Below, in pieces: positions 1 through 64,000 of a stretch of 64,000 bases of DNA. Numbering within the stretch: position 1 is the stretch's first letter; each line of letters opens with the position of its first letter. Under the pieces are notes generated by a model, which saw only the letters and a list, made by a program, of their open reading frames with translations, ran no database searches and was not told where the DNA came from. Made by a program: the position numbers and the translations under genes. The stretch is from Thermothielavioides terrestris NRRL 8126 (lineage: Eukaryota > Ascomycota > Sordariomycetes > Sordariales > Chaetomiaceae): contig NC_016459.1 of assembly GCF_000226115.1 (NCBI RefSeq), positions 3,333,501-3,397,500 of the forward strand. The letters are read 5' to 3'.

Positions 1-1751
1 CCTAGAGGTAGAACGTAATTATCTTCAAAGCTATGAAGTAATAGGCTCCTAGGAAGAGATTCGTTACTATAATAAGGAGGTCTAGGGCAAATAGATCCTA
101 GATTATATATAGGTATATGTCTATAAGTTCAATAAGAGTAGGCACTTCGTTAAATGTAAAGCGAGGCTAGTAGTATATAGCAATTAGTAAAAGAAGAGGT
201 TTACTAAGGAGAACTATATAGCTATACTCGTTATATAATCCTTTAGAACAGTGTTCGCTACTATAACGAAGTTCGACTTAGAACTAAAGTAGTTCAATAT
301 AGTCAACGCCTTTGTTAATACAAAGATCGATAAGGACATTTATATAGAGATACTATATAGCTATTGTAAACTAGGAACTATCTTAAAGCTAAAGAAGACG
401 CTCTATAGCTTATAAAAGTCTTCCCTCCTCTAGTAACGAAAGCTAATAGCTACCCTAAGGAACCTAGGGTTCTAGGCTATATTATAAAAGCCCTATATTA
501 TAACGAATAAAGGTATTATCGTCTTCTTCTATATAGATAATATCGTCTTCGTCTACTATAAGAAGGATTAATATTAAGCTAACAAAGTGATTAGCTAGCT
601 ATAAGAAAAGTATAAACTTATAGGAGGAGATAACCTCCTATAGTTCTTAGGTATAGAGATTCATCGTAACTATAAAAGGCGTTTGATTTAGCTTAGTTAG
701 ACGGTTTATATTAAGAAGATTATAAGGTTAGCCTAAGAAGAAGGAGAGCTAGAGACTCTAATAGCTAAGAGCGAACTGCTCCTATACAACGATATTGTTA
801 GCTATAGCTCTGTTAGGCTCTATTAAAGGAAGGTCGGCTTAATCCTATATATAGCCGTCAATATATACCTAGACATTGCTTTTATAGCCTCTAAGCTTAT
901 ATAGTTCAATTAGAACCTAGGACTAGAATACTACTATATAGCTAATTGAGTATTATAATACCTCTATCGAATAAGGTTCTAGGCCCTCTAACTAGGAGGA
1001 GGAGATATCTTAATCGTAGTTAGTAATACTAGCTTCGTCGACAATAGTATTGATTGTAAAAGCTTATAAGGTTATACTATTATCTTATTTAAAGGGCTAA
1101 TCGTCTAATAAGCTAGTAAATAGGATATAGTAATTATATCGACTATAGAGATAGAGTTGTTAGTATTTATATAGGTAGCGAAAGAAGGTATATTCCTTTA
1201 GTGTCTATTAGAGGTACTAGAGATCTATCTAGATAATAAGATCCTATCGATCTAGTACAATAACAAATAGACGATCCGACTAATCAATACCGAGATGCCT
1301 ATACTATAGACGAAGCTAAAATATATCGATATTTATAACTACTAGCTATACTAAGAAGCTTAGAACAAGAGGGTTAACGTAGATTATATACCTTTGAACT
1401 AGATGTTAGCCAACGGCCTAATAAAGACGTTAAAACTAGAGCCCTATAGGAAGTTTATAGAAATGCTTAATCTAGTAGATATCTAGGCCCTTATTGAGAT
1501 CTATACCTACTAGGTAGTATAGAAGGAAGAAATATAGGGCTAGAGGAAGGCTCTAGCCGAATAGAAGGTTCGGTTTACAGTGTAATATATAGGATTAAGA
1601 AGGGTAGGTGTATAAAGCTCGGTAGATTAGAGCGATAGTAGAAGGACCTTAACACTCTAGAATTACTAGATTAGGAAGGACGTAGTATTAGAAATAGCTT
1701 TGTAGATTACTAGATTTAATAGGCCGAAGCTGGAGGCTCGACCTAGGGGGG
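1..1751 (+). mobile_element. 3' part of a RIP-degraded Ty1/copia retrotransposon (RT and RNase H)
   Basis: Read on the plus strand with stops ignored, bases 269-545 give a Ty1/copia reverse transcriptase: a KFDLELK-like start, then VNAFVN, LKKTLYSL and the catalytic box at 530-541, which reads YIDN where the family has YVDD. Further on, about 1140-1480, the frame follows copia RNase H and ends with a LVDI-like motif typical of the pol terminus. Many TAG and TAA codons sit where CAG, CAA or TGG would be expected, which is the RIP signature. The element is cut by the window start, so gag and integrase are not visible. A G-rich polypurine tract at 1744-1751 leads into the right LTR. No function remains. 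Confidence 0.85.
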
Positions 1752-1885
1752 TATATTAGAACTAGCCTAGCCCGGGGTAGTAGGCCGGCCCACCGAGATT
1801 AGGATCTACCAGCTTGATGCCCAACTGCCGCCTAAGACTGGGCTCCTGATCAGGAGAACTCTCCTACAATACAATATCCTCAACA
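1752..1885 (+). repeat. Right LTR of the copia element
   Basis: The segment starts right after a run of six G (polypurine tract) and ends in CAACA, as copia LTRs do. The start reads TA rather than TG, a RIP-type change, so the exact first base is uncertain by about 2 nt. The LTR is less TA-rich than the body. The left LTR lies outside the window, so the border cannot be confirmed by comparing the pair. Confidence 0.65.
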
Positions 1886-1952
1886 CCACGATTGATTCCA
1901 GTTGTACGCATTGCTTGCATCGTGATAGCTTCATCTTCCTGAGCCGGCGTAG

Positions 1953-2325
1953 CGGTTCCAACACTACCTCCTCGAGGGCTCGGCGGGCCAGTCGCTGTGG
2001 CACCGCATCGACGCCGCTGAGGTGTGGCACTACTACGCCGGCGCGCCCCTCACGCTGTCGCTCTCGTTCAACAATGGGACCGGCGTGCGCCGCGCGCTGC
2101 TAGGGCCCGACGTCTTCCGCGGCCAGCAGCCGCAGGTGGCGATCGGCTCGTGGGAGTGGCAGAGCGCCAAGAGCGAGGGCGACTGGACACTTGTTGGGAC
2201 CACTGGTGCGATCTCTGCCTGTGCCGTTGTGTGAGATGGTGTAGATCACTGACGCTGTGATAGTTGCGCCCGCCTTTGATCCCAATCTCTACGAGATTGC
2301 GGATGCTAACTGGCATCCTAAATAA
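1953..2325 (+). pseudogene. 5'-truncated DUF985 cupin-superfamily protein
   Basis: The frame carries the DUF985 (PF06172, yeast YML079W-like cupin) core: LLEG, LWHRIDAAEVWHYYAGAPL and later WEWQSAKSEGDWTLVG. A 58-nt intron (2206-2263, GT...TAG) joins it to a second exon reading VAPAFDPNLYEIA and ending at the TAA of 2323-2325, which matches the usual family C-terminus. The frame has a stop at 1950, and the roughly 60-80 N-terminal residues are missing. The copia LTR ends only about 65 bp upstream. I infer that retrotransposon insertion removed or separated the 5' part, leaving a relic. The surviving part has normal GC-rich codons and no RIP. Confidence 0.72.
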
Positions 2326-3186
2326 GCACTTTTTTTTTTTTTTTTTCCAAGCCCCTTCATGAGCATTGGAATGGGGTATTGAAGAGGAGGTCCGACATGC
2401 ATTAGCTGTATCATCAACGGTTTGGCTGCGGAATAGACAATCGATCTAGACCAACACAATTTGTTAGATTCCCTAACCGCTGGGTAATCGGTCGAGTGGT
2501 TGACTGTGGGGGTGCAAGACGGTTGCATGTGACGGCCGCCCTTCTCCGCGTCGAAGAAGTAGCGTGATGTAGTAGGCTGGCCTCGCGCGTTATCACATCG
2601 CTCCATAGCACCGTAGCCATTTGGTCCTCCTCTCTTAGCCCCTTTCGACCGCACCTCTGGCCGCCGTGGGGACAGCGAGCACCCATCATCGCCTTTTCAG
2701 AAGTTGATTCAATCTCCGCGATTCGGCTAGGATATCGTCACTGGCCTTGGCAATCCGGCCGAGGGGCGCAAGGCTGCATCCCGGTCCTGCGTTGTAAGTG
2801 GATTGGGGCGAGGGTTTTCCACGGAAGTCGGCCTCAAGATGGGTTACGAGAAGACTTTCGCCAGGCTGCGAGCTCGCTGAGAGCGCCTCCCTGTTCCCTT
2901 GGATCTTGTTACAAGGTTAAGCCGTGGGAAGGCGCTACAGGTTCCTTCGGAGGATGAAGGGGAAACCCAGCAGCACGAGGCGGTAGGAAGCAGGGCAAGG
3001 GATTCGAGCGGCATCAACGGCATGTCTTGTCGTTTTTCTTCAAACAGTCGCATAGCTCCGTCTACATCATCATGGAAAGCCTCAGACGACCCAAGCCGAC
3101 GACTGACGACAGGCCACAAAATCACATCAAACCAGTTTTGCAATCCACTCAGGCACAAAAGACAAACGCCCTCCCCCCAACCCCCC
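2326..3186. other. Intergenic spacer with a T17 tract
   Basis: No open frame here resembles a known protein. A run of 17 T (2330-2346) directly follows the DUF985 stop. The rest is the convergent 3' flank of the regulator gene on the minus strand. Nothing else stands out. Confidence 0.5.
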
Positions 3187-6015
3187 TCACGACAAATAGC
3201 TACAATACTCAGGCCACGCAAACGGGTTCCCGGGGTCGAGGATGCTGCTGAACGAGAAGTCGACCGACTGCGCGAAGCGCGGGTCCCACGCGCGGAAGAG
3301 CGCGTCGTCGCCGTCGTCGTCGCCGTCGCCGTCCGCGAGGAAGTCGTCCAGGTTGCTGCCCCGCTCCGCCGGCTTCTCCGTCGGCGCTGTCGTCTCGCCG
3401 TGTGCGCTGCCACCACCGCTACCGCTGCCGCTGGGTTGGGGTAGCATGTCCGCCGGCAGGGGAATGGCGTCGTCCAGTTGCGGGTACTCGTACGCTGCTG
3501 TGGCGGGCGGCGGGGGTTGGTGGTCGAGGGGGTTGTGGCGGGGAGGCGCGGTTTTGCTCGGAGCTGGCCAGGGCGAGGAGGTGGGTGCGTTGGTCTGGTT
3601 GGGGTCATTGTTGCCTGGGGTGGTCCAGTTCAAAGGTAGAGAGTGTGGTTGTTCAGGAAGGGATGAGGTCGCTGGTGAGGGAAGAGATCCGTGCGGAGTG
3701 AGTGGCGGAGCCTTTGGATTGCTGACATCGGCGCGCTCGGGGTCGCGGGTTTGGGGCGGTTCAAGAGGCACACCAGCGTTGGACGCCGCGGCAGGAGGCG
3801 TAGTACTTGTACTTGCTTCAGGAAGTGTCGAAGCCGCTCTGCTGGTTGAATTCGGGCTGTTGGTGGGCTGGGCCTCGTGCTCAGCGCCAGTCCTGTCTGG
3901 CCCGTCTGTCGGTACATCCTGGTGGTTGTCTGCGTCTTGACGGACGACTCCGACCGGTCCCCGCCCAGGTCGGGCAGTCCCCGTCGTCTTCTGCACCCGT
4001 TTCCTACCCATGATCTCGTTCCGATCCAGCTTCAGCACCACTGCTTGGCCAAGCTGCCCATTCAGACGGGCACTGCTCCAGATGGCACCCATGTCTTGCA
4101 GGACCGGAAGCACCTTTTTGAAGTCAGCGCCACCCCTCGTCCGGAACATAGGAAGCCGGCTGAAACGCCACTTGCGGTACGCCACGCCGAGAGAGAGCGC
4201 TAGTGCATAAGGGATGAAGGGCATCGGGCTGAGCCTGTAGTCTCTGATGACGTCGAGGATGCGGTCCGCGCCGTGGGATCTCCGCGCGTTCACACTGCTG
4301 GGCGGGAGATGCTCGGTTCGAGGGCCGGGCAGCGTATCGCACTCGGGGGCGGTTCGGAAGCGGTCTCGAGGCATGCGAACCGAGAGCACGCCGATGGCGT
4401 GGTAGAGGACCTCCAGAGTCGCTGCAGGACCAGCTCACGTTAGCTCACTTCACGGTAACTCCTAACAAGACGATGGAAGCCCGACCTAGAAGACTGTCGG
4501 GTTCGCCTTCAGCGCCGGCGTCGATGACCATGTGCTCGAAGACGGGTATGTCGACGTAGCTGATCTTGGGGCTTGGCCGATAAAGCTCGACAACCTGATC
4601 CAACAAAAGGATCAGGGCGATGAAGAGGCGGAAAATAGGCGGGTCGTCGGCTTCTGGCCGCGGAACCCGCATCAGATCGTAGTTGTGGAACATGAATGGC
4701 CGCCCGCCGATGGACCCGACTAAGCGGTCGAGCGCGTAGAGGCACTTGAAGAGTCTGCTGCCGCTTCTCTCTCTGTTCTGCGGCCTGCAGGCCTGTGTCC
4801 TTGCGAGCACGTCCAAGTGAACGCCGTGCGTGTGGACCAGGGCAACGAGTCGGGCATACAGCGACATCGGCTCGAAGCGCTCGGCAGGGTGCGCCGGTTG
4901 CCAGTAGAGGCAGGTCAAGGCCATGACTTGGATTTGTTGCACAAGGGAGATTCGTCGGGCCGCTTGTAATTCAGCGAGGCGCTTGTTGATGAAGTCAGCC
5001 ACCCCGCGCGAGTATTCATCGTACGGAACCACCGTTCTGGACGGTGACGCTCCTAGCACGTGGTTTTTGAAAGTCAGGAACCTGCTGGCTTCGGGGTCGG
5101 TAGCTGCGGCAAGACAAACAGAAGCCTGGATCAATCCGCGCAAACCGGATTCCTCTGGGAGAGCCAGCAGAGTCGAGTCGTCGTAGATGGGGAAGATGGG
5201 GTGGATTTTCGCGAGGTAGATGTCCCTCAGAGTGTTCCACTCCGCATCTGATGGCATCACCTTGTCGGCAAGCGCGCGGTTCGCCAGGGTCTGAGCGAGG
5301 GTGGCAAACTTAGCCGGGTCCTGGACGTGTATCGTGAACCGCGTGCCGTCTTCCTTGGGGACGGAGAAGAAGGGCCCAGGGATGTCGTCGACAAGCTTAG
5401 GGCTGCCCGTGCTTCTATCTCGCGCGGCTGGCGGCCTCGACTCGTGGGGCGACGTCGGAGGCAGGAAGCCGATTCTCTGGTGATCTGGTTGGTTCTCGGT
5501 CTGAGGTGTCTTCGGTCCCGGGGCTGTGGCCATGGTTGCTTCCACCAGGATGCTCTCGGGATTCAGATCCCCGAGGAAAGGCGGTGCGGGGGACATCTGC
5601 CGGGGCTGCTCGGTTTGGTCCGTGTTGGGGGTGTCTACCGGCGCCTTGTCGGAGGCGTGGTGGAAAAAACGGAGCAACTGAGCAGCGGCGTCAGAGGTGT
5701 CTCTGTCGGGGACGTCACCGCGACCGCGTTCTCGGGCGCCCGAAGGCGCTGCAGGGGCCGCCCGAGACACTGCCTGTCCCCGATCATGGCCTTTTTCCGT
5801 TGCGAGTGCCTCTGGAACATGGGCGTCGGGAACGTGCTGGCAGCGTTTCTAGCGGAATCAGCTGTGTTTCTGAAGGCAAACAGGACAGGAGACAGTAGAG
5901 ATACCTTGCGTTTCCTGCAAGGCAGACACGCTTGATTGACCTGCTTCCTCTTCACCGGCAGCCCGGCAGCATCGTGCCCCACAAATTTGACCTGTTGGGT
6001 ATGTCCGCCAGCCAT
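3187..6015 (-). CDS. Fungal-specific transcription factor (MHR type) with a reduced Zn-cluster motif
   Basis: Three exons can be joined: 6015-5905, 5848-4486 and 4421-3187, with introns of 56 and 64 nt, giving 902 codons. Residues 30-40 read CLPCRKRKKRC, the first half of a Zn2Cys6 binuclear cluster (C-x2-C-x6-C followed by basic residues). The three later cysteines of the normal six are absent; the sequence runs QHVPDAHV instead. From about residue 240 the protein follows the fungal_trans/MHR region (LRDIYLAKIHPIFPIYDD, then LVQQIQVMALTCLYWQP). The C-terminal half is low in complexity, rich in Pro, Ser and Thr, and ends in an acidic patch (DGDGDDDGDDALF) that could be an activation segment. 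The start was chosen at MAGGHTQQ because the frame upstream is not protein-like. Target genes are unknown. Confidence 0.8.
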
Positions 6016-6686
6016 TGGAGCCGAAAATGTCTCATCTGATGTTCTATCCCACGAGGAGGTGGGAACCGTCGTGCGAGTCGTCAAATGCCGAGATATTGGT
6101 GTTCTGTGTTGCGGGATCAAGAGAGGAAGTGAGACGGTGTGGAGTCGGACTTGCTCCTTTTGGTTGCTCCGCTGGGACGATAACGATGGCCGAGAGTGAC
6201 ACCGCGCATGGTCACGCGCGTCCCTTACCTCAGTTACACTGCACACACGACCGGGTGTGTACAGGACCAACCCAGAATACGCTGAGACTGTACCTCAAAC
6301 CAGTGGCCGGTGGCTAGGTTGTTACACCCGCTAACACCACTGTTCTTAATTCTATTGTACCATCCATCCGAGGATACCGAGACGGAGTACGCCCGCAGCG
6401 CTTCCAACGGGAGACTCCACATAGCGATGACGTCTGCCCAGATGACAGCGCTTCCCAATGGGGTACTTCCGCTGCTTCACCTCCAGCGAGGAGCAAGACG
6501 GGACTGGGCCTGGCGCCGTTGGTAGACAATATATCACTGATTCCCTAACGGCATTTTACTTCCCAAGATGAGTTTTATCTCCTACGCGATGATCTCACCC
6601 CGTCTCGACGCATCAGAGCTGGACTGTCCACAAGACTCTTCATCACTCACCCAGTCTCATGCTACCACCTTTCGCTGTCCACTAGG
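6016..6686. other. Divergent promoter region
   Basis: The spacer lies between two divergently transcribed genes, the MHR regulator (-) and the DUF1479 oxygenase (+). It is wide enough to hold both promoters. I saw no convincing TATA box, repeat or further gene. Confidence 0.45.
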
Positions 6687-8414
6687 ATGCTTTCCATATC
6701 CCTCCGCCACAGCCGTGGTGGCCTTAGCCCGGCTTCACCACGGTTGTTCTCACGACAACAGCTTCGATATGCCACCTTCATGGCGTCCACAAACGGCTCC
6801 TCCCCTCCCGGCAAGGCAGTGGGCGACATCTCGGACTCCTTCGCCTCTCTCTCAGGGAGGCAAGCCCAGCCTCTTTCCGACCGTTTCCGCGAGCTCAAAC
6901 TGCGCCTGGTTGCGGGGCACGAAGACGCCGTCGTAGCAAGCTGGAAACGGCTGCTCGCAGCGCTGCGCAGAGAAAACGAGCTCATCGCGCGGGCCGGACC
7001 CGCCATCATCCCCGAGGTCCGCTTCAGCCACCTGCACGCCGACCTCCGCGCACTGAAACCCGAGATCCACAAGCGCGGCGTGGCCCTCATCAGGGGCGTG
7101 ATCCCCGAGGACGAAGCCCGGGCGTACAAGTTCGAGATCGAGGAATACGTCCGCCAGAACCCGCACACCCGAGGTATATACATATCCCATCCCTCCCCAT
7201 TCCACTTCTACCACCACCATGGAACTAACACGCCCCTCCCCGCTTTTGGGAAAACAAAAGGCTTCCCCCCGTCTGCACCCCAAGTCCTAGAACTCTACTG
7301 GTCCCCGACCCAACTGCGCGCGCGGTGCCACCCGGCGCTGCTGCAGACCCAGACGGCGCTGATGACGGCGCTGTGGCGCACGTCGGACCCGCGCGCGCCC
7401 GTCTCGCTGCGCACGCCGCTGTGCTACGCCGACCGCCTGCGCATCCGGACGCCGGGCGACGCCGCGTTCGCGCTGGGGCCGCACCAGGACGGCGGCAGCG
7501 TCGAGCGCTGGGAGGAGCAAGGGTACGGGCGCGGAGGGGTGTATGAGGCTGTTTTCAGCGGGCGGTGGGATGCGGATGCGGATGCTGATGAGGAGCATGC
7601 GCCGGGGGGGTATGATCCGTTTGATGCGGCGGGCAGGGTGCACGCGGTGACGGATTTGTATGGTGGGCTCGGCGCGTGCAGCATGTTTCGCATGTTCCAG
7701 GGGTGGTTGGCCATGAGCAGGGCCGCGCCCGGGGAGGGGACGCTGCTGGTGAATCCGCTGGTGAGGGAGAGCGCGGTGTACGCGCTGCTGAGGCCGTTCT
7801 TTAGGGCGCGGAAGGGGTTGCCGGAGGTCGGTGGGGACAAGGACAGGTTCTTGGAGGAAGGGAATTGGGAGTTTACGGCCGGCGAGAAGATGGACAGCGA
7901 GCTGCATGGTGCGATGCCCGGCTGTGCGCAGGAGTTTCCGGAGGGCTTGCATCCGCATCTGGAGCTGGAGAGGACGATGGTGCACGTGCCGGAGGTACGG
8001 CCGGGGGATTACGTCGTTTGGCATTGCGATAGTGAGTCTGGCCGTCCCTGGGGAGGTCGGGCACAGACGATGCTGACAATGTTTGGCCTAGCAATCCACG
8101 CCGTTGACAAGAAGCACGGCGGCACGTCGGACTCGAGCGTCCTGTACATCCCGGTGTGCCCGACAACCAAGGCCAGCGCCGAATACGTGGCCCGCCAGCG
8201 CGCCGCGTTTCTGCAAGGCACGCCTGGACCGGATTTCCCGGGTGGTGAGGGAGAATCACGGCATATCGGGCGGGCCACCGAGGACTATGTCAAGAAGTAC
8301 TGCGATCCTGTGGGTGTCCAAGCCATGGGCCTTGGTAAGCTGGCTACGGTGGAGGGAGACACAGAGGGCGGAAAGGCGGCCGTTCAGCAGGCAAACGAGG
8401 TCCTGGGATTTTGA
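6687..8414 (+). CDS. DUF1479 family 2-oxoglutarate/Fe(II)-dependent oxygenase-like protein
   Basis: Exons 6687-7173, 7261-8031 and 8092-8414 give 526 residues. The protein matches the DUF1479 (PF07350, YbiU-like) fold across its length: HKRGVALIRGVIPEDEA near residue 130, GPHQDGGSVERW with a metal-binding H-x-D, and VVWHCDTIHAVDKK, where the intron falls inside the Asp-Thr-Ile stretch and a distal His follows. Both introns (87 and 60 nt) are multiples of three and lack in-frame stops, so unspliced RNA would still read through. The first 30 residues are rich in Arg and Ser and could be a mitochondrial presequence; a second Met (MASTNG) offers a shorter start. The substrate is unknown. Confidence 0.85.
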   Translation: MLSISLRHSRGGLSPASPRLFSRQQLRYATFMASTNGSSPPGKAVGDISDSFASLSGRQAQPLSDRFRELKLRLVAGHEDAVVASWKRLLAALRRENELIARAGPAIIPEVRFSHLHADLRALKPEIHKRGVALIRGVIPEDEARAYKFEIEEYVRQNPHTRGIYISHPSPFHFYHHHGTNTPLPAFGKTKGFPPSAPQVLELYWSPTQLRARCHPALLQTQTALMTALWRTSDPRAPVSLRTPLCYADRLRIRTPGDAAFALGPHQDGGSVERWEEQGYGRGGVYEAVFSGRWDADADADEEHAPGGYDPFDAAGRVHAVTDLYGGLGACSMFRMFQGWLAMSRAAPGEGTLLVNPLVRESAVYALLRPFFRARKGLPEVGGDKDRFLEEGNWEFTAGEKMDSELHGAMPGCAQEFPEGLHPHLELERTMVHVPEVRPGDYVVWHCDSESGRPWGGRAQTMLTMFGLAIHAVDKKHGGTSDSSVLYIPVCPTTKASAEYVARQRAAFLQGTPGPDFPGGEGESRHIGRATEDYVKKYCDPVGVQAMGLGKLATVEGDTEGGKAAVQQANEVLGF

Positions 8415-8447
8415 GCTATTACCCATGTGTGGCCATACGCAGGGAGC

Positions 8448-8486
8448 TGACGCAATGAGATGACGCAATGAGATGACGCAATGAGA
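8448..8486. repeat. Three perfect 13-bp tandem repeats
   Basis: The unit TGACGCAATGAGA occurs three times without interruption just after the stop codon of the DUF1479 gene. It lies in the short convergent spacer between that gene and the DUF1993 gene. Confidence 0.9.
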
Positions 8487-8666
8487 TCTCCGTTGTTGGA
8501 GGTTGCAGTAGCATGTTCAGCTCAATGACAGTATAACGGCACGAGAATGCACAGCAGTTTTGACAAACACTTTTTTTGTCAATTTATTGCACCTGCATCA
8601 GAGACTCGGCTGACATACTTTTCCCGCCCACTGCACACTTCCCGCTTGCGCCATCACCTTGCACCC

Positions 8667-9340
8667 TCACTGAGCCGCGGGCTTGAGGTTGAGGTCCTTG
8701 ATGAAGCCCTGCAGGAAGTCGGCCTTGCCCACATCCACACCTTTGTGGCGCAGAATGTCGTAGGCGGTAGTGACGTGGAAAAGGATGTTCGGAATGCTGT
8801 AGGTCAGGACATACTGCTCGGTCGAGGCCTGGACGGGCTCGAACTTCCCCGTGTACCGGACGGTCTGCTCCTTGGGCACGAGGTCCTCCCGCTTCACGGT
8901 CGCCAGCAGCGCGAGCGTCTTGTTGATGCGCGCGACCAGCTCGTCAAAGGTCGTCTCCTTGTCCTCCCACACGGGGAGCGGCTCCGGGGGCGTGGTCAGG
9001 CGCTCGACCGTCTTCTTGGCGAAGTTGGACACGATGATCACCTGGAACGAGAAGGGCAGCATGTCCGGGTAGAGGCGGGCTGAGGCGAGCTCGGCCGCAT
9101 CCGGATGGGCCTTGGCCTTCTCGATGATGTCTGTTGAACAATGTCAGCTGATTATTGTTTTCTTTTCTTTTCTTTTATTTTTTTTTCTCTTCCCTGTCCG
9201 GGGCAACGGGAGACCGCGGGAGCAAGCCCGGAGAGGGGAGCGGCAAAAGAAAGGAAGCTCCGCTTTGACGTACGGAGAAGGGTGTGGAGGGAGTGGTTGC
9301 AGAGGCCGATGGTGGCATTGTAGAGATCGATGCCGGACAT
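8667..9340 (-). CDS. DUF1993 domain protein
   Basis: Two exons, 9340-9274 and 9130-8667, give 176 residues. The 143-nt intron has a strong pyrimidine tract. The N-terminus (MSGIDLYNATIGLCNHSLHT), the LYPDMLPFSFQV segment and ETTFDELVARINKTLALL match the DUF1993 family (PF09351), which shares a helical-bundle layout with DinB-like proteins. The C-terminal part keeps the family motif IPNILFHVTTAYDILRHKG. No metal-binding triad is obvious, and the biochemical role of the family is not settled. The gene faces the DUF1479 gene tail to tail. A TA-rich TATA-like element lies about 145 bp upstream at 9485-9496. Confidence 0.86.
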
Positions 9341-11300
9341 TTTGGCGGGGACTGAGACTATTGTTCGCTGCGTTCGAGGGAGCTGCTTTCAGTGTCGTTG
9401 GCTGCGCAACTGTCGAAGATTCTGGGAGCTTGAGACTGCCGGTGAAGTTGAGGAGGGGCATTTGAGGGGGAAGGAGCCGTCCAAATATATATATATCCAC
9501 TCTCCTGCTGGATCCCCGGCGGGGTCCGTCAGTGCAGTCGGTCCGTGTCAAGTTCCGTGATCCAACGCTCGGGTCATCTTTTACACGGGACACGGCGTCG
9601 GTGCCAAGTCTGGACGACGCGTCTCTCCAAGTGGCTTGCACAACGTGTTCTCCATGCAACAGTGTGCAGACCGCTACCCAGGTATGAGCCGCATCGATTA
9701 CTGATCTGGGCGTGAAGCGGTAAGGGATATGCGGCTGACAAATTCACCGTCGCCTTTTGCTTGGGGCTTGCTGAGAAATCCCGCGGTGAGTGACGGCGCG
9801 ACGGGCTCCGGTTGGTCTCTTGCAACCCCACTCGCGGTGTGGATGCCGGGGAAATGGCTGTGCGCGGACAAACTGGCAGACCGGGAGCGGGTGAACAGGC
9901 GGGCAGTGGTCGACGCGGCGATACATGTCTTACGCTCAGCATCAGGATTCCAATGCGAGGAAGCCAGCGTAATGTAATCAACAGGCATAGGATCGAGTGA
10001 GGTCGAGATAAACTTTGCCTTATCCTACTTTTCGGGTAGCGGCGCAGTGGAGAGATGCCGGCAGCGCGCTCCCGGCTCCACGTTGACCGATGGAAGCCAA
10101 TGGGTGGCTTTGAACTGGCTCGTCACGCCCCGGGTTCCGATGGCGCCATATTCTGGGGAGAGCCTATCATCGCCGCATCGCGGCTCCAAAGCGCCCTCCG
10201 CCAAGCAAAATACATGAATGCTGCTTGGCAACCTGCGGCTGCCACGGCTCGGCAGCGAAGAGTCTGGGCTCCTCACTTCGACTATATCGACACATGTTCG
10301 GGAAGGAAGAGTACTAACAAAACACAGGGACGTTCATGGACGGCGACTTCAAGCACCGCGCATCTTCCGCTCAGTGGTCAAGCTTGTACACACAGTACTC
10401 AAGTATAGGTACATGTATGCGCCAACCATTCCGGGTTGCGGAGGGCACCGCGTCTCATGCTCCGTCTTGGAGAGCGAATCCAGACTGAGCCCAGCGCACG
10501 TGTTTCCAGGGAGGCTCAAAATGGTCTGCAGCCAGAGAGCGGCAATTAATAATCTCGAACGGATGCAGTTGCAAAGCGAGGCTGCCTCAGCGAATGGGTT
10601 TCGGTCTCCATGGCTACTGGTGAGTCTGACCTTATCACTCGGGGTAATCGGGCATTGACAAGAATCCGTCCTTGGCAATGTCTTTGCATCATAGGGACGT
10701 GAGTGAATGATCCAGCGCGTGGTAGAAGCCGAGAATAGTGTCCGGTTGTGTGGAGCCGTCTTTCTGCCGACACTTTCTACCTCCTCCAATCACGAAGTCT
10801 CGCCGATGAACATCAAGCTGACTCCTTTGACCACGACGGCGATCAACAGTTCGATCGCAAATCTTCCTGCATGCTATCCGTGCATGTTACAGTATTTAGA
10901 AAGCTTTGCGGGGAAGGCCGCCCCCTTCCCCGCATCCAGGATTCCAGGGGCAGCCATGCGAGGCCCGTGAGACCCGTGCACAGCTACCCGCAGCCACCCA
11001 GACCGTATCGTTGATGGTTTGATCGACAGCGACGGCACCGGAAACCAACATACCACCAAGGCATTCCAGCTGGATGCCGAAGCAGATGCCGGCAGAGAGT
11101 CCAGGGATGCGGACCTGCGCTCTTATATACCAACCTTTTTCGTCAATTCAGGCCAGCATGGGAGGGACGCTCCTGCTCCCTACTACGTCGTTCATCTACG
11201 CCTGTTCCGCACTACATGCCGTCCCGATCCCGTGGAATATGATTCAAGCCTCCGGGCACTCGGGGTTTTTACCATTTCGTACTGCACACCGCAACCATCC
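9341..11300. other. Long intergenic region
   Basis: The first 200 bp are the promoter side of the DUF1993 gene, with a TATATATATA stretch at 9485-9496. The remaining 1.7 kb has several short open frames on both strands, but none shows a known motif, a plausible splice pattern or protein-like composition. I see no transposon remnant and no RNA gene. Confidence 0.45.
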
Positions 11301-12515
11301 ATGGCTCCACGGGTCGAGGACTATGCCCCACGGCTGAACGTCACGATATGGACCCTGACAGGCGTGGCGGCGCTCTTCCTGGGTCTACGGCTCTACTGCA
11401 AGGTGCGAAGAGAAAGACCGATTCGAGCAGATGACTATGTCCTGGTGGCCAGCTGGGTAAGTGATGGCACCGCCTCACTCTTCTGATCATCCTGCGGGGA
11501 GACTGACAACTGCCAGTTCGCGCTTGCGACGTCGTGCTCGATGCTTTCTTTCATCACGACCATAGGCTACGGCCGACACAACGCCGACATCGCTCCGGGG
11601 AACTTCAACTACATCCTTCTCATCTCCTACATGGCCGGCTTCTTCTCCATTCTCGCCGCTTGCTGGAGCAAGATCTCCTTCGCCATCACCCTGCTCTACA
11701 TCGTCACCGGCAGCCGGGTCAAGGCGCTCCTCTGGTTCATCCTCGTCACCGTCAACCTGGTGTTGGGAGCCAGCGCGACCATCCAGTTTGCCCAGTGCTG
11801 GCCGCCCGAAAGGCTCTGGCACCCCGGCGGCCCCGGCCATTGCTGGCCACGGATTGTAGTGATTCGCTTCAACATCTTCGTGTCCGCCTACTCCGGTTGC
11901 ATGGACGTGGTCTTGGCGTTGCTCCCGTGGGTGGTTGTTTGGACCGCGACCATCAGCAAGAAAGAGAAGCTGAGCGCGCTCTTCGCCATGAGCATGGGTG
12001 TGTTGTGAGTGACCCCTGCATGTTGTTTCTCTCAAACAACCGCCGATGGAGTTGAAGCAGACGATGCTGACGAGCTTCCCTGCGTGGTGCAGCGCGGGTA
12101 TCACGTCATTCCTCAAGATCAAGACTCTGGGTGCGATTGGGAGTCCAGACCTCAGTGCGTGTTCCTCATCTTCTCTCCGCGTCAGCGGCCAATAAAAAAA
12201 GAAGAAAAAGAAAAATCACAGCTCTAATGACAGACATGTGCAGCCGACAGCGTCAACCTCCTCATCTTCGGCTCGGCTGAAAGCGCCATCACCATTATCG
12301 CCGCCTCAATTCCCATTTTGCGAGGGCTCCTCTATGTGAGCAAAAAGCAGCCCAGGCCGCAGTTCTACCAAGAGCCTGCCACAAAGTTACATGCACCTAG
12401 CGCGGCGAGAGTTCAAAAGGCGCAATCAACGGATCAGGGTTACGACTTCCAATGGTTGAAGTGGTCGCACATGGACGAGGATGCCGAGGACAAAGAGAGA
12501 GAGACAAGATGGTAA
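11301..12515 (+). CDS. PTH11-like integral membrane protein (rhodopsin-like fungal domain)
   Basis: Exons 11301-11456, 11517-12004, 12093-12154 and 12244-12515 join in frame to 325 residues; introns are 60, 88 and 89 nt. The order of hydrophobic segments fits the seven-helix fungal 'rhodopsin' domain (PF20684) of PTH11-like receptors: TLTGVAALFLGLRLYCKV, then DDYVLVASW, a GYGRH motif, YMAGFFSILAACWSKISFAI, then QFAQCWPP with the conserved loop cysteine, and MDVVLALLPWVVVW. The third exon carries FAGITSFLKIKTLG and the last exon ends the bundle with AITIIAASIPILR. There is no N-terminal CFEM domain. The stop lies inside TGGTAAGC, a good donor consensus, so one more intron and a longer tail cannot be excluded. 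The ligand is unknown. Confidence 0.83.
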
Positions 12516-13651
12516 GCGCCAGGGTCATGCAGTTTCATTTCGGTTGTGCATTCTTCGTACACTTGTGGATTCCCATAATGTACCATTAATTGCTTTGCGA
12601 GTTCAGACCAAGGCTGGCTTCTCGTTGTCTCGGGACCATTTCCCTTCTTAACATGGCAGCTCCCAGCTCCTAGCGAAGACCCCATTCTCGCTCTGTGTGG
12701 CATGTATTCCAAAACCAGGTTGCGATGACGGCATCGTCAAGCTTCGCTTCACATCTACTGGGGTCATGCGGAAGGCTATGGCACAATCACGCCGATTTTT
12801 GCCTGTCCTAGACTCTCGCCCTCATCCCTGCCCTCGGGGCCCGCCCTCAACGCAGTACGGACAACAGCTTGCCGACTTGGTCAGGCTGAGTCAGGTCAGC
12901 AGCTCAGCGCCAACTGTGCAGCAAGTAGTTACTGCACAGCAGCTAGACTTTAGAAAAATGGACCTGCATATGAAAGCTGGGTGATACGGCCGCCACGGTG
13001 CCACACCCTTTCCAGGCGTCAGGCGTCGGGCTGGCAGGGAGGCAAGTTCCTACCTGCCTGCAATAGGCTCTTGGTTCCCGCTAAGTACGGCAAGCCAAGG
13101 TCGACCTGATGGGACACCGCTGCGTTGTCATTGCTACAATGTGCACTCCACTATAAAGGTCAGGCTTTGGCCAGCTCTGTTATCCGCTCGAAGTCGGGCC
13201 CATCTTGGGAACTTTGCTTTCATGCTCTCTATGCGGCCGCTCTGGGTCAGGGGTATCCAGTGGGCACCTGCTAAACTAGCGCCGGCTTTGAGCTGCCTAA
13301 ACAAGCTTGGCATTCTGCTACAGCGTTTCACAACGCCGGTGGGTTACGCAACAAAGCAACGGCGGCAGGCAATCAGCACTGGCGCCTCGGGCCACGATAT
13401 CCCCCCAAGGTTACATTCATCCCTGACACGCGGGGTGCAAGCCCTCAAAGACTCCGGGGAAGGACCGACTTGAGATGACAACAAGAGACTGACCGAGACG
13501 ACACAATTGCACGGATAACACGAGGAGTCATGCCTCGGCCCGTCTGGCTGATGCGGAACATGTCTACTTAAGAGCACGACGTGCCGGAACGGCCGAAGTC
13601 CTGATACTGGGCAAGGCGACCTCCCTGGTTCGACTGCGACTCATCATCACC
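12516..13651. other. Intergenic region, probable GH30 promoter
   Basis: No gene can be supported here. The 3' half is upstream of a secreted glucanase on the same strand and should hold its promoter. I saw no strong TATA box near the start codon and no repeat. Confidence 0.45.
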
Positions 13652-15168
13652 ATGCCGTCCCTGAAACTCGCTCTGCTCGCAGCCGCCGGGGCAGCCTTCG
13701 GTGCCACGCTCCACGCCCGGGCTTCGCCGCAGGCTTATGCCTCAAGTGGCGACGGCACCTACAAGCTCTCGCCCGTCGCTGCACCGGTTCGTGGTGCTGG
13801 CAGCCCGGGAAGCAACTCCACCTGGAAGCTGTCCATCAACGACCAGTCGTCCGGTTACAAGCAGACCGTCAATGGCTTCGGTGCCGCTGTCACGGACGCC
13901 ACCGTTGCGGTATTCAACGCGCTTCCGGCAGACAAGCTGACGACTCTGCTCCAAGAGCTCATGACGGATGCAGGCGCCAATTTCAAGCTGATGCGCCATA
14001 CCATCGCCTCCTCGGACCTGTCTGCCGACCCGGCCTACACGTACGACGACAACGGCGGCAACGTCGACACCTCGTTCTCGTCTTTCAATCTGGGCGACCG
14101 TGGCACCGCCATGGCTGAACTTCTTGCCAAGATGAAGTCTCTGCAGCCCGACCTGACCATTCTCGGAAGCCCGTGGAGCCCGCCCGGGTGGATGAAGCTG
14201 AACGGTGTGATCGACGGGACCACGGTCAACAACAATCTCAACCACGCCTACGCCAGCCAGTTCGCCCAATACTTCGTCAAGTACCTCCAGGCCTACCAGT
14301 CGCATGGTGTCACCATCGACGCCATCACCATCCAGAACGAACCCCTGAACAGCCAAGCGGGCATGCCTACCATGTATGTCTACGCCGACGAGTCTGGCAA
14401 CCTGATCCAGCAGAACGTCGGCCCAGCGCTGCGCGCCGCGGGATTCAACACGGCAATCTGGGCGTACGACCATAATACCGGTGAGTTACGTCGGCCGTTC
14501 TGGGACAGCCATTGCCGAAGAAACGACGAGAAGCTGACCGGGACCTCACAGACGTCCCCAGCTATCCGCAGACCGTCCTGAACGAGGCGTCTGAGTACGT
14601 CAACACGGTGGCCTGGCACTGCTACGCCCCGAACAACAACTGGGGAGCCTTGACCACCTTCCACAACAGCAACCCGAACGTCGACCAGTACATGACGGAG
14701 TGCTGGACGTCGACGACGACCGCCTGGAACCAGGCGGCGGACTTCACCATGGGGCCGCTGCAGAACTGGGCCAAGGGCGCGCTGGCCTGGACGCTCGGCA
14801 CGGACAAGTCCGAGGGCCCGCACCTGTCCGGCAGCGGGCCGTGCACCACCTGCCGCGGCCTCGTCACCATCGACACCAGCGCCGGGACCTACAACCTCGA
14901 GGTCGACTACTACATGATGGCCCAGTTCAGCAAGTTCATCCCCAAGGGCGCCATCGTGCTCGACGGCTCCGGCAGCTACACCTACTCGGGCGGCGGCGGC
15001 ATCCAGTCCGTCGCCACCCTGAACCCGGACGGCTCGCGCACCGTCGTGATTGAGAACACGTTTGGCAATGCCGTGTACGTGACTCTTACCACCGCTGGTG
15101 GGGAGACCTGGAGCGGGCTGGTCTACGCGAACAGCGTCGTCACCTGGGTGCTCCCGGCGGCGTCGTAA
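13652..15168 (+). CDS. Secreted GH30 endo-beta-1,6-glucanase
   Basis: Two exons, 13652-14480 and 14552-15168, separated by a 71-nt intron, give 481 residues. A signal peptide (MPSLKLALLAAAGAAFGATL) precedes the catalytic domain. GH30 hallmarks are present: GFGAAVTDATV near residue 75, SPWSPPGWMK near 173, the acid/base in TIQNEP (Glu230) and the nucleophile in MTECW (Glu326). The spacing and the C-terminal beta domain (SGAGTYNL-like to VTWVLPAAS) fit the fungal subgroup that cleaves beta-1,6-glucan, as in Neurospora neg-1 and Trichoderma BGN16.3. Substrate assignment comes from family knowledge, not proof. The enzyme would act outside the cell on fungal-wall glucan, in self-wall turnover or in attack on other fungi. 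Confidence 0.9.
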
Positions 15169-15599
15169 GTCGAGGGGCAAAGGCGTGGAGGACTGGACTG
15201 TGTAGCCAAATCGAGGCGGTAGTCGACAATTGCCTTGTTGCAAACCGTAATACCATCAGTTCGGTTCCGTTACTCCATCCTCCTGCCCTATCTGGCCCTG
15301 TCATGGCCAGTCTGAGACTGGACACGGCGTACAGTTGTCGTCTGATTGCAGGTATCGCGTTCTTTCTCTCATCGTTCTGTTCCAGCGGGACGCTGGTCGC
15401 AAGCGGGTAAGCTTCGAGGTCATGAACTTCGTTGGCATCTGCTACGACGAGAACATCAATTCCAACCTCGAAGGTGAACTGCTCCTCAACATCGCATGAC
15501 TTACACCCTTGTCTGTCTCGTCTTGAGCTGGTCGCGACTGCGGGGCAAACTGGCACTCGCTGGCCTTTTTAGAAAAGAAAAAGGTTTAAGATAGAAAGG

Positions 15600-15663
<64 letters not shown>

Positions 15664-17278
15664 AAATGTGCGGAGCACAGACGTCAGGGGGAATCTTTTG
15701 CTCCCATTCGGGATTCGGCTGCATGATCTATGGCAGCGTCCGTTGGTTCCTCTGCTTGACTGTGGTAGAGGTCTTTACGTAGGTAGTTCCTATTGGAGCG
15801 AACTGCCTGCCAAGCGGTGTGTAGAGTGGCGAGGACAGGTTTGATGCCACCATTTGAGCGTATAGGAGATGATTGTTCGGGATGAGTTGGAGATCACAAG
15901 GATCAGCGATGGCAAGGACGGGGCCCTGAGTCACCGAGATTGGGATCCATGGATAGCTTACGGGCCATTCAAACTATATAGACACATGATATATATCGAC
16001 TCAAGTCGTCGCCCCGGTCACCGTTGAAGTGCCTAAGATTTTTCAAGAGTTATAGTGGGCTCGATCCGAGGACGGCGGATCGATCAACAACGATTCAGGA
16101 GCTCTGAGGTTCATGTCGATGCCTAGGACCGCGAATCCCAAGGTGAACCTAGAAGTCCCTCGCAGGACACCCGGCGGAGACCGGCCCCAGTCGATCCGTG
16201 TGTCAATGGGATTCCAGGGTCGGCATGTTGAGACGGGATACAAGGTAAACCGGGAGTCAGGGGCCAGCGCAATGCGGAGAACCCGCACCATTCCCGGTTG
16301 GGATCGCGTTGCCGCAACTCTATCTGCAACCACAAGCGAGATGCACCGCTGCCTTTCACGGATCCATGGCATAGACATGGCGAGCAACGTCTGTCTCTCG
16401 GTTCGTTTCTGGGGATGGGTTTGGTGCGATTTGGCCATCGGCATCTTGTGTCGGGCTGGCAAAGAACTGCCGTCGCGATCTGCATGTAGCGCATAAATTG
16501 TCCACTTCCGCAGGATATTCAGCCGCCATCTACCGGCAGCTCGGTTCTGAGACCGCGGCGACACGCCCGCCAACGGCATCGCGACCACCCCCCTGCAGCA
16601 TCGATAGCGTCGACTGAGCGCTGGCATCGAGCCGAGTGCAAACGAGACCAATATGATGCAGAGTAGCCCCTCTCAACAACATAAAACAACGGCCGAGCAA
16701 ATTCATGGCTTGTTCGGGCAGCAGACTGCACCACTCACAGTGAACCTGTCAGATTATGGCGCAGCTGCCAAGCTCAGAACGCTGGGACGGAAGGGGGGCT
16801 GGTAAAGAAACATCGCCTTGTGCTCGTGCCCTGCTCGTGCGCGCGCCGTGGCACTCTTGGCCCGAGCCACAGAAGGCACTTGCAAGGTCGGAGAGGTTTC
16901 TGTACCGCTACCGGACAGCCTGGAAACGGTCAGGATAGGATGGACCACTCGGACAAGGTCCAATATTACGCCGTGCCCTCTTCTAAGCGGCGTGAAACTA
17001 GAAGTTGCTTTCCTCCATCCGGAACTCTAGCATCTCGCCAAGGGCAATGAGATGACAGCTGGAGACGCCCCTACATGCATGCAGGTTTCCAGCCCGCGGT
17101 GACATTGGAATGCACAGTATGGTTCCAAAAGAACAACACAGCAACTCCACAGCGCTTCAGCGGAGCCTCTGTCTCCAGTTAATAAAGGCGTTGCCAACCC
17201 CAGATCCTGGCACGTCCCTTCGAACCTGGCTTCTTCTTGCCTTACCGTCGGAGTCACCAGTGCTCCACAACCCTGGCG
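15169..17278. other. Long intergenic region containing a 62-nt A homopolymer
   Basis: No gene is supported. The notable content is an uninterrupted run of A at 15600-15661. A short copy of a copia-LTR-like string lies near 15930 (see rejected items). The last few hundred bases are the promoter side of a PTH11-like gene. Confidence 0.5.
15600..15661. repeat. Poly(A) homopolymer of 62 nt
   Basis: All 62 bases are A, preceded by an A/G-rich lead-in (15572-15599). It could be the tail of an old retroposed transcript inserted in plus orientation or a simple-sequence expansion. Homopolymers of this length are also error-prone in assemblies. No LINE-like open frame lies upstream, and no target duplication was found. 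Confidence 0.9.
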
Positions 17279-18593
17279 ATGTCAGCCACCACTTCGGCGA
17301 TGGCCCCGGCGGCCACCGGACCCTTCACGGGCAACGTCTCGGACACCATACCAGGGATCCCCATCTCGGAACGGGCGGCGTACCTGTCACAGGTCTACAT
17401 TGGGGTGACCTCGGTGCTGCTGTGCCTCTGTATCATCGCTTTCGGAACGCGCATCTATCAGAGAGTGTTCCCGGTATGGAAAGCCGGGCTCGACGACTAC
17501 TTCGTTGTAGCAGGCTTCGTAAGCCCGCCCCTTGCTGAACCCCCTTCCACCCATTTCCCCACTAACCACTTTCCCCAACCCCCAGATCCTTACGGTCGCC
17601 GACTGGGCCATGCTCCTCACCATGATGGTCCCCACGCCCCGGCTCGTCCCGCTCGACCGCTCGACCCTGGCCGGCAAGAACTCGTGGCTCGCCATCGCCG
17701 TCTGGGGCCTCTCCATGACGTGCATCAAGACCTCCATCGCGCTCACCCTGCTGCGGATCCAGGGCAGCCAGCGGGCGTGGCGGGTATTCCTGTACACCGT
17801 CATAGCGGTGCAAGCCGTCTACGGCGTGGGCAACACGCTGTTCAACCTCGCCATCGCCTGCCGCCCGCTCGAGGCCGCGTGGAACCCGTTCGTGGTGGCC
17901 GCCGACGGCAGCGGGGGCGGGTGCGTGTCTGCCGAGATCATGCGCGACGTGTCCAACGTCGGCAGCGCCGTCAACATCGCCACCGACGTGCTGCTGTCGC
18001 TGGCGCCGGCGACGTTCCTGCGCAAGCTGAACCGCCCGCTGCGGGAGCGCGCGTTCGTGTGCGTGATGATGGGCATGGGCCTGCTGGCGAGCGTGTCGTC
18101 CATCGTCAAGACGGTGATCGTGAAGGACTGGGGCGAGCCGACGGCGACCGGGGGGGACTGGTGGGCGACGGGCGTGTCGATCTGTACCTGGACCGCGCTG
18201 GAGCAGTTGCTGGGCGTGCTGGCGGCCTGCGTGCCGGCCATGAAGGGCGTCTTGCAGCGCTGCTTGGGCGCGATGGGCGTCTCTCTCACGGAGAGTAGGT
18301 CGCAGCCCCGGTCCGGGTATTATGCCCGGCATGCCGGCACCGGGCTCGGAGGGACGAGCCGGACTGGGGCCGAGCGGACGGCGGCTTTGAGGAGTCGGAG
18401 GGGCGATGAGTTTCGCGTGGATCAACGCCTCTCGCGCAGGGGAAAGGACGTCTTTGAGGTTGAAACCTGCATAGACTTGCCGGACGTAAGCCGCGCAGGC
18501 TCGACAAAGTCCCTAGGCGAACAGTCTCTGAATCATGACCATGGCGACTCAATAGGCCATGGCATTGAGCAACTACCTGCTCATGCTATATAG
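17279..18593 (+). CDS. PTH11-like integral membrane protein (rhodopsin-like fungal domain)
   Basis: Exons 17279-17518 and 17586-18593 with a 67-nt intron give 415 residues. The start MSATTSAM was chosen because the frame upstream has no credible context. The hydrophobic segments follow the PF20684 order: IGVTSVLLCLCIIAFGTRIY, the LDDYFVVAGF motif at the exon end, AVWGLSMTCIKTSIALTLLR, then a loop with the conserved cysteine in NLAIACRPLEAAWNP, NIATDVLLSLAPATFLRKL, CVMMGMGLLASVSSIVKTV and a last helix around TALEQLLGVLAACVPAMKG. A hydrophilic tail of about 110 residues follows and is rich in Arg, Ser and Gly, as expected for a cytoplasmic signalling tail. No CFEM domain is present. The ligand is unknown. 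Confidence 0.83.
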
Positions 18594-19175
18594 GGGTGAA
18601 ATGCTCAGGTTGATCTTAAAGCTCTTGACGGAAGCTGCGTGACAAACATCATGGCGCCACATTCTAGGCTGGCAAAATATCAGCAAGCCTTCAGCAAAAA
18701 GCAAGGCGTTAAGTGCGCGACTATGTCAGGCTAAGTAGCGCTGCATAAGGTATCAACGAATGTGGCGTTCCGAACCTCTGGCAACCGTCCATCAATAACT
18801 CAAAACTCTCTGGTCAGTCTCCCCTTGTTGTGCACGAGGTCTTCTCTGGGCAATCCTCGACGAGCGTCCATGAGTGGCGTCTCTTGGCCGATGATTCGTT
18901 CCCGTTGGTGCAGTCTGCATGCAGGTGAGCTGCGCCCCGGCTGAGGTGCAATCAGCGTCGGCCGAGCGAATCGGAGGGCGTGGTCAACGTGGTCAACGCG
19001 GGACGCTGCATGACCCGTTGGATGCCCAACTTGCAGGGCTCGACGAGCAAGTCTCAGCCACATCATGCAGAGCAGGCCTCCAGCCTGGGGCGTCGCTTCT
19101 CTTTACCCCGCCCATCTCTGCTCGCTCAAGCTTCGAACCTCGCGATGTCTCACTCCAGTTCTCCTCAACAGCGCC
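18594..19175. other. Intergenic region upstream of the split Fungal_N/ankyrin gene
   Basis: There is no gene-like frame. The last 200 bp are pyrimidine-rich with several CT-rich blocks, a common feature of fungal promoters without a TATA box. Confidence 0.4.
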
Positions 19176-19591
19176 ATGGATCCTATCTCAGGAATCGGGG
19201 CAGCCGCATCCATTATCCAGCTCCTAGGGCTCTGTGCTTCCTCGGCCAAGGCAGCGAAAGAGCTCTGGGAGGCGTACGCAGATGCGCCAAGGGAGCTCCA
19301 GCAGCTTGCCGAGAAAACTGAGTTCCTACGATACCTCTTGGAGCAAATCAACAACCTAGGCGTTCAGATTTCGGACGGAAACATGGACGATTTGCTGCCC
19401 GTGGCTCACCGAGCCATCATCATGGCGACATTGCAAGATCGAGCAGTCCAACTTGAACGGCTCAAAAGCATGCAAGGAGGTCGCCACACCATTGCTTCGA
19501 AGCTTCGCTGGGCTTTGTTGGACAAATCAAAGGCGAGCCGGATACTCAAAGTCGTGGCGGATCTCGAGCAAGAGTTGAACACCTGCCTCGC
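19176..19591 (+). pseudogene. 5' part of a split Fungal_N/ankyrin protein gene
   Basis: The frame begins MDPISGIGAAASIIQLLGLC and continues with LWEAYADAPRELQQLAEKTE, a hallmark of the fungal N-terminal helical domain (Fungal_N, PF17111) found at the front of many fungal NLR-like, ankyrin and TPR proteins. The reading runs to TCLA at 19591 and stops being host sequence there, because the LTR of a retrotransposon begins at 19592. The last five host bases, CTCGC (19587-19591), reappear at 46043-46047 after the right LTR. In this allele the frame would run on into the LTR and end at 19739, giving a 187-residue protein that holds only the N-terminal domain. Exon-side base composition is normal and shows no RIP. 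Confidence 0.85.
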
Positions 19592-19811
19592 TGATACGGT
19601 GGCACGCAAAATGCAGTATGCAGGAAGATTGATGGTAAGTGTGATGATGGATTCCAAGTGGGGAGGCTCCTACCACTGCCAAGATATTCTTGGCAGTGTG
19701 TGTGGGGCGTATGGGCCATATAGGGCAAACCCTGTATAGAGCAACCCTAACCTAGAGCCTGACCCAGATGGGGTCATCATCTATTTATATATATAGGAGT
19801 ATCCGGTATCA
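19592..19811 (-). repeat. 3' LTR of the outer element (left copy)
   Basis: This 220-bp copy aligns with 45823-46042 without gaps. The two differ at about 20 positions, all transitions. RIP-type changes in this copy (about 6) all lie at 19720 or beyond, on the side facing the element. On the strand that reads with the element there is a TATA-like TATATAAATAG near its 5' end. Confidence 0.93.
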
Positions 19812-20094
19812 AGTGCTGGGCTATAAGAAAAAATATAGCAATGCCCTTACTACGTTGATCCTCGTATTGATCCTCCTTCCCGATTCGGTAATTCAATCCT
19901 TTTATATATCCTCCTTGCTAATGTATATACTGTGCTATAGATTTGGGGCCGGACTAGCTACTACAATGGTTGAATATATTGGCGAAGGCGGCTCCGCAAT
20001 ATACTCAACTAATATAGGTGTCTTCCTAAGCGTTATAAGTTGTAGCGCTATAAGCTATAGCGCTATTATATGCTCAACTGGGGCTACCGGTACA

Positions 20095-20226
20095 GGCATC
20101 TCCTATAAGGAGTTCCTCGTCGATAGAGTAGCTAGTATAGGCGCCTCTTATAAAGAGGTCTTTATCGATAGGCTAGCTAATGTAGACATCTCCTATAAGG
20201 AGGTCCTCGTCGATAGACCTACTATA
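20095..20226. repeat. Tandem 45-bp repeat, about three units
   Basis: Units start at 20095, 20140 and 20185. They share the core CTCCTATAAGGAGTTCCTCG with RIP-type differences. On the minus strand, the coding strand of the outer element, each unit encodes a 15-residue repeat (TLSTR-x-SLQE-like) in the C-terminal extension of pol. A second small tandem array, GTCTATAGCCTT repeated about three times, lies near 20366-20401 and encodes a KAID repeat on the same strand. Confidence 0.75.
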
Positions 20227-20429
20227 GGTACTTCTAGCTATAGAGCCTTACCTATAGTCGCTAGAAGCTATAGTATAGCTAGCGCTATATTCTAGGGACG
20301 GCTATATAAGTGCTTAGCGGGTACTATAGCGCCTATAGCCTTCTCTATAGCCTTGCCTACGACTTTGTCTATAGCCTTGTCTATAGCCTTGTCTATAGCC
20401 TCTATATTCTTCTAGAGCTAACTATATAG

Positions 20430-23400
20430 GCGCTTAGCTAGGGCTTCGGCTTCCTCCTTCTTCTATATTACGCCTATAGGCAGGTCGATACCTAGGCGTT
20501 TCTAATATTCTTCTACAACCTTAGGCGTATACTATATTTCGTATAGCGATTTCTAAGCGTTATAGTAGGCACTTAGGTTCTTCTACTAGATTAGATACTT
20601 GATCTATATACCTATAACTAAATACTTAAGAATATACTCTACCTTATAGTTATCGCTAAATTTATAATCCTTAGACTAATCGGATATTTAAGAATCTTCG
20701 ACTAGGCCTACCTCTAGTTCAATATGGCTATATAGATCTTCTCCTAGCGATATAGGCGAGAGGTGCTCTATAGAGATAACTAGGTAGATTCTTATATAGC
20801 TTAGAAGATTAAGTTTATAAGCTAGGTAGCCAATATAGCGCTTAATAGGGAACGGCCTAGTACGCTATTGTAACAACTTCCAAGGCAGGTTGCTAGGCAA
20901 GTAGTAGCTGTAATAGAGTTGAAAGTAAACCTTGTTACCGACATCGAATTTGATTTGCTAGTGACGGCTATCGTAGTAGCACTTAGCTTATATAGTTATA
21001 AAATCCATTGCTAATTATACTTTATAATATAGATCCTCTTATAATATAGGTAGGTCTACTAGGGTAGCTACGTCTAGATTAGCTGTCAATACGTCTAGCG
21101 GTCCTTATAGTTTAAAACTATATAACTACTTATAAGGCGTTAAATAGATAGGAGCCGAATAGGTACTATTAAAGTTCTACTACAATAGAAGGATAATATC
21201 GACCTAGTTGCTAGTTAGGAATTCAAAGGTATAGAATTATAAAGCGATTTCTATAATTTAATTCTTATACTCTACTAAGCTATCTACCTACAAATAATAT
21301 ATAGTAGTCATTAGTAGCTTAGTGCCCTAGTACTCCTATATACTAGTCTAGAGGTCCAATATAAACTTGCGATTATAATCGGAAATAATAGCTAATAGTA
21401 TACTCTAGTCTAACAAAAGCAACTAGTATATAAGAATGTAGCCCTAATCCTTTATAGAGTATTTGCTGTTGTCTAGCAATAGGAAGGTCTATTTACTACT
21501 CTTATAGGATATAGTCATCATTGCGTTAAAGCTGTTGTAACCTTCTAGTTGCCAAAGTAAGCCTTTTGATAACGCGCTCGAGAGGCTTACAATAAAATCG
21601 ATTGCGATTATATATATTAGGAGTATATCGCTTAGCTAAATCAGCTAATACTCGCCAATCAGCTTTTGTCGATCTATAGCATTAAGATAGTATAACGGGC
21701 AATACGCTATATACTTCTTAACTTCGTAGGTTTTATTGACTATAGAAATGCTACGTAAGTCGTATAGTATACGTTCTACACCAAAGTGGTACTTAGCATT
21801 GTAAACTACACTAAGGACTTCCTTAATCATCCTAAATAGTATATAAAGAAAACGTATACTATACAACTAGATATTGTAGATAAGGCTATTAACTATCGTA
21901 AAAGGCAGCCTAGAATATAAGAAAACACTGTTGCCCTTAGCGGTTATAGCGCTACTGCCAGTAAGATCATCGATAATAGCCTTATATTTAGAGTCTTCTT
22001 TATAGGCTACAATGAATTTCTAGTAGAGCGAATCCTCTATATAAGCTTCGGCAAAGGCGAACAACACGTTGTCGAGTACTACAAGGCCTTCTAGACGCTC
22101 AACGGGATCCTATATCGCCTTTAAACGGCTTAGGGCATCTAGCACAAAGTTGAGGCGGCTAGGCAGATAGTACAGCCGAAGGTCGTACTCCAAAAGGTAA
22201 ACAGAGGCTATAATTAGCCACCGGTTAGCCCAATCTATAGATAAGGTATTAAGCTAGGTCTACACTACAATCCTATATATAGCGGCGTAATCTATAAGCA
22301 CATTGACAAGGAGCTAGGCCAAATATATTATAGTATAGAGCTTTTTAACGGCCTACACTAGATATGCCACCTCTTGCTCAGAGGGCCTATACTATATCTC
22401 GGCCTTCGTTAGATATTAGCTAAGGAATATAACTAGGAGTACCTAATTCGATAGAATTAGCGTACTAAGCTCCTACTTATAGCTATCGTATAGATAGAAG
22501 ACTATTACCCTAAATCTATGCTCTAAGTAGCTATCAATTTATATAAAAAGCTGCTTATTAGGATCGAAGTAGTATAGGATAGTCGGGTCTTCCTTATAAA
22601 TCGTAGCCTAGATCGCTTTAAACGAGAGCTTTTCGGCCACTGTAGGCTCAAAGGTCGTTTTTACGTAGTAAACGGTCCTCTTAGAAGCGTTGCTAGTCTC
22701 AATATAGCCTTCCTTATAGCCCTTCTTTAACAATATAGTCTTACGAGCCTATAGAGGCTCTACCAGCTATATATAGTATAGGATTAGGTGCTATAGGAAA
22801 CCTATAGCGCTAATATATTATTTAAGAGCCTTGAAAGTATATAGAAAGGCAAGTTGCTTAAAGGCCTTAACGCACTATATAGTCGTTATAAGGCCTAGAC
22901 TATCAACGTAGAAGCTAAGTAACTCTATACTTAAATATCCAACGTATAACTTAGTGGGCGACAGGGTGATATTCTTAGTAGCGAAGAGGCTAAATATTAT
23001 ATCTAGATAGCGCATATAATCCTTAGCATTGTCCAAGTAGATAATAATGTCGTCAATAAAGGCTCGTATATACAACGAGTATAGCCTTAGGAGCTAGTCT
23101 ATAATACGTTAAATATACACTAGCGAGTTGCGGTAGCCTATTAAATACACTGTAGGCTGCTCAAGGCTATATAAGCTAATTAGAGTAAATCGATTACAAT
23201 ATAGAGGATAAACGCTAAACTAGTAGAAAAACAATATAGTATCGATCACTATAATAAAGTGCTTGCTATACAACTTAGCGATAATTTCCACTATAGAGGT
23301 AGAGGGTAGTTATTAGGCACCGTTATACAGTTTAAACTCTATAGATCGATTACAACTCTGCCTTTAAGCTCTCCGTTGTAGCTAGGTCGCTATACTACGA

Positions 23401-23910
23401 ACATAGGGTATACAAAAGAAGTAGCTTAGATAGCCTAGATTATATAGCCTTGCTTATACAAGCTATCGAATATCTTGTCGAGTACTTTACAATCTTTCTT
23501 ACTTAGTAGATATAATTAGGCGTTGACTTTCTAGTACTGCTAGCTCTCTACTAGAGGCATATATATCAGCTTGTTAAGGCTCTGCTAGACGAGGCCTTTA
23601 TCCTTCTAAAGGCTAGAGTATCGTTCGATAACCTTAATAAAACGCTACACGGTACTAGAATCCTTAGTATATATATATACGCTGTCCTTAGTAACGATTT
23701 CGTCTAGGCTTAGATCTATACGGAAGCCTAAGGTTAACTGCTTCTCTAGTACAAATAGCTTGCCTACTAGTTCGTTAGGGTCGTTGGCCTATATTAGTTG
23801 GAAGACGTAGTCGCTTATTAGCGTAGCGGATTTAGTATTATTGAACTTGCTAATTGAAATAGCTATTGTAAAGTTGATAGTTGGGATTATTAGTTATTTA
23901 TAAGTGCTAT
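20430..23910 (-). pseudogene. Outer element pol relic: RT, integrase and chromodomain
   Basis: Reading leftwards from 23910 with stops ignored: a reverse transcriptase entry motif KGRVVIDLQSLN near 23340-23375, the catalytic FIDDIIIY at about 23040-23065, and the VGYLSIELLSFYVDSLGL segment at 22875-22960. Integrase follows, with its zinc-binding part and a central domain around 21300-21660, then a terminal chromodomain-like stretch (VEYILKY...IKYLIQQKNLS) near 20520-20640. This order is that of Ty3/gypsy chromoviruses. The upstream end is cut at 23910, where element 1 was inserted; the frame resumes at 31286. Dozens of TAG and TAA codons at former CAG, CAA and TGG codons show RIP. Confidence 0.8.
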
Positions 23911-24397
23911 TGAATTAGGGTAATAGACTACCTAGATATAGGGACCTAGTTTTTCTATTCGTTTCAGTATATTGCATTCGTTGCTAGGGGGTCTAGCCCT
24001 CTAATTATATATATTTAAGTAGGCTAAGTCCATCTTCTTCGTTATTAAACAAGACATTAAGCAGTTGTCAATATACGTTCGTTGATACTACGTCGGTAGT
24101 TCTTCTTCTTCTAGGAAGGCTATTGAGCCTCTCCTCTTATTGTTCTATCTCTGTCTAGACAATAGGTATTCGAACTGTTGAGCTTTAACTATATTCTTAT
24201 TGTCTTTTGTCTTTCTGCTATATCCCACTAGACGTATCTAAGCTATATATCTTCCTCTTAGGAGATATCTTTCCTACTACTCGATATATACTATCTTCGT
24301 CCGTCTAGAGGGACACTATATTCCTTTGGGAGCTATCTTATACGCCTAGTCCTAGGTATAGTAGGGTAGGTTAATATAGAGGTTTTATACTATTTCA
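23911..24397 (+). repeat. 5' LTR of element 1
   Basis: This copy pairs without visible gaps with 30799-31285. It starts TGAATTAGGG and ends TTTCA, with a TATA-like stretch ATTATATATATTTAAG about 90 bp in. It is somewhat more RIP-mutated than the right copy at its 3' end (TACTATTTCA against CACCATTTCA). Confidence 0.9.
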
Positions 24398-25599
24398 AAT
24401 AGAGGCTTAATTGGGGAAGAGCTTAGCTCTATATCTAAACGAGATAATATAGACTACAAAGTCTTCTAAGATCGTAGAACTATACGATGCTATATTAATA
24501 GCTATACGACGACTATATAGCCGACCTATTGAGGCTCTAGCGTACCGATACTAATATCTCTAGGAGGCGTGGAAACCTATTGAGGCGTATATGTTCTAGG
24601 GGTCTATTGAGACCTTGTCCTAGGAGACCTTCCTTTGCCTAGACGGCGTAGGGTATCGAAAAGATATCCCGTTATCCCTAACACTTTAAAAACCTATTGA
24701 GGCTTCGTTATTATCGATATAGCAGTTGTAAAACGCTAACCTAATCGAAAGACGATAGTTCTATCCTTCTAAGTAAAGACAAGGGTAGAATTTTCATTAA
24801 TTATTATTTTCTTCTTTAGTTTAGCTGAACTAGTTACAAAAGTAGTTAAGTATAGTAGCTATTTATAAGCTTCTAAGCTTAGGACTACGCCTTTACGACA
24901 CTTAGCTTCTTCTAATAGTATATCTAGCACTGTTTTATATTAGATATAAGGTCTTAGTATAGACGTTTACTTTTTTTTTTAAAAGCTATACTCTTACCGC
25001 TATTACGCTAGTTAGGTTTAGTATATTAGTTGCTAGGGGTATCTAAGTAATTTATAAGGAACCTATAGTTATCCTTTAGGGCATTTAGACTATATATTCT
25101 AAAGGAATCTAGCTTCTTAAGAGGTTTTCTCCCTTTAGATAAACGTCGAAGGAGTTGATATTCCTATAGAAGTATATATATTAGTCTTTTTATAGTCTAT
25201 CGATATAGTCGTTGCCTTTTTTAAAGATGATAGCGAAGCGCCTAATAACTAGACTCTAGCGATATATATATATATTGTCTATAGAAGCTCTAGGAATCCT
25301 ATCGACCTCTATAATACTATTAATCTTAATATCGACCTCTAAGGGAGAGTCTAAAAATATATTTATCTCGTAGCCTTTCTAAGGTATACTAAGCGAAGAA
25401 GACCTAGCTAAAGCGGCGTAGATACCTCTTCTATCTTTGCTAGATACCTCTATTCCGCCTATCTATATAGAGGTACCTACAGTAATACCTTCTAGTCTCT
25501 CCAAAGCCGAAGCTCTAAAGAAGATAACTAAGTATATTCTTACTACTACGTTTAGCGCAACCTTTCTAACCTTAGCGAAGGCTAGCCTTTAGAGCTACT

Positions 25600-26641
25600 T
25601 CTCTAGTTAGAATGCTATATATTGGATTAAAACTTTTAAAGAGATATATAAAGCTTATTAGGTCACTAATGACAAGACCTATATATATCTATTTGAGCTT
25701 TAGTATAATACTACGATCTAGCCTATTATCCGTCATTAGGAGAAAAAGAACTAAGAGACCTAGGCAGCTTTTAAAGCTAAGTTCCTAAAGTGCTAGAAGG
25801 GCAACGATCCTAAGTAGTATAGTAATAGAGGTTACCTTTATAATCTAATCGAAGGGAAATGCTAGCTAGTCAGCAAGGTTATCTACAACCATTTCGAGTT
25901 GATCGACTATATATATACTATCGCCTCTACCAAAGTTTACAAGAAGCTACAGTATATAATCGTTCCAACTATATAGCGTACACTTGATTAACAGATCTAG
26001 ATGGCTTTTAAGGACCGTTAGCGTACCCTAAAGAAGGACGACAAAGACTCTATCTATACTACGAAGTGGATAGACTTCCTTAAGTTTGTTTAGGATACTC
26101 TTTAGAAGAGTCTTAATATAGGAAACCTCTTTCTTAAGACCTATAAGCGTAAAATCGATCTATAGAAGTACTACTCGCCTCTAGCTATACCTACTGTTAA
26201 GACGACTCCTAAGCTACAGGAGTAGAAAGAGGAGAAGCCGAAGAAAGCTCTTATGCCCACGCTCGCCGACGACAGCAAAGGGGAATACAGCGTCGCCAAC
26301 AGCACTAGCCTCAACTAGGCAAAGGGAGACTGCGCCCACGTCTTTACTAGCCTAGGTAGCTACGCCAATCACCTAAATAGGCTTCCCTATAATAGCGTCG
26401 TAGTTCTAGATTGCAATAAGGTCCGTAGTATAAGCGGTTACAACGATAGGTTACTAAGAGAGGACAGTATAGAGGACGCTATAGTTGTAGTTGAGGAGGA
26501 GGTCCTTAAGGAAGAAACCCCTAGTTGTACTATAGTGCTTTAGGCCGGCTAGACTCGCTCAACTACGAAGGGAGTAAAGAAAGAACAACCTTATTAAGAG
26601 CTTATTGTTGAAATCCCCTATAGAAAACTACCTAGTTTTTA
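25600..26641 (+). pseudogene. Element 1 unidentified reading frame
   Basis: With RIP stops ignored the plus strand keeps a long frame that ends with a TAG near 26641. It contains KTFKEIYKAY, GKCQLVSKVIYNHFEL and, between 26250 and 26420, an unusually GC-rich stretch (MPTLADDSKGEYSVA) that is hardly RIP-mutated compared with its surroundings. The position soon after the primer site would suit a gag-like protein. I do not recognise a domain, so the function is open. Confidence 0.4.
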
Positions 26642-28779
26642 ACACTAGCCCTCTAGACGTATAAGGATATATATTCTAGAAAGGGGGGAAGGTATAGAAG
26701 CTACTACCTCCGATAGTTTCGCTAGCGTTTAGCTACGTTTCTTTCCTAATACCTATTGTTATATTAGCCTCCTACTTGCTAGTAATATCTCTATTAGCTA
26801 TATCTTATTTAATCTTCGTCTATCCGCTATCTTTCGTTCGTTTTTAACCCTTAGGACCTTATTCTTTTTCGCTAGTACCTAAGTTTTCCTCCTAGGGGGT
26901 AACCCTACTCTTAGGGGCTTTATAGTCATTTATACCTTTTTCTTTTTACTTCTACCCTCTAGATAGATAGTTTCTATTATATAGGACTAAGTTTCTTAGA
27001 GCTAAAGTTAAAGCTAAGAAAAATCTACAATTAGAGTATACTATCTCTTAGTCTACTATCTATAAGCTAAGCTCCTAGACTATATTCTACCCTTTGTCTA
27101 TTCCTATCTATTATCTCTATCCCTTAGTAGTATAAACTCTTATAGTTGACCTAGTACTACGCTATCTACTCCTTAATAGTATCTTCTAGTAAGATAAACC
27201 ACTTTTAGCCCACTTCTCCTAGATATAGCTTTAACCTAGGATTATTCCTTAGATTATATAGGAGATAGCTCTATAAGATCAAGTCTTAAGCTAGGTACTT
27301 CTAATTATTCCTATAGACATAAGTCTAAGTATATTCTTTCTCTAACTAAATATAGTTAGTATACTTATTAGTAAAGAAAAGAGTGAGAGAAGTGTAGCTA
27401 TTAAAGGGCTAAGTTATATAGACGTCCCTATCTTTGCTAAAAGGAGTTGTTAAACGCTAGTACAATAGCTTATAGCTTTAGTAAAGAACTTTGTTGCTAT
27501 AGGAGTGTTAGTCTTCCTTTGCCTAGAGGGCAAGTATAAAAGGGAAATATAGTACTTATTTACGATCCTATACCTAGATTAAGAGAGCTAAAGCTCAGTT
27601 TAAGCGTATAGCGAGATAGTATATCTAACGCCTAAGTGGTCTACTATTATAATGCTCTATATACACTAGACAAAGGACTAAAGTATTACAGTGCTATTCG
27701 ATTATATTAACTAGCCTATCGTCAATATAAACTAATCGCTATATCCTACGCTAATCTTATTAATTGCTTAGTAGGACCTACTAGACGTATAGTAGCCTAA
27801 CGTTTAGTCGGAAGATCTTGATTATATTGTAGATAGCCTTGTATTCAACCAAGATTATAGCGTACTCGTCAATATAGCACTTATCTTTTAGTATTAGCAG
27901 ATCCCTTATTTTACTCTAGATTACCTAGATATACTTCTAGGCTATAAAAATGTTTATTTTTAGTATTAGCGAAAGATCGATTTAGTAGTTTATAATCCTA
28001 TATAACAAGGGCCTCTAATCGTCTACCTTATCGGTAATTTCCTATAAGACGTCGTAGGTATACTAGTTGTTTAACATCTTAGTTTTTAAATTATAAATTC
28101 GTATATAGGAGCTATATACGAATTTGAAAGGGAAGTAGAAGACCTGACTACTAAAGGCCTAATCTACCTAGAGAGACGAAAGTACTAGAATAAGGTAGTA
28201 AAAAGGTTAGAGGAAGGAAATGGTTCTAGGATAGTAAGGAGGAGAGGAAAGCTTTAAGAATTTAGGAGGCAAACGCTCTTTTCTAGCCTATCTCTAGCCA
28301 ATTAGTAGGCGCTATAGGCATTATCCGTTTTCTTTTACCTAGATTAGGAAAGAGCTAAGTAGCCCTTTTGCCTTTAAAGGCTTGCCTACCTCTTTTCTTA
28401 ATCCTCTTACTAGCTCTCTTATAATTAACTATTTCTTTTGCCTCGCCTACTACGCCTTAGATTTTCCTATAATCGCTTCAATTAGTCTAGATCTTTCTGC
28501 CTAGAGAACGACTTTTCTATTAAGCTAAATTTTTATATACTATTGCGAGTATTACTATAGGTCGTTGTAGGATTCCTAATTTTATAGGGCTTATATAATC
28601 TTAGGCTAATATAACCGTTGTCCTAAGATAGAAGTAGCTGCTTAAAGAACTTAAGTTTTATATACTACTAGGTTCGTAGAGGTCTGCTAGAGATGGCAAT
28701 CAAGTGAGGTATTATACCTCCCTTATAGGGCAAGAGCTAGACTTAAAGATGCTAAGTCACCTTAGGGAGACTAGTCCTA

Positions 28780-29640
28780 AGCTTTTTCTATTTCTATAGA
28801 CCCTAAAGAAGTACCTACAAGATATAATCAACTAGCGGCCTAACTAGATTCAAAGCCTTTGGCTTAGTATAAACTCTAAGATTATAAGCTACCTTTTCCT
28901 AAGCTAGCTAGAAGGAAGGTATATAATAGATCGGTTTTTTAAAATTAGCTTTATAGATATAGGTATTTTACTCTTCGATATAGAAGGTATACTATTTACT
29001 AAAGAATAGTTAGAGGACTAGATAATCCTAGACGTTATATAGTTTTTCTTTTGTCTTTATAAGGACTATCTCTAATTCTATCTATAGCCTATCTTAGATA
29101 TCAGTCCTACGTTAAAGGAGTTCTACTAGTCTAACTAAAAGGTTATTACTAACTATTGTCGTTTCTAGGTTTTTCTTTGCTTTGTCGATAGAAGGTATTA
29201 GGCTATTGTAATCTTCGACTAAGTTGTAGGCTAGCTTTACTACTTTGACTCTATACTTAAGAGCATAGAGATATACGTTAATATCTTATTAAAGGTCTAG
29301 GTCGCCTTCTAGTCTATCTATAGGTTCCCTTAGTTGTAGCTATATAAGGAGGTAATTGTCTACTACCCTTAGCAAAGTATAGGTTAGGAGTATAGATAGT
29401 TCTCTCTAAAGTTTATATAAGCTTTTCTTTAAAAGCTCTAGCCCTACTTTCTAGATAGACTAATATAATTTAAGATGCCCTAGCTCCAACTATATTAAGG
29501 AGATAATAAGAAGGTTATATAGCGGTATATATTATACTTATAGTTAGGAGCTTATAGGAATGCTCTTAGTATCTTTAAGGATTGTCTACTCTATACTAAA
29601 GGGATCTTTTTGCTATAATAGAACAAAGGTAAAACGTATA
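28780..29640 (+). pseudogene. Element 1 Ulp1/SENP-like (C48) cysteine protease relic
   Basis: The plus frame keeps the spacing of a Ulp1 C48 peptidase once RIP is allowed for. At 29196-29201 the codons TAT-TAG stand where CAT-TGG (His-Trp) would be. At 29241-29249 an intact Tyr-Phe-Asp supplies the acidic residue in a YYFDSIL context. At 29373-29375 a CAA (Gln) lies exactly six codons before a TAT at 29391 that would have been TGT (Cys), followed by a Gly-to-Arg type change. His-Trp, Asp and Gln-x5-Cys-Gly is the catalytic layout of Ulp1 proteases, which cleave SUMO or related conjugates. In this copy the catalytic codons are destroyed. Extent is approximate. Confidence 0.6.
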
Positions 29641-30798
29641 AGCTCCCTCTTGACCTATTGTCTTCGACCTAAGAACCTATGTAGCCTACGCTCTTAGAGT
29701 ACAACGAAGATAAGGTGATCGAAGTCCTCTAAGGCAACAACGTATTTATGTCTAATGAACTGGATATTCCTAAGCTCAACGACCTGCCTATATATATCCG
29801 CGACTACTTTAGCGATATAGAGCTTAGGATCTTAGCTATATACTTAGTAGTATTTAAATAAGCCTAAATCCTTAACTAGAGTAAAAAGGGACTAATCGCT
29901 ACTATATAGTTGATCCTTATACCCTAATTAAAGTAAAAGGTAATATACTAAGCGTACTACTATAGGATTGTAGAGCTCCTACTAGACAGATAGCTAAGTA
30001 GCGGGCTATCTTTATAAGACCCTATAGGCGACTTTGGATAATAGTTGTAAGCTACGTTTTTAGTACCTAGAGCTATTCTACTACTCTAGCTAGAGGACTA
30101 GAATACTACTTTAAGACTATTAGCTACGTTAACGGAGGATTTTAACAATATATCGACCTAGGCGAACGTTGAGGCTAAGATTATAGAGATCGCTACAATG
30201 TAGACGACTACGACTTAAAGGCTTGTCGACGCTCCTATAGATAAGTTCGACTAGGAGCACCTCCTTAGTAGTATATAGGTCAAAAAGCTCGGGGCCCTAG
30301 TATAGGCGGTACTTAGGATAATAGTACTCGATCCCTACCTCTAAGAAGAGGAAACGTTTATCTATACGCTTATAAGGAGGCTAAACTATCTCAAGATGCC
30401 TTACTCGCTAGTATAGAAGCATTTATAGGCACGAAGATCGCTTATATTATCTAGCTATACGTTACCTTTAGTATAGCACTGTAGTAATCGCCCTTATAAG
30501 GAGCCTACTAAGCCTAAGCAGTTATTCCTCCTACTACTATACAACCTATATAACTACGCTTTCGTCTATACGTATAAGTATCTAGTATAGTAGTAAGGAT
30601 AGGATATATATATTAAGGAGGTAGAGGAGTATAAAAGACGGTATAATTAGCCATTGTAGCTAGCTAGACCTTCGTGAGCTAAGAGAGCTATATATAGAGA
30701 GTAGCTTAAGGAGTAGCGACGATAAAAGGCGTATACTAAGGAGCTTTTAAGGTATAAGCTTGCCTATAGGAGCGTATAGCAAGCTCAAAAGGGAAGTG

Positions 30799-31285
30799 TA
30801 AATTAGGGTAATAGACTACTTAGATATAGAGACTTAGTTTTTCTATTTGTTTCAGTATATTATATTCGTTGCTAGGGGGTCTAGCCCTCTAATTATATAT
30901 ATTTAAGTAGGCTAAGTCTATCTTCTTTGTTATTAAGTAAGATATTAAACAGTTGTTAATATATATTCGTTGACACTATATCGGTGGTTCTCCTTCTTCC
31001 AGAAAGGCTATTGAGCCTCTCCTTTTATTGTTCTATCTCTATCTAGACGATAGGTATTCGAGCTATTAAGCTCTAACTATATTCTTATCGTCTTTTGTCT
31101 TTCTGCTATATCCTACTAAACGTACCTAAGCTACGTATCTTCCTCTTAGGAGACATCCTTCCTACTACTCGATACGCACTATCTTCGTCTATCTAGAGGG
31201 ACACTACATTCCTTTAGGAGCTATCTCGTACGCCTAGTCCTAGGTGTGGTAGGGTAGGTTGGTATAGAGGTTTTGCACCATTTCA
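30799..31285 (+). repeat. 3' LTR of element 1
   Basis: This is the partner of 23911-24397 with the same length. It begins TAAATTAGGG (RIP of TG) and ends in TTTCA at 31285. The purine tract AAAAGGGAAG lies just upstream at 30787-30796. Confidence 0.9.
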
Positions 31286-31289
31286 CTAT

Positions 31290-34200
31290 AGCCGCTCTAT
31301 ACTATAGCTATAATACAGTCGTCGAATACGAATTCGCTATTAATAGGTATAACTATAGTAGACTACGCTACTAAAGAAGGGGGTTCAATATCTATAGCTG
31401 CTACTAGGGTAGCCGTTGCAGTCATCGTAGTACTAGCTACCAAAGCCATTAGGGCGGAGGTCTAGGAACACACTAGGAAACCGCTATCCTCGTATTTGTA
31501 AATCTTACCTACTAGGTATCGCTTTAGAATCTTGATAATACTACGTAAAGTGTTCTTAATAGCGGCCACCTTTGCGGTCTTAGCTGTAACTACGGTATAA
31601 TATATAGCTAGATAGTCGGAATAGAATATAAAGGACTAGCCTTTCGAGAGTAGCTTATATTCGACTAGGATTTCTACCTTCTAGTTCAGCAAAAGCATAA
31701 TTATATAGGTAGTCTTAACCTTTTAAATGTATAGAGCCGAATATACATTTATAGCGAATAGAATATTAAACTTAAAGGCCTAGAGGTCAACCTTCTTCGC
31801 CTTATAGTCGATCAAAGCGTAGTAGCTATCTAGGAAATCATTGCTAAGCAGAAGATTAGGTCCTAGAGAATCTACTACCTAAGCGGAGTAGGTAAACTTA
31901 TATAAAGTGGGCTTACTATCTTCTATACTAGCTAGGAAGATAGTAAAGGTGGCCCAATGCAAAAGGGCGAGCTTCTTATTACCTATATCTATCACCTTGC
32001 CTTTATAGCGTTTAATAGTATAGCCAAGGTAGTTCAATAAGTTTCGACCGATAATAGAACGGCTAGCTCCTAGATCGAGGTACACTTCTAGTTCCTCGCT
32101 ATCTTCTTTCACATAGGCGACAATACGAAGGTAGGTATAGTTGCCTAGAGGGCTGTCAATACCGTTATTCGCCTCTAGGGCAAGGGCTTCCTTAACTTAA
32201 TAGGTGACGTTAGTAGCCTTAGGCTTATAGTTAGAGGCTAACTCGGCTATAGATTCTATTGCCTCGGCAATAGACTCTTCTCCAAGGTCTCTAAGGTCTA
32301 CTAGATAGTGGAAAATACCGTTCTTTATATCTTTGTAAAACTTTAAATGCTGAAACAAAGCGTTGTAAAAGCTTAGAGTAGTGTTGTAGAAACTATAAGT
32401 ATAGCGTTTAGATATAGCTTAATTCGCTATATAGTTCTTCTAAGTGCACTATAGTCCTATGCCCTTATAGGTTTTAATGTATTATTATACTTCCTATTTA
32501 GCTTAGAAGGTTTTATAGCACTTACAGTATATAAGCTCTAAATTAATGACTATATATATAATCTCCAATTCCAAAGATAATACTATAGTAGATATATCGG
32601 AGTATTCTAATATAGTATCCAAGGTATTAGTATTATTCTTAGACTTAGGATCGGCAACGAAATATATATAGTTGTAGTACTAATTACGCTTATAGTCGTT
32701 ACAACGGTCCCTCTAGTCGTTGTACTAGCTCTTCTAATCATTGTGTCGATCGTTATAATGGCGGTCGTCCTTTTTATAGTTATAGCGATTGTACTCTCAG
32801 GGCCGGCGGTCGTCTCGATCTCGGTTACAGTCGGCCGATTGGTAGTAGTCTTCGCTATAGCGGTACCAATCCTTATAATTGCTTTAAGACTTGTTAGCCT
32901 AATATCGGGGCGCCTATTTGACCTTTTCTTCCTCTTTACTCTTGTCCTTGCCACTTAGCTTTTTCTATACGTTAGAGAACTTCGCTATAGCTACGGATTT
33001 AAGTATAGTCTACAACTGCTCCTACTTATATAAACATTGATCGAGAGAGATAAAAAACTAGGGGTAACGGATATATCGCTAGATATTTAGATCTATATAC
33101 TCCTAGATCTGATATATAGTGCTTTACTAGTTAGAGCCGTCGGCATTATCATTTATTATACAAGCCTAGCGCAACTTACACTCTACAAATTCTATAAAGG
33201 CTTCCTCGTCGATAGCAATATCCTTAAAGTATAGGAACATAGTATTGAACTTCTTTATAGCTACTATTGAATCGGGCTTAAATCGCTTATTTAGGGCCTC
33301 TAATATCGCCTTAAGGCCTTACTTTTTAAGAAAGCGACGATAGCTATTAGAGATTCCTTTAGACCACTAGAGTTGGGCCCTACCCTTAAAGAGTATAAGA
33401 AACATTTTAACAATCTACCACTTAACAGATCTATCGTTATTATCCTCGATAAAGGTCTCGATATAGGCTTAAAAACAATAAGCATCGGTATAAGTAATTG
33501 CCTTGCCTTTATAGATTACTCCTAGGCCGTTGAGATCTAGGTAGAAAGGGTCGAATACACCGATATCCTTACGTTTAACCTTGAATTCGGTTCGGCCTAC
33601 TATATAGCTAGAGTCGTAAGTGTCGTCGTAGTACTAGCGGCTATCGGGCGTCGAGCTATTACTCTAAAGGTTTGGCCAATAACGTAGTAGCTCTATATAA
33701 TATAGGCTATTATAAGCGAGGTTATATTATAAGCCGATAGCCACACCTTCTTCGGGGATTGGGTATATAGTCTAAATAGTGGCCAGCTATATAGGTTAGT
33801 AAAGCTATACCGGCTAGTAAGGCTAGTTGACCAAATACATAGGTCCTTACTAACATAGGTCTAGGCCAATATACGATACAACTAGTATAGCTATAGCTAA
33901 CTATACTAGAGATATTTATATAAGTCGGTCGACTAGCGAGGCCTAGGTTGGCTAGGCCTACCTATAGTAGTCCTCTGTTACTATACACTATCTTAGTATA
34001 CGTTGTAGGCTATTTAGCGTTAAATTGTCGAGGCCTAGAATAGTAGGCTAAGGTTAACTAGGTGCTATTCTAGCGTATAGGCGATCTATAGCTTCTTAAT
34101 AGACTTGTCGAGATACCTAGGAATTAGTCTTTATAGAGCAAGCTACAGATTAGCCTTCGAAATATATAATATAGGCATCTATCTTATATATAGTTTAGTT

Positions 34201-34350
34201 TAGCTCTTTTATATTCGTCTAGATCACTTTAGCTATTCGAGCTATTAGTATATCCATTAGCTAGATCTAACTATATTCTAGGCAGTCGATACGTCGATCT
34301 ATATACTCTATTGTCTACTTATTTCAACTAAGTCTTATAGACTTCGAGGT
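31290..34350 (-). pseudogene. Outer element gag and protease relic
   Basis: On the minus strand 32112-31879 is an open stretch with the retropepsin-like core VYLDLGASRSIIGR, the aspartic protease motif of gypsy elements with D-x-G reading DLG. Upstream, about 32520-32460, a C2H2-like finger (KCYKTF...QQYIKTY, with second Cys and first His RIP-altered) replaces the usual CCHC knuckle. Before it comes a basic stretch rich in Arg, Asp, Tyr and Asn (about 32960-32650) of the kind found in gag tails. Gag continues to 34350, where element 2 interrupts it, and its leader lies beyond at 44942-45820. RIP stops are frequent. Confidence 0.72.
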
Positions 34351-34599
34351 TGTTACACACAACTATAGCAAGGGCACCTATGACCATACCGCGGTCAGGG
34401 GTGACGAGCGTTCCCTTAAAAAGGGGAACCTTGCCTATAACCCCTTTATAGAATAGCAGACTATATCAATATACTTTTATAATATATACTAGTGTTCAGG
34501 AGTGCCGCCTTATTAGCTAACGAGGCTAAGAGGCATTGATCTTTCTCACCTTTATACGTTTACCGCTAGATGGTCACCGAGTACTATTTACGTATAATA
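34351..34599 (+). repeat. 5' LTR of element 2
   Basis: This 249-bp copy pairs with 44688-44936. Its last bases read ATA where the partner has ACA, a RIP change of the terminal CA. Confidence 0.92.
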
Positions 34600-34601
34600 A
34601 G

Positions 34602-34625
34602 TAGTGCCTACTAACGATTCGAACC
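34602..34625 (+). other. Primer-binding site of element 2, complementary to a tRNA 3' half
   Basis: Two bases after the LTR the sequence reads TAG (for TGG) followed by TGCCTACTAACG and ATTCGAACC. The complement is a tRNA 3' end with CCA, a seven-base acceptor strand and the T-arm signature GGTTCGAATC. The match to tRNA structure extends about 24 nt, longer than the usual 8-18. I did not assign the tRNA species. Confidence 0.75.
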
Positions 34626-37299
34626 TATTCGCTTCCTATCGAAGGGAGCTAAGTTTAGATTAGGAGATATTACGAGTTACGCCTAGCAAGTTATATAGAG
34701 CAACGCCTAAAGCAGATAATACTCCTTTATAAAGGAGTAAACTTCGGAGTATATAATCTATAACGAACTAGTTTATAACCTAGCTACTATTATTCTAATA
34801 CTAAGCACTTATAAGGAGTTAGAAGCTAGATAGATTTAAGCCTTATAAACGCCAATGTCTATAGGGATATACAATAGACATTTAAGTTTATTAAAGACTT
34901 CGAGGTTACCTACAACGTCTAGTAGGTAACCGCTATTAATCCCTAAGAACTCTAATACCTAGAAGCTATAGTATTACTCGAAGAGGCACTAGAAGAAGAC
35001 GTCTATACCCAATAGTATATCGAAACATTGTATATTGTAGAGTATTCTCTCTCTTAGATATTCGACAATTATATTCTTTATATCTACCTTATAACTATTA
35101 GATATAAAGTCTAAGTAGCTGTTAGTAAGAACCTTATCCTAGACCCTAGGATCGAAGACGTTGCTTTAGAGACTGAGGACTCAACCTAAGAAACGCTAGA
35201 GACTTTAGTACTAGAGAGTTAGGGACCGCTAAAGACCCTAAAGCCTTAGGGGACTAACGATTAGTAACTAGGACTAGCTATACTACTAGAAACATTAGTA
35301 AGAACTAGATATAATCCAACTAAGAACTAGCTAGCAACTCTACTAAGTTTAATCTTTTAGGAGCAACTAGAAATCTAAAATATATTAACTATTCCTTAAT
35401 AGGGATATAAAACCTATATTGTTAATAGCTACAATCTCAATAGATACTACTAAGGACTATAAAGAGGATTGTAGAATCTATTACTTTAGAATCGACAACC
35501 TAAAGAGGAAGACCTATTATCTCTAATAGCTTAGCTAATCAACGTTTTCAACTAGATTCCCTAGCTACCGCTATAGACGCCTAGCCAACTATCCTAGTAC
35601 CTATCTAGGCTTCCTTAACTAAGTATAGTTATTTAGAACCTTAGAATAGAATATATAGATAGTTTGATCGATTCTAATGTCTCTTTACTATTCTAAGAGA
35701 TGCTGAGCCTACTATATAGACAAGTAGCTAGACCCTCTAGACAAGGAGCTAGACCCTTTAGACAAGTAGCTAGAGCTATAGATATCTAAGCCGCTTTCGC
35801 TATATAGGACTTTCTTACCTAGATAGCTAGAATGATAGAGAACCTAAACATTATAATCGAAAGGGCGAACAAGGCTATAGGTATAGAAGACTATTAGCCT
35901 AAAACCAAGGACGGAAGTACTATATCTTTACAACTATCTATACCTATATCGAAATAAAAGATTTAGGACACCAATCTCTTCTAGCTAAATATAGAGAACG
36001 AGGCTAAAGAACCCTAGGACCTATAGTATAATAAATAGCAACTATACTATAGGGACGTTAACCTTTAGATTAAATAGGTAGATTAGGTCATTAGATACTA
36101 TTTAGCGAGAGAAAAGACCCTATATATAGAGATATAGACCCTACTTCGAGGATTAGCGCTATAATAGTATAAATAGTAGCTCTCTACTATAGAAAAGACA
36201 GTATTGACTATATCTATAAAAGTATAGACTAAACATTTAAAAAAGGAGTTCGGTACTAAGAGATATAAAGTAGAGAAATAGCTAAATAAAAACCAATATA
36301 CTATAAAAAACAACTACGAAGATAAGCTAGTCTAGAAATTCGCTATAGAATACTTTAAATATATATATATTTAGGGAGATACTACTAAAGAGCAATATCT
36401 AATATATCTATATAATTGTCTCTATCTAGAACTTCGCTAGCTATACTTTAAACTAGATATAACTATAGAGATAGATATATTCTTTAGTATTCTTAATACT
36501 AAAGTATATATCGTTAGAGATAAGCTCTGCTAGGACGTCGCCGAAGGCTATATTATTGGCTATAGTCCTATTGCCAACAACGTAGATATAGAGTACAACG
36601 ACGAAGGACGAGGAGACGACTAGGAAGATAGTAGAGCCTTCTAAATAAAAAGAGGTAGAAAAGGATATTATAATCTTTAAAGAAGAGATAAGGATAAACC
36701 TTAGTGACTTAGAAATAATTAGTATAGAAATAGTAACTAAGTACAACTATTTAGTGACTAAAACTTCTATAGTATAACTAGATATAGAAGAGGATACTAA
36801 CTATTTAATAATTATAGAGGAGGACTTAGACTATTCAATGGCTAGAGAAGAGGCGACAACGGCAACTAGGGAAGACCGCCTTGACCTCGACGACTCTAAC
36901 GGATTCGGATATATATATATAAGAAGCAGTTTAAAGATAGTATCTTCTTATACTATAGTAAGATTATAGTAATAGAAGACGACGAAGACGTTAACCTTTA
37001 CTATAAAATGCTAAAGAAGACTAAGTATATTCTTGTCGACGAATACAATATCGAAGCTAAGGACAAGGAATTAAAAGACGAGGAAGTCGACAATTCTTAT
37101 TACTTATATTACACCTTTCGCTAGCTTAGACTAAGCTAGAACAAACTACTATAACAACTTCTATAGATTTAGCAATGTACCGCCTATAGCAAAGTCTTTG
37201 TAATATATTATAAGCTTTTTAAGTATATAGCCAACGATAGCGATAAAGATAAGTATAAACCTATATAACCTTGAATAGACCGTTAGTACAACCTTAGTA

Positions 37300-40200
37300 A
37301 CAACGAAGATAAGCTTAATAGTAAGGATATAAACTTTATACTAACCGAAGGACAGATTATAGAAGTATAGCTATATATACCGCTATTAAAAGCATTGGAT
37401 AAGCAAGCTATATACCTTATAATTAACATTAGTATAAACCTAAGCGAGCTAGGCACTAAAGTTTACTTCGATATAGATAGCAATACTAACCTCGTTGATA
37501 AGGAGTTCATCTCCAAGTAGGCTAAGAACCTACGTTAGATTAATATAAAGCTATACTTTATTAAAGGCGTTGGAGCCTATACCAAAGTTAAGAAGTAAGT
37601 TGAGTTTGACTTCTATATCTAAGGAATCGTCTATAATACCAATGTAGACGGTCACTTCACTATAATAGCCAACGTTATTAAAGGTTTAGAAGCGAAACTA
37701 TTGATTAGAACTAACTTTATACTCTATAATAGAGTAAAGATTAACCTTAATACGTCTATCTATTACTTCTAGTCCATCTATAATATAAAGGTAAGGGTAT
37801 ATATAAAATGGAAAAGAACAATCTAGAAGATGAAAGTCGTAAACACTATAATAGTCGTACCTATAATGGAATACCTAATTAAGACTATATTCAAGTATAT
37901 AGATACTAATAACGACAATCTAGGTAGCTAGAAATATAAGCTCTACTTCGCTTTATACGTCGAGGGTATACTGGATATCGTTATAGACGTAAAAAGCGTA
38001 TATTAGGCCGTTATAAGGAACAACACTGTTTACCTAATTACTATTGTCGAAGGACAGTGTATTAGACACCTTCTTTAATATAGCCTAGAGGAGGATATCT
38101 AGACGATAGTATAGAACCTTATATAGTAGACCTAGGATAATATTATAGACGACAAATATATATAGATAACGACGATTATATAATAGGAGTCTAGCGATAA
38201 AGAACCGATAACAAAGACACTAATAGAGAATAAGTATAAGCTACCTACTAAGTAGGAGTTCTATACACTATCTTATAGTATCGAGAAACTAGACGACATC
38301 CTATATATTAAGTTAGTAGCAAAGGTGAACATCTATAGTAGGGACAAACGGTATATAAAAGAGATAAAGGCATTGCTAGACAAGTATAACGTCTTCTATA
38401 ACTATAGCATTGTCCCTATACCAAAGGATTAGAAGATAAGAATTTTACTTATCGACGGATACTAGAATTAGCTTAAGCCTATTTAGATTTACTCGCTAAA
38501 CACTAAAGACTAAGCGATCGTCGACGAAGAATATAATAAACTATATATATAAAGAAAGATAGACTTTATAGACTAGCTAACCCCTATCGTTTACCTAGTC
38601 TTTATAGTCTATTATATAGTTGCTAGAAAAACAAAAGGCAGAGCTATAGTAGACCTCTAGCCCTTAAATATATTGGTAGTACCAGATATATACCCGTTGC
38701 CTAACTAAGACGACATTATAAATATAATGATAGGCAATACAATCTTTATAGTATTCGACACTTCTAGATTCTTCTTTTAACTTCTAGTCGTAGAAGAATA
38801 CTATAACTATATAGTAGTCATTAGTCCTAGAGGTTTAGAACGTTTAAACATTATATTAATAGGATTTAAAAACTTACTAGCTTTTATATAGTACTTTATA
38901 GACCGTTTATTCTATAAGTATAAGCACTTTATATATACCTATATCGACGATATTATTATCGCTAATAAGAATATAAAGGAGTACCTCAAGTACATTGAGA
39001 TAGTTCTCGATATTCTTGACAAGGTATATATTTATATTTCAGTAGAAAAATCCTTCGTAGCCTACCTATCAATGAAACTGCTTAGCTATATAGTCAATGG
39101 CGAAGGAGTAGCTAAGACGGACAATAGGATCGCTATATTTAAGAAACTTAAGTTCCCTAATACCCTCGAGACTTTAGAGCAATACCTTAGTATAGTCGAA
39201 TAGCTATATAAGGGTATCCTATAGTATATAGCGAAAGTATAGCCTCTATAGGATTGTAAAACTAAGCTCTTTACCTAAGGGAGAGTAAGTAGAGACCTTC
39301 CTATCGCTAAATCGAAGAACGCTAGGAAAGTATTTACTTTGAACGTTAAATTCGAGCCTATACTAATAGAACTAAAGTCCTTTAAGTTACTATAGGAATA
39401 TCTATATAAGTAGTACTTCCTATATCATTATTGTTTTAACAAACTACTGTTTATCAAGCTTAATATAAATAACAAGGGATATAGAGTAATTGTCTTTCAA
39501 CTCTATTGCGAATAGGACAATACTAGTATCCTTAGCTAAGATATTCTAAATAGCGAGATCTAGCCTATTATATTCTTGTCTCGCCTAACTTCCAACGTAG
39601 AAAGGAAATATAGGAGTATAGAAGTAGAAGTCGCCACTGTCGTATAGGCAGTTAGGAAGCTCTAAAAAATAGTATAGTCAAACTAATACCCTATAAATAT
39701 TCTAATAGACTATATAGTAACTAAAGGCATTGTAAAATATATATCTCTTACTACTATAGACCTTATAAAGGCTAACCTAAAGCTCGCCAACGCTATAAAC
39801 TAGCTATCTTAGTTCGACCTCAACATTTTCTATATACTAAGAAAGCTCAACGTTGTACTAGACGCTCTATTATACCTACTGACCTTCGAGGAGGACGCCC
39901 CTAACGAAACCTAAAATACTACCAACGAACTAGAGGACATTTAGTCCATTATTTAGATCGATACTAAGGAATACTACGCTATAGACACTAGTACCTTTAA
40001 ACTAGTTATCAATAATAAGTTTAAAGCTAAGCTAACTATAGTTTATCCTAACAACTGCTAGTACAATAAGATTATTAGGAGTCTTTATAATATAGAAGAA
40101 TAAGCTAAGAAGATCGCTAAGTAGAGAGAACGTAAAGAGTAAGAAGAAAAGTTACGAAGAAAGCAGTACTAAAAGCTATAGCTTAGACCCTATAAACTAA

Positions 40201-41640
40201 AGGATAGTCTCCTCTACTACGTCGACTATAAAGGAACGAGGAAGCTTTATATCCCTAGTAGCTATATTAAGGACATTTTTGCCATTGTATACGACAATAC
40301 TTACCACTTTAGGATAGACAATATAATAGCGAACCTCTTAGCATTTACGTTTAACTAAAAGCATTAGATAGTATATAAATACGTTTAGCACTATCCTATA
40401 TATAGAGAGAACTAGACTTTAAGAGAACTAAAGCCTAGAGACCTTTAGCCAATTTAGATATCGCTATAGCCTTTCTATACTATTACTATAGATTTTATTG
40501 TCGGTTTACCTACTATACCTTCTAAAAGGATACTATAGTCAATGAAAAAGTACCTAATCCTCAACGCTATATACACTATTATCTATAAGTTTAGTAAGAA
40601 GAAGCTTCTTATAGCTAGAAACGATAAAATGTTAGTAGAGGAATAGGCTATTATAATTTTTAGAGTACTAACGTATATAGATTAAGGACTTCTAATATAA
40701 ATCATTAGCAACCGAGATACTAAGTTCACCTCTAACCTATAGAAGGAAATCTTTTGTATCCTAGGCGTTAGCCTCCTTTTCTCGATAGCCTATTATCCCT
40801 AGATAGACGATTAGTTAAAGAGGATAAACCAAACAATAGAAATCATTATCTATATAGAAGCTATAGAAAAACTAGGAACGCTATAGCCTCTACTTCTCTC
40901 TACGTTGTAGTACAACTTTAATAATATGTTTGTAGTCACTATCGGAAGATCGTTAAACAAATTAATATATAGCTTTAAACTACACTCTATCTTAGATATA
41001 CTTTACTATAAGAAGGGTACTATTGCCTTTACTAAAGCTATCAATGTCCTAAGACAGTAGTATTAAAAAGAAGTAGTAGAACAGATCGATTATATAGGCG
41101 CTATTACAAAGATATATTACAACAATAAGTATATACCTACCGAGTTCAAAGTAGGAGATACCGTTTACCTATAATTGTATAATAGATACCATCTTCTAGG
41201 AAAGCTTAAACGAAAGTGGTCGCTATAGCGGGCAAGACTATTTAAGATTGTCTATAAAATCAATAAGAACGCCTATAAGCTTAACTTCCTAGCTAGTTGG
41301 AAAGTCTATCCTATAGTTTTAGTTTCCTAGTTATAGAAACTAGATTAAGGGAAAGACCTCTTTAACTATAATATAGAGCCCCCTAGCCCTATAATCGTTA
41401 ACGGAGATAAGTATTAGGAAATCGAGAGAATTATATAACGACGTATTATCTAAAAGAACTAAAGACCTAAGGTCAAGTATCTAGTATAATAGAAAGGATT
41501 TACCGTTAAAGACGACTAGTAGATCCTATATATCTAGCTTATTAACGATACTAAGGAACTTGTTAAAGAGTATAAAGAGATATATCCTATCGACTAGGAG
41601 AAGGAACACTGTAATAAGGGTATCGCTACTAAGGAATAGA
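37300..41640 (+). pseudogene. Element 2 pol relic: protease, RT, RNase H, integrase, chromodomain
   Basis: Stops ignored, the frame gives a retropepsin-like part (KVYFDIDSNTNLVDKEFI, D-x-G altered by RIP), then the RT palm with VVISPRGLERLNIILIGFKN and YIDDIIIANKN, the RNase H motif IIFLSRLTSNVERKYRSIEV, and an integrase core with TITIDFIVGLPT (first Asp at 40491-40493), ISNRDTKFTSNL (second Asp near 40716) and QLKRINQT, where the catalytic Glu reads Lys, a G-to-A change. The C-terminus carries a chromodomain-like KYLVQQKGF, which in related elements targets integration to heterochromatin. The protein cannot be made from this copy. Confidence 0.85.
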
Positions 41641-42639
41641 AGGAAGTAAAGGAGATTCCTTGATCCTAGAAACGAGTTGTCGTCGAGCTACTATAGAGGA
41701 AGGGTAGCGACTACTAATAGCTATACTATTATTGACTTTCCCTTTCCTTCTTTCCTATTTCCCTTTTTTCCTTTTATTCGTTTATACTTTCCTTATTAGA
41801 ATACATTTACTTTAGTATATCTATTACCGCTATATTGCTATTAGATGTATAAGCGTTGTCCTCTATCTTATAGATCTTCTAGTTTTTCCTCTCTTTACCT
41901 TTTACTTAGATATCACCAACGCTTTTAGTTATAAAACTATAGTTATTTAGTTCGTTAAGCACTTTGCTTATCCTAGTTTTCCTATATATAGATTTACTAT
42001 TGACTTTAACCTATAAATGGTTAGGGAAAGCCATCTTATCGCTATAAAGGCATAGGGCTTCGAGCCTCAAGGGTATAATGTTCTATTCTCTAGCTGCTAC
42101 TAGATAGTAATATTGTTTATTGGCTATAGGTACTATACTATTATTTTTATTTACTTCTAAAATAGCTTAATGTAGGCTACTATAATTTCCTTTCTCTTTA
42201 TATATCAACTTCAATGTATCTATCTTCTTTAACAATTCCTTATTGCAATCATTTATATTCGCTATACGATCGATCGTTAGACCTTTTTATCACTGAGCTA
42301 TATACATTTATATAAGCTACTATTAGTCGATATATATTTACACTATATTTGTAAATTGAGATAATTCGCTATATATTCTCGTAGTACCTATATTAACGAT
42401 AGAGGCGACTATATAGTCGATTCTCTTAGCTCGCTAACGTTATCGAATAGCGAAGTGCTCGAGTACAATTATATCGATATTATAGAGGGAGATACTCGAC
42501 TAGTCTTCGTTGTTTATAAGATGTCTCCCTATATAAGAAAGACGCCTACTAAAGGCTATACTACCAATATCTAGAAGAGGGAGAGCGCCCAACTCGTAGC
42601 TAAGTAAATAGGAGGAGTAAAGAAAATCGACAATATGCC

Positions 42640-44515
42640 TAACGTTCCTTTATATATCTTAGGAGCTTCTACGTCCTACTAAGCTATTACTAAAGACGTC
42701 GCTACTAGAACTACTTATAACAACGAAATAATAGCTATTAAAGAAGCTAATATAGCTAAAGTAATCTAAAACAGCTTAGAGACTGCTTATAAAAAGCGAT
42801 AGTAGAATGTTACTATAGACCTTATTATAGTGTCCAACAACGAATAGGAAGTCTATAAGGACTATAACAAAGCGTTAGACAACGACACTATATAAGAGCA
42901 TTTAGAAACTCTCTTAACTTATAAGTATATAGAAGGGGAGTAGCCCCTACAATGTACACTAGGGATCAAGTATCTAGAAACTAGTAACGTCTCCTCTACT
43001 AGCGTATAGCGCTAGGAAGTCTAGTAAGCTCTATATATTGTATTAGAAGATAAGGCTACTACAACTAACGACGACCTAGACGTCTCTAACGACGATAGTA
43101 CTAATTACATTAATAATAAAGAGGATATAGCGACTAAGCTATATTATATCCTAGAGCTTTAGGAAACCTATATATTATATAGGTACTCTCAGCGTCTAAC
43201 TAGAGCTATAAACAAGTATATCGCTACTATAAGCAAAGCACTTGCTTATATATATATAGATTTTAGTTATAATAACGAATATATAGCTAAGCTAGCGATA
43301 CAATTCACTAGGTTCTACTATATAGTCCTAAAGAAGGATTTCAGTAATAAGCCTACTAGCTTTATATATAACTTATATATTTAGAGGATCAAAGGCACGA
43401 TTAAAAGAGTCTTTAAAGAGTTCTAAAAGACAGATATAGTTATAGTAAGCTATATATCGACTATAATAAAAATCTTTGTATTACATTATATCTCGCCTAA
43501 AGGCGAGGGCAACCCTTTTATAAACGTGATATTAGTAGAGCTTGGACTAGCCTATTACAACAACGCTTAAGCTATAGATATAGCGAGTAGTACTAGCTAT
43601 ACGATTACTACGAATAATAATACTATTAAATCTCTACAAATAGATATAAAAGTAGTATAAACGCTAACTAAGGATCTACTCCAATTTGCCTAGAAGTACT
43701 AAGTCTATATTAAAGAAGTCGAAAAAACTATAGTAGAATTAGCAAAGTTCATTAGTATATCAAAAGTAAATAGCAAAGCTAGTAACCTAGATCCTAGTAG
43801 TCTTACCTTCTAGGGCGACCTTAATAATATATACTATCATTGGATAGTAAAGATTAGCGACTTATAGCTAGTGTACGATAAGACCGTGATAGATCTCTGT
43901 TATAAAAACAACGCTCTTCTAAAGAAGATCGACCTCGCTATTTAAACGACAATAAACTTATACAATAGCATTTATATAGGACTGGCATAGCGTATATAAG
44001 ACGTTGAGCGCTATTTAGTAGCTATCGAGACCTAAGCTACTACAATAGATTTACCTACTATAAAGGCAGCTATTACAAAATAAGCTAGAATATCCATTTA
44101 GACTACTAGCTACTATAAAGCAGTACCTAAGATCGTTTACGCTATAACTATAACTACAATGTATATTGTTAAAGCTATATAGTTACCTATATAGAAGATA
44201 CTAAGCAAGACACCTATAGCCAAAGCTACGCTATTGGTTGTACTAGCAACGCTAGCTAAGACGCTATAAAGTCAGTATAATAACGATACCTAATCGACAT
44301 TAGAAGCTAAAATTGTCGAGGTTATAGGCAATAAGCGCTAAAGAAAAGTAATAATCGACGACAAGGTATAGAAGACGCTAATACATCCTCCTAAGAAAGT
44401 TAAGAAGATACTTATATCCATTGAATATAGAGTAGCTACAAAGACGTCGAAGGCAGCTAGGGACGACCTATATACTAGCAATAGCACCGTCGACCTAGAC
44501 AAGTAGAACAAATGA
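42640..44515 (+). pseudogene. Element 2 extra reading frame downstream of pol
   Basis: If RIP-type stops are read through, one plus frame runs for roughly 620 codons and ends with a TGA at 44513-44515, about 170 bp before the 3' LTR. It starts near PNVPLYILGASTSYQA and contains ELAKFISISKVNSKASN and DLNNIYYHWIVKISDLQLVY. Coiled or helical stretches rich in Ile, Lys and Gln dominate. No domain is recognised. The position is that of an env-like third gene, but I see no clear membrane segment or signal peptide; a displaced gag is another possibility. Confidence 0.45.
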
Positions 44516-44687
44516 ACAAGTAAATTACAACGGAGAACCTTACTATAGACCGGAATAACAGATATAGAAATCCTATATAGGGTATAATATAGATTAGTTT
44601 TCTTCCTTTTTATATACTCCTTTATCCTATATTAAGTTCTATAATGATGGCGAGGACGCCATCTTTTTCTTCTTATCCCTAGGCACT

Positions 44688-44936
44688 TATCACATATAAC
44701 TATAGCAAAGGCACCTATAACCGTACCGTGGTCAAGGGTGACGAGCATTCCCTTAAAAAAGGGAACCTCGCCTATAACCCCTTTGTAGAATAGTAGACTG
44801 TATCAATATACTTTTGTAACATATACTAGTGTTTAGGAGTACCGCCTTATCAGCTGACGAGGCTAAGAGGCATTGATCTTTCTCACCCTCACACGTTTAC
44901 CGCTAGATGGTCACTGAGCACTATTTGCGTATAACA
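44688..44936 (+). repeat. 3' LTR of element 2
   Basis: This copy partners 34351-34599, ends in AACA and is followed at once by the GAGGT duplication. The bases just inside it (TTTTTCTTCTTATCCCTAGGCACT) resemble the 3' end of the outer element next to its own LTR, so the two belong to related gypsy lineages. Confidence 0.92.
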
Positions 44937-44941
44937 GAGGT

Positions 44942-45822
44942 CGATGCTTCATCATTAGGATAGCCGTCTTTATCTTTATCAAATTCCTTAGACAAATTTT
45001 ACCTAGTAACAAAGGATATCTTAGCTTTCTATAGATTACGGTCGAGGGTAGTAGAGTCTTAGGTATTATAAAGGCTACAATTCAAATTAGCTAGAAGGAC
45101 TAGGTATTTGGCCTAGGTATACTAGGTATTATAGGCCTTAGCTACCTAGTATTCCCTACTAAGATTACGCTCCTTAACTTACTCTATTAGAGGTATAGTC
45201 AAAGCTATAGAGGATCGAGCCATTGCTAATAGGTTCAGTTTAAGAAAGTCACTTAGTATACTCGACGTATCTTTCAAAGGATTCTATAGCCTAGAGGGCT
45301 TTTCTAGGCCTTTCGCTACTTTAGGAGGTATATTTTCTACGTTAGCCAACGTAACCAATAGACCAACTAAGCATTAGTATAGTAAAGTAGATATAGATCG
45401 GAACAAAGTAGCCACTAGCTATATAGAACACAGTAATAGCTTAGGATACTAGCTATATACTAGCTAGGGGACTCTATAGCATCGAGGGTGTCACTAAGTA
45501 TAAGTAGGATATAAGCCCTAACGAGCCTTAGATTAGGAGGGTATAGAGTTACTAAGATATAGCCTTCTAGACCGTATAGAATATAGGGGCTATAGCGCTC
45601 AACGAGAAAGAGGGGAGGGTATAGTAGCCGTCGAAATCCTTATTGGACCCAACTGCTTAGTAGAGATAGTTGCAGTTGACTTCTATATAGTATATAGAGG
45701 CCTCCTATAGGTAAGCCGTCGCGATTTGCGGATACTCGAATAGTTCGATTCAAATAGATTCGATCGATCAAATAGATTGAATAAGATAGCGGTTAGCACG
45801 ATCGTAAGTCGCAGCTACCATT
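44942..45822 (-). other. Leader and 5' gag region of the outer element
   Basis: After removal of element 2 this stretch joins 34345 and forms the 5' end of the outer element on the minus strand. Bases 45820 to 45791, read on the minus strand, start TGG two bases inside the LTR and act as the primer-binding site; the plus strand there ends in GCAGCTACCA like a tRNA 3' end. RIP has removed any clear gag start. Confidence 0.6.
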
Positions 45823-46042
45823 TGATACAGTAGCACGCAAAATGCAATATATAGGAAGATTAATAGTAAGTGTGATAATGGATTCTAAGTGGGGAGGCTC
45901 CTACCACTACCAAGATATTCTTGGCAATGTGTGTAGGGCGTATAAGCCATGCAGGGCAAACCCTGTATAGAGCAACCCTAACCCAGAGCCTGACCCAGAT
46001 GGGGTCATCATCTATTTATATACACAGGAGCATCCGGTATCA
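45823..46042 (-). repeat. 5' LTR of the outer element (right copy)
   Basis: This 220-bp copy carries about 14 RIP-type changes relative to the left copy, all within its first 125 bases or so, the side facing the element. The outer part next to the host exon is clean. It ends GGTATCA and is followed by the target duplication CTCGC. Confidence 0.93.
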
Positions 46043-48930
46043 CTCGCCATTGTCCAGACGTGAGTCGCGCTCTCATGGCATTTCTTGCCACGTTCCAGAA
46101 ACTGACAACTTAACTCGGCCGTGTAGACGTCTACAAACGCTGAATCACTCGACAATTGGTCGAGTTGCCGTCGCTCAAGCTGCTTTACTACCCGCCTTAC
46201 AGGCTGCGTCGTTCCAAGTGCAATCATATATTCAGACCAGTTCCATTGAACACGAGACCACTCGACACGTTGTTAAGGAGGTACGGCACTTGCGCCCATC
46301 ACTTAACCACTGCACTGTACATTGACAATTTGATAGTCCTCGGACCTCGTCCGGAAGGATATCCATGCCCTTGGTGCGGCCCAGCAGGCTTTGGTTCAAA
46401 GCTCCAACGAGCACACGGTTATACTCCAGGCCCTCCTCCACGCAATGACTAGGATACAGGTGGGTGTATGCGTAGGACTCTTTTCTTTTCACGTCCGCCT
46501 CGCTAACTACCTATCGCCACTTTAGACACCGCCGGAGACGGAGCCTTGTACGAGTGCCGTCAGAAACTGCAATGCCCGGCACTCCGCCGTGCCCACTGTA
46601 TCCGATGACCCCGTCGACATGGAGAGGATCGAACGGGCTCGATATCACCACCAGGTGGTAGCCGAACACTCCTGGTCTTTTAGTGCTGGAGACACCCCCT
46701 CAACCCTCCCCTCCGGCTTGGTGGCGTGGCATGGCACTTCCGCGAGGGTTAAACTGCAGCGAAAACGCCACGAAAAGACACTCCGAGCAAAAGTCCGAGC
46801 GTGGGTCACACTCTTTGGGCCAAAGGTGGTTGAGTTCGAGTTTGCGGTTCGCCTTCGATCCATGGCTTGGCTGTCGCCATTGGTGCAGTGCCGCGTCGTC
46901 GCGGCCAACGTAAGGTCGCAATTCTCCCCAATCTTCCAAGCCTGCAAATACGGAGACCTCAAGCGCATCAAGCTACTGTTGGAGAGCGGCGAAGCCAGCA
47001 TCAACGACAGAAACATCATTGGTGACGGGCTATTATGGGTGAGTGCTAGGGTTTTCTTTCCTTCTCGACCTAGTAACACGCTAAGAGCTTTACCGCTGGC
47101 CCCGACAGAGCCAGCGCCTGGCTCTCCTTCTTGGAATTGCCACCTCGTCCACACATCATCGGCGATGTCTCAGAGCATATTAACATTTGACTCTCTAGTA
47201 TGCTGTTCAGTGCCATCAGGAACCCCGGCCGACCCTGAGCAGTCCGGCGTCGACAGTCGTGCAGTACCTCCTAGACTGCGGCTGCGATCCTAACCTCGAG
47301 TCCAGGTAAGTTTCAGCACTGAATGCAGATCGGCTGCGCACTAAGTCATTAGCGGACTTGCATCTCTGATTTTCTCCCGTTTTATAGGCCCGCTCTGAAC
47401 CTCGCTCTGCGGAGTGGGCAGGTTCAAGTTGCTCGGGCGCTGATCCGGGGTGGCGCTGACCTATACTCAGCGGTTCATCCCCCTCCGCATGATATGCTCG
47501 GCGCTCCCAACGAGGGGATCCTCCGAGCCGAAATAAACCTGCTCAATAGCGAGGACTATTGGCAGTGGCAAGTGCCCCTTTCTGAAACGAGCACGCTGGA
47601 TGAGTGGTTGAATCTGTTAGCGGCTGCCAGTGACGCGGGAAGTATGGAATATGTAATGAAGGCCGTTGACGTTCTGAGATTCCCGATTTCTTTGTCAAAG
47701 ATTGCTGCCTACAGGGCGGTTACAAAGGCTAACATCGAGACGCTGGCCATCCTCCTGCGTCTCCGTGCGGAGGATGGCATCTCCCGAGCATCCATCGAGC
47801 TTGACTTGTTTCAACGCGTCATAGAGAGAGGCAGACTCTTCATGATGCACTATTTTCTATTTCGCGCAGCGGATGAGACGGGAAGAAAGGAAACGAGCCT
47901 CGTCTCGCACACCACGTGGTCAATCCTTTGGACGAGGCTTTTGGGGGACTGCAATTGGGAATTTCAGGAGGTGGAGGGTATTCTGCTTCATTTTCTACTG
48001 CACACCGGGACTGATATGACGGGGATACGTGATAAGTTCTCATTGTTTGCCACTCTCTCGCTGTACCGGAGGGCACCTAGGTGGCTTGACCAGTTATTTC
48101 CACACGAGATGCTCAACGGCCTCGACGCAGCTCAGGTGTGGAGCCTGTGCCGTCTCGGCGAGTTGTTCTGGAACTACCCTGAGCCGAACCACATCGTCCA
48201 CCCCAGCCTCGCCGGCGAGTTGAAGGAGGCTCGATCAGTAGTCAAGATGGACTGGTCACTCCGAGGGTTCGTCAGCAAGGAGCCCTATATTGACCCGGAC
48301 TTCGAACTGGGACCCCGCTATCGGTATTTAGACGAGGAGAGCGATGGATCACTGTCATCAAAACCGTGGCTCCTTGAAACGGAGCGAATCAGCCAGCCTT
48401 TCGACAACAGAGCTTCACTCAATGCCACCGACGTTATCCACGGCTGTCCTAACGTGGACGCGATCAAGGCAGCGGCTAGGCGCTCGGAGGGCAGGAGATA
48501 TTTTCTGCGCTATAATACGGGCCGGAATCCTCCTCCCCTCAGGGAGTACCCTCATGTGCCGGACGAGATCCTGTTCAATGACAGCACACTATTCTACGAC
48601 AACATCTCCACCGAGCAGGGCAGGCAACAGCTGTCCAGGTATCCACTGAGCCGGGCTCTGTGCAACGCCCTGCAGCTCGCCGGATACCGTGCAGACATGG
48701 ACGCCGACGGGGACATCTGGTTTGAGGATGATGACGGAGACCGTTACTACGACGCAAGGGAATACCAGCCCGGCCCTGATCAAGATGATGACGTGGTGGA
48801 GAACTGCCCTGTCTGCCAGAACCCGGATAAATACGGGCTGGGGTTCATTATCCGTCGCGCTAAGATGGGAGAGGCGTTCGTTGACGAGTTCAGGGCGAGG
48901 AGGAAGGAGGGAAAGTATGCGACTCTCTGA
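46043..48930 (+). pseudogene. 3' part of the split Fungal_N/ankyrin protein gene
   Basis: 46043-46047 repeats the target site; host coding resumes at 46048 and completes exon 1 at 46059. Further exons are 46127-46280, 46337-46459, 46526-47038, 47199-47305 and 47388-48930, with introns of 67, 56, 66, 160 and 82 nt, all in phase. Joined to 19176-19591 they give 955 codons. The second and third exons encode helical segments (AVAQAALLPALQAASFQ, HALGAAQQALVQSSNEHT). Ankyrin-like repeats follow: ACKYGDLKRIKLLLESGEAS, VVQYLLDCGCDPNLESR and LNLALRSGQVQVARALIRGG. The C-terminal 480 residues have no recognised domain and include an acidic patch and a CPVCQNP motif. Exons look undamaged, so the retrotransposon is the only visible lesion. 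Confidence 0.82.
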
Positions 48931-50737
48931 ATTTGCCGTTCGCTCATGCCTGGCGTTCGGCGTACTATGTTATGACGCACTCGGGCTCTCTGGGATTCGC
49001 AATGATATGCTACTTACGTTGACCTGGCACCAGTGGCGTTCCGCCAGCGATTGTAGAAGCTTGAGAGTCGGGCTGTTTGTGTCATGGTAAGCCAGCTACC
49101 TCGGTCCCGCATACAGCGAGTGCCTCCGTAGCACGGAAACTGCCAGGTCTAAGTAGGTCGGTGACGATGATGTACTCCACTGGTGAGAATGGAAAGTTGG
49201 TGGGAGAACACGAGATTACGATGGCCTAGTAAGCCGGGCAAGCAGCGGAAATCCGGCAGGGTGCTGTCCGGGCAGTCATAGCCCATCGCGATGCGCGAGA
49301 GCGTGCTCCAGAAGAAATGCAAACCGCCCAGTTCATCAAATTATGAGAAAGGGAGGTACTTATCGCCGTCATCGTCAAGTCTCGCGAAGAACTCGACTTC
49401 AGCGGCGTAGAGACCGCAAATATGGAGTCGGAGTGGACTGGATAGGCACCGGAATCCCGAGCCTGAATCGACTGAGTCGTTCAAACGTCAGAGCTGGGGC
49501 GCCATCTCGGCAACTCCTTCCTGGTTGGAGGACAGACTGGAGCCGTTTGCCTACCAGGCCCTACGGTTTGCGGGTCTTCGACCCGAGTTACTGAGAGGTA
49601 GAGCTCTCTGCATACTCTCGGAGCTGGCGACGTCGCCGCAAAGCACCAGCCGTGGCTGATGAGGGTTGAAGCCGAGTCAGGCATGCTCCTCCAGTCGGAG
49701 CTCAGAAAAGCTGTCGCTTCGCCTGTGCAACTGACATTTCTTAATGAGCTCACAATGGCGTGGCGGTTCCTCTACACAAATTGCTGTCAGCAGGAGTAAG
49801 CCTCCAACTGTTCGTGAACCACAATTGGTCTGCCAAGACCGGCCGATCCTCCGTTGGGAGCCGCTCCGACCGCCGTCGGCTCGCCTGCTCGGCCATCAGT
49901 GGCAGAACACGGCCCACCGCGGTACCGCGGTGAACATTTCAATTGGGGGCCGGGGATGACACGGAGAGTCTTCGCCCCGCCATGTCAGCCGCCGCGGGGT
50001 ATGTGGATCTTTTGGCTGGCGTTTCTGGATTCCCGAGCACTTGGGCTGACGGGCCAAGAAGACGATGCTAAAAATAAATTTCCCTCGTATTTGGCAAAGC
50101 CCGTGGGCTGACGGGTGGGAGCCGAGCTTGCGGTGAGAGAGGATGTTCGTGTCCAAGGTGGCCCTTGCCCTCCACGTGTATAGCCACAGGGAGGACTCAT
50201 GCTTGGGTCTTTAGATCTTTTGCCGTGATAGGCTGGACGGCGTCCTCATTACGTACGGGGCTGTGGTTGAGCCAATGGTGCACCTGCGGGACGAGTTGGC
50301 CCCTCTGAAAGCCAAGCCGCGTAGTCTGAGTCTTTCAGTTGTTCTTTGCTCGTGTTACCCAGTGATTGTCGTGTCGTGACCAGATTTGGTACTTCGGTGG
50401 TGCTGACTTCTTCGTATCAAGCTCCAGTAGCGGCGAACTCACGAATCGGGACCAGCCTCATGGCAATGCTGCTGGCAGCGGCCTGGCATGCGGACTGTGC
50501 CGAAGCAGGCGCAGACTCAGCCTTGAAGCGCCTGACTGTGTGAGCATCATTGCCGAAGCCCAGGTATAAGATGGCTTGATGTTCGCGCCTCTGAAACCTC
50601 GGTCTTTGGATCATCATCGCAACATTCAGCACTTGCATCACAACATCCAAGCCAACTCGACAACATCACAAAACCCAACAAGCAAAAGTCAACCCCACCA
50701 GTCAGCTTGCACCGGCAACCTCCAATCCACATTCAAA
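48931..50737. other. Intergenic region
   Basis: Several short frames occur on both strands, but none has a known motif or consistent splice sites. A stretch around 49540-49620 looks protein-like for about 25 codons (PFAYQALRFAGLRPELLRG) but is closed by stops on both sides, so it may be an old gene relic. The last 170 bp, rich in CAACA and AACC, look like a fungal 5' leader for the secreted protein gene. Confidence 0.4.
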
Positions 50738-51175
50738 ATGAAGTACATCACCGCCGCCCTCGCCCTGGCCGCCTCGGTCCTCGCCGCTCCCGCCGAGAAG
50801 CGCGACACCTGCCAGTTCGGCACGTACCGGTGCACGACGCCTAACACGGGCATCGAGATCTGCGACATCCAGGGCAACTGGGAGCTGGTCGGGCCCTGCC
50901 CGGACGGCACGTCCTGCAACGACCTGCCGCAGAACGGGTTCGACCTGCCCTTCTGCACCGCCAACACCACCGCCACCAACACCGTCAAGGCCCGCAACGG
51001 CCGCGGCCCGAGCCCCGGCGACAAGTGCGACACGCCCGGCAAGTATCAGTGCTTCGGCGCCTACGCGATCCAGGTCTGCGACACGCAGAACAAGCTCGAG
51101 TTCGTCGGCAACTGCCCCGAGAAGTCGCACTGCGACTACATCAACAACATTCCCTACTGCGTGGCCAGCGTCTGA
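50738..51175 (+). CDS. Small secreted protein with two six-cysteine units
   Basis: A single exon encodes 145 residues. The signal peptide (MKYITAALALAASVLAAPA) is followed by Glu-Lys-Arg, a likely Kex2 site. The mature part holds two related units. Unit 1 has spacing C-x6-C-x9-C-x11-C-x5-C-x12-C, unit 2 C-x7-C-x8-C-x11-C-x5-C-x8-C. Both show IE/IQ-x-CD before the third cysteine and a G-x-C-P after it, which supports internal duplication. An NTTATNT linker with a possible N-glycosylation site and a basic RNGRGPSPG spacer separate them. The pattern resembles small cysteine-rich effector-like or carbohydrate-binding proteins, but I cannot name a family. Start context AAAATGA is good. Confidence 0.82.
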   Translation: MKYITAALALAASVLAAPAEKRDTCQFGTYRCTTPNTGIEICDIQGNWELVGPCPDGTSCNDLPQNGFDLPFCTANTTATNTVKARNGRGPSPGDKCDTPGKYQCFGAYAIQVCDTQNKLEFVGNCPEKSHCDYINNIPYCVASV

Positions 51176-53138
51176 GCGGCGTTCTGGATTGGGTTTGGGG
51201 GATCTGGATGAATGACCTGCATATGACTGTTCTGGGACCGCATGGGATGGAAGGAGCATAGATTGTTTGGTTCTTTTCTTGTCACTCCTTTTGGGCATAG
51301 CGGGTTCATTTGTAATCTTGGCTTTGGCGTCCACGACAGATTAATGACGGTCAATATGAGCTTGGATTAGGTCCAACTTTTGAGTTCAAAGTACCTTCGC
51401 ATCCATGGATAAACTCCTTTGCGTCTCGCATAAGTCCGGGGCATTGAGATGTCTTGATGGCGTGCCCAGCCCCCCATTAGGGCATCAGCTTCTTAAAACG
51501 AAGCTTCGATAACGATCTTTTAAATGTGCACGATGTACACGGAGCTAGCCACGAAGGAGCGCTTTGCTTCATTTATCGGACTTTTTCTTCCAATATTTAT
51601 TTCACTATCTTCATGTCTTCATGGAGAGATTTGGCCGCAGCACCTGGCCATGACTTGGCATCAAGCTTGTGTCGGAGGCCCAAGAGCCACGATGCCACGG
51701 TTACGACTACATCAGGCGCTTAAAGACCTTACGAGCTGGAAGATAGAGGTGGAGAAAGCGTGGACGTCGTGGTTCAGGGGACCCACCCTCCTTGTTGTTG
51801 GACAACCTGTAGGCTGGTCTCTCTGTAGCACAACGAAGGCAGTGTCACCAACGTGACGTCATGCGCACTTCTCGGGTATTTTGGGTATCGTGAACTATGG
51901 GGGGACAACATTCAAATGTTTGATTGAACCCTTTGAAAACGACCTCAGTCCATAAATAGACGTGTGTCCTGCCTTCCCGTCATCGTCATCGGCCCCGCCG
52001 CCGCCGCCGCCGCCAGCGCAACGCGCTCGGCACTGAAGAAGAGCGGCTGAAAGGCTTGAATTGATTGACCGACTCCCGGTGGGTTGGTGGGATGGTTGCT
52101 TGACTGCCTGAACCAGCCAATGGTGGCCTGAAATCCCCATTCTCCACTGTAGCCCACCGTGCCTTCCAACAGCACCCGATCGCCGCGTTGTCCCGGGAAA
52201 ACCCGAATCAAACAGCGCGCCCTGAGTTGTTGAAGCCATCCAAATCCGACTGCAACACTGATCAGGTCCGTTGACTTTTTTGGGAAAACAAAGTCGATTC
52301 GACAAAAGCGGCGCCAAAGCAGGCAGTTTTCGTGGGCGGTGAGGATCAGAAGCAAGGCTCGCAACAACTCAAATCCAGCCAACTCAACTCAATCAAATCC
52401 AATCCAACGCAATTTAACTCAATTCGGCCATGTTGGCAATCAAATATGGGCCTGGATTTGAGTTGTTTGGATTGTCTATTTGCCAAGACTTCACATTACC
52501 TGGCACCTCGCAAGATGCCTCCCAGCCCAGAGTACCTAGTCAGCCACCACAGCCACCACCAACAGCCCTGTTTTGCCCCACTCTCGAGGCGTAGCGATGC
52601 TCTCGCAAGCCACGGAGCAACTGATATGGCGAATGTGGTGTGTTCAATCTGTGTGGTGTGTGTATCTACAGGAAGAAAAGAAGGAAAAACTCTGCATGCA
52701 GGATGATCCATCAGGGGGGGTTGTCTGGAGAGCACGGGCCACATACAGTGGGCCCTGCAACAGATGTAAACGGAGCCAGTCATTTAAACGCATCATAGCA
52801 CAACGACAAGGAGGTCTACGTAGCACTGGGCACTCTCGATTCTATTGTACTTTCAAGCGATTTAACTATTCCATGCGCCATCGAGAGTTGGGGAGCTGGG
52901 TAGGCAAATCACAAGTCAACTCAAATGTCACTTCGATATATACAATTCAACTCAAATAGAGCCGTGTATTTTTTTTTTTTTTTTATTTTTCTAACTTTTA
53001 ACTTTTTTTTTTCTGGTTGCGACCCTTGATCAGATGTCTTCGCCCCGTTGCCTGTTCAACGAGTTAGCTCTTCCCTCATCGGCACCTGGGGTGGGGGAGG
53101 GGGGGGGGAAGGGGGGCAGTCTCGGAGCCCACAAAGAG
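51176..53138. other. Intergenic region with short repeats
   Basis: Contents: a CCG microsatellite near 51994-52014, an AACTCAA-rich stretch and a 16-bp inverted repeat at 52363-52467, further AACTCAA motifs near 52915-52960, and two T-rich runs at 52969-53012. I find no gene. Confidence 0.5.
52363..52467. repeat. Short element with 16-bp perfect inverted ends
   Basis: AACAACTCAAATCCAG at 52363-52378 is the exact reverse complement of CTGGATTTGAGTTGTT at 52452-52467. The 73-bp middle repeats the words CAACTCAA, AATCCAA and TTTAACTCAATT. It could be a hairpin-forming miniature element or a decayed terminal-inverted-repeat transposon. No target duplication is evident. Confidence 0.55.
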
Positions 53139-53955
53139 CTACGCGGACTCATGATCGGAAGAAAGGAACTCGGGATTGACGAACCAGCTCTGGATCAGCC
53201 GGGACAGATATTCCAGCAAGACGATGATGGTCTCGCGGGTCGTCCACGGGCGCGTCGACAGCAGGTCGCAGGTCATTTCCCTGCGGATCGCTTCGCGCAG
53301 GAGGTACGTGTCGTCCGCCATCACCCGGACGACGAACTCCTTGTAGTGGTCGATGGTTCGCCCTGGCCGCACGTGGTCAGCGCATGTGCAGATGTTGCAA
53401 CCACCCCGGTGTTGGCCCCGTGGCGGTGGGGACATTGAGGGAGGGAGGGAGGAGAGGGGAGAGGAGAAAAGGAAAAAACTCACACTTGCTCTTGTCCGGA
53501 GGCATGGCGAACCTGGAGCTGTGCTCCCACATGATCTTGACCCTCTCCTCGACCGATCGGCGAAGGTCGACGAAATCCTCGAATCGGCGGATGTCGACGG
53601 CGAAGGCGGGGTAGCGAGGGCGGCAGTCCCGGACGAAAATGGCGAAGTGGTCGCGGGAGAGGGAGCGTTCCCAGATCTCAAACTTTTCGACGCTGGAGAA
53701 GCCCAGCAAATAGGCCATCTCCAGGCTGCGGCGCTCCCAACCGTCAAAGGTGGCGAGGACTCTTCCAGACAGGGTGTTGCGAGTGGAATTTCGCTGTGTT
53801 CTGTCGTAGGAAGATGGGAAGACTCGCTCCAACGCAGTGTCCGGCGTTGAACTGCGAGATGTTTGGTCGTCGTTGGAAGGTCGGAAGACTTGTTGCAAAA
53901 ACATGGTTCCCCGGTTGGTGAGGTCCTTGAGAGATTGAAAGATTCGTCCGAACAT
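53139..53955 (-). CDS. Hypothetical protein
   Basis: Exons 53955-53484 and 53362-53139 with a 121-nt intron (GTGAGT...CCAG, pyrimidine-rich) give 231 residues. No known domain was recognised. The first 90 residues come from degenerate repeats (QVFRPSNDDQTSRSSTPDTA, RVFPSSYDRTQRNSTRNTL) and are Ser/Thr/Arg-rich and probably disordered. The rest is compact and helical: MAYLLGFSSVEKFEIWERSL, FAIFVRDCRPRYPAFAVDIR, RRSVEERVKIMWEHSSRF, then after the intron HYKEFVVRVMADDTYLLREA and TIIVLLEYLSRLIQSWFVNP. There is no signal peptide and no membrane segment. It may be a lineage-specific fungal protein. Confidence 0.6.
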
Positions 53956-54085
53956 AATGTTTTGGGTTGAGTTATGAGACGGGTTTGGTTGTTGGAAGAT
54001 GGAAAGACCCGGTAAAACACTCTCTTCTACGTTGAGCTTCGATGTGCTTGGTTGTTGGAAGACGGAGAAGGGAAATCTTCGCGGG
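53750..54085. repeat. Degenerate tandem repeats of about 60-80 bp across the start of the hypothetical gene
   Basis: On the minus strand the word GTCTTYCCATCTTCCAACRAC or close variants recurs about five times, near 54064, 54006, 53880, 53820 and more weakly 53762, each followed by an A/C-rich tail. The repeats begin upstream of the chosen ATG at 53955 and continue into the coding region. They may mark an expanding 5' region, or a longer N-terminus made from further copies. Confidence 0.55.
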
Positions 54086-56312
54086 CGATGCGTCCCCTTT
54101 TATTTATACCTCGGGGCGCGGACGCGGGACTGTTTCAGCTCTGGCGACGCTCGATGCTGCAGCGTCAATTCCATCTTTTCTCCGTCATTCGTGACGCTGA
54201 ATGCATATGCGATGCAAGAGACGATCCCATGAAGAGGACAGTGCATCTAGGTTTTCCGTCGCGGTGGCAAAACCAACTGTGGAAAATGCAGCCATCGTGC
54301 ATCAAGTTTGCTGCAGAGCGTACTATCGCCCGCGCGTAGACGGAGTGGCAATCTGGCATACATGATATATTCGTCATATCTGGTCCATGTTAGCTGGCGC
54401 GCGTTGCGGCGATATGTTTACGCCATCCCCTGTGTCATCGGCCGGGGCATGCAGCTGCACCCGCTGCAATAGCACCGACGCATGCGTAGCTTTTGCCTCG
54501 CGGTATGCTTTCAAAACTTCCAGCTTTTCAAGATCACGGGACCCCTGGGGCGGTTCGCTGGGCAACGAGTGCATCTTGGCCAGCAATGACGCCGGACTGA
54601 CACCGGACCAGTCTGGCTATGGGAATTTGGGCTGTGGCGGTACAGATATTTAAGTAATCAGGGATAAACATTGTAGATATTCCGGAGCGAAGAGAACATT
54701 TTGGCTAGAACCGGAGCTAACGTGTTGGTTGAGGTCCAACGTCTCACCCTCTGAGTTGAAGAACGGCAGAGTGCCTGAGCCAGAATCTGCATGGAACCAT
54801 TACGGAACCCGAAACAATAGCCAATAACCTGGAGGTGGCTCAGCTCAGGACGCAAGAACCGGACCCTCGCTCAACCACCTCCGTCTGTACTCAGGCGCAG
54901 TTGGCGAGTGACCCAGGAGTCCCAATGGCCCAGGCTAGGCGTTCCGACGACGGCATGTTGCCTAGTTGAGTGCACGCCACTGGGTGCTCAATGAAGACGA
55001 TTGGCTATGGGGCTGTCGGCTGGGATAGATAAAACGCACCAGCTGTGAACCAGTTTACAGCAGGCTTCTTGAAGCTCTAGTTTGTATCAGTTTTTGTCAT
55101 CGTTGGGATATATGTACAGAGTGGTTGTCTTGCTCTCGTCGGTGGACCGGGGCTTGTCATGGCGTCCTCGGAAGTTCCATCTTGAGCGTGGCTCAATGGA
55201 TGTCTTCCACAACCTCGCGCATCACTCAACGTCATAAATAAGGATTCCAATATGATGGGCTGCCTGTAAGCAGTGAACGCGGTGCAAGCCAAGCAAGCCG
55301 TGAGGAAGCACGAAAGAGAACTTCCATCTGGACTTTAGGGCAGAATTCAAACTACATTGTTAACACACGAAGCCACAAGGCCATGGACATTGCCTACTAC
55401 CAGCAGGCTTTGTACGTGAGTGCGTTTCAGCAGGCCGCCGGAGCTTCTAGGTAATTTTGTTGGTCTTTTCGTTCATAGTTTGTTTTGACTCTGTTGCGCA
55501 ACACAACAACAGCCCCACGCAAATCGAAATATCATACGGCGTAGTGTATGTCTAGGGACATCCGTTGTAGGGGCCGTCTCATGGTACCTCTAGGACGTTC
55601 TTTAAGTGACCGCTTGCAATCTTTCAAAAAGAGACCTCATGGCGTCCCTCGCAAGAGCGCTGAGCGTTAATAGTTCTTATATATGCTGCGAGTGTTTCAA
55701 GGCTTCTGTTCACTCTTCTCCGCGGAAACGCGGCTTCGCCGGCAAAGGAGCACAGCTCCATCACGAGATTCCTGGAAGAACTCGGAGAGGTCTGATTAGA
55801 GTTGGCGTGGCAACTGATGAAGCGGGGGAATCAGCCCACTCCTGCAGCTTCCCCAGAGGAAACGGGGTGTCACGAGCAAGAAGGCAAGCAACGAACCGAA
55901 GAGCTGGAAATGCATTGCGAGACTGGTGATTGGAGAATTGCATTCCCGGAGGGTCCACCAACGCCCCTTTTTGGCAAACGAGCGAGCGCTCCTCGAAAGC
56001 GAAGCTCCAGACCTCCGAGGACCGTGGAACAAGCGGTTGGACCGCGCCATGATGGAGTCGTGACGTGACTAAGGGACGGATCCAAAATGCCCCGCAAGTC
56101 GGGGCCGATAGATAGATCGCACCCTATTTAGACGGCCGTGATGATTAACCTTCCGGAAGCATTTCGCTTCACACCTGCCACGTGGAACAGAAGAACAGAA
56201 TTTATACGAGCCACATCATCCCGCCGCTCACAAAGGACCAAGCTGCACAACCTTCTAGCCAGGTTGTAACTCCTCCCTTCCAGTACCACCTGCCTGCAGA
56301 TCCAGCAGCACG
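53956..56312. other. Long intergenic region
   Basis: The left 130 bp hold copies of the degenerate repeat described above. No convincing gene is seen elsewhere apart from a possible two-exon mini-gene at 55383-55555. The right end is the promoter of the P450 gene. Confidence 0.4.
55383..55555 (+). CDS. Possible 36-residue microprotein gene with one intron
   Basis: An ATG in good context (GGCCATGG) at 55383 opens a frame to 55450. A 62-nt intron with GTAATT donor and ACAACAG acceptor (55451-55512) would join it to 55513-55555, ending in TAG. The peptide would read MDIAYYQQALYVSAF and so on, ending ISYGVVYV. A TATA-like GATAAAAC lies about 350 bp upstream. Nothing else supports it, so the call is tentative; chance is a real alternative. 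Confidence 0.2.
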
Positions 56313-58159
56313 ATGTCCGCAGCTCCCATCCTCCGTCTCTCCTGCCCCTCCGCCCTCCCATCCTCCTCCTCATTCACTACCCCCTTCCTCCGGCGCACTA
56401 GAACACTCACAGTTTTCCGCGCCCTCAGCACCACGTCGCGCACCATGGCTTCCGCCTCCAGCGAGATGCCCAGCTTCCCGTTCGCGCGGGCGTCCGGCCT
56501 GGACCCGCCGGCCGAGTTTGCGCGCCTGCGCAAGACCGACCCCGTCTCCAAGGTCAAGCTGTACGACGGCTCGGCCGCCTGGCTGGTCACCAAGTACCGC
56601 GACTTGTGCCAGGTCGCCACGGATCCGCGGCTGTCGAAGGTGCGTTGCCTCTTCTCTCCAAGTTGCGTTGGGTTGGGTGTCGGGGCGTATAATGGATCAG
56701 TGGCTGACTGTGGGTGCTGGGGGGGTTGGTTGGGTAACAGGAACGCAGACGGCCCGGATTCCCCGAGTTTAGTGACGGCGGCAAGCAGGCGGCGAAGCAG
56801 CGGCCGACGTTTGTGGATATGGACCCGCCGGAGCACATGAGGCATAGGTGAGATACAGGAATAGGGACGAGGGTTGCGTGGGTTTGTGCTGGCCGGTTGC
56901 TGACGGCGCTGGCTTGTGGACAGGAGCATGGTCGAGTCGTGGTTTACCCCTGAGAAGGTCAAGTCGATGCGGCCGTACATCGACAAGACGGTCAACGACC
57001 TGCTGGAGCGGCTCAAGGCGAAGGGATGCGCCAACGGGCCGGTCGATCTGGTCGAGGAGTTTGCGCTGCCCGTTCCGTCATATGTACGTTTGTCCGTTGT
57101 CCCCAAGCGGATGAGCGGAGAGCTGACAGCGCCCTCAGATTATCTACACCATCTTGGGTGTGCCGTTTGAGGACCTCGAATTCCTGACGCGGCAGAATGC
57201 GATCCGCACCAACGGAAGCTCGACTGCTCGAGAGGCGTCCGCGGCCGCGGAGTAAGTCACCCAGAGCAGGATGCAAGACGTGAGGGATATACTGACGGCT
57301 GCCGGTAGTGAGCTGCTCCGCTATCTCACCCGGCTCGCCGAGCAGCGTGCCAAGGAGCCTAAGGACGACCTGGTCAGCCAGTTGATGATTGAGCAAGTGA
57401 AGAAGGGGAACCTCGAGCAGGCCGATGCTGTGCAGATGGCTTTCCTCCTGCTGGTTGCTGGTAATGCCACGATGGTAAACATGATTGCGCTGGTACGTGC
57501 CTCAGCCGGCCTCAGCCATTTTCAATCCACTAACGTCGGTACAGGGCGCCGTAACCCTGGCGCAGCATCCCGAGCAGATGGCCGAGCTGAAGGCCGATCC
57601 AGCGAAGTGGGCCCCGGCATTTGTGGAGGAGCTGTGCCGATACCACACGGCGTCGGCCATGGCCATCAAGCGCACCGCCAAGGAGGATCTCGAGATCGGC
57701 GGGAAGGTAAGTCTGTTGTGCTAGCGCAGTCACTGTCCCATCCTAGTTAGTAACCGACACTTGACTGACCTTTCCTGGCAGCTCATCAAGGCGCACGAGG
57801 GCATCATCGCATCCAACCAGTCTGCCAACCGCGATGAGGAAATCTTCGAGGACCCAGACACCTTCAACATGCATCGCAAGTGGCCCAAGGAGGATCCGCT
57901 GGGCTTCGGCTTCGGCGACCACCGTTGCATCGCCGAGCACCTGGCCAAAGCCGAGCTGACGAGCGTGTTCAGTAAGCCAAACCCAACTCGAAGGCGTGCC
58001 TTGAGTGTGAAAAGCGTGATGGTAGCTGACCGCTGTGAACCATTAGCACACCTCTACAGCAAGCTGCCCAACCTGAAGCTGGCCACGTCGATCAATGATA
58101 TTCAATACTCCCCGCTGGATCGGGATGTCGGCATCGAGAAGCTTCTAGTGACGTTCTAA
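56313..58159 (+). CDS. CYP55A: Cytochrome P450 nitric oxide reductase (P450nor, CYP55 family)
   Basis: Eight exons join in phase: 56313-56639, 56741-56847, 56924-57083, 57139-57251, 57309-57492, 57545-57706, 57782-57971 and 58047-58159, giving 451 residues. The CYP55 signature is clear: an I-helix [52 protein letters not shown] and the heme loop [17 protein letters not shown] with the thiolate Cys. The enzyme takes electrons directly from NAD(P)H and reduces nitric oxide to nitrous oxide in fungal denitrification, without a separate reductase. The first 44 residues are rich in Ser, Arg and Leu and look like a mitochondrial presequence; a second in-frame ATG at 56445 (MASASSEMP) would give the cytosolic form, as known for Fusarium P450nor. 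Confidence 0.93.
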
Positions 58160-58619
58160 TAGACTGTGGGACGGCCTGGTTGAGTAGGAACTGTGGCTGA
58201 AACCGGAGATTAGTACACTGGCTCCCGATCAGGGTCGCCTGCTGTTTGCTTGCGTAGTTTCGGGGCTGCTTTTCTCAGTAGGCATCTAGGTCTAGCAATA
58301 CTCCACTCTCAACATGTGCAACATCTGCTGCGAGATCGGCTCGGTCAACTTGCACCTACGACTTCCTACGGACAGTGCTGTGTGTGGGGCAAGTTAGGAC
58401 ACCAACTATCCCGACCAACAGCACCACGTTCACGCTATATTTAACGTATGCTTGGAAGCAAGCGTGTACTCGTATCGCTACCGGCGTTCAATCCCGGAGC
58501 TGGACGGTCAGAGAAGGGACCTGTGAGTGGATCAGGTGTCCCAGGTCGCTGGGTTGCACGAAACAACTCTGCATGGACCAAACCCGGGTTCCAAGCGATG
58601 GCCGATTGCCTGCACTTTC

Positions 58620-58626
58620 GGCTAAA
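58620..58626 (+). promoter_or_regulatory. GGCTAAA, possible XlnR/Xyr1 site
   Basis: The heptamer equals the Aspergillus XlnR core. It lies 710 bp upstream of the xylanase start, which is far but within the range reported for xylanase promoters. A single 7-mer occurs by chance often, so this is weak evidence. Confidence 0.25.
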
Positions 58627-59247
58627 TAGATTAACGTTTCATCGCCCCAGTCTACTTACTCACAAGCATCCTTGGACATCGCTCCTGAAGCCAACGTCCT
58701 GAGGGGAAACTTCGCTCGAGCATACACACAGGACACCCCAGCTGCTGATAGAGCTGACCGAGGTAAGTTCTAGTGTGATGATGCTCAGACATACCATGAC
58801 CGTTTTTCGGAAGCGTACCTTGGAGGGAGGTGATTTCGCCGAATCCGGTGTCACAGCATCCAGTTACATTCAAAGCTAAACCGGGTTCTTGGATCTCGGA
58901 GCTTCCAAGCCAGCTCCGTTGCAAAAGGAGATGTCGGTTCAGCTGCGGAGCGTATCAGGCAAGGCTTCGCGCTGGATGTCACTTCGGCCATTTTAGGCCC
59001 ATCCCAAACGACATGGCCGGCCCTTTGAGGAGGAGAGACACCTCCACGAGCTCTTTGCGCCCCAATAGAAAGGCACGTCTTCCCTCCCAATACTACGTAA
59101 AACGGCAACATCAAAAAATGCCAAGAATCCAGGACCTTTGGGTCGAACGGTGTCCCAACTCTCGAATCAGGAAACCCGGAGATCATGAGGACCGATGTTG
59201 TGAAGGCTGGAACAGGTAGGAGGAATACCGGAGCTCCATAATCCAGA

Positions 59248-59256
59248 TATAAAAAA
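59248..59256 (+). promoter_or_regulatory. TATA-like element of the xylanase gene
   Basis: TATAAAAAA lies 88 bp upstream of the start codon of the GH10 gene, a normal distance for a fungal TATA box with a short leader. Confidence 0.55.
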
Positions 59257-59335
59257 GGGGCTACGGAGTGTCGACTTTTCCAGGACCGAGAGCTCGCCAG
59301 CGCCATCCTGCCACTCGTCCTGCAGCTTTGAAGTC

Positions 59336-60523
59336 ATGGCCCTCAAATCGCTCCTGTTGACCTCGCTGGCAACGGCCGGCCTTGTGGTCGCCGATGGCCT
59401 CAACGTCCGGGCTAAGGCCGCTGGGAAGAAGTATTTTGGCACTGAGATCAGCACGACCGTCATGAACGACGCGAACGCCAACAACATCGCCAAGAACTCG
59501 CAGGACTTCGGCCAGTACACATGCGAGAACGAGATGAAGTTCGACGCGCTCGAGCCGTCCCGCGGCACCTTCAACTACGCCAATGCGGACCGGATAGTGG
59601 CCCAGGCGCAAGCCAACGGCATGCTCATGCGCTGCCACAACCTCGTCTGGCACAACCAAGTGCCGTCGTGGGTGACCAATGGCCACTTCGACAACGCGAC
59701 GCTGATCAGCATCATGAAGAACCACATCGCCAACGTGGTGGGCCACTACAAGGGCAAGTGCTACGCCTGGGATGTGGTCAACGAGGCCCTGAACGAGGAC
59801 GGCACGTACCGCACGTCGGGCTCCGTCTGGGGCTCGACCATCGGCCCGGCCTACATCCCGATCGCCTTCGCGGCGGCGGCGGAGGCCGACCCAGACGCGA
59901 AGCTCTACTACAACGACTACAACTGCGACCGCGCTGGCGCCAAGGCCACGGGCGCGCAGAACCTGATCAAGATGGTCAAGCAGTACGGCGCGCCGATCCA
60001 CGGCTTCGGCATGCAGGGCCACCTGACGACGGGACAGGTGGGCTCGGCGTCGCAGTACGTGAGCAACATGCAGGCGTTCGCGGCGCTCGGCGTCGAGGTG
60101 GCCTTCACGGAGCTGGACATCGCGACGCCGTCCAGCAACCCCAACTTCCAGCAGCAGGCGACCGACTACGCGACCATCGTGTCGGCGTGCAAGCAGGTCG
60201 ACGCCTGCGTCGGAATCACCACCTGGGGCTTCACCGACAAATACACCTGGATCAGCAACTCGGACCCGCTGCCCTGGGACTCCAACCTGCAGAAGAAGCC
60301 GGCGTACACCGCGATCCTGAACGCCTGGGGCTCGTCGCCGCCGCCTTCGACGACGACGACCACGGCCGCGACGACCACAACGCCGCCGAGCGGGGGTGGC
60401 GGCAACGGATGCACCGCGCCGCACTGGGCCCAGTGCGGTGGCATCGGCTACTCGGGCTGCACCACCTGCGAGGCTCCCTACACGTGCAAGTACTCCAACG
60501 ACTGGTACTCTCAGTGCTTGTAA
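59336..60523 (+). CDS. Secreted GH10 endo-1,4-beta-xylanase with C-terminal CBM1
   Basis: One exon encodes 395 residues: signal peptide ([20 protein letters not shown]), a GH10 domain to about residue 333, a Pro/Thr/Gly linker (334-358) and a CBM1 (359-395). GH10 motifs are complete: [16 protein letters not shown] near 98, the acid/base in [12 protein letters not shown] (Glu150) and the nucleophile in FTELDI (Glu259), with [12 protein letters not shown] near 295. The CBM1 has the usual cysteines and aromatic face ([21 protein letters not shown]) and binds cellulose. The enzyme cuts xylan backbones in plant cell walls. GC-rich third positions make long antisense frames over the gene, which are not real. 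Confidence 0.95.
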
Positions 60524-62011
60524 TGGGTGGATGAACCGCGCGAATTGTAGGGTGGCAGTCCAAGGGTAGGGGTCCGAGGCATCACTGCGAGGCGAGGCTC
60601 GGTGCAGTTCGTCCGACTCGCCAACATCCTTTCTTTCTACCTTCCAAGTACATAGCTATCTAGGTACATAACTTTGTCCCAATCTACTGTTGACTCTGAG
60701 TTCGTCTTGAGGCAGAAGTGTCAGAGTCAAGGCAGTGCCGAGAGAAACAACGCCTCTCATTGGGGCGCATCACGCCCTCATGGGTACCACAATTATCGAC
60801 GGTTATTAACGTAGCATCCCGAAGTCGTTGTCATGGGCATGGGTGCGGGCGGAACAGGCGCGGATGCAACAATGCCTTGCCGTACCCCATGCTGCTGGGT
60901 CTCCGACTGCCCGGTTTTGGAGATGTCCTCTCATTTCGACACAAGGACGCACTTGGCCCCTTGTACTGTGATCCATAATTTGTATCCATGTACGTGGTTT
61001 CCTCTATGATGCCTTCAGCCGAGCAATCTGATGCTCCGATTTTACCCTTGGGGGGTTCAGGCTAGAGGAACTGAGCATTTCCGCTGAGCTGCGGATTTAT
61101 ATACGATAGACAGTCAAGTTAACTCTAATTACATCCCATCTTTCTCCAATGATGCCCGTATAACTTTCGTCCAAGCTCATTAACCTCCTAGCCCACCTAC
61201 GCTGCACCTCCCACCCGTCCTACCAATACATGCCAGCCTACTACACCAACAGCGCCTTCAGCGCATCAGCTAGCGTACGAGTCGGCGCAGCGAGCTCAAG
61301 CACCTGCTTGCTCGTGGTAGATACCGTGCACTTCCCTTCTTCGGTAGTGTCCAGGGCATCCTTGACAGGCATGATGACGTTCCTCGACTCCAGCGCAGCC
61401 GCACCCGCGGCCTCGAGGAACGATAAGTCTCAGAGCTGCTGCGCTCCGGGGCTCTGGGGTTTGCCAGTCCCGGCCCGGAACGCCTCACTTGTTGTCAGAA
61501 CGCTAGTGACCCAGCTCAGTGATCTGAGAGTCTTAACAGATTGGAGATATGGTTCCAACGGTTTGAGCTGAGCACTCGTTTCGCTCCATACACTCGTCAC
61601 TTTTCCACCTCGATGCGCCTAGGACCTATGAGTGGGTATCAACATTTGTCTTCGTGATCATGCGGCCAGAAACATCCACCGCCGTGCATGGCTCTCCAGC
61701 AAGAAAATGTAAAAGAAACCAAGCGTGCTAAGATGTACCCCAATCCACGGTAGATCGTCAACAGTCCCGCTTTGACTGACGCTGGTGGCTCAGCATCTGG
61801 TGCACACTGGCCGTCAAGCCCTCCGGCTTGGGCCTTTCAACAAAGGCGCAGCGAGGATCATGAGACATCCATGGTGGCAAGGCAACCGTCACCCTCCACC
61901 CGTCGCCGTTGCTTGGCTGAACAACACAGCATATCCCGTGCTACACTTGTTGACTCCAAACCAGCGCCGAGACGTAGCTCTCCACCGCCGGATCTACCTA
62001 CCCAGACCAGA
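60524..62011. other. Intergenic region with a gene fragment
   Basis: The region lies between the xylanase and the dehydrogenase and holds both 3' flanks. The only protein-like segment is the minus-strand fragment at 61241-61429. Nothing else is supported. Confidence 0.4.
61241..61429 (-). pseudogene. C-terminal gene fragment of unknown family
   Basis: The minus frame from 61429 to a TAG at 61241-61243 encodes 62 residues with a natural protein look: FLEAAGAAALESRNVIMPVK, then a helix-rich end LELAAPTRTLADALKALLV. A TGA directly upstream (61430-61432) closes the frame, and no start or good acceptor is seen, so this is probably the leftover last exon of a lost gene. An unrecognised upstream exon cannot be excluded. 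I do not recognise the family. Confidence 0.35.
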
Positions 62012-63091
62012 TCACTCCAGAAACTCCCGCACCCTCTCCTCGCACCACTCAAAGCACTCGCGCGCCTGGCCGGTACCGCCCTCCTCCTCCCCCCGCAACG
62101 CGAGCAGCAGATCCTTGCGCGGCGCGGGGTGCCAGCGCCCGTCGCAGATGGCGTACCGGCCGGCCGCCGCATCCGCCAGCGTGACCGAATCGGAGCAGCC
62201 CATGAACAGGTTCGTCTCGGCGCCGTGCACGGGGTGGCGCAGCGTGGGCCGCAGGAGCCAGACCACCAGCGCCGGCGTATGCCGCCAGATGCTGGTGTTG
62301 TAGTTGCCCGGGTTGCCGGCGATGTGCAGCACCGCGCCCCCGCCGCTGCCGCCGTCGCCGTCGTCGCCGTTCTCGTCGTCTCCGTCGGGCTGCCGCCGCG
62401 CGAACTCAGCCGCCACGAACCAATTCGCCGCCTTGGACGCGCTGTAGATCGCGAACGGGCGCATGCGCGTGGCGGTGGCGGCCGGATCGCGCAGGAAGTC
62501 GCGGCGGACGCCGCCCTTGGGAGAGAACATGTCCACGGCGAGCGAGGCGGACCACACGACGCGGACGCTGCCGGGGGCGGATTGCTTAGCTGTTTTGGAG
62601 AGGATCGGGCTGAGCAGCCGCGCCAGCAGGAAGGGCCCGATGATGTTGGTGCCGAAGTGGTATTCGTGGCCCTGGCGGGTGGGCGGTGCCTTCTTGCGCG
62701 CGCCCGTGCCGGCGTTGTTGAACAGGACGTCGAGGCGCCCGTCCGGGCCCTCAAGCTTGAGGAATTCCTGCGCGGCGGCCTTGACGGAGGCCAGGTCGCT
62801 CAGGTCCATGGATATGAAGGCCAAGCTGCCTCGCTGCTTCTCCGCATGACCGCGCCGGTCGTAGAACGCCTTGATGCGGGCGATCGCGTCGTCGGCGTGC
62901 TCTTTCGAGCGCGTGAGGATGTAGACTTTACCGCCGGCACCGTAGAGGATACGGGCTAGCTCGTATCCGATGCCGGACGAGCCGCCGGTTACGATGAACA
63001 CTTTGCCGCTCTGGCTCGGCAGGTTGGCCTCGGTGATTGGGGCGCCGTGGCGTGGCGGGAACCATTGCGTCCAGGTTGCATAGAACGGCAT
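62012..63091 (-). CDS. Short-chain dehydrogenase/reductase (SDR)
   Basis: A single exon gives 359 residues. The classical Rossmann SDR signs are in order: VFIVTGGSSGIGYELARIL near residue 31 (TG-x3-G-x-G cofactor loop), MDLSDLASVKAA near 95, LDVLFNNAGTG near 120 and the catalytic YSASK near 216, with a Ser (WSASLAVDM) upstream. The arrangement resembles retinol-dehydrogenase or WW-oxidoreductase-like fungal SDRs that use NADP(H). A Gly/Asp-rich insert (DGDDENGDDGDGGSGGG) of about 20 residues follows the active site and is probably a disordered loop. The substrate cannot be read from sequence. No cluster partners surround it. Confidence 0.9.
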   Translation of the reverse strand: MPFYATWTQWFPPRHGAPITEANLPSQSGKVFIVTGGSSGIGYELARILYGAGGKVYILTRSKEHADDAIARIKAFYDRRGHAEKQRGSLAFISMDLSDLASVKAAAQEFLKLEGPDGRLDVLFNNAGTGARKKAPPTRQGHEYHFGTNIIGPFLLARLLSPILSKTAKQSAPGSVRVVWSASLAVDMFSPKGGVRRDFLRDPAATATRMRPFAIYSASKAANWFVAAEFARRQPDGDDENGDDGDGGSGGGAVLHIAGNPGNYNTSIWRHTPALVVWLLRPTLRHPVHGAETNLFMGCSDSVTLADAAAGRYAICDGRWHPAPRKDLLLALRGEEEGGTGQARECFEWCEERVREFLE

Positions 63092-63626
63092 CTTGCGAGC
63101 GGGATGCGATCATACGTGGAGTGGTGTGTCTTCCGCTTGGAGCCAAGCAGGAATCAACATCCAGCTGGTCTTCCCCAGCCCCAACCTGAGCGGTCGAAAG
63201 CGGTGCGGGGCGGGGGAAGGCTCGGACCGCGAGGGTGCAGGTTTGGGTGCCGAATGTGACCTAGAGAATCCTGCAGGGTGGACGAGCCGTTCAAGCCCCT
63301 GGCCGCCGTGGGGACGCATCGCCAAAAACCCCCCTTGTGAAGGTGTGGGCAACCCCACTCCGAATCCGACGACCACATGGATCCTGCAGCAGATTCGGCG
63401 TGAATGGTTCGCTAACGAGTCAACGAGGACAGACACTGCGCCGGAGTGCATTAGCGTCGACATGCGCGCTTGTGCTCGTTCTAACTTGTTCTCGGAGGCC
63501 CACGCAAGCCATGAACGGATCCTTCGGAACTCAACCAAGGTAAGGTAGGTCTCTCAGAGAACGAAGTTCTTGACATCACAAGCGTAGCCGTTATCTGGAA
63601 CGCCTCCGACCTCCGTGACCGAAATG
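63092..63626. other. Intergenic spacer
   Basis: This is the promoter side of the SDR gene and the 3' flank of the beta-lactamase-like gene, both on the minus strand. No further feature is seen. Confidence 0.4.
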
Positions 63627-64000
63627 TTACTTGCCCTCGGCAATCTCCAACACCGCCTTTTGGAATTCCACGTGCAGCGCTAGGATGGGAGGATACATAG
63701 GGGGGAGAATTTGACAGAAAACCGTGCCGTAGGTGCCGGCCTCGTGGTCCATGAACCAGATGACACCTGGAAGACCGGCCCAGTACGTAGTGCCTTTCTT
63801 GCTTCGCCCTTCCTGATCGCTCAGGGTCACCATGCCGGCAAATGAAAAGGTCTTCCTGACGGTAGACGGGATGCCGAGCGCTAGGAACTCTGTGTTCTGA
63901 GCCGAGCTGTCTAGGTAATCGTTGAAGGCTTGCTCGGTCGTCGAATTGAGCTGCGGGCGGAACAGCTCCGCGTACGAGTCTGGCTTCATCAGCCGGCCGT
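63627..64000 (-). CDS. C-terminal part of a beta-lactamase-like serine hydrolase (partial)
   Basis: The minus frame is open from the window end to a stop at 63627-63629; at least 124 residues are visible, so the N-terminal catalytic part with the S-x-x-K motif lies outside. The visible part, LMKPDSYAELFRPQL, then FSFAGMVTLSDQEGRSKKGT and YWAGLPGVIWFMDHEAGTYG, fits the end of the class C beta-lactamase/transesterase family (PF00144), where the W-x-G-x-x-x-x-x-W-x-x-D block follows the third active-site motif. Fungal members act as esterases or acyltransferases, often in secondary metabolism. The role here is unknown. Confidence 0.75.
   Translation of the reverse strand, partial: GRLMKPDSYAELFRPQLNSTTEQAFNDYLDSSAQNTEFLALGIPSTVRKTFSFAGMVTLSDQEGRSKKGTTYWAGLPGVIWFMDHEAGTYGTVFCQILPPMYPPILALHVEFQKAVLEIAEGK

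What the first reader, a model, noticed from the sequence alone, without database searches (positions are those of the whole stretch)
19176..48930. A Fungal_N/ankyrin gene split by a 26.45-kb triple-nested retrotransposon
The sequence shows host coding up to 19591, an LTR element at 19592-46042 with target duplication CTCGC on both sides, and host coding resuming at 46048. Skipping the insert restores the codon phase exactly, and all five downstream introns keep phase through to the stop at 48930 (955 codons). Fungal_N/ankyrin proteins belong to the repertoire linked to non-self recognition and heterokaryon incompatibility, so a loss allele here could change recognition behaviour. The clean exons suggest the insertion is recent on an evolutionary scale, or that selection holds the allele in the population.
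Basis: seen in the sequence. Interest (0 to 1): 0.88.

Follow-up and report, generated by a model that had tools for sequence, protein, structure and literature searches.

The report
Fungal ankyrin gene split by retrotransposons
A 955-codon fungal gene has been cut in two by a dead, mutation-riddled retrotransposon that itself carries two more; the break is real, but it looks like an ordinary transposon-made pseudogene.

Summary
A 26,451-bp insert (19592-46042) with 220-nt LTRs and a CTCGC target duplication lies in a host gene. Skipping it and five GT-AG introns leaves one 955-codon frame, 19176-48930. Four database proteins of full length, including Bombardia and Cladorrhinum (Sordariales), align across the junction. 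"Triple-nested" needs correcting: one antisense, probably Ty3/Gypsy-type element of about 8.5 kb holds two separate insertions, so there are three elements but two levels. Five of five other copies of the outer element examined in the same genome lack both inner inserts. All 102 LTR differences over 956 sites are transitions, which points to repeat-induced point mutation (RIP), so raw LTR divergence is no clock. The absence of transversions and the still-open host frame suggest a recent insertion. Of 12 LTR pairs of this family examined, 8 span more than 14 kb. The incompatibility link is weak: the N-terminal hits are below Pfam cut-offs, and no NACHT or NB-ARC domain was found. Whether selection maintains the allele was not testable. 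This is a well-formed example of a known kind.

The parts
19176..19591 (+). 5' part of host gene: start codon and 138 2/3 codons, weak PigL_N/HeLo-like N-terminus
19587..19591 (+). target site duplication, left copy CTCGC
19592..19811 (-). left LTR of outer element (3' LTR if the element is antisense), 220 nt; the host frame runs on into it and stops at 19739
19812..23910 (-). outer element, internal part A; reverse transcriptase and RNase H traces on the - strand, frames broken by many stops
23911..31285 (.). inner element 1: LTRs 23911-24397 and 30799-31285 (487 nt, 54 transitions, 0 transversions), CTAT on both sides; class not determined
31286..34350 (-). outer element, internal part B, carrying the left GAGGT target duplication at 34346-34350
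34351..44936 (+). inner element 2: LTRs 34351-34599 and 44688-44936 (249 nt, 28 transitions, 0 transversions), target duplication GAGGT; Ty3/Gypsy type (RVT_1 over cut-off; RNase H and Tf2-1-like SH3 below), frames broken by many stops
44937..45822 (-). outer element, internal part C
45823..46042 (-). right LTR of outer element (5' LTR if the element is antisense)
46043..46047 (+). target site duplication, right copy CTCGC
46048..48930 (+). 3' part of host gene: exons 46048-46059, 46127-46280, 46337-46459, 46526-47038, 47199-47305, 47388-48930 (stop); ankyrin repeats and a conserved C-terminal module

Best explanation
A host gene found once in this genome (weak HeLo-like N-terminus, ankyrin repeats, conserved C-terminal module; no nucleotide-binding domain found) was disrupted when an LTR retrotransposon of about 8.5 kb, probably Ty3/Gypsy, inserted antisense, 12 bp before the end of its first coding exon, duplicating CTCGC. 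Two further LTR elements later inserted at separate sites in the first one. RIP then riddled all three with transitions, and the gene's coding frame was left without a stop. The allele should be a null or truncating one: translation from the gene's start ends in the LTR (stop at 19739). Shown: anatomy, target duplications, homology across the junction, transition-only LTR differences, nesting. Inferred: order of events, loss of function, recency, RIP as the mutator.
For: LTRs, TSD and frame. Homologues across the junction (a fifth, P0016, aligns over 99% of the query). 6 of 6 listed protein matches in the genome are this locus. 40 matches to the outer LTR listed genome-wide, this locus's two included; 12 of 12 LTR pairs examined have matching flanks, 11 with 5 bp and 1 with 4 bp. 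Five of five un-nested copies align in order to parts A, B and C only, with some unaligned gaps of up to a few hundred bases. 102 of 102 LTR differences are transitions over 956 sites. CpA/TpG context, as RIP prefers (general knowledge): 16 of 20 differences in the outer pair and 16 of 25 in inner element 2. RIP composite index +0.81 to +1.54 in the insert's interior and inner LTRs, -1.59 and -0.41 in the two gene parts.
Against: No empty allele from another strain was available. The closest homologues are only 28-38% identical, so orthology is likely but not proved, and their gene structures were not examined. In inner element 1 only 17 of 46 differences counted are clearly in CpA/TpG context, 12 more being ambiguous. 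The outer LTRs themselves have negative RIP indices, -0.73 and -0.43. The first 500 nt right of the insert have a slightly positive index (+0.15), so slight leakage there is not excluded. No expression data.
Confidence: 0.93

Rival explanations
1. The two halves are now separate functional genes: an N-terminal piece ending in the LTR and a C-terminal ankyrin protein started from an internal ATG, perhaps under the LTR's promoter, so selection keeps the exons open.
For: Exons are intact. An in-frame ATG opens a 478-aa ORF at 47494-48930. Shorter relatives of 491 and 499 aa are recorded in Fusarium (P0006, P0008).
Against: Recent insertion explains the intact exons as well. The short Fusarium models may be annotation. 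No promoter or transcript evidence was sought or obtained.
Confidence: 0.12
2. The insert is removed as a very long intron and the gene still works.
For: The left LTR has a GTAAGT donor-like site at 19635.
Against: A 26-kb intron is far beyond fungal norms (general knowledge). Splicing from that site to the acceptor at 46126 changes the phase: 416 + 43 nt gives phase 0, while exon 46127 is entered at phase 2 (arithmetic). Other donor and acceptor choices were not enumerated.
Confidence: 0.01
3. The disrupted allele of an allorecognition gene is maintained in the population by balancing selection.
For: Weak HeLo/HeLo-like similarity plus ankyrin repeats. Het haplotypes in Podospora can differ by LTR insertions (PMC10890737, passage seen: intergenic at het-B).
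Against: No nucleotide-binding domain match, domain scores below cut-off, no population data. Recency needs no selection.
Confidence: 0.04
4. The junction is a misassembly.
For: Nested repeats are prone to misassembly (general knowledge).
Against: Target duplications are exact at the outer and second inner element, with 4 bp at the first; the outer parts are in the same order in 5 of 5 other copies.
Confidence: 0.02

Closest known systems
Nested, RIP-mutated Ty3/Gypsy LTR retrotransposons of filamentous ascomycetes (general knowledge)
   Same: LTRs, 5-bp target duplications, transition-only differences, elements inserted in elements
   Different: Nothing essential; here the outer insertion lies in a recognisable coding exon
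Fungal 'Fungal N-terminal domain-containing' ankyrin proteins, e.g. P0001 Bombardia bombarda, and P0002 Cladorrhinum sp. (named only hypothetical protein)
   Same: Same length class and order of N-terminus, ankyrin repeats and C-terminal module; 73 of 125 and 75 of 119 aligned residues identical over 830-955
   Different: They are recorded as one protein; here the gene is split
Fungal NLR / HeLo-like cell-death proteins
   Same: Weak N-terminal similarity and ankyrin repeats
   Different: No NACHT or NB-ARC match; N-terminal domain scores below cut-off

Membership tests
LTR retrotransposon (outer element) | Two matching LTRs with a target site duplication | tested here: met
   220-nt LTRs, CTCGC/CTCGC
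LTR retrotransposon (outer element) | Ty3/Gypsy-type reverse transcriptase | tested here: inconclusive
   RVT_1 24.8 bits (E 2e-05) against a 29.6 cut-off, weak RNase H and Tf2-1-like SH3, one - strand frame, stops masked
Ty3/Gypsy (inner element 2) | RVT_1 reverse transcriptase | tested here: met
   30.0 bits against 29.6, stops masked
Ty3/Gypsy (inner element 2) | RNase H and Tf2-like SH3 after the reverse transcriptase | tested here: inconclusive
   in that order in the frame but below their cut-offs; no integrase match listed
LTR element (inner element 1) | LTR pair, target duplication, reverse transcriptase | tested here: inconclusive
   LTR pair and 4-bp CTAT duplication; 0 of 6 frames gave a Pfam match at E <= 0.1
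RIP-mutated repeat | Differences between copies are transitions; high TpA/ApT, low CpA | tested here: met
   102 of 102 differences are transitions; composite index +0.81 to +1.54 in the interior and inner LTRs, but negative in the two outer LTRs
Fungal NLR | NACHT or NB-ARC domain | tested here: not met
   No match listed at E <= 1 in the joined protein nor at E <= 0.1 in 9 of 9 homologues scanned
HeLo-like (PF17111) / HeLo (PF14479) | Match over the curated cut-off | tested here: not met
   19.6 of 27.2 and 17.0 of 23.2 bits for the N-terminal piece; 16.8 and 18.3 in the joined protein
Ankyrin-repeat protein | Ank match over the cut-off | tested here: met
   Ank_2 36.1 bits against 27.3 in the joined protein
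Heterokaryon-incompatibility gene | Allelic difference triggers incompatibility | not testable with these tools
   needs strains and crosses

The most novel reading that the evidence does not exclude
A recent, retrotransposon-made null allele of a HeLo-like/ankyrin receptor lacking a nucleotide-binding domain, kept polymorphic because loss changes recognition behaviour.
Probability: 0.04. Interest if true: 0.55.

Novelty: new member of a known kind. Interest (0 to 1): 0.2.

Why it matters
It is a cleanly readable pseudogene: the insertion site, both target duplications and the joined frame survive, so it records the loss of one accessory gene. It also illustrates why LTR divergence can misdate insertions in genomes with RIP: 9-11% raw divergence between LTRs here contains no transversion. 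Beyond that it looks ordinary; 8 of 12 LTR pairs of the same family examined span more than 14 kb and are probably nested too.

Tried and rejected
Chance join: rejected by homologues continuing across the junction. Three-level nesting: rejected, because the five un-nested outer copies examined lack both inserts and the LTR of inner element 2 occurs elsewhere in pairs about 10.2-10.35 kb apart (six such spacings in the list), so that element is probably uninterrupted. Dating by LTR divergence: rejected because of the transition-only pattern. Dating by frame survival: under neutral change the chance of seeing no stop falls to 5% at about 2.7% substitutions per site, or about 1.0% if frameshifting indels are added at an assumed rate of 0.1 indel per substitution. 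Class of inner element 1: no Pfam match in 6 of 6 frames. Outer element: 0 of 3 + frames of part A and 0 of 3 of part B gave a retroelement match; 1 of 3 - frames of part A did, 0 of 3 of part B; part C was not scanned. Fold of a homologue (P0002, mean pLDDT 55.4, pTM 0.37): the 50 of 837 PDB matches shown are, by their titles and my recall, ankyrin-repeat or designed ankyrin proteins nearly throughout and say nothing about the N-terminus. Reverse transcriptase searches of the whole genome listed no match inside the insert; for RVT_1 only 150 of 488 candidates were scored. Open-frame test at the empty sites: the stretch at this locus is almost all on the left side (581 nt left, 13 right), so it is weak evidence by itself. 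Papers: 7 searches; no listed title describes this locus. Passages only were seen of PMC12258605, PMC4986451, PMC10890737 and PMC9815663. The species name Thermothielavioides terrestris is my inference from 36,912,256 bases in 6 contigs and recall; no tool named it.

Full report
What was checked. The insert's two LTRs (19592-19811 and 45823-46042), their ends and the CTCGC flanks were read directly and by alignment. Leaving out 19592-46047 (the insert and one CTCGC copy) and five GT-AG introns from 19176-48930 gives 2868 nt: 955 codons and a stop, with no internal stop.

The gene is real. A protein search with the joined sequence returned four proteins at E <= 0.001, all fungal and 864-974 aa long: Bombardia bombarda, Cladorrhinum sp., Fusarium euwallaceae and Colletotrichum destructivum (only the 7995 candidates sharing most words were scored). 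They are 28-38% identical to it in the alignment, and homology runs through the junction: 11 of 21 identical residues just before it in both P0001 and P0002, then 8 of 21 and 6 of 16 aligned just after it; P0003 and P0004 are weaker, 8 and 7 of 21 before and 6 of 21 each after. P0004 has a 19-residue insertion four residues after the junction. A profile search added a further full-length homologue in Xylaria (P0016, 27%, 99% covered); the other 30 hits of that call match 20% of the query or less, or have no coverage given, and most carry many ankyrin domains. These are predicted proteins; their gene structures were not examined. The own genome showed no second copy: 6 of 6 listed matches are this locus, with the tool's warning that counts are lower bounds. 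The C-terminal 126 residues are the most conserved of the long segments measured (73 of 125 and 75 of 119 in P0001 and P0002) and have no Pfam match over a cut-off.

What the insert is. The outer element is about 8.49 kb once the two inner elements are left out. Five copies elsewhere in the genome (L038-L042) align to its three parts in order and lack both inner elements; small stretches stay unaligned, and L040 has about 280 extra bases. In L042 both sides of inner element 1 end on the same two bases (4248-4247), inside the CTAT duplication, as expected for an empty site. So both inner elements entered the outer one independently: three elements, two levels. With stops masked, the outer element gives a reverse transcriptase trace in one - strand frame (24.8 bits, below the 29.6 cut-off) and inner element 2 one on the + strand (30.0 bits, just over the cut-off), both with weak RNase H and Tf2-1-like SH3 traces, as in Ty3/Gypsy elements. 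Inner element 1 gave none. In the 24 frames counted, stops occur on average every 9 to 18 codons and the longest open stretch is 160 codons, so all three look dead.

RIP and age. The three LTR pairs differ at 20 of 220, 54 of 487 and 28 of 249 positions, all transitions, in ungapped alignments. The CpA/TpG context is clear in the outer pair (16 of 20) and inner element 2 (16 of 25) and weaker in inner element 1 (17 of 46 counted, 12 ambiguous). RIP indices are high inside the insert and low in the host gene parts, but also low in the outer LTRs; the first 500 nt to the right of the insert are slightly positive. Such mutation makes LTR divergence useless as a clock, but the absence of transversions and the surviving host frame agree with a recent event. 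For scale, the chance of no stop falls to 5% at about 2.7% neutral substitutions per site, or 1.0% with an assumed indel rate.

How unusual it is. The outer LTR has 40 matches listed in the genome, this locus's two included. Of 30 fetched LTR loci, 24 form 12 pairs, all with matching target duplications (11 of 5 bp, 1 of 4 bp); two are solo LTRs with target duplications and four were not paired because the partner was not fetched or not seen. Eight of the 12 pairs span more than 14 kb and four span 8.4-8.9 kb (positions), so nesting is probably common. In the 28 loci that are not solo LTRs, the 500 nt outside the element have GC 0.47-0.61 and a negative RIP index in 27; the exception is the right flank of this locus. 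An open frame longer than in most shuffles touched the junction at this locus (p 0.010) and at one other (L018/L013, 280 codons, 0 of 200 shuffles); the other 10 pairs gave p 0.10 or more. In both cases the stretch lies almost wholly on one side. Splitting a coding exon therefore does not look like the rule for this family.

Function. The N-terminus has sub-threshold matches to PF17111 (called Helo_like_N in PMC9815663, passage seen) and HeLo, and ankyrin repeats pass their cut-off; no NACHT or NB-ARC was found, nor in 9 of 9 homologues scanned, whose PF17111 and HeLo scores are also all below cut-off where present. PF17111 itself found 5 places in the genome, 2 over the cut-off, none of them this gene. 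[quoted passage not shown] The protein may still act in cell death or recognition, but nothing here shows it. In PMC10890737 (passage) LTR retrotransposon insertions lie between genes of one het-B haplotype in Podospora; that is a precedent for insertions near such genes, not for this case.

Verdict. The description is confirmed with one correction (depth of nesting). It looks like an ordinary transposon-made pseudogene, well preserved.

Noticed in passing
whole genome G000: Beside RIP-mutated families the genome holds multi-copy elements without stops: 5 RVT_1 matches of identical score in 1324-aa open frames, 15 RVT_2 matches of nearly identical score (14 in 1799-aa open frames, 1 in 817) and 4 in 1519-aa frames. 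Recent families seem to have escaped RIP, as if RIP has become weak or sexual cycles rare.
   Followed up: no
L003 and L027: Two solo LTRs of the outer family with target duplications AGTGG and GTGGC; L027 is the least RIP-like LTR of the 30 (index -1.74).
   Followed up: partly
L002-L031: LTRs of the outer family are much less RIP-like (index -1.74 to +0.33) than the interior next to them (+0.74 to +1.78 in 27 of the 28 non-solo loci, +0.42 in one).
   Followed up: partly
L018/L013 (G000:C1:115390-131203): Another copy of the outer family abuts a 280-codon open frame on the - strand, a possible second interrupted gene.
   Followed up: no
48550-48927 (C-terminal part of the gene): The C-terminal module with a CxxC pair is strongly conserved: all 13 invariant columns of the 15-homologue alignment A2 lie in it. 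It has no Pfam match over a cut-off.
   Followed up: partly
1-2000: The left end of the window is AT-rich with a RIP-like index (+1.2); LTRs of the inner-element-2 family lie within about 12 kb to its left at C3:3321374 and 3331574.
   Followed up: no
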